Shown: positions 1 to 64,000 of the stretch, piece after piece
Position numbering within the stretch: position 1 is the stretch's first letter
Layout of the letters: every line of letters begins with the position of its first letter
DNA from: Arenicola marina
Taxonomy: Eukaryota; Annelida; Polychaeta; Arenicolidae
Assembly: GCA_964019135.1 (NCBI GenBank)
Contig: OZ025253.1
Coordinates: 37,808,548 to 37,872,547, forward strand
Direction: 5' to 3'
DNA length: 64,000 nt
The notes under the pieces: generated by a model
What the model saw: the letters and a program-made list of their open reading frames with translations, nothing else
What the model was told of the DNA's origin: nothing
The model's database searches: none
Position numbers and translations under genes: made by a program

Positions 1-1962
1 AGGCAATGCGCAGTTGCAGGCCCCGGGAGGCCGGCCGCATGAGTACCGTAGAACCGCCATTGCGTGTTCATGCCATGTCCCAGGGCTTGCAACTTACGAC
101 ACAACGGCGTTACGGGGTATAACGTGGGAAATATGTATTGACACAGCAGCAAGGACGAATACGATACTCCAGACCTACCATGGAAATATTAATAGCACAA
201 TAGTTTATTCAATGATGGAGGCACTTCACATACTGATATTACAAACATGACACATTCGGCTGACATTGGGAAAGGCATCGCCAGCATAAGTGTTTGGCAG
301 TCAGCTTAGAACTTCAATGTCGCTCATTTCATTCTAACTTGATTTTAAAGAAGGATAGATTATTCTATTTATCAAACTATATATGCCTCGCTATTTATCA
401 TCTTTGGCGACAAAAAGCTTCTAGTTTCTAGCTTAACGATACATCATATGCCCTTTAGATTATAATATTGGGCGACATTACTGCAGAAAGGAGAACCATG
501 CTTGCCTCCCTAGCTTCTGATCCAGACTGACAATAAAACATCTGCTAGCCTAATGAATAGATTAACCAAGTTGTCCTGTCTATATTCTAATCATGGGCGA
601 TAATACGGTAGCTTGTTGCCTTCAAGATGGACGAACCACATATCTGTGCATCCGTTTAATTATTATACCGAGTGATAATACAGTACTCTGTGCGACACTG
701 GGCGATAATAAGGATGTACACAACCAGCCAGGCTGTATCTTGTAGACGCACGGCCCCGGTACACGTGTTGGTCAGTCAGTGTCAATGAACGGTCCCTGGG
801 CTTCACTTTGTATCCCACCAGAAATGTATAAAGGCCGCCATCAGAAGCAACGACACGTGCCGCGAACCATGGCCCGAGAGTAACTGCAGCTATTGCTGCT
901 GGCACAGCGATTTGTGTAACTATGACCGCTGGGATGAGCATTACACTATTGGTGAGTGTTCCAATCGGTTAGATCAGTCGCCGACTCTTCGGCAACGTAT
1001 TCTCCTAATGGGATTAAACGCAATTCGCATGGTTCTTGTTCGTTGCTTCTCACCACTCCGATTTATAGCGATTTATAGCAAGTAATACAATGGCTCAATG
1101 GCTATGTTGTTAAAAGCGACTCATTAGCATGCTCTTCAACGTGTGCGAATTCGCATCATTTCCGAAAGAGCTGTTCGTAAAAATACGTCAAAAAATTGAC
1201 AAATTATTGTAATTCTTGCATTGCCAAGCGAATTGAAGTTAATTATTTGCTTCCTCCCATGTTTTACACGCAATTGTATTGCAAATTGCGTATATTGGAG
1301 AGAATAGTCTATGTTTTTAGTTGTTATCTCTTTTATGATCTGTTTATAGTTAGAGCCTGCTCATTTGTTTGATTTCTTGTCACACCTCCAATTTGGTGAC
1401 TCATCTGTAGGATATGTCTTTGTGCCATTGGAAATCACTTCTTCTTGGATCCGTCTCGTTTTTGCACTTGCTACTCTCAAGTGTTGCACTGATCGTTAAC
1501 GGTAACAGCTTTCCGATCCCTTTGACTCTTGATATGGGCGTCCTTTCGTCTCCTCTCCTTTCCTCTTCCTGTCCATAACCCAGTAGCTCGCGCATGGAAA
1601 TGTCCTGTGTGAAACGACCGACTGGTTTGGCTCGATAGCAGCAGTGTGTTATAGATATACCCACGCCGTCATTTTTACCTTTATGTTATATTTGAATATG
1701 TATCTGTATATTTTTGTAAACTTAGCCGATTTGCCAATCGAGTAACAGGCAACGAGAATTTTTTTGTTATTAAAGTGAGATATTCTTTCCGCGTTATGAA
1801 GAAACGTAAGCGGGTTGTAGAATTTATAATATTCGCATACCGAATTATAAGATAATACGAATAGAATAACGATTAACATTATCAAGCTGGCAGCAATCTT
1901 GTGTAGACTCTTCAGTTCGGATGAATAGTTTGATTAACAGCATTTCAGCCTGGCATGACTTG

Positions 1963-2254
1963 ATTATATGACAAACCGCTCGTTACTTCGTTACTTCGTG
2001 ACTCGTTACTCAACCCTGGACCCCAATAAAGGACACGAAAAAGGACACATTTCACTGCTAAAGAGAAGTCAGACAAAATACCGATGGCAGCTTCTGGATT
2101 CGATATACATGGGCATTATATGACAAACCGATCGTTACTTTACTCAACCCTGAAGGCTAATAGAGGACACACAAAAAATATACATTCTACTGCTAAAATG
2201 AAATCAGACAAAATACCGATGGCTGCTTCTGGATTCGATATTCATAGACATTAA
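1963..2254. repeat. Two-copy tandem duplication, 152-bp period
   Basis: The block beginning ATTATATGACAAACCG at 1963 recurs at 2115. Both copies run through a shared stretch ending near CTTCTGGATTCGATAT, with scattered substitutions and small gaps. The divergence suggests an old local duplication. No coding content was seen. Confidence 0.8.
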
Positions 2255-3845
2255 ATGTTTATGTGTGACTTAGGTGGTGTTGGATTTAATGTGGCTGACC
2301 TACACGTCCTATATCGGCGTGTAAAACTCGCCGTCCGTAACTTAGTCGTGGCGCAGGTTTAACAGTCGCATGGCCACCGATAAATGATGGTATGAAAGCG
2401 GCGTGGTCGTTGTAACATACAGACATGTCGGGAGAAGTAGTCGTTAGTGGGGACCTAAACGCAGCCGTTGTGTGGGTGGGGCTGCACAGGTCATTCATCG
2501 GCACGTATTAACTCACGCAAACGGGTGTATCGCCGGTTCATTTCGACCAGGCGATATTTGCCCCCGCTGCAAATATCATGTCGATGCAGCGAAGAAGAAA
2601 AAAACAGGAAAACACACAACTTACACTTGCGTTAACATTATGTCGCCCCATAACATGGCCATAAATTAATGTTTTTAACTGTTTATGGCCTGTTATTATC
2701 TACACGCCGCGCCCAGTTTTAGTCATAGCATTAATATGGTCGCCTCATTTGATATCACCAAGCACGCAATAAACATGGCTGAAAAGTTGCACCCGTGTCG
2801 TCGTGCAAGGTAAAAATAGAATACCGGAGGTCAACATAATTGAGCCTCGGATTCGCGACATCGTCATTTTCTCCACATGGAGCAAATGGTGGCTTGGATT
2901 TTGGTGCAGGTGTTCTAGTTTCCTAGGTGCAAAAATATATTTTTATTACCCTTCCACATCGATTAGTAATTCTATCCCACGATATTGTTATTAGTTTATA
3001 TATATATCAAAGCCCGTTTGGCGTAGTTCCCTAATTAGCTCTTCATGAAATGGCGTGCCATCCGGTAGGAAACAAGATAGAGACACCGTATCACCAAATC
3101 AGGCCTAGTATTTTTACTCTCTTAGTCTACACTGTTATTAACCAATTACGGTGAGGACGGCTTGGAATTTGGATCCGAGGAATCCCCGAAACGTTTTAAT
3201 TATGTTCGACTTGGGTGTTTTGGTATTTTTTCATTCCTCGCAGCGGCGTATAACATATTGACAATATCTGTATAAAACTATGCGAATACAAAGACGTCAC
3301 ATCTTTAAATATCAGTGGTTACATCATATATGTATATATCCGATGTTGATAGCGCGCTTCAGATTACATTTAAATATTACTAAAGTTGAGAATTTGTGTA
3401 AACCTTCTTGGATGTAACGGGGTTGTATTTACCCATATATGTATGCATTACTTACCCATCTCAACCATGCATCGAGTACCCAGTATTTTCTGTTGAAGGA
3501 TCATTACCAGATATCGCTTTTCTAACTTCTGACGTGCCAATCGCTTTAAGTAGGATAAAGTAATGTAAGGTATTGAACCCTTTCGCAGTTGATTTGTTCT
3601 TTTAAATAAGTGAACGATTGTGATATATATATATACATATCATTTGCCTACGATTGATAACGCAATCGTCCAATCTATGAAACTATGAAAATATGGCAAT
3701 TGTAATCAGAACTGACGTGATGAAATTTCCCAGTAAAGAGTCAATGCAATATGGCATGTTACATATCTCATTCATGTTGTTAAATATTTTTCTTGCAGTA
3801 ATTGAAATCGAAATAATGTTTCTAAAATATACAATACAATGTCTT

Positions 3846-3903
3846 TTATAATATGTAAAAATGCAAATAATCATAATATGTAAAAATGCAAATAATCATA
3901 ATA
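3846..3903. repeat. Small AT-rich tandem duplication
   Basis: A unit of about 28 bp containing ATATGTAAAAATGCAAATAA occurs twice head to tail in the AT-rich intron about 130 bp before the first EGF exon. Confidence 0.75.
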
Positions 3904-4031
3904 TTCCAGGAATACTAACAATACTAACAATAAATATAATAATAAAAATGGATGACAATATATAAATAAAAAATATACTGAATAACGCTAAGCGCGTCTT
4001 TAATATTTCACGTCTCAATTGGATTTTGCAG

Positions 4032-4148
4032 CGAATCCTTGCACCAGTGAGCCCTGTCAAAATGGGGGGAGATGCACCATCAGAAGGGGAGAAACCAGCT
4101 ACAGTTGCATATGCAACGCCAGATGGACCGGAGAGATTTGCGAGCAGG
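4032..4148 (+). CDS. EGF exon 1
   Basis: A 117-nt exon encoding a complete six-cysteine EGF domain with C1-C2 loop CTSEPC (O-glucose motif) and C2-C3 loop CQNGGRC. The Arg before C3 means there is no O-fucose site. The acceptor is TTTTGCAG at 4031 and the donor is CAGG|GTGAGT. This is the first exon of the gene that I can see; its phase-1 start requires an upstream exon. The following 1.1-kb intron (4149-5273) shows nothing recognisable. Confidence 0.9.
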
Positions 4149-7100
4149 GTGAGTAAATCCGCCATGGGCAGATCCAGAATCATGATCCAGAAATGACGGC
4201 CTTCTGGGACGTGTTCAGGATTTTGGGCGATTCTGGAGGGTAGGTGGTCGTGGGGGGTAATTGGGTTGGGGGGGGCGGCAGAACAACAGAGCGGGCGACG
4301 CTTTGTCAAACAAGGTGATTAAAATGTAATCTCAACTCCATGGTTCAATATATTATTCTCGGAATCCATCTTTCCGCATAAGGCTATATATCAATATTGA
4401 TCAGCAGCTAATGGATTGGTAAGTTGTGCGCAGGAGTCTTCGATGGCTTAAACACGCTAATTGCCATCTGAAAACACATCACAGAATCGTCGATCATCGT
4501 AATGAATGTGTTCCAACGCGTACTAACTGTACACCGTACCTACCGAACCACTATGCCTCCGCGGCGGTTATATAGGGTTGTTCCATGGTGAATACCACCA
4601 ATTTGATGGGTTGATTTGTGGCCATGTTCAATCGATGAGGTTATGTTAACGATAGTGCTCAAGAGCGGAGCAGTGCCATATATATCAACACCCGTATAAT
4701 CATCGATGCCAGAGCAATCCAAAGCTGATTCCTTCCATTTACATAAAAATAAAAATTCAGGCATTTTAATTTCAATGCTTCATGTCATCCTCCTGAATCT
4801 GGACATCAACACCATACTGGTAGTATACACATATTGAGTTGTAAAAGAATTGAGCCTATCTGCTATATCAAGAACAATACATGCATATTTCTGGATTCTG
4901 ATGAAATGGTCAAATTATGAATCATCAATGGCCGATACCAAAGATTTTGCATATAGTTGTACTGAATTACATATAGGGCCGACAATGGTAGCGTTCAACA
5001 TCTTGTGACGTAATGATAGACTTACGTTAATAGCCCGTTAGTTCCACTCAGTTCTTAACTCGGGCTAATTCACGGTCCAGTACCTTTACTATAAATGTAT
5101 ACTAATACATATATTAAATGTACAACAAAATCACTCGTTGTTTTTCTGCGCATCTAATACTAAATAAATGATATTGTTCGGGTATCCCATGTTGAGTTTC
5201 TTTGGTTATTTGACACGTATAACACACATTTTGTATGATATTATCTTGTTATTATTTATCTCGTTTGTTTCAGCCCTGTCTGACGAGAACCCATGCGACA
5301 GCTCCCCGTGCTTTAACGAAGGCTCGTGCGTGCGAGATGTGGCGGACCTCTACCATTGCGAATGCCTGTTCAACGCCACTGGGACCTTCTGCGAAACAGG
5401 TGTGTCCATATTTGCCGGGGTGTCTATATAGATGCGAAACAGGTGTGTCTATATTTGCCGGGCAGTCCATATATATGCGAAACAGGTGTGTCCATATTTG
5501 CCGGGTTGTCCATATATATGCGAAACAGGTGTGTCCATATATATGCGAAACAGGTGTGTCCATATCTGCCGGGGTGTCTATATATATGCGAAACAGGTGT
5601 GTCCATATATATGCGAAACAGGTGTGTCCATATATATGCGAAACAGGTGTGTCCATATCTGCCGGGGTGTCTATATATATGCGAAACAGGTGTGTCCCCA
5701 GCGTCATGTCTTGCCTTGATATTTACTTATATTTACTATATACAGGATGACACTGCGTTTATGTAAATGGCAAAGACGAACCCCGGTGGGAGGAGAGGCA
5801 CTTAATACATAGCTAGAGTTCGGAGGGTATGTTTTTTTTCCCAGTCTCACCGCCTTAGGAACTACGTAATATAGCGTCACAGTGTTCCAGGCAGGCCTGT
5901 TTCGTTTATTCGTGACCGTATATGGGTATCTTTTTATAAGAATCGGTCGTCGTTCTCCACTAATGGCATCACTGGGGGGTCATGATGCTACTACAATACG
6001 GTTTCATCATACCATTGCAATATGGAGTCGCCGGCGCAGTAAATCAGTTGGCAGTCCAGGCCATGCCGCACTGGGATCCTCCCAGTCCACGCACAGATAA
6101 CTCGTCTGAAGCGTGACAGATTGGTCAAAGGTTGAACGCTAATCGTTTTCTAAGGGCCTGAAATACTTCTTTCTGGAGACATGACAATAGGGCTGTACAG
6201 TCACTACGGTATTCTTCTCGAGACTCCACGAGACAGGGATACTTATGCTCTACGTCAATGGCTAGTATCAACGGCCCGTACGTGCTGCCTACCTTCCGGT
6301 TGTTTGCCTTCACTCACTCGCTAAAGCTGTCATTGGATGCACAACTATAACCACTTAAGTTCTGTGCATATCAGAATTGTAACCACCCGAGTATTTATAT
6401 AATATATGAGCGGTTAGCCAGTTCATGAACCAAAATGCGGTTGTCTTATGAGTGACTGTCAGTGTCAGGCGATCTAATGGGCTGCGCGGGAATAATCATT
6501 ACGACCCGCATGTCAGCGCGCGGTAGCTATGGTTACTTTTTATATGAACAGACCAGGCGAGAACAATGTTGTTCCATTTGTCGCAGAAATGTAAACATTG
6601 ATGATTTGCCTCAAAATACAACGCTTCCAACGGTCTCATCGCACGGAACACATGCATTATGAAGCGATACATGTCCTATATTTAACTATATTATGATTTT
6701 ATAGTTGGGAACGTTGACTAAAATGCGTGCACGCCACGCAGCTGTAGCAAAGCGCATGCATGATGCGCACTCGTTCTTAAAGAGCACGTGTTTTTTTTTG
6801 TTGGTCCCCAAAGGACCTAAACCGGAAATAGAACCCGCGAGAACTGTACAGCCCTATTGGAATGGCCTCAATACGACGCTAAATTTTTTGTCGCCATTTG
6901 GTGATTTAGTGTATTCCACCCAGCTCAGGCCATAGAAGTTAATAGGATCCTAATTTTAACCACAGTCGTTTTTTTGCGGTCATTCCAGTAAGGTCTTTAT
7001 ACACCATATATTCACGACGTTTTCGTAGTTTCCGATTGCATGTAAACACAACGCGGTTTCCGGTTTTACAAATGTCGCTTAGAGTCGCTAATACGTCACT

Positions 7101-10100
7101 CGGGGCTTTAGAGACATCCTTGGGTCATGTCTATAGGGAGGCGCTATGGAACGGATTTGCGTTATATATAGGTGAGGTAGTATTGAAATAAAGCAGATGG
7201 GTACAGGATGGGTGGTGATGAGAGAGAGAGAAAGAAATCGCCCTCCCCCCTGCCCCCTGGATCCGCCTCTGGATTGTTATAACAATCCATTTATAGATAC
7301 AGCTAAAGTCGTAGGTGGTATGATAATCGCCATCCTAATCTGAATCCTTCCGAGGCTCAACCATGGATCGAGTGGTTAGCACGAGAAAGGTTAGTGGCTG
7401 ATGCTAGAGGTTAGGGTCCTTACAAAGCTATGAAGCACTGCACATTCACGGGAAAGGTCAGGTGCTGTTACGCACTTTATTGATACGAATACATAACATG
7501 CACTATATATACACATGTTTATATCATTATATCACATCTATTACACTGATAGATTGGCATCAAATGGCTTTAAATCACACGCCATATAGATGAGTCGCGC
7601 TGACACTCATTCACAGCGATGTTGCTTGTTCGGGTTCACTCTAATCGCTTCCAATCAATAGGTGTCAGTGAAGGGAGAGAGTCTATTGATTTTTGCATAA
7701 CGTAAAGGGCAAATGACCATGGCGCCGCTGGCCAATATTAGGTCAGAAACATTTGCCCGGTAATATATCCTCACAGGCGACTTCAATACAGCAATTAGCC
7801 CGGTGTAACATAAGTGCGTTTATCGCCTTTTGATTAAACGCCGCGAACGTAGGGTGCGGCAATGTTGTGCTGCAGAAATGTTAATGATCAGCAATCAAAT
7901 ATATCCCCATCGACTTTAAATAAATGTGTCTGTGGCGGGATTGCCGACTTCATACCATCTACTGACTGATTCGCTATATCAATGCGGCAAAGCGACCAAT
8001 TTCATTGCTGGCTGGTTAACTTTTTGCTCCTCAGTCACAAACATCAATTTTTAAGCTCAGAATCTTTCGAAACTACGCCCACATTGTGAGCCATATGACC
8101 ATATGCCAATTAGTAAACTTTGAAACTTTGGGGTGTTTGATAACGTAAATTTGATTCGGTGTGGTCTCAGTTGACGTTTCGTGGTCCAGTTTAAACCCCA
8201 CGTATGCTATGCCTGAATCCTAATTTGCCCAATGATTGGGACGCAGTTTGGGAACACACCCTTAAATTGTGTCATTAAATACATACCATGCAACCTCAAC
8301 ATCAAAACCTATCTATTTTTATGCGTATGTATGTTTTCTAGCTGTGGTTTATGCGTATGCATGCTTTTTAGCTGTTATTTATATGTCTGACATGTTCCTT
8401 CTTTTCTTCACAGACTACGACCCGTGTGATAGCAATCCTTGCCAGAACAACGGGGAGTGTGTGGTGGAAGAACTTGATTACAGTTGTCAGTGTTCGGACT
8501 ACTTCGAGGGCGAATTGTGCGAAAGAGGTGCGCAAGAGGCGTTATCATTTGTAAACTATATACGAAAGCGCTTTCTGTGTCTGTCCTTTCGGGGGTAGAG
8601 GTTGAGGAGGTAGGGCTCATAATTGCCTTTTTAAAATCCATGATGCACTCCAGCTATCAAATAACATTCCTGGAATGTTAGGCAAACCTTTGCCCACAGA
8701 TAGGAGAACGTTCCGAGGACGTTCCCTGACTTTTTCTGACGTTGTGTAAACGACCGCATAGCGTTATGGCTAACGTTCTACAAACGTTCAGTGGTTTCAT
8801 GTAATCATAATATTTTGCAACCTTCATACAACGTTTTTTATGGTAACTAAACAGAAGGTTCTTAGGAAGCCACGTTATAAAATTAATCACGGAATCAGGA
8901 GTAACTTTCAAGTAGCGTTAGCGGAATGCTAGGTGTTAGCTGGGGTCGATATCTAACTTCCGTTCTAACATCAATATAGGTGCTGCAATCTGACAGCGAT
9001 AAAATGATACTGAGATAATGATTATTCGAGTATGGTCTAGTGGGTATCATATCTAACCCCTCTTTCAGCAATCTTGATTCTTGTCCTTTCAGCCATCACT
9101 TATAATTCCCATCAACCAGGAATTGCATTATGTGGCAACACTTTTGGCAGGATTGTTGTGGATGAAACTAATCACGAATTCATTATTTCACTATTCACGT
9201 ATTCATTAATTCACTAATCAAGAATTCGAACTAAGGTAAGTTACTTAATATATTAAGGCCTATCTTTCAAAGATATTGAAATCATATGGGACATAACGTT
9301 TCTTTGTCAGATGTTGATCCCTGTCAAAGTGGACCTTGCCTGAATCGTGGCACATGCACTCGTCTAGAGGGATTGGACTTCAATTGTACCTGCAATGTCT
9401 GGAGCGAGGGCGATTTATGCGAGAAAGGTAAATCGATATGCCCAAATATGGATTTTTGTGTCATCCATTTGGAATGTAATATAATGGCAGGATTGTTTTA
9501 CAATTGCAACTACTATTGTTAGGGGGAAGGGGGGTGCAAGGAGTAATTTCGTTCCTCCGGAATGGCTTTACATTCCACTGAGTGAGGCAAATGATTCTTC
9601 GTGAACTGGGAATGGAGTGGAAGCTGATAGTCGTGATCAAACATTTTCATTAATAGTTAACGGAGAATGTTAATATTAAATAACCGTGAATGGGAAATCG
9701 TCAAAATATGTCATGTATCCGCAACTTCCATTGTATGCGGGTAATTCATCGTGACCTGGGAATAAAGAAATTCAGTCCCCCCCCCCCAGTGTCCGTGCAC
9801 GGCAGATGACAACCATTGTTCCCTTACCACAGTCAGTATAGACCACACCTTCCTCTAACAACAACCAGTGTTCACTTACCACAGTCAGTACAGACCACAC
9901 CTTCCTCTATCAGCAACCATTGTTCCCTTACCACAGTCAGTACAGCCCACACCTTCCTCTAACAACAGCAATTGTATCCTTACCACAGTCAGGATAGACC
10001 CACTTTCCTCTCACAAGAGCCACTGTACCCTTACCACAGTCAGTATAGACCACACCTTCCTCTAACAACAGCCACTGTACCCTTACCACAGTCAGTAGAG

Positions 10101-13100
10101 ACCACACCTTCCTCTAACAACAACCACTGTTCCTTTACCACAGTCAGTACAGACCACACATTCCTCTAACAACACCCACTGTTCCCTTACCACAGTCAGT
10201 ATAGACCACACCTGCCTCTAACAACTGCCACTGTACCCTTGCCACAGTCAGTATAGACCCACCTTCCTCTAACAAGAGCCATTGTACCTTTACCACAGTC
10301 AGTATAGACCACACCTTCCTCTAACAACAGCCACTGTACCCTTACCACAGTCAGTATAGACCACACCTTCCTCTAACAACAGCCACTGTACCCTTACCAC
10401 AGTCAGTATAGACCACACCTTCCTTTAACAACAGCCACTCTACCCTTACCACAGTCAGTATAGACCACACCTTCCGCTAACAACAGCCACTGTTCCCTTA
10501 CCACAGTCAGTATAGACCACACCTTTCTCTAACAACAGCCACTGTACCCTTACCACAGTCAGTATAGACCACACCTTCCTCTAACAACAGCCACTGTTCC
10601 CTTACCACAGTCAGTATAGGCCCCACCTTCCTCTAACAACAGCCACTGTACCCTTACCACAGTCAGTATAGACCACACCTTCCTCTAACAACAGCCACTG
10701 TACCCTTACCACAGTCAGTATAGACCACACCTTCCTCTAACAACAACCACTGTTCCTTTACCACAGTCAGTACAGACCACACATTCCTCTAACAACAACC
10801 ACTGTTCCCTTACCACAGTCAGTATAGACCACACCTGCTTCTAACAACTGCCACTGTACCCTTACCACAGTCAGTATAGACCACACCTTCCTCTAACAAC
10901 AACCAGTGTTCCCTTACCACAGTCAGTATAGACCACACCGTCCTCCAACAACAACCACTGTTCCCTTACCAGTCAGTACAGACCACACCTTCCTCTAGCA
11001 GCAACCATTGTTCCATTACCACAGTCAGTATAGATCACACCTTCCTCTAACAACAGCCACTGTACCCTTACCACAGTCAGTATAGACCACACCTTCCTCT
11101 AACAACAACCACTGTTCCTTTACCACAGTCAGTACAGACCACACATTCCTCTAACAACAACCACTGTTCCCTTACCACAGTCAGTATAGACCACACCTGC
11201 CTCTAACAACTGCCACTGTACCCTTACCACAGTCAGTATAGACCACACCTTCCTCTAACAACAACCAGTGTTCCCTTACCACAGTCAGTATAGACCACAC
11301 CGTCCTCCAACAACAACCACTGTTCCCTTACCAGTCAGTACAGACCACACCTTCCTCTAGCAGCAACCATTGTTCCATTACCACAGTCAGTATGGACCAC
11401 ACCTTCCTCTAACAACAGCCACTGTATCCTTACCAGTCAGTATTGACCACACCTTCCTCTAACAACAGCCACTGTACCCTTACCACAGTCAGTATAGACC
11501 ACACCGTCCTCCAACAACAACCACTGTTCCCTTACCAGTCAGTACAGACCACACCTTCCTCTAGCAGCAACCATTGTTCCATTACCACAGTCAGTATAGA
11601 CCACACCTTCCTCTAACAACAGCCACTGTATCCTTACCAGTCAGAATAGACCCACCTTCCTCTAACAAGAGCCACTGTACCTTTACCACAGTCAGTATAG
11701 ACCACACCTTCCTCTAACAACAGCCACTGTACCCTTACCACAGTCAGTATAGACCACACCTTCCTCTAACAACAACCACTGTACCCTTACCACAGTCAGT
11801 ATAAACCACACCTTCCTTTAACAACAGCCACTGTGCCCTTACCACAGTCAGTATAGACCACACCTTCCGCTAACAACAGTCACTGTTCCCTTACCACAGT
11901 CAGTATAGACTACACCTTCCTCTAACAACAGCCACTGTACCCTTACCACAGTCAGTATAGACCACACCGTCCTCCAACAACAACCACTGTTCCCTTACCA
12001 GTCAGTATAGACCGCACCTTCCTCTAGCAGCAACCATTGTTCCATTACCACACTCAGTATAGACCACACCTTCCTCTAACAACAGCCACTGTATCCTTAC
12101 CAGTCAGTATAGACCCACCTTCCTCTAACAAGAGCCACTGTACCTTTACCACAGTCAGTATAGACCACACCTTCCTCTAACAACAGCCACTGTACCCTTA
12201 CCACAGTCAGTATAGACCACACCTTCCTCTAACAACAGCCATTGTACCCTTACCACAGTCAGTATAGACCACAATTTCCTTTAACAACAGCCACTGTACC
12301 CTTACCACAGTCAGTATAGACCACACCTTCCGCTAACAACAGCCACTGTTCCCTTACCACAGTCAGTATAGACCACACCTTCCTCTAACAACAGCCACTG
12401 TACCCTTACCACAGTCAGTATAGACCACACCTTCCTCTAACAACAGCCACTGTTCCCTTACCACAGTCAGTATAGGCCCCACCTTCCTCCAACAACAACC
12501 ACTGTACCCTTACCAGTCCGTATAGACCACACATTCCTCTAACAACAGCCACTGTACCCTTACCAGTCCGTATAGACCACACATTCCTCTAACAACAGCC
12601 ACTGTATCTCTATCAGTCAGTATAGACCCACCTTCCTCTAGCAACAGCCACTGTACCCTTACCACAGTCAGTATAGACCACACCTTTCGCTAACAACAGC
12701 CACTGTTCCCTTACCACAGTCAGTATAGACCACACCTTCCTCTAACAACAGCCACTGTACCCTTACCACAGTCAGTATAGACCACACCTTCCTCTAACAA
12801 CAGCCACTGTTCCCTTACCACAGTCAGTATAGGCCCCACCTTCCTCCAACAACAACCACTGTACCCTTACCAGTCCGTATAGACCACACATTCCTCTAAC
12901 AACAGCCACTGTACCCTTACCAGTCCGTATAGACCACACATTCCTCTAACAACAGCCACTGTATCCTTATCAGTCAGTATAGACCCACCTTCCTCTAACA
13001 ACAGCCACTGTACCCTTACCACAGTCAGTATAGACCACACATTCCTCTAACAACAACCACTGTACCCTTACCACAGTCAGTATAAACCACACCTTCCTCT

Positions 13101-16100
13101 AACAACAGCCACTGTACCCTTACCACAGTCAGTATAGACCACACCTTCCTCTAACAACAGCCATTGTACCCTTACCACAGTCAGTATAGACCACAACTTC
13201 CTTTAACAACAGCCACTGTACCCTTACCACAGTCAGTATAGACCACACCTTCCGCTAACAACAGCCACTGTTCCCTTACCACAGTCAGTATAGACCACAC
13301 CTTCCTCTAACAACAGCCACTGTACCCTTACCACAGTCAGTATAGACCACACCTTCCTCTAACAACAGCCACTGTTCCCTTACCACAGTCAGTATAGGCC
13401 CCACCTTCCTCCAACAACAACCACTGTACCCTTACCAGTCCGTATAGACCACACATTCCTCTAGCAACAGCCACTGTACCCTTACCAGTCCGTATAGACC
13501 ACACATTCCTCTAACAACAGCCACTGTATCCTTATCAGTCAGTATAGACCCACCTTCCTCTAACAACAGCCACTGTACCCTTACCACAGTCAGTATAGAC
13601 CACACCTTCCGCTAACAACAGCCACTGTTCCCTTACCACAGTCAGTATAGACCACACCTTCCTCTAACAACAGCCACTGTACCCTTACCACAGTCAGTAT
13701 AGACCACACCTTCCTCTAACAACAGCCACTGTTCCCTTACCACAGTCAGTATAGGCCCCACCTTCCTTTAACAACAACCACTGTACCCTTACCAGTCAGT
13801 ATAGACCACACATTCCTCTAACAACAGCCACTGTACCCTTACCAGTCCGTATAGACCACACATTCCTCTAACAACAGCCACTGTATCCTTATCAGTCAGT
13901 ATAGACCTACCTTCCTCTAACAACAGCCACTGTACCCTTACCACAGTCAGTATAGACCACACCTTCCTCTAACAACTGCAACTGTACCCTTACCACAGTC
14001 AGTATAGACCACACCTTCCTCTAACAACAACCAGTGTTCCCTTACCACAGTCAGTATAGACCACACCGTCCTCCAACAACAACCACTGTTCCCTTACCAG
14101 TCAGTACAAACCACACCGTCCTCTAGCAGCAACCATTGTTCTATTACCACAGTCAGTATAGACCACACCTTCCTCTAACAACAGCCACTGTATCCTTACC
14201 AGTCAGTATTGACCACACCTTCCTCTAACAACAGCCACTGTACCCTTACCACAGTCAGTATAGACCACACCGTCCTCCAACAACAACCACTGTTCCCTTA
14301 CCAGTCAGTACAGACCACACCTTCCTCTAGCAGCAACATTGTTCCATTACCACAGTCAGTATAGACCACACGTTCCTATAACAACAGCCACAGTATCCAT
14401 ACCAGTCAGCATAGACCCACCTTCCTCTAACAAGAGCCACTGTACCTTTACCACAGTCAGTATAGACCACACCTTCCTCTAACAACAGCCACTGTACCCT
14501 TACCACAGTCAGTATAGACCACACCTTCCTCTAACAACAGCCACTGTACCCTTACCACAGTCAGTATAGACCACACCTTCCTTTAACAACAGCCACTCTA
14601 CCCTTACCCCAGACAGTATAGAGCACACCTTCCGCTAACAACAGCCACTGTTCCCTTACCACAGTCAGTATAGACCACACCTTCCTCTAACAACAGCCAC
14701 TGTACCCTTACCACAGTCAGTATAGACCACACCTTCCTCTAACAACAGCCACTGTTCCCTTACCACAGTCAGTATAACCCACACCTTCCTCTCACAACCA
14801 TTGTTCTATTACCACAGTCAATATAGAGCACGCCTTTCTCAATCAGCAACCACTGTACCCTTACCACAGTCAGTATAGACCACACCTTCCTCTAACAACA
14901 GCCAGTGTTCACTTACCACAGTCAGTACAGCCCACACCTTCCTCTAACAACAGCAATTGTATCCTTAGCACAGTCAGGATAGACCCACTTTCCTCTCACA
15001 AGAGCCACTGTACACTTACCACAGTCAGTATAGACCACACCTTCCTCTAACAACAGCCACTGTACCCTTACCACAGTCAGTATAGACCACACCTTCCTCT
15101 AGCAACAGCCACTGTACCCTTACCACAGTCAGGATTGACCACACCGTCCTCCAACAACAACCACTGTTCCCTTACCAGTCAGTACAGACCACACCTTCCT
15201 CTAGCAGCAACCATTGTTCCATTACCACAGTCAGTATAGACCACACCTTCCTCTAACAACAGCCACTGTATCCTTACCAGTCAGTATAGACCCACCTTCC
15301 TCTAACAAGAGCCACTGTACCTTTAGCACAGTCAGTATAGACCACACCTTCCTCTAACAACAGCCACTGTACCCTTACCACAGTCAGTATAGACCACACC
15401 TTCCTCTAACAACAGCCACTGTACCCTTACCACAGTCAGTATAGACCACACCTTCCTTTAACAACAGCCACTGTACCCTTACAACAGTCAGTATAGACCA
15501 CACCTTCCGCTAACAACAAACACTGTTCCCTTACCACAGTCAGTATAGACCACACCTTCCTCCAACAACAGCTACTGTACCCTTTCCACAGTCAGTATAG
15601 ACCACACCTTCCTCTAACAACAGCCACTGTTCCCTTACCACAGTCAGTATAGGCCCCACCTTCCTCTAACAACAACCACTGTACCCTTACCAGTCCGTAT
15701 AGACCACACATTCCTCTAACAACAGCCACTGTATCCTTATCAGTCAGTATAGACCCACCTTCCTCTAACAACAGCCACTGTACCCTTACCACAGTCAGTA
15801 TAGACCACACCTTCCTCTAACAACAGCCACTGTTCCCTTACCACAGTTAGTATAGGCCCCACCTTCCTCTAACAACAACCACTGTACCCTTACCAGTCCG
15901 TATAGACCACACTTTCCTCTAACAACAGCCACTGTATCCTTACCAGTCAGCATAGACCCACCTTCCTCTAACAACAGCCACTGTATGCTTACCACAGTCA
16001 GTATAGGCCACACCTTCCTCTAACAACAGCCACTGTACCATTACCACAGTCAGCATAGACCACACCTTCCTCTAGCAACAGCCACTGTACCCTTACCACA

Positions 16101-19100
16101 GTCAGTATAGACCACACCTTCCTCTCACAACCACGGTACCCTTACCACAGTCAATATAGACCACACCTTCCTCTAACAACAACCAGTGTTCACTTACCAC
16201 AGTCAGTACAGACCACACCTTCCTCTATCAGCAACCATTGTTCCCTTACCACAGTCAGTACAGCCCACACCTTCCTCTAACAACAGCAATTGTATCCTTA
16301 CCACAGTCAGGATAGACCCAATTTCCTCTCACAAGAGCCACTGTACCCTTACCACAGTCAGTATAGACCACACCTTCCTCTAACAACAGCCACTGTACCC
16401 TTACCACAGTCAGTATAGACCACACCTTCCTCTAACAACAACCACTGTTCCTTTACCACAGTCAGTACAGACCACACATTCCTCTAATAACAACCACTGT
16501 TCCCTTACCACAGTCAGTATAGACCACACCTTCCGCTAACAACAGCCACTGTTCCCTTACCACAGTCAGTATAGACCACACCTTCCACCAACAACAGCCA
16601 CTGTACCCTTACCACAGTCAGTATAGACCACACCTTCCTCTAACAACATCCACTGTTCCTTACCACAGTCAGTATAGGCCCCACCTTCTTCTAACAAAAA
16701 ACACTGTACCCTTACCAGTCCGTATAGACCACACATTCCTCTAACAACAGCCACTGTATCCTTATCAGTCAGTATAGACCCACCTTCCTCTAACAACAGC
16801 CACTGTACCCTTACCACAGTCAGTATAGACCTCACCTTCCTCTAACAACAAACACTGTTCCCTTACCACAGTCGGTATAGGCCCAACTTCCTCTAACAAC
16901 AACCACTGTGCCCTTACCAGTCAGCATAGACCACACTTTCCTCTAACAACAGCCACTGTATCCTTACCAGTCAGCATAGACCCACCTTCCTCTAACAACA
17001 GCCACTGTATGCTTACCACAGTCAGTATAGACCACACCTTCCTCTAACAACAGCCACTGTACCATTACCACAGTCAGTATAGACCACACCTTCCTCTAAC
17101 AACAGCCACTGTACCCTTACAACAGTCAGTATAGACCACACCTTCCGCTAACAACAAACACTGTTCCCTTACCACAGTCAGTATAGACCACACCTTCCTC
17201 CAACAACAGCTACTGTACCCTTTCCACAGTCAGTATAGACCACACCTTCCTCTAACAACAGCCACTGTTCCCTTACCACAGTCAGTATAGGCCCCACCTT
17301 CCTCTAACAACAACCACTGTACCCTTACCAGTCCGTATAGACCACACATTCCTCTAACAACAGCCACTGTATCCTTATCAGTCAGTATAGACCCACCTTC
17401 CTCTAACAACAGCCACTGTACCCTTACCACAGTCAGTATAGACCACACCTTCCTCTAACAACAACCACTGTTCCTTTACCACAGTCAGTACAGACCACAC
17501 ATTCCTCTAATAACAACCACTGTACCCTTACCAGTCCGTATAGACCACACTTTCCTCTAACAACAGCCACTGTATCCTTACCAGTCAGCATAGACCCACC
17601 TTCCTCTAACAACAGCCACTGTATGCTTACCACAGTCAGTATAGGCCACACCTTCCTCTAACAACAGCCACTGTACCATTACCACAGTCAGCATAGACCA
17701 CACCTTCCTCTAACAACAGCCACTGTACCCTTACCACAGTCAGTATAGACCACACCTTCCTCTCACAACCACGGTACCCTTTCCACAGTCAATATAGACC
17801 ACACCTTCCTCTAACAACAACCAGTGTTCACTTACCACAGTCAGTACAGACCACACCTTCCTCTATCAGCAACCATTGTTCCCTTACCACAGTCAGTACA
17901 GCCCACACCTTCCTCTAACAACAGCAATAGTATCCTTACCACAGTCAGGATAGACCCACTTTCCTCTCACAAGAGCCACTGTACCCTTACCACAGTCAGT
18001 ATAGACCACACCTTCCTCTAACAACAGCCACTGTACCCTTACCACAGTCAGTATAGACCACACCTTCCTCTAACAACAACCACTGTTCCTTTACCACAGT
18101 CAGTACAGACCACACATTCCTCTAATAACAACCACTGTTCCCTTACCACAGTCAGTATAGACCACACCTTCCGCTAACAACAGCCACTGTTCCCTTACCA
18201 CAGTCAGTATAGACCACACCTTCCACCAACAACAGCCACTGTACCCTTACCACAGTCAGTATAGACCACACCTTCCTCTAACAACATCCACTGTTCCTTA
18301 CCACAGTCAGTATAGGCCCCACCTTCTTCTAACAAAAAACACTGTACCCTTACCAGTCCGTATAGACCACACATTCCTCTAACAACAGCCACTGTATCCT
18401 TATCAGTCAGTATAGACCCACCTTCCTCTAACAACAGCCACTGTACCCTTACCACAGTCAGTATAGACCTCACCTTCCTCTAACAACAAACACTGTTCCC
18501 TTACCACAGTCGGTATAGGCCCAACTTCCTCTAACAACAACCACTGTACCCTTACCAGTCAGCATAGACCACACTTTCCTCTAACAACAGCCACTGTATC
18601 CTTACCAGTCAGCATAGACCCACCTTCCTCTAACAACAGCCACTGTACCATTACCACAGTCAGTATAGACCACACCTTCCTCTAACAACAACCAGTGTTC
18701 CCTTACCACAGTCAGTATAGACCACACCTTCCGCTAACAACAAACACTGTTCCCTTACCACAGTCAGTATAGACCACACCTTCCTCCAACAACAGCTACT
18801 GTACCCTTTCCACAGTCAGTATAGACCACACCTTCCTCTAACAACAGCCACTGTTCCCTTACCACAGTCAGTATAGGCCCCACCTTCCTCTAACAACAAC
18901 CACTGTACCCTTACCAGTCCGTATAGACCACACATTCCTCTAACAACAGCCACTGTATCCTTATCAGTCAGTATAGACCCACCTTCCTCTAACAACAGCC
19001 ACTGTACCCTTACCACAGTCAGTATAGACCACACCTTCCTCTAACAACAGCCACTGTTCCCTTACCACAGTCAGTATAGGCCCCACCTTCCTCTAACAAC

Positions 19101-22100
19101 AACCACTGTACCCTTACCAGTCCGTATAGACCACACTTTCCTCTAACAACAGCCACTGTATCCTTACCAGTCAGCATAGACCCACCTTCCTCTAACAACA
19201 GCCACTGTATGCTTACCACAGTCAGCATAGACCACACCTTCCTCTAACAACAGCCACTGTACCCTTACCACAGTCAGTATAGACCACACCTTCCTCTCAC
19301 AACCACGGTACCCTTACCACAGTCAATATAGACCACACCTTCCTCTAACAACAACCAGTGTTCACTTACCACAGTCAGTACAGACCACACCTTCCTCTAT
19401 CAGCAACCATTGTTCCCTTACCACAGTCAGTACAGCCCACACCTTCCTCTAACAACAGCAATTGTATCCTTACCACAGTCAGGATAGACCCACTTTCCTC
19501 TCACAAGAGCCACTGTACCCTTACCACAGTCAGTATAGACCACACCTTCCGCTAACAACAGCCACTGTTCCCTTACCACAGTCAGTATAGACCACACCTT
19601 CCACCAACAACAGCCACTGTACCCTTACCACAGTCAGTATAGACCACACCTTCCTCTAACAACATCCACTGTTCCTTACCACAGTCAGTATAGGCCCCAC
19701 CTTCTTCTAACAAAAAACACTGTACACTTACCAGTCCGTATAGACCACACATTCCTCTAACAACAGCCACTGTATCCTTATCAGTCAGTATAGACCCACC
19801 TTCCTCTAACAACAGCCACTGTACCCTTACCACAGTCAGTATAGACCTCACCTTCCTCTAACAACAAACACTGTTCCCTTACCACAGTCGGTATAGGCCC
19901 AACTTCCTCTAACAACAACCACTGTACCCTTACCAGTCAGCATAGACCACACTTTCCTCTAACAACAGCCACTGTATCCTTACCAGTCAGCATAGACCCA
20001 CCTTCCTCTAACAACAGCCACTGTATGCTTACCACAGTCAGTATAGACCACACCTTCCTCTAACAACAGCCACTGTACCATTACCACAGTCAGTATAGAC
20101 CACACCTTCCTCTAACAACAGCCACTGTACCCTTACCACAGTCAGTACAGACCACACTTTCCTGTAACAACAGCCACTGTACCTTTACCACAGTCCGTAT
20201 AGACCACACCTTCCTCTAACAACAACCACTGTTCCTTTACTACAGTCAGTACAGACCACACATTCCTCTAACAACAACCACTGTTCCCTTACCACAGTCA
20301 GTATAGACCACACCTGCCTCTAACAACTGCCACTGTACCCTTACCACAGTCAGTATAGACCACACCTTCCTCTAACAACAACCAGTGTTCCCTTACCACA
20401 GTCAGTATAGACCACACCGTCCTCCAACAACAACCACTGTTCCCTTACCAGTCAGTACAGACCACACCTTCCTCTAGCAGCAACCATTGTTCAATTACCA
20501 CAGTCAGTATAGACCACACCTTCCTCTAACAACAGCCACTGTATCCTTACCAGTCAGTATTGACCACACCTTCCTCTAACAACAGCCACTGTACCCTTAC
20601 CACAGTCAGTACAGACCACACTTTCCTGTAACAACAGCCACTGTACCCATCCCACAGTCCGTATAGACCACACCTTCCTCTAACAACAACCACTGTTCCT
20701 TTACCACAGTCAGTACAGACCACACATTCCTCTAACAACAACCACTGTTCCCTTACCACAGTCAGTATAGACCACACCTGCCTCTAACAACTGCCACTGT
20801 ACCCTTACCACAGTCAGTATAGACCACACCTTCCTCTAACAACAACCAGTGTTCCCTTACCACAGTCAGTATAGACCACACCGTCCTCCAACAACAACCA
20901 CTGTTCCCTTACCAGTCAGTACAGACCACACCTTCCTCTAGCAGCAACCATTTTTCCATTACCACAGTCAGTATAGACCACACCTTCCTCTAACAACAGC
21001 CACTGTATCCTTACCAGTCAGTATAGACCCACCTTCCTCTAACAGGAGCCACTGTACCTTTACCACAGTCAGTATAGACCACACCTTCCTCTAACAACAG
21101 CCACTGTACCCTTAACACAGTCAGTATAGACCACACCTTCCTCTAACAACAGCCACTGTACCCTTACCACAGTCAGTATAGACCACACCTTCCATTAACA
21201 ACAGCCACTGTACCATTACCACAGTCAGTATAGACCACACCTTCCGCTAACAACAGCCACTGTTCCCTTACCACAGTCAGTATAGACCACACCTTCCTCT
21301 CACAACCACTGTTCCATTACCACAGTCAATATAGAGCACACCTTTCTCTATCAGCAACCACTGTACCCTTACCACAGTCAGTATAGACCACACCTTCCTC
21401 TAACAACAGCCACGATACCCTTACCACAGTCAGTATAGACGACACCTTCCTCTCACAAACACTGTTCCCTTACCAGTCAATATAGACCACACCTTTCTCT
21501 AGCAGCAACCATTGTTCCATTACCACAGTCAGTATAGACCACACCTTCCTCTAACAACAACCACTGTTCCCTTACCGGTCAGTATAGACCACGCCTTCCT
21601 GTAGCAGAAACTGTTGTGCCATTACCACAGTCAGTATAGACCACACATTCCTCTAACAACAACCACTGTATCCTTACCACAGTCAGTATAGACCACACCT
21701 TCCTCGCACAACCACTGTTCCATTACTACAGTCAATATAGAGCACACCTGTCCCTAAGAACAACCAGTGTTGCCTTACAACAGTCAGTATAGACCACACA
21801 TTCCTCTAACAACAACCACTGTACCCTTACCGCAGTGAGTATAGACCACACCTTCCTCTAACAACAGCCACTGTACCCTTACCACAGTCAGCATAGACCA
21901 CACCTTCCTCAAACAACAACCACTGTACCCTTACCACAGACAGTATAGACCACACCTTCCTCTAACAACAGCTAATGTACAATTACCACAGTCAGTATAG
22001 ACCACACCTTCCTCTAACAACAGCCACTGTACCCTTACTACAGTCTGTATAGACCACACCTTCCTCTAACAACAGCCAGTGTATCTTTACCACAGTCAGT

Positions 22101-25100
22101 ATAGACCACACCTTCCTCTAACAACAGCCACTGTACCCTTACCACAGTCAGCATAGACCACACCTTCCTCTAACAACAGCCACTGTATCCTTACCACAGT
22201 CAGTATAGACCACACCTTCCCCTAACAACAACCACTGTTCCCATACCACAGTCAGTATAGACCACACCTTCCTCTAACAACAGTCACTGTTCTTTTACCA
22301 CAGTCAGTATAGACCACACCTTCCTCTCTCAAAAACCATTGTTTCATTACCACAGTCAATATAGACCACACCTCTCCCTAAGAACAACCAGTGTTGCCTC
22401 ACCACAGTCAGTATAGACCACACCTCTCCCGGAGAACAACCAGTGTTGCCTCACCACAGTCAGTATAGACCACACCTCTCCCTAAGAACAACCAGTGTTG
22501 CCTCACCACAGTCAGTATAGATCACACCTTCCTCTAACAACAGCCACTGAACCCTTACCACAGTCAGTATAGACCACACCTTCCTCTAACAACAGCCACT
22601 GTACCCTTACCACAGTCAGTATAGACCACATCTTCCTCTAGCAGCAACCACTCTGCCCTTACCAGTCAGTATAGACCACACCTTCCTCTAACAACAACCA
22701 CTGTGCCCTTACCAGTCAGTATAGACCACACTTTCCTCTAACAACAACCAGTGTGTCCTTACCACAGTCAGTAGAGACCACAACTTCCTCTCACAACCAC
22801 TGTTCCATTACCACAGTCAGTATAGACCACACCTTCCTCTAGCAGCAACCATTGTTCCATTACCAAAGTCAGTATAGACCACACCTTCCTCTAACAACAG
22901 CCACTGTACCCTATACCACAGTCAGTATATACCACACCTTCCTCTAACAACAGCCACTCTACCCTTACCACAGTCAGTATAGACCACACCTTCCTCTAAC
23001 AACAGCCACTGTTCCCTTACCAGTCAGTATAGACCACACCTTCCTCTAACAACAGCCACTGTACCCTTACCACAGTCAGTATAGACCACACCTTCCTCTA
23101 ACAACAGCCACTGTACCCTTACCACAGTCAGTATAGACGACACCTTCCTCTAACAACAGCCACTATACCCTTACCACAGTCAGTATAGACCACCCCGTCC
23201 TCTAACAACAGCCACTGTTCCCTTACCACAGTCAGTATAGACCACACCTTCCTCTAACAACAACCACTGTTCCCTTACCACAGTCAGTATAGACCACACC
23301 TTCCTCTAACAGAAGCCATTGTACTTTACCACAGTCACTATAGACCACACCTTCCTCTAACAACAGCCACTGCACCCTTACCACAGTCAGTATAGACCAC
23401 ACCTTCCTCTAACAACAGGCACTATACCTTTACCACAGTCAGTATAGACCACACCTTCCTTGAACAACAGCCATGGTACCCTTACCACAGTCAGTATATA
23501 CCACACCTTCCTCTAACAACAGCCACTGTTCCCTTACCACAGTCAGTATAGAACACACCTTCCTCTCACAACCACTGTTCCATTACCACAGTCAATATAG
23601 AGCACACCTCTCCGTAAGAACAACCAGTGTTGCCTTACCACAGTCAGTATAGACCACACCTTCCTCTAACAACAGCCACTGTTCCCTTACCACAGTCAGT
23701 ATAGGCCCCACCTTCCTCTAACAACAGCCACTGTATCCTTACCAGTCAGCATAGACCCACCTTCCTCTAACAACAGCCACTGTATGCTTACCACAGTCAG
23801 TATAGGCCACACCTTCCTCTAACAACAGCCACTGTACCATTACCACAGTCAGCATAGACCACACCTTCCTCTAACAACAGCCACTGTACCCTTACCACAG
23901 TCAGTATAGACCACACCTTCCTCTCACAACCACGGTACCCTTACCACAGTCAATATAGACCACACCTTCCTCTAACAACAACCAGTGTTCACTTACCACA
24001 GTCAGTACAGACCACACCTTCCTCTATCAGCAACCATTGTTCCCTTACCACAGTCAGTACAGCCCACACCTTCCTCTAACAACAGCAATTGTATCCTTAC
24101 CACAGTCAGGATAGACCCACTTTCCTCTCACAAGAGCCACTGTACCCTTACCACAGTCAGTATAGACCACACCTTCCTCTAACAACAGCCACTGTACCCT
24201 TACCACAGTCAGTATAGACCACACCTTCCTCTAACAACAACCACTGTTCCTTTACCACAGTCAGTACAGACCACACATTCCTCTAACAACAACCACTGTT
24301 CCATTACCACAGTCAGTATAGACCACACCTTCCGCTAACAACAGCCACTGTTCCCTTACCACAGTCAGTATAGTCCACACCTTCCACCAACAACAGCCAC
24401 TGTACCCTTACCACAGTCAGTATAGACCACACCTTCCTCTAACAACATCCACTGTTCCTTACCACAGTCAGTATAGGCCCCACCTTCCTCTAGCAAAAAC
24501 CACTGTACCCTTACCAGTCCGTATAGACCACACATTCCTCTAACAACAGCCACTGTATCCTTATCAGTCAGTATAGACCCACCTTCCTCTAACAACAGCC
24601 ACTGTACCCTTACCACAGTCAGTATAGACCACACCTTCCTCTAACAACATCCACTGTTCCTTACCACAGTCAGTATAGGCCCCACCTTCCTCTAACAAAA
24701 ACCACTGTACCCTTACCAGTCCGTATAGACCACACATTCCTCTAACAACAGCCACTGTATCCTTATCAGTCAGTATAGACCCACCTTCCTCTAACAACAG
24801 CCACTGTTCCCTTACCACAGTCGGTATAGGCCCAACTTCCTCTAACAACAACCACTGTACCCTTACCAGTCAGTATAGACCACACTTTCCTCTAACAACA
24901 GCCACTGTATCCTTACCAGTCAGCATAGACCCACCTTCCTCTAACAACAGCCACTGTATGCTTACCACAGTCAGTATAGTCCACACCTTCCTCTAACAAC
25001 AGCCACTGTACCATTACCACAGTCAGTATAGACCACACCTTCCTCTAACAACAGCCACTGTACCCTTACCACAGTCAGTACAGACCACACTTTCCTGTAA

Positions 25101-28100
25101 CAACAGCCACTGTACCCTTACCACAGTCCGTATAGACCACACCTTCCTCTAACAACAACCACTGTTCCTTTACCACAGTCAGTACAGACCACACATTCCT
25201 CTAACAACAACCACTGTTCCCTTACCACAGTCAGTATAGACCACACCTGCCTCTAACAACTGCCACTGTACCCTTACCACAGTCAGTATAGACCACACCT
25301 TCCTCTAACAACAACCAGTGTTCCCTTACCACAGTCAGTATAGACCACACCGTCCTCCAACAACAACCACTGTTCCCTTACCAGTCAGTACAGACCACAC
25401 CTTCCTCTAGCAGCAACCATTGTTCCATTACCACAGTCAGTATAGACCACACCTTCCTCTAACAACAGCCACTGTATCCTTACCAGTCAGTATTGACCAC
25501 ACCTTCCTCTAACAAGAGCCACTGTACCCTTACCACAGTCAGTACAGACCACACTTTCCTGTAACAACAGCCACTGTACCCTTACCACAGTCCGTATAGA
25601 CCACACCTTCCTCTAACAACAACCACTGTTCCTTTACCACAGTCAGTACAGACCACACATTCCTCTAACAACAACCACTGTTCCCTTACCACAGTCAGTA
25701 TAGACCACACCTGCCTCTAACAACTGCCACTGTACCCTTACCACAGTCAGTATAGACCACACCTTCCTCTAACAACAACCAGTGTTCCCTTACCACAGTC
25801 AGTATAGACCACGCCGTCCTCCAACAACAACCACTGTTCCCTTACCAGTCAGTACAGACCACACCTTCCTCTAGCAGCAACCATTGTTCCATTACTACAG
25901 TCAGTATAGACCACACCTTCCTCTAACAACAGCCACTGTATCCTTACCAGTCAGTATAGACCCACCTTCCTCTAACAAGAGCCACTGTACCTTTACCACA
26001 GTCAGTATAGACCACACCTTCCTCTAACAACAGCCACTGTACCCTTAACACAGTCAGTATAGACCACACCTTCCTCTAACAACAGCCACTGTACCCTTAC
26101 CACAGTCAGTATAGACCACACCTTCCATTAACAACAGCCACTGTACCATTACCACAGTCACTATAGACCACACCTTCCGCTAACAACAGCCACTGTTCCC
26201 TTACCACAGTCAGTATAGACCACACCTTCCTCTAACAACAGCCACTGTACCCTTACCACAGTCAGTATAGACCACACTTTCCTCTAACAACAGCCACTGT
26301 TCCCTTACCACAGTCAGTATAGACCACACCTTCCTCTCACAACCACTGTTCCATTACCACAGTCAATATAGAGCACACCGTTCTCTATCAGCAACCACTG
26401 TACCCTTACCACAGTCAGTATAGACCACACCTTCCTCTAACAACAGCCACGATACCCTTACCACAGTCAGTATAGACGACACCTTCCTCTCACAAACACT
26501 GTTCCCTTACCAGTCAATATAGACCACACCTTTCTCTAGCAGCAACCATTGTTCCATTACCACAGTCAGTATAGACCACACCTTCCTCTAACAACAACCA
26601 CTGTTCCCTTACCGGTCAGTATAGACCACGCCTTCCTCTAGCAGAAACTGTTGTGCCATTACTACAGTCAATATAGAGCACACCTGTCCCTAAGAACAAC
26701 CAGTGTTGCCTTACCACAGTCAGTATAGACCTCACCTTCCTCTAACAACAACCACTGTACCCTTACCGCAGTGAGTATAGACCACACCTTCCTCTAACAA
26801 CAGCCACTGTACCCTTACCACAGTCAGCATAGACTACACCTTCCTCAAACAACAACCACTGTACCCTTACCACAGACAGTATAGACCACACCTTCCTCTA
26901 ACAACAGCTAATGTACCCTTACCACAGTCAGTATACACCACACCTTCCTCTAACAACAGCCACTGTACCCTTACTACAGTCTGTATAGACCACACCTTCC
27001 TCTAACAACAGCCAGTGTATCTTTACCACAGTCAGTATAGACCACACCTTCCTCTAACAACAGCCACTGTACCCTTACCACAGTCAGTATAGACCACACC
27101 TTCCTCTAACAACAGCCACTGTATCCTTACCACAGTCAGTATAGACCACACCTTCCCCTAACAACAACCACTGTTCCCATACCACAGTCAGTATAGACCA
27201 CACCTTCCTCTAACAACAGTCACTGTTCTTTTACCAAAGTCAGTATAGACCACACCTTCCTCTCTCAACAACCATTGTTTCATTACCACAGTCAATATAG
27301 ACCACACCTCTCCCTAAGAACAACCAGTGTTGCCTCACCACAGTCAGTATAGACCACACCTCTCGCGGAGAACAACCAGTGTTGCCTCACCACAGTCAGT
27401 ATAGACCACACCTCTCCCTAAGAACAACCAGTGTTGCCTCACCACAGTCAGTATAGATCACACCTTCCTCTAGCAGCAACCACTGTGCCCTTACCAGTCA
27501 GTATAGACCACACCTTCCTCTAACAACAACCACTGTGCCCTTACCAGTCAGTATAGACCACACTTTCCTCTAACAACAACCAGTGTGTCCTTACCACAGT
27601 CAGTAGAGACCACAACTTCCTCTCACAACCACTGTTCCATTACCACAGTCAGTATAGACCACACCTTCCTCTACCAGCAACCATTGTTCCATTACCAAAG
27701 TCAGTATAGACCACACCTTCCTCTAACAACAGCCACTGTACCCTATACCACAGTCAGTATATGCCACACCTTCCTCTAACAACAGCCACTCTACCCTTAC
27801 CACAGTCAGTATAGACCACACCTTCCTCTAACAACAGCCACTGTTCCCTTACCATTCAGTATAGACCACACCTTCCGCTAGCAGCAACCATTGTTCCATT
27901 ACCACAGTCAGTATAGACCACACCTTCCTCTAACAACAGCCACTGTTCCCTTACCAGTCAGTATAGACCACACCTTCCTCTAACAACAGCCACTGTACCC
28001 TTACCACAGTCAGTATAGACCACACCTTCCTCTAACAACAGCCACTGTACCCTTACCACAGTCAGTATAGACGACACCTTCCTCTAACAACAGCCACTAT

Positions 28101-31100
28101 ACCCTTACCACAGTCAGTATAGACCACACCGTCCTCTAACAACAACCACTGTTCCCTTACCACAGTCAGTATAGACCACACCTTCCTCTAACAACAACCA
28201 CTGTTCCCTTACCACAGTCAGTATAGACCACACCTTCCTCTAACAGAAGCCATTGTACTTTACCACAGTCACTATAGACCACACCTTCCTCTAACAACAG
28301 CCACTGTACCCTTACCACAGTCAGGATAGACCACACCTTCCTCTAACAACAGCCACTGTATCCTTACCACAGTCAGTATAGAACACACCTTCCTCTCACA
28401 ACCACTGTTCCATTACCACAGTCAATATAGAGCACACCTCTCCCTAAGAACAACCAGTGTTGCCTTACCACAGTCAGTATAGACCACACCTTCCTCTAAC
28501 AACAGCCACTGTTCCCTTACCATTCAGTATAGACCACACCTTCCGCTAGCAGCAACCATTGTTCCATTACCACAGTCAGTATAGACCACACCTTCCTCTA
28601 ACAACAGCCACTGTTCCCTTACCAGTCAGTATAGACCACACCTTCCTCTAACAACAGCCACTGTACCCTTACCACAGTCAGTATAGACCACACCTTCCTC
28701 TAACAACAGGCACTATACCTTTACCACAGTCAGTATAGACCACACCTTCCTTGAACAACAGCCATGGTACCCTTACCACAGTCAGTATATACCACACCTT
28801 CCTCTAACAACAGCCACTGTTCCCTTACCACAGTCAGTATAGACCACACCTTCCTCTAACAACAGCCACTGTATCCTTACCACAGTCAGTATAGAACACA
28901 CCTTCCTCTCACAACCACTGTTCCATTACCACAGTCAATATAGAGCACACCTCTCCCTAAGAACAACCAGTGTTGCCTTACCACAGTCAGTATAGACCAC
29001 ACCTTCCTCTAACAACAGTCACTGTTCCCATACCACAGTCAGTATAGACCACACCTTCCTCTAACAACAGCCACTGTACCCTTACCACAGTCAGTATAGA
29101 CCACACCTTCCTCTAAAAACAGCCACTGTACCCTTACCACAGTCAGTATAGACCACACCTTCCTCTAACAACAGTCACTGTACCCTTACCACAGTCAGTA
29201 TAGGCCCCACCTTCTGACAACAGCCACTGTATGCTTACCACAGTCAGTATAGACCACACCTTCCTCTAACAACAGCCACTGTACCCTTACCACAGTCAGT
29301 ATATACCACACCTTCCTCTAACAACAGCCACTGTACCATTACCACAGTCAGCATAGAGTACACCTTCCTCTAACAACAGTCACTGCACCCTCGCCACAGT
29401 CAGTACAGACCACACATTTCTCCTTCAACAACAACTGTACCCTTACCACAGTCAGCATAGACCACACCTTCCTCTAACAACAACCACTGTACCCTTACCA
29501 CAGTCAGTATAGACCACACCTTCCTCTAGCAACAACCACTGTACCCTTACCACAGACAGTATAGACCACACCTTCCTCTAACAACAGCTACTGTACCCTT
29601 ACCACAGTCAGTATAGACCCCACCTTCCTCCAACAACAGCCACTGTACCCTTACCACAGTCAGTATAGACCACACCTTCCTCTAACAACAGCCACTGTAC
29701 CCTTACCACAGTCAGTATAGACCCCACCTTCCTCTAACAACATTCACTGTACCCTTACCACAGTCTGTATAGACCACACCTTCCTCTAACAACAGCCACT
29801 GTATCTTTACCACAGTCAGTATAGATCACACCTTCCTCTAACAACAGCCACTGTATCCTTACCACAGTCAGTATAGACCACACCTTCCCCTAACAACAAC
29901 CACTGTTCCTTTACCACAGTCAGTATAGACCACACGTTCCTCTAACAACAGTCACTGTTCTTTTACCACAGTCAGTATAGACCACACCTTCCTCTCACAA
30001 CAACCACTGTTCCATTACCACAGTCAGTATAGACCACACCTCTCCCTAAGAACAACCAGTGTTGCCTCACCACAGTCAGTATAGACCACACCTCTCCCTA
30101 ACAACAACCAGAGTTGCCTCACCACAGTCAGTATAGACTACACCTTCCTTTAACAACAGCCACTGTACCCTTACCATATTCAGTATAGACCACACCTTCC
30201 TCTAACAACAGCCACTGTACCCTTACCACAGTCAGTATAGACCACACCTTCCTCTAACAACAGCCACTGTAACCTTACCACAGTCAGTATAGACCACACC
30301 TTCCTCTAACAGCAGTCACTGTTCCCTTACCAGTCAGTTTTGACCACACCTTCCTCTAACAACAGCCACTGTACCCTTACCACAGTCAGTATAGACCACA
30401 CCTTCCTCTAACAACAATCACTGTTCCCTTACCACAGTCAGTATATACCCCACCTTCCTCTAACAACAACCAGTGTTCCCTTACCACAGTCAGTATAGAC
30501 CCACCTTCCTCTAACAAGAGCCACTGTACCCTTACCACAGTCAGTATAGACCACACCTTCCTCTAAAAAGAGCCACTGAATCCTTACCACAGTCAGTATA
30601 GACCACACCTTCCTCTAACAACAGCTACTGTACCCTTACCACAGTCAGCATAGACCACACCGTCCTCTAACAACAGTCACTGTTCCTTTACCACAGTCCG
30701 TATAGACCACACCTTCCTCTAACAACAGCCACTGTATCCTTACCAGTCAGTATTGACCACACCTTCCTCTAACAAGAGCCACTGTACCCTTACCACAGTC
30801 AGTACAGACCACACTTTCCTGTAACAACAGCCACTGTACCCTTACCACAGTCCGTATAGACCACACCTTCCTCTAACAACAACCACTGTTCCTTTACCAC
30901 AGTCAGTACAGACCACACATTCCTCTAACAACAACCACTGTTCCCTTACCACAGCTAGTATAGACCACACCTGCCTCTAACAACTGCCACTGTACCCTTA
31001 CCACAGTCAGTATAGACCACACCTTCCTCTAACAACAACCAGTGTTCCCTTACCACAGTCAGTATAGACCACGCCGTCCTCCAACAACAACCACTGTTCC

Positions 31101-34100
31101 CTTACCAGTCAGTACAGACCACACCTTCCTCTAGCAGCAACCATTGTTCCATTACTACAGTCAGTATAGACCACACCTTCCTCTAACAACAGCCACTGTA
31201 TCCTTACCAGTCAGTATAGACCCACCTTCCTCTAACAAGAGCCACTGTACCTTTACCACAGTCAGTATAGACCACACCTTCCTCTAACAACAGCCACTGT
31301 ACCCTTAACACAGTCAGTATAGACCACACCTTCCTCTAACAACAGCCACTGTACCCTTACCACAGTCAGTATAGACCACACCTTCCATTAACAACAGCCA
31401 CTGTACCATTACCACAGTCACTATAGACCACACCTTCCGCTAACAACAGCCACTGTTCCCTTACCACAGTCAGTATAGACCACACCTTCCTCTAACAACA
31501 GCCACTGTACCCTTACCACAGTCAGTATAGACCACACTTTCCTCTAACAACAGCCACTGTTCCCTTACCACAGTCAGTATAGACCACACCTTCCTCTCAC
31601 AACCACTGTTCCATTACCACAGTCAATATAGAGCACACCGTTCTCTATCAGCAACCACTGTACCCTTACCACAGTCAGTATAGACCACACCTTCCTCTAA
31701 CAACAGCCACGATACCCTTACCACAGTCAGTATAGACGACACCTTCCTCTCACAAACACTGTTCCCTTACCAGTCAATATAGACCACACCTTTCTCTAGC
31801 AGCAACCATTGTTCCATTACCACAGTCAGTATAGACCACACCTTCCTCTAACAACAACCACTGTTCCCTTACCGGTCAGTATAGACCACGCCTTCCTCTA
31901 GCAGAAACTGTTGTGCCATTACTACAGTCAATATAGAGCACACCTGTCCCTAAGAACAACCAGTGTTGCCTTACCACAGTCAGTATAGACCTCACCTTCC
32001 TCTAACAACAACCACTGTACCCTTACCGCAGTGAGTATAGACCACACCTTCCTCTAACAACAGCCACTGTACCCTTACCACAGTCAGCATAGACTACACC
32101 TTCCTCAAACAACAACCACTGTACCCTTACCACAGACAGTATAGACCACACCTTCCTCTAACAACAGCTAATGTACCCTTACCACAGTCAGTATACACCA
32201 CACCTTCCTCTAACAACAGCCACTGTACCCTTACTACAGTCTGTATAGACCACACCTTCCTCTAACAACAGCCAGTGTATCTTTACCACAGTCAGTATAG
32301 ACCACACCTTCCTCTAACAACAGCCACTGTACCCTTACCACAGTCAGTATAGACCACACCTTCCTCTAACAACAGCCACTGTATCCTTACCACAGTCAGT
32401 ATAGACCACACCTTCCCCTAACAACAACCACTGTTCCCATACCACAGTCAGTATAGACCACACCTTCCTCTAACAACAGTCACTGTTCTTTTACCAAAGT
32501 CAGTATAGACCACACCTTCCTCTCTCAACAACCATTGTTTCATTACCACAGTCAATATAGACCACACCTCTCCCTAAGAACAACCAGTGTTGCCTCACCA
32601 CAGTCAGTATAGACCACACCTCTCGCGGAGAACAACCAGTGTTGCCTCACCACAGTCAGTATAGACCACACCTCTCCCTAAGAACAACCAGTGTTGCCTC
32701 ACCACAGTCAGTATAGATCACACCTTCCTCTAGCAGCAACCACTGTGCCCTTACCAGTCAGTATAGACCACACCTTCCTCTAACAACAACCACTGTGCCC
32801 TTACCAGTCAGTATAGACCACACTTTCCTCTGACAACAACCAGTGTGTCCTTACCACAGTCAGTAGAGACCACAACTTCCTCTCACAACCACTGTTCCAT
32901 TACCACAGTCAGTATAGACCACACCTTCCTCTACCAGCAACCATTGTTCCATTACCAAAGTCAGTATAGACCACACCTTCCTCTAACAACAGCCACTGTA
33001 CCCTATACCACAGTCAGTATATGCCACACCTTCCTCTAACAACAGCCACTCTACCCTTACCACAGTCAGTATAGACCACACCTTCCTCTAACAACAGCCA
33101 CTGTTCCCTTACCATTCAGTATAGACCACACCTTCCGCTAGCAGCAACCATTGTTCCATTACCACAGTCAGTATAGACCACACCTTCCTCTAACAACAGC
33201 CACTGTTCCCTTACCAGTCAGTATAGACCACACCTTCCTCTAACAACAGCCACTGTACCCTTACCACAGTCAGTATAGACCACACCTTCCTCTAACAACA
33301 GCCACTGTACCCTTACCACAGTCAGTATAGACGACACCTTCCTCTAACAACAGCCACTATACCCTTACCACAGTCAGTATAGACCACACCGTCCTCTAAC
33401 AACAACCACTGTTCCCTTACCACAGTCAGTATAGACCACACCTTCCTCTAACAACAACCACTGTTCCCTTACCACAGTCAGTATAGACCACACCTTCCTC
33501 TAACAGAAGCCATTGTACTTTACCACAGTCACTATAGACCACACCTTCCTCTAACAACAGCCACTGTACCCTTACCACAGTCAGGATAGACCACACCTTC
33601 CTCTAACAACAGCCACTGTATCCTTACCACAGTCAGTATAGAACACACCTTCCTCTCACAACCACTGTTCCATTACCACAGTCAATATAGAGCACACCTC
33701 TCCCTAAGAACAACCAGTGTTGCCTTACCACAGTCAGTATAGACCACACCTTCCTCTAACAACAGCCACTGTTCCCTTACCATTCAGTATAGACCACACC
33801 TTCCGCTAGCAGCAACCATTGTTCCATTACCACAGTCAGTATAGACCACACCTTCCTCTAACAACAGCCACTGTTCCCTTACCAGTCAGTATAGACCACA
33901 CCTTCCTCTAACAACAGCCACTGTACCCTTACCACAGTCAGTATAGACCACACCTTCCTCTAACAACAGGCACTATACCTTTACCACAGTCAGTATAGAC
34001 CACACCTTCCTTGAACAACAGCCATGGTACCCTTACCACAGTCAGTATATACCACACCTTCCTCTAACAACAGCCACTGTTCCCTTACCACAGTCAGTAT

Positions 34101-37100
34101 AGACCACACCTTCCTCTAACAACAGCCACTGTATCCTTACCACAGTCAGTATAGAACACACCTTCCTCTCACAACCACTGTTCCATTACCACAGTCAATA
34201 TAGAGCACACCTCTCCCTAAGAACAACCAGTGTTGCCTTACCACAGTCAGTATAGACCACACCTTCCTCTAACAACAGTCACTGTTCCCATACCACAGTC
34301 AGTATAGACCACACCTTCCTCTAACAACAGCCACTGTACCCTTACCACAGTCAGTATAGACCACACCTTCCTCTAAAAACAGCCACTGTACCCTTACCAC
34401 AGTCAGTATAGACCACACCTTCCTCTAACAACAGTCACTGCACCCTCGCCACAGTCAGTACAGACCACACATTTCTCCTTCAACAACAACTGTACCCTTA
34501 CCACAGTCAGCATAGACCACACCTTCCTCTAACAACAACCACTGTACCCTTACCACAGTCAGTATAGACCACACCTTCCTCTAGCAACAACCACTGTACC
34601 CTTACCACAGACAGTATAGACCACACCTTCCTCTAACAACAGCTACTGTACCCTTACCACAGTCAGTATAGACCCCACCTTCCTCCAACAACAGCCACTG
34701 TACCCTTACCACAGTCAGTATAGACCACACCTTCCTCTAACAACAGCCACTGTACCCTTACCACAGTCAGTATAGACCCCACCTTCCTCTAACAACATTC
34801 ACTGTACCCTTACCACAGTCTGTATAGACCACACCTTCCTCTAACAACAGCCACTGTATCTTTACCACAGTCAGTATAGATCACACCTTCCTCTAACAAC
34901 AGCCACTGTATCCTTACCACAGTCAGTATAGACCACACCTTCCCCTAACAACAACCACTGTTCCTTTACCACAGTCAGTATAGACCACACGTTCCTCTAA
35001 CAACAGTCACTGTTCTTTTACCACAGTCAGTATAGACCACACCTTCCTCTCACAACAACCACTGTTCCATTACCACAGTCAGTATAGACCACACCTCTCC
35101 CTAAGAACAACCAGTGTTGCCTCACCACAGTCAGTATAGACCACACCTCTCCCTAACAACAACCAGAGTTGCCTCACCACAGTCAGTATAGACTACACCT
35201 TCCTTTAACAACAGCCACTGTACCCTTACCATATTCAGTATAGACCACACCTTCCTCTAACAACAGCCACTGTACCCTTACCACAGTCAGTATAGACCAC
35301 ACCTTCCTCTAACAACAGCCACTGTAACCTTACCACAGTCAGTATAGACCACACCTTCCTCTAACAGCAGTCACTGTTCCCTTACCAGTCAGTTTTGACC
35401 ACACCTTCCTCTAACAACAGCCACTGTACCCTTACCACAGTCAGTATAGACCACACCTTCCTCTAACAACAATCACTGTTCCCTTACCACAGTCAGTATA
35501 TACCCCACCTTCCTCTAACAACAACCAGTGTTCCCTTACCACAGTCAGTATAGACCCACCTTCCTCTAACAAGAGCCACTGTACCCTTACCACAGTCAGT
35601 ATAGACCACACCTTCCTCTAAAAAGAGCCACTGAATCCTTACCACAGTCAGTATAGACCACACCTTCCTCTAACAACAGCTACTGTACCCTTACCACAGT
35701 CAGGATAGACCACACCGTCCTCTAACAACAGTCACTGTTCCTTTACCACAGTCCGTATAGACCACACCTTCCTCTAACAACAGCCACTGTACCCCTACCA
35801 CAGTCAGTATAGACCACACCTTCCTCTAACAACAGCCACTGTACCCTTACCACAGTCAGTATAGACCACACCTTCCTCTAACAACAGCCACTGTACCCTT
35901 ACCACAGTCAGTATAGACCACACCTTCCTCTCACAACCACTGTTCTCTTACCACAGTCAGTATAGACCACACCTTCCTCTAACAACAGCCACTGTACCCT
36001 TACCACAGTCAGTATAGACCACACCTTCTTCTAACAACAGCCACTGTTCCCTTACCACAGTCAGTATAGACCACACATTCCTCTAACAACAGCCACTGTA
36101 CCCTTACCACAGTCAGTATATACCACACCTTCCTCTAACAACAGCCACTGTACCCTTACCACAGTCAGTATAGACCACATCTTCCTTTAACAACAACCAG
36201 TGTTCCCTTACCACAGTCCGTATAGAACACACCTTCCTCTCACAACCACTGTTCTATTACCACAGTCAGTATAGACCACTCCTCTCCCTAAGAACAACCA
36301 GTGTTGCCTCACCACAGTCAGTATAGACCACACCTTCCTTTAACAACAGCCACTGTTCCCTTACCGCAGTCAGTATAGAGCATACCCTGCTCTAACAACA
36401 ACCTCTGTTGCAGTACCAGTCCGTATAGACCACACCTTCCTCTAACAACGACCAGTGTACCCTTACCAGTCAGTATAGACCACACCTTCCTCTAGCAGCA
36501 ACCATTGTTCCATTACCACAATCAGTATAGACCACACCTTCCTCTTAGAACAGCCACTGTAACCAACAACCAGTGTTCCCTTACCACGGTCAGTAAACAA
36601 GCCACGTCATTCTTTGGCAACATCCATTACTTACTCCATCGATGATTACGCCATTCCACCTCTTGTAAGACAGTAAAACACGCAACAACGTGGCGGCACA
36701 AATTATACACGGTCCTATATCCTCGGCACGACACATCCAACTGGTTGGATCAGAAATTTCAAAACAAAACCTATTGCATATTCGATTAACTGTTCAGTGC
36801 AATACTTTCTTTTTCTACATACAAATCTAAATATTGTAATGGTAAGATTGTTCGACAATTGCAAACTACTAGTGTTAGGGAGCGGAGGAGTGGGGGGGGG
36901 GGGGGGGGGGTCGATAACGCTCTACTTAAGATCATTGGTGATTTTTCCATATGTATCCGAATATTTCCTACTTGCCACCATTTTAATGTTTCACGTTCAT
37001 TCCAGAGGTGAATCCTTGTGAAAGCAACCCGTGTGTTAATAATGGCAATTGTACCAGCCTGAGTTGGAAACGCTTCGAGTGCGCCTGTCCTGAGGAGTTT

Positions 37101-40100
37101 TCTGGCAAAGTGTGTGACGTAGGTTCGTATACTCAACCCAGTGTGCATCTATTACGCCTCATGTCGACTCCATCCAGTTTTCTACGAAATATGGAAAGCC
37201 ATGTCGATATGTTTCCGATGAATTATTCGCCTTGCCATGCAGATGGTATGAGCGCGTCTGAGTAACTATCCGTTGTGATTTGGTGAGTCAACCGACCGGT
37301 CCAATTGGTGATTGAAACGCACCAGGATTTTGCCCAGGGCTTTTGCCTGTGCCTTAAAAAATGGTTAACCCTGGAGACAGGATTCCTTTCCAACTTGATA
37401 CTCTCAATTATCGCTACATGATCTGACAGCTGAAAATGCTCTGCACAAGCCTTACTTATTTTTGTACGTGTTATTTATGGCCAATTCAGGAATATGTGCA
37501 GAGATTGTGGGGAAATGGCTTGTCATACATCTTATTTACCGCCTCCAGCGGCTCAGAGTGTCACCACCCTTTCTCTGTCAGACCATGAATGCCAATACAT
37601 TACGTATACTTACTTACGTAGACTGCCTCTTTCCACGTGGGGAATCTAGGATTGTTGAAATCAGTTGTAAATCAAATAACCCACATCCTATAACCATTTG
37701 CGTCATATTTATCCCCCAATAAGATATTTTACACGACACCTGGAATTATTACGTGAAGGAATTTTTATATTATTTTCGATACTGAGGTATCGTGCCTGGT
37801 AACATATATAAACTTATGTACACTATGGGTTGAAATAATATGGGTTGATATGATATCCATTACTGCACCTTATATAGAATCTGATATAAAAATGTAAAAA
37901 TACCATATACAAATAGATGGTATTTCTCGCCCATATATTCTGTACTTTTCATATTTTTTTGGCTTTTGATGTATTTATAATTGTACATACATTCATGAAT
38001 ATTTTTATTTATATATCACTGTATATCATGGATCTTTTTACGAGTCGCATGTGGTTAGATTGAATTAAAATAGCGTCAAACAGTGACATTTTTAGGTAAC
38101 GAAACTAAAAAAAATAAAGTCTTAATGTTATTTTTGTTATATGTGCATAGCAAGATGATATTTTTTGCATATATTTATAAACATACATATATTTACTTAT
38201 CCACTGTATATTACCTTGTATACGTATGCTCACTGGTCTATACTGCATCACCCCACGCCCGAAACAGACAAGTACCCCTGCGCCTCCAATCCTTGCGTTA
38301 AAGGCGAATGTAAATCTTATGGCCGAGGGAAATATTATTGCGCCTGCCCACAATACTTTTATGGCGACGCCTGCGAGCTCGGTGAGTAACAATAATGTAC
38401 CTCTAGGCTTCCGTAGTCTCTTGATTCTGGCTGCTATCTCTGACGTGCAATATTCGTTATGAGGTATTATGTTATGTGCTCTCGTCCCTTCTTCCGTTCT
38501 AGGCATTTCTCAACTAAGTATCGCCTTTAGTGAAAAACATGCTGGTGGGACTATCCTCAAAATGTTTGAGATAGTATGGTGCTTGCTTTTCACTCACTGA
38601 AGCTGTCGGTCTCATATATAGTCTTCGGTGGAGCGCGCTGCATGTGCATGTCATGATTAAATAGCTGATTGTCCTTATTATTTAGCAGCACCACGCCTGT
38701 GTTTAAGCCACCCCTCCCCCAACAATGCCATCATCACACGGACCCGATCGTCAACTGGTAATTTAGACGCGAACGGCTTTAGTTCCTTCACATGGTACGT
38801 GTCAGTGCAAGCTGGGTCCCTGGGATTTGGGTGTATAAGTCAACGGAGCATTAATCCGGTTGTTTTGCGCAGCGCCACCTGTGCGAGAGAGATCTGCTCT
38901 TGTGTTGATTTACCTGATCTGTCGAAAGCGCGCCTCAGCACTGATGATAGTTCAGCACACATCAGTTCTTTGTGTCTCCAGGGGGCACACCCTTTTTTAT
39001 CACGATTTTGTAACATCTGTTATATTTGGATTTTTACATCTTGGATGTACGTACCGACGTTCGCTATCATTTTAAACAACCACTACTCTCCTGCTGTCTT
39101 GAGGGTTTTCCGGGCTAGCAGCTTATTACTACCTATAGAGCGGGCTCTCTGTATATAGCCTCCTGTGCATTACTCTCCTTGCATTGACAATATTTTCTCG
39201 TTTTGCAATATTTTTCCTGACTTTTGTTTTTTTATGAATAATTACCGTAGGGTTTACGACATGCCATTTAAAGAATGTTTACGCAATGCCATTTTTTAGC
39301 CTCTTCACGTTCGTCTCGAAATTATTGTGGCTTCAAGCGATTGCTGAAATGGCACCTATATTTGGCTTAATTCTTCTAAAGATATATATATATGTATAAA
39401 TTGATGTCAATACTTTTTATTTATTTTAACTGACAGTTTATGGCGGGAATCAAACTCTCTATTGTCCCGTATATTGTATGTGCTGTTTTCAACAATAAAG
39501 CTTTGAAATAGGATAACCAAATCAAAAATTGCCCCCTAATTTTTGGATGCATCGTTTCAGAGAAAGATCCTTGTGACCGAGAACCTTGTCAAAATGGCGG
39601 CACTTGTGAGTGGCTAATGGGAACGGAGTTCTTTTGCCATTGCTCCGAGCTGCTAACCGGAAGTCGTTGTCAGACAGGTGAGGGTCGCCAAAATGGGTTC
39701 CATCTTATATGCTGGTGTAGTAAATAATAGGAGTGAGTAATGCGTGAGCTATGCTGAGATGCTGGCTGGAAGCCGTTGTCAGACAGGTGATAGTCGCCAA
39801 AATGGATGCCATCCTTCATGTTAGAGCGCATGAAGTGTAGTAAATAATAGGAGTGAGTAATGCGTGAGCTATGCTGAGGCACTGACCAGACGCAGTGGCC
39901 AGACAGGTGAGGATCGCCAGAATTGGTTTATTTCTCATGTTTGAGCGCACGATTGGTTGCATATTCTGTATATAATTTAATAATGACATTCCATCATAAT
40001 GTCATAATTAGCACTTGGACAAAGATGTAAATATTGACATTCCATCATAATGTCATAATTACCACTCGGACGAAGATGTAATTATTGACATTCCATCATA

Positions 40101-43100
40101 ATGTCATCTTTACCACTCGGACGAAGATGTAATTATTGACATTCCATCATAATGTCATAATTACCACTCGGACGAAGATGCAATTATTGACATTCCATCA
40201 TGATGTCTTATTTGCAACCTTGATCGATTGTATAATTTGGAGGTTAGTCATGGAAACATGACTCCTCCCTTCCTTCATTGTCCCTTCCCGTTTACGCGAT
40301 ATAACACACAGGGGTTTAAAACTTCTTACTTATACTAAAAACACCTATTCCGTGTTGTCGCCTGTCTTGCAGGAATTAACCCGTGTACGAGTGACCCTTG
40401 CCACAACGACGGCAAATGCGTGAGGCAGTCGGGATTATCATACCGCTGTGTCTGCGACAAGGAACACTCTGGGGAGAAATGTGAATCAGGTCAGTGGTCC
40501 CTCGAGGACATCAAGGGGTCAAGTCAAGGCTCAACGGATGAAATAATGTAATGTAAAGGTCATTAGATCGCCATACGGATCACCTTCCGTCATAAAAAAT
40601 ATCGCCGATTCTGTCGCGTGTTTGTTGCGATACAGGGATTCAGCAGTTATAATATTTCTTCGTAGCTATAAGAATATAACCACATTTTTCTCATACATTC
40701 TTTTTGTCCTGTATTGGCGTCAAACCGGCTCCACAAATATCGTGTAAAGGGAATTGCAATATTACTTTCGGCACGTGTTGTATGATTGATAATACTGTAG
40801 TAGCGTAATTGAAATAGTAGCAAACATGTTCCACAATATAAAAAAAAATGTCAATTAAAATATTAATACTTGTCCGAGAGTAATAGGACGGAGAGAACAT
40901 CAACATTGGTAAAATAGACTAGCAATCAGCTTTATCAATAGTACAAGTAGTTGCCTAAATGATAAATAGATTGTGGAAAACTTCGATATCAATTTATAGT
41001 CCAAGAGAAAACCTCAGTATCAATAGTTGTCTAGGAGAAATTGGCTGGAGAAAACATCATTATTGTATAAAATAGTCATGCTGACATTGTGTTTAGATTT
41101 TAGGTTTTAGTTTCATTATCTGGTATATTTGCAGTGATCAACCCGTGCGATATGAACAAGTGTCAGAACAACGCTACGTGCATTTGGACGAGCCAACTAG
41201 ACTTTGAATGTGAATGCAATCCCGGATGGGTCGGCACACTCTGTGGCCTGGGTGAGTACGAGTCGGCACACTCTGTGGCCTGGGTGAGTACGTGTCGGCA
41301 CACTCTGTGGCCTGGGTGAGTACGAGTCGGCACACTCTGTGGCCTGGGTGAGTACGAGTCGGCACACTCTGTGGCCTGGGTGAGTACGAGTTGACCTGCG
41401 GCAACATGTATATTATGTGAACGATAAAAACTGCCAGAGGAGGGGATTATCGATCCATCCATCTATCTATCCCCATCCATCCATTCATCCTTCCATCCAC
41501 CCATCCTTCTATCCACCCATCCATTCCATCCATCCAGCCATCCAGCCATCCATCCATCTATCTATGCCCCATCCATTCATCTATCCATCCATACGTCCAT
41601 CTATACATGCATCCACCCAATCATCCATCCATCCACCCATCCATCTATCTCCCATCCATCCATCCATACATCCATCCATACATCCATCCATACATCCATC
41701 CGTCTATCCACTCATCCATACGTCCATCCGTCCCTCTGTCCACGTCTCGCTCTGCTCCAGAGTACGACCCCTGTCAGAGCCGTCCCTGTCAGCATTCCGG
41801 GACCTGCGTGAAGGATAGCAGTCTGGAGTTCCACTGCGAGTGTACAGAACACTTCGGCGGCACATTGTGTGAAGAAGGTCAGTGCAGTATTCGTGTCTTC
41901 AAACTTACGACGCAACGTGCACCATCATCACTGCCGGGGTCGGCCCGATAGCTCAGTGGGTTAGGACGCTGGCATTCAGCGCTCTGGCCACGTGAGAGTC
42001 TAACGGCACGTGGATCGGTGGTTCGCGCCCCACAGTGACCATGGTTGTGTGGTGGCAGGATAAAGATTCCAGTCTTTCCTCGCAAAGAGTATGGGGTTAC
42101 CGTCTCCCTCACTTCTCCCATTGGCGCAACATGAAAAAAAGAGTAGCTGAAGCGCATTGAATATACAACACACCAACCATCATCACTGCCGTCATCAAAT
42201 TTCAACATTTTAAGTATGAGAATGAAAAGCCATTATCAAACACATACTTCCGCTTCCGCTTTTGATTGTCATTATGATATGGTGGTAGAGAACGGTATGC
42301 CTCCATCCCAGTATCTTAACCCAATCTTCAAAAGAGTATTAAACTTCAAAATACGTTCACATCACCCCAACTAGTAAGGTCGATATGTGACAAAAAACGA
42401 GGCAACACGTAGATAAGGTATTTTCGTTGCTGTTCCGTGTTGGGCGCTGTCCATTTCATGACCCTGGGCGATATTACAGAGGTTAACCCGTGTGACATCG
42501 GTCAGCCATGCATCAACGGCGGAACATGCATCCCGCAGCCGGGGTTGGATTACTACTGCGAATGCCCGGAATACTATGAGGGACGAATATGCGGTACAGG
42601 TGAGAAACGAACAATTTCATTAACTTGGCCTTACTATTAAGCCAATGATTGCTTCAGAGATAAAAACAGATAAAGGCCATGCAATGTTAGTATCCATTGC
42701 TTTACCCAGAGCGCTAGGACCCTATGTTCTCTCTCAATCTATAAATAATCTACATATATATTCATATACCTGGGCGATATGTTACGGTTTATGGTTTAAG
42801 TGATGACGATTATCAGTCTGTAGGTTCAGTTCTTATTATGCAGATAGAAATCGTTTTTTAGTTGTTACAGCGCTGCATCACTTTATATAAAATACGGATT
42901 GAGAACATAAACCGAGTATATGTTACGTGAAACATTTGTTTCCGTACGGCTAACACACGGATGGAGTGAACTTGTATCTTTGTATTGTCGAGTTATAGTT
43001 ACGTATACTTGCAATATAGCAATATTAAACATGGCGTCCTGCATAACATCCGGTGCTCCTTTTTTTGTTTTCAGATTACTTTGTGATATTTCTATTTATG

Positions 43101-46100
43101 TAACATCGATTAGATTTAGAACATAGTCGTGGGCGGATTGGGCGTAGAATTGCAACCCATCGACTTTTACCCATTGATTTTCCTTTCATATTTACTTTTT
43201 TATGTTTTTGTTTTTTGTTTTTCCCGGTGTGTTGTATGATAGTGACCTTTATCTAGGCAAAATATGGTATTCTTTTACTCTGATTCTAAACGTCTCAGCA
43301 CCATTTTGATCTGCAACTTCTCTTTGATATCCTGATTGTTTCATATTATAAACTTTGATAAATGTTGTTTTTGTTTGTATGAGGTTCACTATGCCATATA
43401 TTGGACAATGGAAACTCTCTTTCCATGAATGAGTACGTTCATGGATATTACATTACTGGTTGCCAATGTTATCACCAATTATCACAGATTTAGATATAGA
43501 GTTTCATAAGTTTTTTTTGTACCCACTCTATCCGTGATTGTCTGTAGTCCTTTACTTGGAGACCCGTTGTCTGGGTCAACTTTTATCAATTCCGTATCCA
43601 ATTTCCTTTAATAAATGCAAAAATCGTAGTTAATGCAGAGGAGGTAAGGAATCAAAATGAAGCGATCGTCAGGTACGATGCATTGTAAATTTAGCTTTAG
43701 TCGTTTGCTGTCAATATTTGTATCTAAACTAGTTAATTATTATATGAAAACATCATACTTGCAATCGAAAGGGTAAGAAAAAACAGTTTTGTTGATTGGT
43801 GGTTTCAAATACTTTCTCCGAGAACTTACATATTATATATCAGGTTCTGAAGGAATGGCCATATTTATGTCATCTGCCGTCTCAATTTATGATAAATATA
43901 TGTGTATATAATTATGAGTGAGTCTGCCATTAAATATTTAAATAGTTGTTATATCACGTATCGGCCAATACGATCCTGCCACTCTAAATCACATGTATAC
44001 AAACATGACAAGTTCTACTGTAGTAATAAGAGAATGCCATAATAATTCATGAAAAATTGAATTTTTAGATTTGTATTTAGATGTTTTGCATAATTTCATA
44101 CATGTGACTCTCCATCTTATCACGATGCAACGCGTTTGGTTAATCATTTGGTACAAATTACCGTTCTTTAAATGAGACACTATAAAATGATTACGACTGC
44201 ATATTGGTGTAACTATGTGTAATTTATACTATTTCTGTCTGACTAAACACAGAATTAGACCCTTGTGACGTGAATCCGAACGACGCAGTGTGTCAGCATG
44301 GGGCGACGTGTGTCCACGGAGACGGATACACCATCCAGTGTATATGCAACCAATACTTCACCGGAGACAAGTGTGAAATACGTAGGTTAAAATATACATT
44401 ATATACTGATACATAATATATACGTTAGGATTTCCAGGGGCAAGTGGGAGCCGCTCGATAGCTCAGCGGGTTAGAGCGCTCGCATTGAGTGCTCTGGTCA
44501 CCTCAGAGCCTAACGGCACGTGGATCGGTGGTTCGCGCCCCGTTGTGGCCATGTCTGTGTGGTCGCCGGATAAAGATCCCAAGCCTTTCTTCGCAAAGAG
44601 TAGGGGATTACCCCGGGGGACATATCTCCTCTCTTCCCTTGTTTCTCCCATTGACGCGATATGACCCGGATTAGTTAAAGCGTTTTGAATATACAACCAA
44701 CCTTTCAGGGGAAAGTTTTTCGACATCCAATAGGCACGGATCTACTGGTGTGTCTTGTTGGGACTGGTCACGCCCCCCCCCCCCCCCCCACCTCCCAATC
44801 TCCCTCGACTTGAAATTGCAAATTATGGGTCAATACGACGCATAGCTTCGTGACCTAAAGAGTTACGTATAACTTCGGCATGCTCTGCCACACCAGTGAA
44901 TCGTTTCACTCAGAGCTATGGGCTCGCAACCCTATATATCCATTACATGTCAAATTACCTATTGATCGAAAAATTATTTTATGAGCAACGAACATCAATG
45001 TTGTTTTGGTCCTGCCATCTTCGTGAAATTTCTGCTTACGTATATATATATATATATCTATGATATTGCATTAAGCGGTGTTTACTGCACACAAACGTTC
45101 CTTCTCACCTGTCGTTGTTCAAAAGCGCACAATGAACCTGTATATAAGTTTAGTGACGCCCCTAAGAGATTAAGTGTTGGTTTATTTGTGCCTTGAATTA
45201 ATGACAATATTTAACGCTGTCTGCTCTGCCCACCAACCAGCGGTTGATCCTTGTGACAGCGACCCTTGCCAAAACGACGCTAGCTGCGAGGCTGTGGTTG
45301 GCTTCGACTACCGGTGCACATGTACCGAGGGATATACGGGAAAGTCATGTGAGACAGGTGAGAGAGCCTAGCTGTGGGCTCGTTTTGTTTTAAGGCGGCG
45401 TCTCTGTTTGCCTGCCCTGAGCCGATTATCGTTTTCGTGTCCGCGCCAAAACATACATGTCGCTTTGACATAGTATTTTTTGCTGTTATACTATGGAACA
45501 CCAAGGTTTGTTTCCGTTGCCAATGTGTTACACATGTCCACAAATCAATCGATAAGCAAGAAAAAATATTGATAGATTGCTGTTGATATTCTATTTAAAG
45601 CGATTTGAAGAAAAATGTGGGGTATAATGTGGGCCGAGTTTTTACCTCATGATGGTTATTGATCTGAACTGTTGCTCAAAATAGTTCTTCAATGTCGATT
45701 CAAACGAGAGAGTTTAGCCCCGATTTTGCGAATGGTATTACTCGTTCCGCCCCGCCCTGCTCATCTGATATATCCAACTCCAACTTATTAAACTATATTC
45801 GTCGAAAAGAAGATCGCACGTGAGAGCCAAGTTGATTTCATCATCCGTTGAAACGAATCGCTGTTTCTCTTCCAGAACTTAATCCATGCGATTCGTTGCC
45901 ATGCCAACATGCTGGCACGTGCACTAAGACGCAGGGCTTGGACTTCGGATGCGTGTGCACAAAATACTTCACTGGAGACCTTTGTGAAGAAGGTGTGAAT
46001 AAGTGAATTAATGAGAATGTAATATTATTATTGCTATATAATTAAGTCATCTGGGAAAAGATAAATTTGCAAATATACAATATGCTTTCACAATAAATTG

Positions 46101-49100
46101 ATCCTGGCCTTAGCACTTGCACTTACAGGTTATTTTGGATACCCTGTACCATATACTAAAGCCATGATATATTATAAATGACGCAACGCATGACAAAATT
46201 AAAACTAAGAACTGAAAATGTTCTTAATAAAGAAGCAAATACGACTTCGAGTTAGGAGTGGTTAATGACGATGTTCTTCATGAGGGCCAACCATTCAGTA
46301 TAGCGCACGTATTGCTCATGCCTAACATATATATCAATGGTTGAATCTCTAGAGGCTAACATAGGGTGACGTGGACTGATTTGCAGCAGCGTAGTGTTTT
46401 CAATATGTTGCAGCCATTAATCCATGCGACAGCAATCCATGTCTGAATGACGGGGTGTGTGTCTGGGAGCAGGAAGGCAGTCTAGAGTACCACTGCGCGT
46501 GCTCAAACTTCTACCAGGGAGATATGTGTGAAGAACGTGAGTTTTGTCCAGCATCACGCCAAAACAGTTGAAGAGCGTAATATCTTTAAATTGGTTGTCA
46601 ATGCCTTCACCTAAGTCTTTATCGTTTTTACGTTTGTGTTTCTCTACATATGTTTCCCATGTCGTTACGTACGTTCTTGGTGTATCTACGTAGCTTTGCT
46701 GTGTCGTTATATACCTATTTGGTGTATCTACGTAGCTTTGCTGTGTCGTTACTTGTTTTTTTAGTGTCTCTATAAAGGTTTTTCGCGTCTCTATTTATAG
46801 GTTTTCCGTGTCTCTATAAAGGTTCTCCGCGTCGTTAGATAGGTTTCCCTTGTCCTTATAAAACAGTTCTTCAAGAACATTATTTTTAAGTTTTTACGTC
46901 GGTGTGTATGAGTCCGCCATGTTTAAAAATGGCGGACGTCATCTAAGTAAAAAGCATCACAGTATAGCTCAGAGTATCATACACGGTGGTGATTCATAAT
47001 TCCAAAGGCATGCAAATATCGTCGACGAGATTCACTGCTTTTTTGCCTGATATTTATTGATAATTCTTCTGTTTTTCTCTGGTTTTAGCCATCAATGCTT
47101 GTCTCAGTGACCCTTGTTTGAACGACGGTCAGTGTTTCCAGGACGCGACCAATTACACATGCACGTGTCTCCCAGGCTACACGGGGCCCCGCTGCGACGT
47201 TGGTAGGAAATGATCCCTAACGCTATTCACATAGTTGTTTCCCGGTAGCTTCATCTCTTGCATTGCATCATATTAGGACATTTTATTTAAATTGGCGGGA
47301 AATATATGTGGAAAATAACGTTAAAGCCACTCATACAGCCACCTTAGGCCTTTAAAGTATTTTCTTGTAAAATGACAAGACGCATGTCCTAATATTGGTA
47401 GCGTTATAACTCTTGACGAAATATATGTGTCACTCTGTCTTCGTGGTAAAGGACAACAAACTGCAGGGACGTCCACTCTTAGATGACGATTTTATTCCGC
47501 AAATGAGATGCATGACTCTGGCAACTGCTACGTGGGGCTGAATCAGAATCAGAATGAATGCAATCTATTCAAAGTAACATAAACGACTTGATTACGAGAA
47601 TTAGATTATTAAGATATGTGCGTCATCGGGACTACCTCTTTTTTTGCGTGATACGATCCAATGGTGACCCCATGGCAACCATTTGTCTCCAGAAATGAAC
47701 CCCTGTGAGAGCTTGCCGTGTATGAACAAAGGCGACTGCATCCGACAGGGCATATTCCACATCTGTCGCTGTCCCTATGGTTACTCAGGGGTCAGCTGCG
47801 AAACAGGTGAGTCCCTTGACCGGTCTCCTGCCCAGTCTCCTGCCCATCCCCACCCCATACCACCCGAACCAGGCCAACCGCGTTTTGTTAATTCAGCAAT
47901 ATAAACGGTAGAAAAACATCACCCAATTACAGCAAAAAAACAAGCACACAACGGTCCTGGGTTCGATTCCCGGTAGCGACGTCATGATAACCTCCAAATT
48001 TACTCCAAAGTCCAGTTGGGTTCAGTCTAGAGCGTTTCTCAATACAAATATAGATACGTATATCGAACCTCGTGCGTATGTATTCTTTATATTAGTACAT
48101 ATGTGAAGCAAAGAGCCATATTATCTCAATGATCTAATTGGTAAACCCCAGTTATTCTTGGTCCGCCTTTCAAACAATTATATAACTTGATGAAATTATG
48201 ATAATAACTGACTCGTTATGTTGCATTCAGAGCTGAACGGTTGCGACTCCTTGCCCTGCGAAAATAATGGAACGTGTGTGTCCTATGGCATCGAATTCGA
48301 CTGTCTATGTGTGGAGGGTTACAACGGATACTTCTGCGAGATAGGTTAGTGACCACAGAGGTGCATGCCTCACGGTTGTGGCGACTTTTCCAGCCCTATA
48401 CATTTTGTTTTGAATTTTAATTTGTGTATTGGTCAAAGATCATCAACAAGGTACGTCTAACACATATTCAAGCGATGCCAGCGCTAAAACAAATACATAC
48501 TTCATTACATTCCTTCCTATAAAGGTTAATTAGTTCTTGGAAAATAGTTGAATAGCTTGACGATAGATGTCGCCAGGGGTATGTGAAACGGACGATCGAC
48601 CGTTCCAGATACTCACGGCGACGTCTATGGTACAAAATAGACACTGACACACGGGTTTCGCGTGAGAAAACCGATTCCCGCAAGCGTGTATCATTGGTTG
48701 GAGTTGGTTCAGGTGCCGGACTTCCACTTTTCTTTTTTCAGGGGTAGGTTGACTCCATGGCATTATTATTCACAGAAAAAACACACAAGATGTCACTGTA
48801 AAGTTTCCTTTAATTATTGAATTATGTAATGGAATCACAGCTTATACTTCACTAGAATAAGAATAAGAAGATTTTTAATATCTCTAGACAGAATAGATGT
48901 GAGAAAGATCATTATTTCCGTACTGAAAAACATCGGCTAGCCGGGAATATGCCTGCCACTTTCCTGATACGCACAGTGTAGGGAAAGTCATTACGTTCGC
49001 CGGTTGGCATTTTATACCAGCTGCTTTCCCTGCGTATATGCCTCCATCTCGTTCTTAAAATGGTATCCGTTGATAGTGAAGATATTTATCTGTGCACATG

Positions 49101-52100
49101 TTTTTTCTTTTAGAAAACACCATATGCTAACCTATTGAAAGTTATGCAGCTATAACTCGGTACTCGCTTTTTGCGAGCTACGCAGTTACCCAAAACTCGC
49201 TCCTCCCCTGGGGCGGTCTCAGGGTCCATTGAGCACTTCTTACGCATACGTCATTGTCTGAAGAATTATCGCTATTACAAGGAGTCTTTGGCCTACTTTA
49301 TTTTCTTCGACAGGAGCCATGCAATATCGCAGCTGTAAAATATTTGTATTAGTTCTTACAAGACGTGCATTTTAACCTTATTGTAATAATACTATTACTT
49401 GCCTGTAAGGCAAAACCCCCCAAAAGTCTTGACATTTTCGTCAGTTTTTTGGATAAATGACATATAAATAATGTCATATACGCAACATATATCTGCAGAT
49501 CTCTACGAACGCACTCACCATTGGGTCATGAATATATATGTGGCTCCTCCTACCGGGAGTGATTAATGGCATAATCGACATCTTGACGTCGCTTCAAAGT
49601 GGAAAAATCGTTGATAGCGCAACGTTATAGAAACGTCGAAAACCGGTCGAATTTGTGCCGATACATCAACATTTAGAGGTCATAATCCCAGGGGGAAAGA
49701 ACTGGGCCATTAATCACACCGGACTGAATGAATTATGGCCTGTTGCCATGATGGGGCTTTTAAATCCTGCGTGAGTGTATGCATATCGATTTGGATCTGT
49801 GAACTTACATGAACTTCCGTGTCAAAAATCCTGTGTTTCATGCACTGGGGAAGGACATAGACATAGAAGAGGCCTATATGCTGTATATTCAGGACTAATA
49901 TCAGCTCGTTATGCGACAGACCCACGTGACTAACGGATTGGCGATGCGATGTGGCATCGTTAATCAATAGATACTGGGTGCACCAGGTGGTGCCTACTCG
50001 CCGCACCGTTGCACTGAGTACTGTTACCTCATCACTAGACGGAAGCAGAATTCTTCGATATAACTCACTAGAGGGCGGTACTGGTTCTGGTGGATATCTT
50101 TATCGAAAAGTGATCAGGTTCCTGCAGCAACAGCAAAATATATGGGTACTATGTTACCTGGTAACCGAGGGACCAGTGTTCATGATAATGATAACTTTGC
50201 TTAAAAATGCTATCGCTCAGGGGAGTATATCCTTTATAGTATAAGCAAATATTATATACTCGAGCGATATTGTACTAGGCTAAGCTGGTGAATAGCATCC
50301 CCGTGGCAAGGACTTGTACTCCTCCAAACGGATGGGAAATATCATAGGTATGGTTTGCATCCGCCCGTCCGCGAAAGAAGATGGCTTTGCAGCTTTGTTT
50401 TGGGTTGAGTTATACGAATTGCATCTCGGCCTTTTTCCTTAAAACTGAATAAGCCTATCTGTGACCGACAGAGCTTACCGCAGTCGTTGCATCGGTGGCC
50501 TGTCGATAGGTTTTGGTTTGTGCTCGCCGGTAGGCGCCTAGATTGGCGTTCCAAGTCCAGTTTCTGAAACCAGAGCCCGTCGTGGTGGGCCATATTTTCA
50601 TGTGCTCATGTGTATTATACATTGCAGGACAAGAAAAGCTCTCTAACATGCTAAAGGCCTTCATTTTGAGGCAATATGCATAGCGATTGCCTAGTAATAA
50701 TAAATATTAAATTTCCCGAAATACGAGAGCGTATTTTAGGTAGTGATCGTCTGCATGTAAAACAAGAAATAAAAACTAGAATTAAAGTATGCAACAGTCA
50801 CGGAAGATACTAACCATGTATTATGATTCGTGAACTTTTATAGTTTGTTATACCGCCTTCATCCGAAGATGAGTTGGGATTTTCAAGCACTATTCAGGAA
50901 TACACTATCTGAATCATTGTTTCTGTTACAGACATATATGGCATCATACGCGTGTGCATAACGATTACTATGTCTGTGGTAATGATATATATACAACGGG
51001 GTAGATTCTATTAGCTGTTGATAATACTGTTACAAATAATCAGAGTACTAATTAGATTATTGTCACAAGAACAGATAGTACTAATTAGATTATTGTCACA
51101 AGAACAGATAGTACCAATCAGATTATTGTCACAAGAACGGATAGTACCAATCAGATTGTCACAAAAATGCATGTTACTTTCAATCAACACTAAACTATAA
51201 ACTCGTTCATTGACAGTAAACAGCTCCAACAATTTCAGCCCATCGCATCTCAGTTAAAATCAATCCGTTTTTTTATTACAACATTAAATGTTGCATGCTG
51301 ACTATTTCGTGTTTTCTTCTTATGACCTGTTTAGAGGCCAATCCTTGTCTAAGCGATCCGTGCGGCTTCCAAGGAGTATGTATACGTTCTGGACCCAAAT
51401 ACAGCTGCGACTGCAATAAGGGCTACACGGGACAGAACTGCTTGGAAGGTAGGCGTCTTCCTGCAACAGTTATCATCAAGGCAATTGCGACCGAATCAAT
51501 TACTTTGCCCAGTTCGCACTAATATGTTTACAATTTTGATCATGTTGATGATAGTAAAAGTAAAAGTAAAAAAGTGGAGAGAAAAATGATATTATATATG
51601 CATCATTGTGGTAAACAAGTCAGGCTATATACAATACATTTAACATGTTGTTAGTTCCCAAAATGGTAATTTCGATGTATTGAACATACATATCTGAATT
51701 TTACGTGTGTTCTCGGCAAATAATATCTTATTTCTAACCGGCCAGTCAATGTTAAATCATTGATAGCAATAAAGTGCATGCATTATGACGCTTTTCTTGA
51801 CACATATAATATGTCTCTTATCAAGTGAAAGACGCATGCGCAGAGAACCCATGTCAGAACAACGCAGCCTGTGTCCTCGTTGGAAATGATTTCCGTTGCC
51901 GTTGCCAACCAGGTTACCAAGGTTACCTCTGCGAGACAGGTACAGGGACTTCTTCTAAAATGAATCCCCTATTACAAATATATGTACATAAACTCTAGAT
52001 TGTGTGGTTTTTTTCTTCATAAAACTAAGGGCATGAACTTAGCATATCTTATACATGGCGTAGAAGAATATTTTTGATTAATTAAGATCATAAATAGTAG

Positions 52101-55100
52101 AATAATTTATATATATAGATAAATACAAGGAACATATTATAGCAAGATTTACAATGGTTTGGGTCAGCTATATAGGTATCGGCAAGATTTACGATGGCCT
52201 TGGCAGATGGTTCTCTTCGTTCATCGGAACCTAGCAAAAACTTCATTTACCACCTATTTACTGTTTTTTGTTTGGTGTAACGTCCCAAGCGTTATTCCCA
52301 AGCATAGGTAACGAGACATATTGTAGTAAAGGGGCACATATGTGAACGCACAGGAAAATTCACATAATACATCGCTGGATTCACTGAAACAATGGCTGGT
52401 AAAGAAAAAGCATAACCAAGCATTTTAGTGATCGGAATGATAACCTTTTTTTCGAGTATAGTATAGCAGAATCCTGGCTATGGTTTGCCTTCTCGCAGAA
52501 CTGGATCCCTGTGACTACGTGACATGCCGTAACAACGGCACGTGCTCTCGGGCTGGTGACACCTACCGCTGCAGCTGTTCCTACGGGTTCGCTGGACTAA
52601 ACTGCGAGATAGGTATGGTATCCATGCAAGATCCCATAACGCATCACAGCAGGGAATTTTTGTACCAGCTAAAATGTTGGCTGGTACAAACAAGATTCAG
52701 TGTCTACAAACAACAGTGCGCCAGCTGATCAGGACGTTTTCGCATTTTGAGCTCGCAATTTACAATTCAATTAACAGCAGTAGTTAATTGGTAATTGTCA
52801 AACAGAATTGTGAGCGCTAGCATTTTCTTCTAGGCCTTGTGACCAAAAGGTCTCTGCATGGCTATATACCCTGCATGACATTATGTATTTTTCAGGGCCG
52901 CATTCTCAATAAAACACTCCGAGACTAACTGCTGAACCGCTATCATGTTTAATCAATAAATTGTTACTAGCTGGGCATAATATGCCAACTTGAAGACCAA
53001 AGAAGAAATGTAAGAAGGATTTTGTCTCAAATAAATGGCGTCGCCGACCGCTTGCATCCATAAATAACATCTGTATGCCAATGGACGCATGAGACAGTGA
53101 CACACATATATAATAGATGATTACGCAGGTGTCACTGTATGTTACCGCTATACATTCTACAACACATCCCTTCCATTCCCTGCAGAGTTGGATCCGTGCA
53201 GCTCCATGCCGTGTCCAGTAAGTCAGACGTGCACGGCACTAAACATTACCACCTACGAATGTGACTTCCACTTACCAGACGACTGTAAGTATTCAAGACC
53301 GAAAGCTTCACATGATCTCAGCGCTTTCGATTAAATCTGAATTCTTACTACTTAATTAAACCAAAACAAAAGCTGCAATTCCATCGTCTTTTCGCAGACG
53401 GACGGATGCCAAATAATCCGATTCGAATTAGTTTATCTTTATCCAGACACCATTAGATAATATACATATATACATAAGATAGGGATCAGCTATATAGGTA
53501 TCGGTTAGATAATGTTGGTTGTGTCCATTTGCTGACCTCACAATAATTTGTGTGTTAACCCGGCTTTCTTCTGTGGGTGTATGTTGTAATAGCTGTAATA
53601 TGGATAGGTGCTACCTAACAAATGCGATAGCATATTTATTAAACCAGCTATTCCGTGGAATCTAGATTAATAATCAAAATAAATCGCACTTCGGCTTGCC
53701 ATAATGCATAGCTTTGGCGGGATGACGTATGTGAGAGCCCAAAACTTCCGACTACCCAAAACGTCCTACATAGCTAAGAACCAACGAACAGTTACATTTG
53801 ACGTTTCAATCATTCACATGCAATCTGGCGACATGAAGCCGTGATACGCTCGTTTTGTATCTCTTAGATAGCAATGTACGAATAAAACTCGAGGAGAAGC
53901 TCGAAGGGGTGGGGTGGGGGGGGGGGGGCGTATGGTGCATAACAAGGCACGAAAAAAATAAGCGTTAGCGGTATTTTACAGCCTTAATTGGCCTTTTTGC
54001 CCTCTTTTGAACTTGTCACACCCTCCGGCCATAGATCTATCAATTAAAACGATAATTATGCGAGGTCGGGACCACCTTACGGACATGGACAAACTCTGGT
54101 CATGGTTTTTTGTGATATATTTATTCGTGGATGCTCGAGTTGTAGCTAACTGTGCATTATGTTGTATGTGTAAAAATCCTGATCCTGGCCCATTTTGGGC
54201 AGTCGGACGTTTTGGGCTCTCACAGACGTATACCATGCACGTGCTTGTGGTATATCATTCGGTTGCTTAGCAACTCCTATTGTCACGTCATTTTGATAAC
54301 ATTTTGACGTCACAACTACTCAGTTTTTTTGCCACGACAAAGTCTAGAATTCGGGTTTGAAACGTTGAATCTTCTTGTCAATAACTGATTATAGAACATA
54401 TAAAACGAGAGTTTCATTATTTTGAAATCAGCAAGTTACGTTTATATATGCATATAAATGATATATATGTCTTACAGTAATCAACCTTCGACAACAACAA
54501 AAACCACGCATGCTTACATAGATGCGGTCTCTTCCGCTTTCCTCGGTGGATGTCGACTTCCGGTTGATTTCACCAGCTCATAACAGTATGGGATTCAGAT
54601 ATAGATTTCATCATTTTTTACGTGTGTTATCTAAAGAGCTCGCTGCGCTCGCTATTAAGGTGATAATTAAACCATTCAGCTGTAATTGGGCCCAATTTAC
54701 TTGATATTTTCCGTTCCTGTTTCAGTGGAGGGCATTGACCCTTGTCTCTCGTCGCCGTGCAGCGGCAGCGGGTCCTGCGTACGATACAGCTATGGCTACC
54801 GCTGTTTGTGTGCCCAGGGAATGGGCGGTCTGGCCTGTGACGAACCTGTACAAGGTACGAGATTTACAGAGGAAGGGGTCTGGAAGAGGGGGTCCAATGT
54901 TCAGTGTCGATTATTAAAATTCTCAGTGTCCAATGTCAATTTTTCACGGCGTTCCGTGTCGCTTTTTGGCTAATTTCAGTGTTTTTTGGTTTTACAATCA
55001 CTACCTGTGTCGATGTCACTTTTTCAGATACGTCGTGCAATATCGACATTCTTCACTGCCAATTTTGCAAAATCGACACTGGACACTGGACATATATGCA

Positions 55101-55912
55101 TTTACTGTTGGCAACAACCCCTGTGGTCCTATATTCCCCCGGTCGACACTTTTTTGCAAATCGTATTTTGTTATTCTATGAAGAAGGAGAAGATCAGTTC
55201 AGGAGGCCCCAGCGGTTTGTATGTATACATTACATTTGTTGAAATGGCAACTTTAAGTCGTCAGTCTTACATGTCTTTGCAGACCCTTGTGACCGGAATC
55301 CCTGCTCTGATGGCGGCGTCTGCTACTCGGATGGTGACGAATACTTCTGTCTGTGTCCCTTCGGACTGCGAGCCACGTACTGTGACACAGGTCAGCAAGT
55401 CCTTCTTTGGCCGCCGCGGAAACGAAACTAATCCAGCATGATTTTGACCAACGAAACTTGACCAGGGGGTCATCCACTATAAGATTTCATAACTTTTGCT
55501 CGTAGAATTGAAAAAAAATAATTGCCGGCACGGTAAATATATGGTAAACATGCATGATTTCTAATAATATTGCCAGAATATAAATTCACGAAGATGGCTG
55601 TACTCCAATAATCGCGGTATAACGCTTATTTTTCCGTTGCTCGTAAAATAGGATCTATCGTTAACCTAACATGTAAAGGATAGTTGCGAGCTCGTAACTC
55701 TTAGTCAGACGATAATATAATAACATTTGATCCTTTTATACCTACATTAATGGTCTTCTCATGGTTTCTTCTTTGCAGAGTTTCTGCAGAATTCATCCCC
55801 AGAAATCAAATCTTTGCTAGATTTTACTTCACTCCATGTGGTGTACATACATTTGCTGGCGGCAGTACACCTGTTCAGATTCGTATGGTGGAGTTCGTCA
55901 CTTCAAGTCTGA
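4032..55912 (+). CDS. Multi-EGF-repeat gene, 24 EGF exons plus a terminal exon (overall span; 5' end missing)
   Basis: I do not recognise this as a named gene. It encodes a chain of EGF-like domains, expected to be extracellular and disulphide-bonded. Twenty-four exons each encode one domain; all start and end in phase 1, with AG acceptors and GT donors that keep the frame. The usual pattern is C-x4-C-x5-C-x(8-12)-C-x-C-x8-C. The D-x-D/N-E start and the Asx/aromatic pattern of calcium-binding EGF domains are absent, so these look like non-calcium EGF repeats. Seventeen domains carry the POGLUT1 motif C1-x-S-x-P-C2 and 13 carry the POFUT1 motif C2-x4-S/T-C3, as in Notch. No other domain type is visible between the repeats. 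The signal peptide and 5' exons are not seen, and the membrane anchor, if any, depends on the last exon. An assembly artefact is unlikely because frame and phase hold across all exons. Possible kin are Notch-like, fibropellin-like or other lineage-specific EGF proteins. Confidence 0.85.
5274..5399 (+). CDS. EGF exon 2 (donor site tandemly amplified)
   Basis: A 126-nt exon, 42 residues, with loops CDSSPC (O-glucose motif) and CFNEGSC (O-fucose motif) and an N-glycosylation sequon NAT before C6. The acceptor GTTTCAG ends at 5273 and the true donor is ACAG|GTGTGT at 5399/5400. The last 9 exon bases plus the start of the intron are repeated eight more times downstream. Reading through the true donor meets a stop at 5429-5431, so only the first donor gives a usable message. 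The apparent signal peptide upstream in the same frame is the translated polypyrimidine tract of the intron. Confidence 0.9.
5388..5698 (+). repeat. Minisatellite spanning the 5' splice site of EGF exon 2 (43/25-bp units, 9 donor copies)
   Basis: The junction sequence GCGAAACAG|GTGTGT occurs at 5391 (the real exon end), 5434, 5477, 5520, 5545, 5588, 5613, 5638 and 5681. Spacing is 43 bp for full units and 25 bp for units that lack the TTTGCCGGGGTGTC-like part. The first unit overlaps the coding exon, so the array grew from the exon/intron boundary. Every copy keeps an intact-looking donor. The open frames across both strands here come only from the repeat period. Confidence 0.95.
5699..8413. 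other. Intron between EGF exons 2 and 3, no gene seen
   Basis: About 2.7 kb of intron. Short open frames at 5882-6100, 6462-6662 and 6705-6935 have no recognisable motif. A short GA run lies near 7220. No transposon ends or EGF exon were found on either strand. Confidence 0.55.
8414..8527 (+). CDS. EGF exon 3
   Basis: A 114-nt exon encoding a complete EGF domain with C1-C2 loop CDSNPC (O-glucose motif) and C2-C3 loop CQNNGEC (no O-fucose site). The acceptor is CTTCACAG ending at 8413 and the donor AGAG|GTGCGC is weak at +4. The upstream in-frame hydrophobic reading from 8269 is pyrimidine-rich intron, not a signal peptide. The following intron (8528-9310) is unremarkable. Confidence 0.9.
9311..9427 (+). 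CDS. EGF exon 4
   Basis: A 117-nt exon with loops CQSGPC (O-glucose motif) and CLNRGTC (O-fucose motif) and a possible N-glycosylation sequon N-C-T at C4. The acceptor TTTGTCAG ends at 9310; the donor is AAAG|GTAAAT. It is the last exon before the giant 27.6-kb intron, which is filled by the 52-bp minisatellite beginning about 380 bp downstream. Confidence 0.9.
9515..9785. repeat. Dispersed repeat fragment (related copy near 58383-58500)
   Basis: Between exon 4 and the minisatellite there is a stretch containing TTTCGTTCCTC, then CTTCGTGAACTGGGA, ending in a C homopolymer at about 9777-9787. The same words in the same order recur around 58400-58480. This points to an interspersed element of unknown class, possibly a non-autonomous transposon; no ends were defined. 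Confidence 0.4.
15592..19851. repeat. Higher-order repeat, about 1.6-kb blocks within the minisatellite
   Basis: The same series of variant units recurs with offsets of 1638 bp (15592 to 17230; 16186 to 17824; 16566 to 18204), then 1586 bp (17230 to 18816) and 1534-1378 bp (17824 to 19358; 18204 to 19582). The shrinking offsets match loss of whole 52-bp units from later copies. A related block reappears around 23985-24634, and a partial one lies at 9868-10065. Confidence 0.85.
20521..25440. repeat. First, diverged copy of the 5-kb higher-order block
   Basis: The diagnostic unit with TATTGACCACACC followed by TTTCCTGTAACAACAG occurs near 20550-20640 and again from 25461. Other markers (GACGACACCTTCC, the TCTCCCTAAGAACAACCAG units) recur about 4.93-5.04 kb later. 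This copy is rearranged and more divergent than the next two. Confidence 0.65.
25441..35755. repeat. Head-to-tail near-identical duplication, 5,260-bp offset
   Basis: 25441-30700 is repeated immediately as 30701 to about 35755. Reading across at an offset of 5,260 bp shows near-identity, with only a few single-base changes (for example near 25695/30955 and 27571/32831). At 29181 versus 34441 the second copy lacks 205 bp (about four units) present in the first, after which the offset is 5,055. The similarity breaks just after about 35755. This looks like one recent unequal exchange, or possibly an assembly duplication. Confidence 0.9.
36598..37005. other. 3' end of the giant intron, with a poly-G run
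   Basis: Unique sequence between the array and EGF exon 5. It contains an uninterrupted run of about 19 G at roughly 36892-36910, on the coding strand about 100 bp before the splice acceptor. No exon was seen. Confidence 0.6.
37006..37122 (+). CDS. EGF exon 5
   Basis: A 117-nt exon, the first after the 27.6-kb intron. Loops are CESNPC (O-glucose motif) and CVNNGNC (no O-fucose site), with an N-C-T sequon at C3. The acceptor is TTCATTCCAG ending at 37005 and the donor GTAG|GTTCGT is weak at +3 to +6. Exon phase matches the exon before the satellite, so the array does not break the gene. The next intron (37123-38267) is AT-rich without a recognised element. Confidence 0.9.
38268..38381 (+). 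CDS. EGF exon 6
   Basis: A 114-nt exon with C1-C2 loop CASNPC (O-glucose motif). The C2-C3 loop is one residue short (CVKGEC), so the O-fucose spacing is lost. The acceptor is GAAACAG at 38267, with a poor polypyrimidine tract, and the donor CTCG|GTGAGT is strong. The downstream intron (38382-39560) shows no recognisable element. Confidence 0.88.
39561..39677 (+). CDS. EGF exon 7 (3' end duplicated downstream)
   Basis: A 117-nt exon with C1-C2 loop CDREPC, in which Ser is replaced by Arg so the O-glucose motif is lost, and C2-C3 loop CQNGGTC (O-fucose motif). The acceptor is GTTTCAG at 39560; the donor is ACAG|GTGAGG. The 3' part of the exon and its donor recur twice in the following intron. 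Reading through the true donor soon meets a stop. Confidence 0.9.
39640..39925 (+). repeat. Tandem copies of the 3' end and donor of EGF exon 7 (about 109/120-bp period)
   Basis: The exon end GTCGTTGTCAGACAG|GTGAGG (39663 onward) has related copies at 39771-39790 and 39892-39910, each followed by the same intron-like sequence including TAAATAATAGGAGTGAGTAA. The upstream exon words GCTCCGAGCTGCTAACCGG are recognisable in diverged form in the second copy. These copies are too short and diverged to be whole EGF exons. Confidence 0.9.
39982..40207. repeat. 51-bp tandem repeat, five copies
   Basis: The motif GACATTCCATCATAATGTCA starts at 39985, 40036, 40087, 40138 and 40189, an exact 51-bp spacing; the last copy is partial. 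It lies in the intron between EGF exons 7 and 8 and is unrelated in sequence to the 52-bp satellite. Each unit contains an imperfect palindrome around TGACATTccatcatAATGTCA. Confidence 0.93.
40373..40489 (+). CDS. EGF exon 8
   Basis: A 117-nt exon with loops CTSDPC (O-glucose motif) and CHNDGKC (no O-fucose site). The acceptor CTGTCTTGCAG ends at 40372 and is pyrimidine-rich; the donor is TCAG|GTCAGT. The following intron (40490-41134) is AT-rich with no recognised element. Confidence 0.9.
41135..41251 (+). CDS. EGF exon 9 (donor site tandemly amplified)
   Basis: A 117-nt exon with C1-C2 loop CDMNKC, lacking both the Ser and the Pro of the O-glucose motif, and C2-C3 loop CQNNATC (O-fucose motif that is also an N-glycosylation sequon). 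The acceptor is TATTTGCAG; the donor CTGG|GTGAGT is repeated four more times at exact 32-bp intervals. Using a later donor would add 32 n bases, which shifts frame for the first two alternatives. Confidence 0.9.
41230..41391 (+). repeat. 32-bp minisatellite spanning the 5' splice site of EGF exon 9 (five donors)
   Basis: GTCGGCACACTCTGTGGCCT begins at 41230 (inside the exon), 41262, 41294, 41326 and 41358, each followed by GG|GTGAGTAC. The spacing is exactly 32 bp and copies are almost identical, implying recent growth. The first unit includes the last 22 coding bases. Confidence 0.96.
41448..41740. repeat. CCAT-type microsatellite
   Basis: About 290 bp of interrupted CCAT/CATC tetranucleotide repeats with T and G variants. 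Together with the donor minisatellite it takes up most of the 509-bp intron between EGF exons 9 and 10, ending just before the acceptor. The long open frames through it are low-complexity translations. Confidence 0.95.
41761..41877 (+). CDS. EGF exon 10
   Basis: A 117-nt exon with loops CQSRPC (O-glucose motif) and CQHSGTC (O-fucose motif). The acceptor GCTCTGCTCCAG ends at 41760, immediately after the microsatellite; the donor is AAG|GTCAGT. The next intron contains a young SINE. Confidence 0.9.
41937..42175 (+). mobile_element. tRNA-derived SINE, + strand, with perfect 16-bp target-site duplication
   Basis: The head is tRNA-like with an A box TAGCTCAGTGGG (41949) and a B box GGTTCGCGCCC (42020), followed by a tRNA-unrelated body and a 3' end GAATATACAAC. 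The insertion is flanked by ACCATCATCACTGCCG at 41921-41936 and 42176-42191, an exact 16-bp duplication as expected for LINE-mobilised SINEs. The intact duplication indicates a recent insertion. It lies in the intron between EGF exons 10 and 11, in the sense direction. Confidence 0.92.
42480..42599 (+). CDS. EGF exon 11
   Basis: A 120-nt exon, 40 residues. The C1-C2 loop is one residue longer than usual (CDIGQPC) and lacks the O-glucose motif; C2-C3 is CINGGTC (O-fucose motif). The acceptor is ATATTACAG; the donor is ACAG|GTGAGA. Confidence 0.9.
42600..44252. other. Intron between EGF exons 11 and 12, no gene seen
   Basis: About 1.65 kb of AT-rich intron. It has a plausible acceptor-like tract near 43070 (TTTGTTTTCAG), but no EGF or other domain follows it in any frame. 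No repeat element was recognised. Confidence 0.55.
44253..44381 (+). CDS. EGF exon 12 (expanded first loop)
   Basis: A 129-nt exon, 43 residues, the joint longest of the set. The C1-C2 loop has eight residues instead of four ([10 protein letters not shown]), so the O-glucose motif is absent; C2-C3 is CQHGATC (O-fucose motif). The donor ATAC|GTAGGT ends in C rather than G, so the split codon differs from most exons. The acceptor is AACACAG. Confidence 0.88.
44445..44702 (+). mobile_element. tRNA-derived SINE, + strand, second copy
   Basis: Same family as the element at 41937: A box TAGCTCAGCGGG, B box GGTTCGCGCCCC, shared body through GGATAAAGATCCC and TTCGCAAAGAGTA, and 3' end GAATATACAACCAACC. 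Flanks TTTCCAGGGGCAAG (44431-44444) and TTTCAGGGGAAAG (from 44703) look like a decayed target-site duplication, so this insertion is older than the first. Confidence 0.88.
44768..44790. repeat. Poly-C run
   Basis: An almost pure run of about 20 C lies 470 bp upstream of EGF exon 13. Homopolymers of this length also occur near 9777, 36892 (as G) and 53918 (as G). Confidence 0.85.
45241..45357 (+). CDS. EGF exon 13
   Basis: A 117-nt exon with loops CDSDPC (O-glucose motif) and CQNDASC (O-fucose motif). The C5-C6 segment [10 protein letters not shown] fits the EOGT O-GlcNAc motif, so all three Notch-type sites coincide here. The acceptor is CCAACCAG; the donor is ACAG|GTGAGA. Confidence 0.92.
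45876..45992 (+). CDS. EGF exon 14
   Basis: A 117-nt exon with loops CDSLPC (O-glucose motif) and CQHAGTC (O-fucose motif). The acceptor is CTCTTCCAG; the donor is AAG|GTGTGA. The flanking introns (45358-45875 and 45993-46413) are short and show nothing notable. Confidence 0.92.
46414..46536 (+). CDS. EGF exon 15
   Basis: A 123-nt exon, 41 residues, with loops CDSNPC (O-glucose motif) and CLNDGVC (no O-fucose site) and a C3-C4 segment two residues longer than usual. The acceptor is GTTGCAG. The donor GAAC|GTGAGT gives a C at the split codon, as in exon 12. Confidence 0.9.
46660..46865. repeat. Degenerate short tandem repeat
   Basis: The phrase GGTGTATCTACGTAGCTTTG with GCTGTGTCGTTA appears twice about 48 bp apart. 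It is followed by several diverged copies of a GTGTCTCTATAAAGGTTTTC-like unit. It lies in the intron between EGF exons 15 and 16. Confidence 0.75.
47089..47202 (+). CDS. EGF exon 16
   Basis: A 114-nt exon with loops CLSDPC (O-glucose motif) and CLNDGQC (no O-fucose site). An NYT sequon lies before C4, and the C5-C6 segment [10 protein letters not shown] fits the EOGT motif. The acceptor GGTTTTAG uses TAG; the donor is GTTG|GTAGGA. The next intron (47203-47692) shows no recognised element. Confidence 0.9.
47693..47806 (+). CDS. EGF exon 17
   Basis: A 114-nt exon with loops CESLPC (O-glucose motif) and CMNKGDC (no O-fucose site). The C5-C6 segment [10 protein letters not shown] fits the EOGT motif. 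The acceptor is GTCTCCAG; the donor ACAG|GTGAGT is a consensus site. Confidence 0.9.
47950..47981 (+). mobile_element. tRNA T-arm-like fragment (SINE or tRNA relic)
   Basis: CTGGGTTCGATTCCCGG forms a 5-bp stem around a TTCGATT loop and includes a canonical B box GGTTCGATTCC. No A box or acceptor stem was found at the expected distance upstream, so this is not an intact tRNA gene. It lies in the intron between EGF exons 17 and 18. Confidence 0.45.
48231..48344 (+). CDS. EGF exon 18
   Basis: A 114-nt exon with loops CDSLPC (O-glucose motif) and CENNGTC (O-fucose motif; NGT is also an N-glycosylation sequon). The residue before C1 is Gly rather than Pro (NGC instead of NPC). The acceptor is GCATTCAG; the donor is ATAG|GTTAGT. 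Confidence 0.9.
50342..50593 (-). mobile_element. Possible LINE 3' ORF remnant (Cys-rich C-terminal motif)
   Basis: The minus-strand frame contains [17 protein letters not shown]. This resembles the C-x2-C-x3-C-R/S-x-IGL-x-SH motif that I associate with the C-terminus of some invertebrate non-LTR retrotransposon proteins; the usual His is Phe here. Upstream residues are basic but carry no clear reverse-transcriptase motif. Only a short piece is present, so the family is not assigned. It could also be chance. Confidence 0.3.
51044..51170. repeat. 33-bp tandem repeat, four copies
   Basis: GATTATTGTCACAAGAACAG recurs at 51055, 51088, 51121 and 51154; the last copy has a 3-bp loss. It lies about 170 bp before the acceptor of EGF exon 19. 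Confidence 0.93.
51335..51448 (+). CDS. EGF exon 19
   Basis: A 114-nt exon with loops CLSDPC (O-glucose motif) and CGFQGVC (no O-fucose site). The C5-C6 segment [10 protein letters not shown] fits the EOGT motif. The acceptor CTGTTTAG uses TAG; the donor is GAAG|GTAGGC. An in-frame upstream Met with hydrophobic residues (from 51295) is the translated pyrimidine tract. Confidence 0.9.
51826..51939 (+). CDS. EGF exon 20 (AAG acceptor)
   Basis: A 114-nt exon with C1-C2 loop CAENPC (no O-glucose motif) and C2-C3 loop CQNNAAC (no O-fucose site), so it is the only complete standard-length domain besides exon 24 lacking both. I placed the start after TATCAAG because only this acceptor keeps C1. The alternative CAG at 51841-51843 is also in frame but removes C1 and so would give a five-cysteine domain. 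The donor is ACAG|GTACAG. Confidence 0.8.
52499..52612 (+). CDS. EGF exon 21
   Basis: A 114-nt exon with C1-C2 loop CDYVTC (no O-glucose motif) and C2-C3 loop CRNNGTC (O-fucose motif, with an NGT sequon). The acceptor is TTCTCGCAG; the donor is ATAG|GTATGG. The upstream intron (51940-52498) shows no recognised element. Confidence 0.9.
52659..52690. repeat. Perfect 11-bp inverted repeat (hairpin)
   Basis: TTTGTACCAGC and GCTGGTACAAA are separated by a 10-base loop, 47 bp past the donor of EGF exon 21. It could fold as a stem-loop in the intron RNA. Confidence 0.8.
52749..52822. repeat. Nested imperfect palindrome
   Basis: An outer arm pair GCTCGCAATT/AATTGTGAGC encloses an inner pair CAATTAAC/GTTAATTG. 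It lies in the intron between EGF exons 21 and 22 and could be the core of a short inverted-repeat element. No target-site duplication was identified. Confidence 0.5.
53186..53284 (+). CDS. EGF exon 22, degenerate four-cysteine domain
   Basis: A 99-nt exon, 33 residues, the shortest of the set. It has C1-C2 loop CSSMPC (O-glucose motif), C2-C3 loop CPVSQTC (O-fucose motif), an NIT sequon and C4 in YECDF. C5 and C6 are missing: the exon ends LPDD then the donor ACT|GTAAGT. Acceptor, donor and phase are all intact, so the domain appears to be used but cannot form the standard three disulphides. The missing half does not appear as a separate exon nearby. Confidence 0.85.
53285..54725. other. Intron between EGF exons 22 and 23
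   Basis: A 1.44-kb intron. It contains a G-rich tract near 53910-53930 and a pair of long inverted repeats (53727-53763 and 54188-54226), described separately. No exon was seen; the open frame at 54007-54270 lies inside the inverted-repeat structure and has no recognised motif. Confidence 0.6.
53722..54233. mobile_element. Possible MITE: long imperfect terminal inverted repeats
   Basis: The left arm contains TGTGAGAGCCCAAAAC followed by TTCCGACTACCCAAAACG (53730-53763). The right arm, read on the minus strand, gives TGTGAGAGCCCAAAAC followed by GTCCGACTGCCCAAAATG, with only a few mismatches. The arms are separated by about 425 bp. This is compatible with a short non-autonomous DNA transposon or a large hairpin. 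No clear target-site duplication was found. Confidence 0.6.
54726..54854 (+). CDS. EGF exon 23
   Basis: A 129-nt exon, 43 residues, with loops CLSSPC (O-glucose motif) and CSGSGSC (O-fucose motif). After C6 it carries a few extra residues (DEPVQ) before the donor CAAG|GTACGA. The acceptor is CTGTTTCAG. The next intron (54855-55282) is pyrimidine-rich with imperfect GTGTCGAT-type repeats. Confidence 0.9.
55283..55390 (+). CDS. EGF exon 24 (last EGF domain)
   Basis: A 108-nt exon, 36 residues. It begins directly at the D-P-C of C1, shorter by about three residues at the N-terminal linker than the others. Loops are CDRNPC (no O-glucose motif) and CSDGGVC (no O-fucose site). The acceptor is TCTTTGCAG; the donor is ACAG|GTCAGC. 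Confidence 0.9.
55779..55912 (+). CDS. Probable 3' terminal exon of the EGF gene
   Basis: A strong acceptor TTTCTTCTTTGCAG ends at 55778. In the phase-1 frame the exon encodes a 44-residue tail ending at TGA 55910-55912. The tail includes a moderately hydrophobic stretch around [19 protein letters not shown], which might act as a membrane segment, although it has two His and one Arg. A second acceptor-like TTTCTGCAG 11 bp downstream (55789) would instead give a 50-residue soluble tail ending at TAA 55936-55938. An AATAAA at 56186-56191 is a plausible poly(A) signal. No EGF or other domain follows. Which acceptor is used is uncertain. Confidence 0.55.
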
Positions 55913-56074
55913 ATCTTAATGCGCTCAAGGATTTTTAAAAAGCAGTGTATAGAATATCAGTGTACTAATTAATATGTTTTCTACTCTGTATTGTCCAAAG
56001 CTGAGTTTCTTCTGTTACAACAACTGTGATTTAGTATATTCAATATAAATCTTATAATGTATTATATCGCGCCG

Positions 56075-56075
<1 letters not shown>

Positions 56076-56109
<34 letters not shown>
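56076..56109. repeat. AT dinucleotide microsatellite
   Basis: About 16 uninterrupted AT repeats lie in the presumed 3' untranslated region of the EGF gene. Confidence 0.9.
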
Positions 56110-56114
<5 letters not shown>

Positions 56115-56185
56115 TTGACTTATATGAAACCATAATCATAACATAATAATTCAATTATTTATCTGACTTCCTTGAGGCATGGTGG

Positions 56186-56191
56186 AATAAA
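56186..56191 (+). terminator. Candidate poly(A) signal of the EGF gene
   Basis: AATAAA lies about 250-275 bp after the two possible stop codons. It is the first canonical hexamer downstream of them that I found. Cleavage cannot be confirmed from sequence alone. Confidence 0.45.
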
Positions 56192-56199
56192 TAGCCAAT

Positions 56200-58500
56200 T
56201 GACTCACCGTTTATAAAGCCTGTAAGTGACTGATGTTAGACATCGAAATGACGCCTAAGTTAAAAAATGTTTTTAACCCAATACGGGATATTCTGTGTAT
56301 ATACTAATTTCCTGTTCTTAAAAGCATTGATGAACACACGTGGAATTGAATATGACATATATATATATTTCTTAATTATGCTATTGGGAATCAACTTTCA
56401 ATTTATTTGACGACAAAATGAGAATTGGTGCGGGAGGCGTCATGTGTGGAGGTAAACACGCGGTCCTCGTGCATTCGCTTGAGTTCCTATCATTATTATC
56501 ACAGACATCGAAGTTTGGAAAAACAAAGGATGGCTCAATTAAATGGGCAAATAAAATCTGCAATTTAGCTCAGTGTTTACTTTACTAGATAATCATCTGG
56601 TAGACCGAAAAAAACATTATCCAATTATGTTGCGAATGTATACGAAGGCCTGCTAATATGTGATGCCCGCTCTCGTGGCCATACGCTCGTATTGCAGTGA
56701 CATGGAAAAAATAACGAGAGTTTCAATTATGAAGAGAAACAGAACCACAGCAGAAATAATGCTCCCTTTAAAGTAATATATTCTGTATTTTTTTTTGTAT
56801 TACCAATCTCTTCTCCATGTCAAATAAATATATTCTATCTTGAATTTAAATCCTGAAAGCCTCCGAGCTATCCGGACATGTAGAAGCAAATTGGTTTACC
56901 GGAGCATAAGTTGGTGGTCGCGGCGTTATATCCCTGCGCGCCTGTTCGCTGTTCGGTATCTGCGTGATGTCGACCGCGGCTCGCTAGGCCGGACGTCCCG
57001 AGCGCGATATAAGTAAACCGCGAAGTGACATTGTTGTTTTACAGACTCAACGAGGTATAAAACATATGCGTCATATTTTTAAAGGCACGCCTTATGAGAA
57101 ACGCTACTCTGTATGTGATAACGTCATGATGCGTAGCTCGTAGGTATTTTACGTTATTGATCACTGTTAAGCTTTCACGGTGTAGCTATACGAACGAATG
57201 CTACGATCCAATTATCGACCATGAATTACGTACATACGTACTCTGTTGAGAATTACTGTACCGACATCACGCTTAGTTAAATTTGAATACGAGACTTCGA
57301 TCTAGTAACCGAATAAGGCCAGATAAATTGTAAATAACTATATATATCGACCTCGACTAACGTTATATGAATATAATCTCTGCTGTAATGTGTGATTATT
57401 TGCATTGTATCTTCAAAATAGCATGGTACGTACCATGCAGTTATGCCCACAATCGTTAAAAGCGATATTAGGATCGCTGATTCAGCTGATTCTATGCTCG
57501 TCTGTTGCACAAAGCACGAAATATAATTCCGTTTGTACAATAATACATTTATGAGGCAATCATTCGTAGCACGGGTTCTGAGGTTTGTATCAGCACACTG
57601 GATGGTATATTTTCATACCGTCGCATTAACATATACGATGTCAACGAGGGTGTATTTGAAAACTTTCTTGACACGAAACGTTCAAGAAAGGGATATACTC
57701 GGAACGGGATATTTAACGGTCGTACAGCAGTAAAATTATTTTGAAAAGCATTTTCAGTTAAAAATGATTATTCTAATCACTTCTCGTTGTGCCACCAAAG
57801 ATTATGAATAAAGTGTAGTGCGAAATCAGCTCTGTGTTTGCTTTATTGGAAATCTATCTGCAGCGATCTTGCAAAGGAATGGATCCGTCAATCGAATCAC
57901 ATTTTTGTATTTTAAGCCGAGACTGCATGATGAACAAAATTACTATAGTGATGAGCAAAAGCCACGAATACTGCACTACTACTGGGTGAATTCATCCACA
58001 AGACTGAGTTCGTTAAATAAAATGACGCAAAGGTATATGCATCCATTTTCACCATACACCACACAATGAGCAATATAATTACGCCTCCAGAATCCAGCCT
58101 CATATCCAGCTGTCCAGGTGAAATCATGGCTTCCACAGTTTGTAATTTCGCATCAAGTTTTAAAGTTAACTTTTATTGCTAGTGAATGATTTTGGTCATT
58201 GCGAAATTGCAAACATAGTCATTATTTAATGCACGCATTTTGATCACGGTTCAATTTATAGTAGGAGATTTTTAGGAGATATGTTTGCATTGTCGCATTT
58301 CATCTTGAAAACTACATCGGCAAAGCTTGCTGTAAACATTACTAAATATATGGCTAATTGTCGGTATTAATCGAGAGTTGGAGGAGAGGGGGCAAGGGGT
58401 ATTTTTTCGTTCCTCGGCAAGGGGCTTTTCATTTTACCGCGAACTGGGAATGAAGGAAATAAATCTTCGTGAACTGGGAGCGGGAACGGGATATTAGACA
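56200..58500. other. Intergenic stretch between the EGF gene and FARSB
   Basis: No protein family was recognised. Notable items are a CpG-rich patch at about 56915-57025, unlike the AT-rich surroundings, an 18-bp perfect palindrome at 57421-57438, and a dispersed repeat fragment at 58383-58500 related to 9515-9785. Confidence 0.55.
57421..57438. repeat. 18-bp perfect palindrome
   Basis: GCATGGTACGTACCATGC is its own reverse complement with no central spacer. No element or promoter feature was recognised around it. Confidence 0.85.
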
Positions 58501-58635
58501 GCTCATGCTGTTTTTCGTCACTTAAGTGTCCTTTCTGGTTAAATAAGATAGTGGGTTGACGGACGGAGGTCCCAGCTGCTAGAGGATGCCGACGGTCGGG
58601 TTGAAGAGAGATGTCCTGTTTGAGAGATTAGGCAG
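58501..58635 (+). pseudogene. Duplicated FARSB leader and first coding exon
   Basis: This block matches 59861-59998 over 135-138 bp. It covers part of the FARSB 5' leader, the ATG (58586 here, 59949 in the gene) and 16 codons [16 protein letters not shown] plus two bases. The coding part is identical; the leader differs by a few substitutions and a 3-bp length change. The copy stops before the splice donor and instead runs into an inverted SINE. The frame stays open through the SINE to TGA at 58748-58750, giving a 54-codon ORF. The copy lacks the donor and, at its 5' edge, the ETS-like site found upstream of the real exon. It is probably a non-functional duplicate, but it could provide a second promoter or an upstream start. 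Confidence 0.88.
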
Positions 58636-58766
58636 ATCTTTATCCTGCGACCACACAGACATGGCCACAGCAGGGCTCGAACCATCGATCCACGCGCCGT
58701 TAGACTCTCAGGTGACCAGAACACTCAATGCGAGCGCTCTAGCCCACTGAGCTATCGCGCCGGTCC
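58636..58766 (-). mobile_element. tRNA-derived SINE, minus strand, 3'-truncated
   Basis: On the minus strand it has an A box TAGCTCAGTGGG and a B box GGTTCGAGCCC, and the same body as the two intronic SINEs up to GGATAAAGAT. There it ends abruptly at the duplicated FARSB exon fragment. Losing the 3' end is unusual for a retroposed SINE, which normally loses the 5' end, so the junction is more likely a later rearrangement breakpoint. No target-site duplication was found. Confidence 0.85.
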
Positions 58767-59842
58767 TTGGACCAATGAACTTGGACCGGTGATATCGGGC
58801 GTGCTTACCATATTGTAACCGTAGATCTTGTTCGGCGCGTGGGTAAGTCGTCTGTAGGAACAGGCGATCACAATGAAGATCGGTTCAATTCCAATTCTGT
58901 TTTATTCCTTCTTCTCGCGTCACAACGTCGTAATACAGTCCAACCAAGAAGTGATGAATGAAGCTATAAAAGCGTACCTCTACAGTGAGGATTTGGTTAC
59001 TGGCTTCCGAATTTAGGGTCAACCGGGAATTTAGGAAAGTGAGTCCGAAATGTGTCTTTAGTAGTGCTTGTGGCCGAGTCAAAATCCAAACCTCGTCTGT
59101 CGGTGACAGACCTCCTTATATAGCCCTAAATTTCCCGCCACCCATCCAGGCGCGTGTCATACAGTTTATCTATTTATGTCTGGCTCGTTTCACTATATCT
59201 CATACAGCGGCGCCAGCCGTCTGCGCGTAACGTTCCGTTCTATACATTGTTGCACGTTTCCTAGAAACCTGGTAGCGCAGAACTCATATGCAATATCACT
59301 GACTTGCACTAATTATATACAAAGGTCAATCAGCGAGTTCCCCACACGTGTCAGTTATATGTCTTATATGTGTACACGTACCCCCCACTACGTGACCACC
59401 TTGATTAACCTTGGTGAACCTTTTAGCCGGATTCATGTGCACTGAGGTCGTGCGTCCCCTGTCTGACTCTAACTGCTTGGTAAATATATTCCGGCAAATG
59501 AAAGCTTAGGGAACATAAATTACATAATTAACCAGCCCTACTCTCTACTGTTGGGCTTCACAATAAATATTCCGTTACAATATTTAACATAGATAAGATA
59601 AAACATCTTTGTTAAAACGACTCGATACTCTAATATTGTTCATCGTGCGTTAACTGTAGAATCCCAGGAATCACGAATGAGATAAATTACTGTTAATTTC
59701 ATTTGTTTGTAAGACTTACTCGACAATTAAGACATACGACGGTTCATTAAATTTGTGGCATTTTCTGGTATGTAGCCGTTGCAACGTAAATCGCACATCT
59801 GCAGATATGTTCATCTATGTTTACCATTTCCACACACAAACC

Positions 59843-59853
59843 GCACTTCCTGT
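59843..59853. promoter_or_regulatory. ETS-like site upstream of FARSB
   Basis: GCACTTCCTG is the complement of a CAGGAAGTGC ETS-family core, about 100 bp upstream of the FARSB start codon. ETS/GABPA sites are common in TATA-less housekeeping promoters. No TATA box was seen at a suitable distance. It is called from the motif and position only. Confidence 0.35.
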
Positions 59854-59948
59854 TGCGGTTGCTCATGCTGTTTTTCGTCACTTAAGTGTCCTTTCTGGTT
59901 AAAGTAGAGAGTAGTGGATTGACTGACGGAGGTCCCAGCTGCTAGAGG

Positions 59949-60006
59949 ATGCCGACGGTCGGGTTGAAGAGAGATGTCCTGTTTGAGAGATTAGGCAGGA
60001 CTTACA
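59949..60006 (+). CDS. FARSB: FARSB exon 1
   Basis: Starts at ATG 59949 and encodes 19 codons, [19 protein letters not shown], plus one base before the donor ACA|GTAAGT. It was recognised from the match to the conserved N-terminus MPTVSVKRDLLF and from the Thr codon completed by exon 2. A near-copy of this exon lies 1.36 kb upstream. The exon is too short to stand out as an open frame. Confidence 0.95.
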
Positions 60007-63000
60007 GTAAGTAAGTGCCTAATGGCACTTAAAAAAAGCACCCAATATGTTGTCTTATTGACGTTTCACCGGTGGCGATGGGCGATAATTAGGGAAATCA
60101 GTGAGAAGGTGTGGGCTGTCACATATGTGACATAATGGGGAGGGGCCGACTGAGCGGATTAGGCGTTTCTGTATTGTTTTAGGTGTGCGCTTATCTGCTT
60201 TTGTGCCGCCATGCGGAAGATGTGATTGTATTGCATAGTCAAATTTGAAGTGTCAAAGAGGAAAGCCGTTAACGACTGACAAAATATAACCGATATATAA
60301 GTAACAGATAGCAAACTTTAAAATGAATGCATCCTATAGTCCAAGCAATATCTAAAGAAGATAGTTCAGGCGATTTCAAGAGGTAGGCTCATTGTCATGA
60401 TCGACAATCATTCATAGAAGTGACCTGGGTAATGTATTATTACTTTTTTAATAATATCAACTAGATCTAGCAAGTAAAAAATAGTTAAATAATTGTTAAA
60501 ATAGAGTACAGCTGTTTAATGACTTTAAAAGTCGAAATAGTAATAATTTATCTCAAAACATAATCCTTTTTTCCTATCAGCTGAGAGGTACAACTTATAT
60601 ATAAATAAATCTAAGCTTGTCTCTTTTGAGTCTACCCCTCACCCTCCCTACCTCTCTATCTACTTGACCAGCCACTATTCCATCAAACCAGTACCTGTCG
60701 TAATTCCATCCAGGTATAATTTTTCTGTCTGGCAAACTTAGTCTAAGACTGCAGATGATACATCATTGACTACCGCTTCCTGAACTATACCCTGCCACTC
60801 TATGTATCAAGTCAAAATTGGGCACCTTGCCAATGATAACAATGGACCCCCAACTCCACCCCCTCCCTACAAATGCAACACAGCTTTACTGACTACACAA
60901 CGTATCAACCACCAATATAAAAAATGCCTAATCCATGGATGTTAAGCCAGTACTTGTTGGTCTTCAAAGCACTTACACCAGAAATAGAACCTGCAAGGAC
61001 TAAGTTCTATTAGATTCAATACAACTTGCTTCTTCATAAAGGTGAAAAAGTTATAAGCAAAAACTTCTGAGGGTGAAAAATTAATTATCATGTAAAGGTA
61101 CGATCATGGCTGTTAGAAGTGTTTCAGCCATGGCTGGACCGCTTTACTTTTGCTGCACTGCTTGCTACAGAAGTCAATATTATCTATATAATTAACTGAA
61201 ATTACTAGTCATTGTGCTAATTATCTAAATTGCGCCAATGTCATTTAATCAGTTAGCTTAGGCAATGATACATATTAATTTGTGCTGTAGTTTATTTACA
61301 AATATTAATGAATAGGTTTACTTACTTATAAAAATTACGAGCCGGTTTATTTATTAAAAAAATTAAATAGATTTATTTACAAACTGGTTTATTAAAAAAA
61401 AGTATATAAATAAGATTATTTGTAGAAAGGTTCATTTATAAACAGAGGTTTGCTTAAAATATTTAGAAACAATGTTTTATTAATCATGTGTTGCATGTTG
61501 CCAGCCCATTAGGTATGATTCATCTGCTTGAATTATATATGCCAGTCTTATACCTGGCCTGATCATTTGTTGTAAGTCATGTCAGTGACAGAATTGCATA
61601 ATAATTTAACATATATAGTGTTTTTTTTAATCTTATACCAAAGGCACTGTATCATATGTTATCACCTGTACCTCCGTTACATAAACATTATTGTATTTTT
61701 GACATTTCAGCTGAGGATGAATTTAATGATTTATGCTTCGATTTTGGCCTGGAGCTTGATGAAGTGGTATGTACTCTATATGTGTAGTCTGGGCTCGCGT
61801 TAGCATTCGCCAATAGCCATTTGGCGAGAAAATTCAGGTTTTGGCGAGAAGAACTTCCTGGACACTCGCCAAAATGGCGAATATAAAATTTCAACTACAA
61901 ACACATAACCAATTTATAACCAATATATTTGGCTAATTTTGGCTAATGTTTTTCCACAGAATTAGCCAAATTGGCTAATGAAAAAAATATCCTAGCGCGA
62001 GCCCAGGTAGTAACATCTGTGTACTATTTACAATAGCCCCTGAAAAGCCAATAATGTAGTGCTTCTCCAGGTTACAATAAATATGTATACTTCAGTGTTT
62101 TCTTCATGTGCCTGCATATATGATAGCTCGACAAATATACAACAGGATCTTGTCAGATATTGCCAACTAGTGTAATTTTGCTATTGTGGTAGATTAAAGT
62201 GAATGCATCTACCATATATAAAAGTGTCATGCAGTTTATTGCTGCAAAAGTGCCATATTTACTGTGTACGTGTCTTATGATACTTGTAATGTCATGATAT
62301 TGCAGACATCAGAGAAGGAGATGATTGCACGAGAACAAGGCACCAATAAGGCCACAGATGCCTCAGAATCTATCATCTACAAGATAGATGTGCCAGCAAA
62401 CAGGTATCCATAGCAAGCATCAATTACATAAGATATATTTTGTAGCCTTCAAAAGTGTGCGAATTGCAAAATTTATAATCTACTGCTAAACATGAAGTAG
62501 GTAACAGACATATAGATATGTACAGTTTGACCTTCTGTATTGTTTACTTTCCAGATATGACTTGCTTTGCGTAGAGGGCCTTATACGTGGCATCCTGGTA
62601 TTCCAAGAAAGGTGAGCATTATCATGGAGGAAATTGTAAGGGAAATATCAGGGCATATATATAATATATTGTATGGCGTTTAATGTTGTCTTAACACTTT
62701 ATCTTTTTAAACATGTGTTAAATATCAAAATGGGTAGGAATGAATATATTATGTGATGTGATTGGCGCAAATAATGATGGCACACAAGTAACAGAATGGA
62801 CACAGATTGGGGATGGTTTATCTGTATTATAGTAGAATTACACAGTCACCAGATATCTCTGTATAGAGGTGATCCATATATATATATATATATATTCATC
62901 CTCCTCTCAATTGGCACATGTGTCACTTTGAAGCAACATACTACTGTAGACGTTTTACTAAAGTAGTAGTTTTGCTGACACGACCCACCTACAGTGTATC

Positions 63001-64000
63001 CAGTGTCTTGAAACTACTTATTTAATTGATGAAAACATTTATCACCACAATACTGAAGAATCATTTCATGTCGGATACGTTTTTAGAATCGAAGCGGTGC
63101 GATACAGAACAGTAGCTCCGGCAGGACCAGTCCAGAAACTGCTTATTCGACCAGAGGTAGGAAGCATGTCTTGTATCAGCTCCTATAGATGTGTCTAGGG
63201 CTGGCTGGGGATTATCCCTTGGCTTAGTGATTAGCGCGTTCGGCTGTTCTAAAGTGTATTTGCCAGGCACTCCGAAGCGGACGGTGCGTGGTTTGTTGGA
63301 ATGTAGCAATAGATTTCTCAACGATTGTTGTAATGTAGCCATAAATTTCTCAACGATTGTTGTAATGTAGCCATAAATTTCTCAACGATTGTTGTAATGT
63401 AGCAGTAGATTTTATTCGTCCAGCTTGCAATTTGATTGATATTTGCAGACGGCACGTGTTCGTCCATTTGGCGTCGCCGCCGTCCTTCGGGATGTGACCT
63501 TCACACAAGAACGCTATCAGAGTTTCATTGACCTTCAAGACAAGCTTCATCAAAACATCTGCCGGTGAGTCATGGTCTACGGCATCAATTCTATATGAAG
63601 TGGGTTTACCGTACATTTTCCTTCCTTCTTTTACCTTACCTGAAACTAACAAAATGAGTCTTTAACAGTATTGTTTCAAAACTTGAATGGTTGGCTTGTT
63701 TCTACCTGATAGCACGTATTTACAAATAGACATTTAAAGGGTATACTGGGTTATGGTCATTCACCAATAGGTTTATAGTAATATGCTATATTTTTCGCTT
63801 GAAAGTTGCTCATTTTCAGGGCATTTAATTGATTAATTGCGCAGGTGCAATTTGTTGCACCAGTCGTTACCTGGCTCTGGTATATGCGGTCTAACAATGA
63901 ATTTAATGATCTACGAAACTAATAATATTCCAGTAAGCGTTCACTAGTTGCCATAGGAACGCACGACCTCGATACAGTCCAGGGTCCGTTTATTTATGAC
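59949..64000 (+). CDS. FARSB: Phenylalanine--tRNA ligase beta subunit, cytosolic (overall span; 3' part beyond the window)
   Basis: FARSB is the beta subunit of the cytosolic alpha2-beta2 PheRS that charges tRNA-Phe; this subunit carries the editing and tRNA-contacting modules. Seven exons (59949-60006, 61711-61766, 62306-62403, 62555-62611, 63087-63156, 63449-63564, 63934-64000) join in frame to give residues 1-174. The translation closely follows the human protein from memory, with blocks such as [71 protein letters not shown] and [11 protein letters not shown]. The family is about 590 residues, so roughly 415 residues lie past the window end. All splice sites are GT-AG and no frame break was seen. 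The start has A at -3. It appears to be an intact housekeeping gene. Confidence 0.96.
60007..61710. other. FARSB intron 1
   Basis: A 1.7-kb AT-rich intron. Its 3' half (about 61300-61480) has loosely repeated TTTATTTA/AATAAA words. No mobile element with defined ends was recognised. Confidence 0.6.
61711..61766 (+). CDS. FARSB: FARSB exon 2
   Basis: A 56-nt exon, acceptor GACATTTCAG and donor GTG|GTATGT. It encodes [18 protein letters not shown] after a split Thr codon, matching the conserved segment TDEEFDELCFEFGLELDEI. It begins in phase 1 and ends in phase 0. Confidence 0.95.
61789..62006. mobile_element. 218-bp MITE with 15-bp terminal inverted repeats and 5-bp target-site duplication
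   Basis: The left end CTGGGCTCGCGTTAG (61789-61803) and right end CTAGCGCGAGCCCAG (61992-62006) are inverted repeats with one mismatch. Direct GTAGT repeats flank both sides (61784-61788 and 62007-62011). The inside holds further inverted pairs built from TTGGCGA/TCGCCAA and TTAGCCAA/TTGGCTAA words. It has no coding capacity. It lies in FARSB intron 2, only 22 bp past the exon 2 end. The superfamily is not assigned; a 5-bp duplication limits the options. Confidence 0.88.
62306..62403 (+). CDS. FARSB: FARSB exon 3
   Basis: A 98-nt exon with acceptor GATATTGCAG and donor ACAG|GTATCC. It encodes [12 protein letters not shown] through YKIDVPANR. The [14 protein letters not shown] block is a family signature and is split here in phase 2, with the rest on exon 4. 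Confidence 0.95.
62555..62611 (+). CDS. FARSB: FARSB exon 4
   Basis: A 57-nt exon with acceptor TTTCCAG and donor AAAG|GTGAGC. It encodes [18 protein letters not shown], corresponding to YDLLCLEGLVRGLQVFKE of the vertebrate protein. Phase 2 at both ends. Confidence 0.95.
62878..62895. repeat. TA microsatellite
   Basis: A short AT/TA dinucleotide run in FARSB intron 4, nothing else recognised in this 475-bp intron. Confidence 0.8.
63087..63156 (+). CDS. FARSB: FARSB exon 5
   Basis: A 70-nt exon with acceptor GTTTTTAG and donor GAG|GTAGGA. It encodes [18 protein letters not shown] and then LIRPE, corresponding to the less conserved segment before the editing-domain region. Goes from phase 2 to phase 0. 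Confidence 0.92.
63215..63298 (+). mobile_element. Possible tRNA-SINE relic
   Basis: TTGGCTTAGTGATTAGCGCG resembles a pol III A box region of a tRNA-derived SINE head, and is followed by GTTCGGCTGTTC. No clear B box follows at the expected distance, and a tandem repeat starts at once, so this is at best a decayed fragment. Confidence 0.3.
63299..63412. repeat. 32-bp tandem repeat, about 3.5 copies
   Basis: ACGATTGTTGTAATGTAGC recurs at 63321, 63353 and 63385, an exact 32-bp spacing, with AATTTCTCA between. It lies in the 292-bp FARSB intron 5, ending about 36 bp before the exon 6 acceptor. Confidence 0.93.
63449..63564 (+). CDS. FARSB: FARSB exon 6
   Basis: A 116-nt exon with acceptor GATATTTGCAG and donor GCCG|GTGAGT. 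It encodes [18 protein letters not shown], then [18 protein letters not shown] and IC. The RPFxVAAVLR and LQxKLHQNIC blocks are strongly conserved in the family. Confidence 0.96.
63934..64000 (+). CDS. FARSB: FARSB exon 7 (cut by the window end)
   Basis: The acceptor AATATTCCAG ends at 63933. After one base completing Arg, it encodes [20 protein letters not shown] and YD, matching the conserved [14 protein letters not shown] segment. The exon continues beyond position 64000. Confidence 0.95.

Follow-up and report, generated by a model that had tools for sequence, protein, structure and literature searches.

Mirages are minisatellite-like tandem duplications of exon-intron boundaries found in lancelets. 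They are described in the globin genes BflGb6 and BflGb9 and in Adh3 (PMC3087553), and also in PGBD5 and troponin C (PMC3902484). As far as the accessible part of the first report goes, either boundary can be duplicated, splicing is seemingly undisturbed in the amphioxus globin and Adh3 genes, and the cause is unclear. Two other systems are similar in part. In intron gain by tandem duplication of AGGT, reported from potato (PMC4974935) and Drosophila (PMC2891723), the duplication carries splice signals as it does here. The introns described below, however, look old (they lie at phase-1 EGF borders), and the duplication lengthens them and creates none, unlike what the available portions of those two papers describe. 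Intron 1 of earthworm metallothionein contains minisatellites (PMC12783039), another example of annelid introns filled by tandem monomers, but in the accessible text of that paper the units are not described as overlapping the donor. A literature search, for which subscription journals were largely beyond reach, found mirages reported from lancelets only and returned no count of donors against acceptors.

Arrays that copy exon-intron boundaries are found in an EGF-repeat gene of the window (the whole stretch of 64,000 nucleotides analysed here, G000:C6:37808548-37872547) and in other EGF genes of the same genome, which consists of 867 Mb in 762 contigs. They are like mirages, to the extent that the lancelet reports are open, in that the unit spans the boundary in otherwise normal genes (PMC3087553, PMC3902484). 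Their spacings of 24-120 bp fall inside the mirage unit range of ten to about 160 bases given in the part of PMC3087553 that was available. In both systems many, not all, copies have intact splice signals (the first twelve copies were scored here). Both boundaries are affected in lancelets and in this genome, here 11 donors and 2 acceptors, while in the window gene only donors are. Unlike lancelet mirages, the present arrays belong to Annelida in the wide sense and not to Cephalochordata, donors stand above acceptors in the counted sample, and one array has at least 60 copies. Judging from the accessible literature, what is new is apparently the phylum; the structure itself is already known from lancelets.

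The annelid placement comes from contig C762, which is mitochondrial and has 15,942 bases. Its COX1 reads well under the invertebrate code, which speaks against the echinoderm code. In an alignment by eye with mammalian COX1, AAA falls on Lys in three of seven cases and AGA on Ser in four of five. The gene order is ND2-COX1-trnN(gtt)-COX2 with ND2 abutting COX1 (trnN was called by ARWEN mode, and ND2 and COX2 were identified by eye). Lumbricus presumably has this order, too. Both the genetic code of the mitochondrion and the order of its genes, read from the sequence, indicate an annelid. A lancelet origin was considered and rejected; the GFP family gave no match, although this is a weak test because it yielded no signal in any part of the genome. 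The order ND2-COX1-trnN-COX2 is also that of Sipunculus nudus, an annelid relative, in the table available from PMC2639372.

The window gene is a multi-exon EGF-repeat gene on the plus strand (4032-55912), which runs from 4032 to about 55910 in 25 exons separated by 24 introns, mostly with one EGF domain per exon. Exons and junctions were taken from the sequence and verified through the reading frame and the cysteine spacing, exon ends being placed by splice consensus and the spacing of EGF domains. The lengths of exons 1-24, from 99 to 129 bases, are all divisible by three; therefore the introns have a common phase, phase 1, which also fits the last exon with a start at 55779. A Cys codon and seven bases precede GT in 22 of the 24 exon ends, and GT follows directly in all 24. 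When joined, exons 1-24 match Pfam EGF (PF00008) with E=4.4e-106, and a hydrophobic tail, as judged by eye, closes the final exon. A profile built from the gene's own EGF exons finds no further plus-strand EGF exons in the 60 kb upstream. tRNA (ARAGORN) and Rfam scans of the window reported nothing. By eye, positions 41940-42060 and 44447-44600 form a similar pair with a tRNA-like start, perhaps a tRNA-derived SINE.

The sequence-only reading had claimed that three of the 24 introns begin with tandem copies of their own 5' splice site, and this holds for introns 2, 7, and 9, with nine, three, and five copies, respectively. The end of exon 2 (5274-5399) is copied into intron 2, where the array (5390-5697, from Tandem Repeats Finder and a copy count) has nine donor copies at spacings of 25 and 43 bp. 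Its first unit consists of 10 exon bases and the intron start, and the junction copied is AAACAG|GTGTGTCC. The end of exon 7 (39561-39677) is copied into intron 7 as three diverged copies (39640-39960) at spacings of 109 and 120 bp, with about 37 exon bases in the unit. Copies 1 and 2 are 80% identical, copies 2 and 3 58%, and copies 1 and 3 59%; Tandem Repeats Finder gives no row for this array. The end of exon 9 (41135-41251) is copied into intron 9 as five copies of a 32-bp unit (41230-41391, 98% match, Tandem Repeats Finder and copy count), which contains 22 exon and 10 intron bases and has an intact donor in each copy. The units are unrelated by eye and their periods differ, again as had been claimed.

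In introns 2 and 9, every copy scores as high a donor as the first one, no more and no less; in intron 7, one of the two later copies does. Each later donor examined (five of eight in intron 2, two of two in intron 7, and four of four in intron 9) would shift the frame or meet a stop. The introns' own acceptors are 509 to 3014 bases away. The test of this gene covered 23 of the 24 donors and the acceptors of 24 EGF exons (those of 23 of the 24 introns and one before exon 1), and it found three donors spanned and no acceptor, in agreement with the claim that no 3' splice site of the gene is affected. For the remaining donor (intron 22) and acceptor (intron 24), Tandem Repeats Finder reports no adjoining array.

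Other repeats exist in introns of the gene away from the splice sites. Intron 4 contains a 52-bp satellite of 520 copies and 26.7 kb (9809-36561, plus strand, Tandem Repeats Finder), by which the intron exceeds 27 kb; its strand asymmetry is strong, with a GC skew of about -0.57. Intron 7 has a 51-bp repeat (39984-40207). For comparison, intron 2 also has a 30-bp repeat (8318-8382) near its acceptor, which stops 31 bp short of it and does not span it. A degenerate (ATCC)n stretch (41449-41733) fills the remainder of intron 9 and stops 27 bases before the acceptor.

Junctions of other EGF genes were examined in the same way. The sample consists of EGF genes only, as 20 tiles of 10 kb and 17 short EGF loci, in total 316.5 kb including the window. 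Six tiles lie upstream of the window, and 14 were picked by EGF matches before the repeats in them were viewed; 17 of 30 short loci were kept because the middle of the other 13 occurs in a tile. A probe of 30 exon and 30 intron bases was compared with the adjoining intron, and at least 8 bases had to match on each side of the junction. No spanning match arises when introns are swapped between sites (20 replicates, similar junctions skipped) or reversed, and therefore the junction copies are real. A first form of the test was rejected: it matched 102 of 234 donors and 82 of 221 acceptors, and most of these matches came from the duplication of complete exons along with introns (C1a, C1b, L004, L025, and C11). 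Swapping introns as a null for that test still left 11-27 donor and 12-22 acceptor matches. Whole-exon-duplication families and a few loci almost without single-exon junctions were left out of the main count and tested apart. With targets kept inside introns, the duplicated-exon families alone give 0/97 donors and 0/102 acceptors. L003, L012, and L016 give 0/3 donors and 0/4 acceptors, and no junction was scored in C12 or L002. In L046-L048, L004, L025, and L049, whole EGF exons are duplicated with introns (on C1 at about 330 bp or multiples), and there are no short boundary arrays.

Donors are spanned by a tandem copy in 11 of 129 cases and acceptors in 2 of 126 (Fisher p=0.019). The asymmetry thus recurs beyond the window gene, but without that gene the counts are 8/106 and 2/102 (p=0.10). 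Note that 23 donors and 24 acceptors come from the window gene and 79 and 76 from one C9 stretch, over half of the sample. When the similar loci L008 and L009 are counted once, the split is 10 to 2 (two-sided sign test, 0.039); splits of 8 to 2 and 7 to 2 give 0.11 and 0.18. A narrower acceptor finder yields 11/129 donors and 1/114 acceptors. Arrays inside exons are found in only one of 165 exons. Equal frequency at acceptors or within exons, which had been named beforehand as speaking against a donor bias, was therefore not observed. Because acceptors are spanned elsewhere, the absence at 3' splice sites is a feature of the window gene and no rule. The sole exon-internal array lies in L040 at about 5633-5667 (C9 stretch, exon start 25614) and has 1.9 copies of an 18-bp unit, a length divisible by three.

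Three of the 11 spanned donors belong to the window gene, one to its minus-strand neighbour, four to C9, and one each to L017, L008, and L009. The minus-strand EGF gene beside the window gene has a 50-bp unit in at least 60 copies (60 were counted in the 3 kb scanned). Units of the four C9 arrays are 52, 45, 61, and 39 bases long. In the similar loci L008 and L009, an intron starts at about 1603 with a 26-bp array that spans the same donor, and the copies counted number 38 in L008 and 48 in L009; these arrays are probably of single origin, one that predates the duplication of the loci and has kept changing since. C14 is a twelfth donor locus, outside the 11, whose 113-bp array is called as four donors and counted once. 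Both acceptor-spanning cases, C9 13384 (47-base unit) and C9 50361 (37-base unit), were read and are genuine. Leaving aside longer gaps at skipped copies, neighbouring copies lie 25-120 bp apart within the window and 24-113 bp apart at the other loci, and the exon share of the unit ranges from 6 to 43 bases (Tandem Repeats Finder). All 12 donor arrays have at least one later copy that scores no lower than the first donor, and in five of the 12 this is true of all copies shown (the first twelve). Broken GTs occur among the copies in L008, L009, L017, C14, and C9 15197. Among the second to sixth donors of each array (or as many as it has), none would give an in-frame, stop-free insertion in ten of the 12 arrays, the exceptions being C9 15197 and L017.

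In the whole genome, a pattern that pairs two EGF-like exon ends, their donors separated by 32-62 bases, is found 118 times on the forward and 242 times on the reverse strand and never when read backwards; these figures are copies, not loci. The starts of EGF exons are too poor in fixed sequence for a symmetrical genome-wide count by patterns. Among the matches listed, C5:16641265-16646552 is a very large array with at least 86 places, mostly every 60 bp, and its unit consists by eye of an EGF domain end and a donor. Also among the matches listed is a 35-base array at C1:52858075-52859550, which may or may not lie in a gene.

Whether donors are preferred by mutation or by survival was examined in 110 introns with both ends known and 61 arrays of period at least 8 (one, exonic, was dropped). 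The sampled introns of this genome are rich in short tandem arrays, which make up 61.6 kb of the total of 116.3 kb. Once the 26.7-kb satellite is left out, the arrays amount to 34.8 kb in 89.6 kb; with the satellite likewise excluded, 1269 of 2756 intron points lie in local copies. In these introns, Tandem Repeats Finder arrays cross eight donors and two acceptors. The intron 7 array, the minus-strand neighbour, L009, and C14 are outside those eight, and the last three lie outside the 110 introns. If seeds fall uniformly, 2.16 crossings are expected per side. The eight at donors suggest a real excess (p=0.0018, or p=0.013 when the window gene is omitted), while the two at acceptors show no deficit. 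For comparison with the 11 of 129 donors, the first unit of an array contains 44 of the 2756 intron points and the last unit 66, the points being non-independent. When whole arrays are placed randomly within introns, 4.5 crossings per side are expected (p=0.09). When arrays may cross the donor and the last 0-60 bases before the acceptor are barred, 5.4-7.5 are expected against the eight seen (P=0.15-0.49), and without the window gene 5.0-7.0 against six.

Array starts cluster near donors, with 24 within about 60 bp and 16 at 60-250 bp (p=0.003). Array ends show no such clustering at acceptors (13 vs. 25, p=0.87). Sixteen of the 24 near-donor starts, however, come from arrays that are wholly intronic, and a check of arrays just inside the intron for a worn-down reach into the exon found none convincing. 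In 50 introns, the largest array lies closer to the donor 27 times and closer to the acceptor 23 times (p=0.67). Going inwards, the density of array ends across the acceptor rises from 0.44 to 1.56 per kb, and that of starts across the donor from 1.77 to 2.27 per kb. The donor looks permeable to arrays and the acceptor less so, although the drop at the acceptor relative to the donor is not significant alone (8:16 vs. 2:11, Fisher p=0.44).

At a probability of about 0.66, we read the arrays as mirages that result from ordinary minisatellite growth filtered by splicing, the donor bias being mainly one of survival and not of mutation. A local tandem duplication may happen to straddle an exon-intron boundary and start a minisatellite. 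When it crosses the donor, the exon and the first donor would stay intact and the intron would merely become longer, provided that the 5'-most donor continues to be used, and definition of the short EGF exon may hold this donor in use. The array could then expand, here from two to at least 60 copies. A duplication across the acceptor, in contrast, would place extra AGs upstream and usually part the branch point and the pyrimidine tract from the real AG, so that it would seldom survive. Duplications inside exons would alter the protein and be purged. Later donors rarely give an in-frame, stop-free insertion, and use of the first donor therefore preserves the protein; from the reading frames, we infer that the first donor is the one in use. 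We prefer the survival filter, since no new mechanism has to be assumed, the acceptor side is accounted for, and the filling of introns by arrays agrees with it.

The sequence-only reading had proposed a mechanism tied to the donor, by which mutation would start duplications at 5' splice sites, for example through co-transcriptional R-loops or U1-bound nascent RNA. The part on which the data bear, the tie to the donor, has some support: donors are spanned more often than acceptors, crossings exceed the uniform-seed expectation, and starts peak within 60 bp of donors while ends have no peak at acceptors. The excess vanishes, however, under the placement models that let arrays cross donors, two thirds of the starts in the peak are those of wholly intronic arrays, which show no reach into the exon where tested, and the largest arrays are not shifted towards donors. 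The exon part of the unit is variable, acceptor-spanning arrays do occur, and the bias loses significance without the window gene. We therefore regard donor-tied seeding as unlikely, and equally doubtful is its narrower form, a duplication process centred on a few dozen bases either side of the 5' splice sites of transcribed introns. If it were true, the donor would be a mutation hotspot that steadily lengthens introns, and exon definition would keep the first of many identical donors in use. The choice between survival and mutation bias hinges on the mode of array growth. A plainer account is chance, by which one repeat-rich gene has ordinary repeats and donors and acceptors do not differ at all. 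The split without the window gene (p=0.10) and the lack of any spanned junction in the duplicated-exon families agree with it, but the full sample (p=0.019) and the swapped and reversed controls, which never yield a junction-spanning match, make it improbable.

Donor copies might instead be retained for a function, either gathering U1 against early polyadenylation of long introns or buffering donor loss. That every donor array has a later copy scoring no lower than its first donor, with all shown copies doing so in five, would fit such a role. Donor-like motifs are not enriched in 33 intron arrays that do not span donors (sense 2, antisense 3, shuffled 1.3), however, and the broken GTs in five loci also count against it, so we consider retention very improbable. 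Least credible is that the introns are newborn through tandem duplication of AG|GT, the Rogers model named in the accessible part of PMC3087553. Introns 2 and 7 do have AG|GT within their units, and intron 9 has GG|GT, but a new intron position is not what is found: introns 2, 7, and 9 share their phase and their placement at EGF borders with the rest of the gene, all 24 introns having one phase and lying between EGF-domain exons, and each of the three has its own acceptor at a distance. By their position, they look older than their arrays.

Under the preferred reading, splicing-filtered minisatellite growth, mirages show one route of intron growth. So far, according to the accessible reports, they were known from a handful of lancelet genes, and their recurrence in an annelid together with a counted asymmetry opens questions. 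Two of them can now be put to the test: are 5' splice sites hotspots of mutation, and by what means does the spliceosome choose the first among up to 60 or more near-identical donors?
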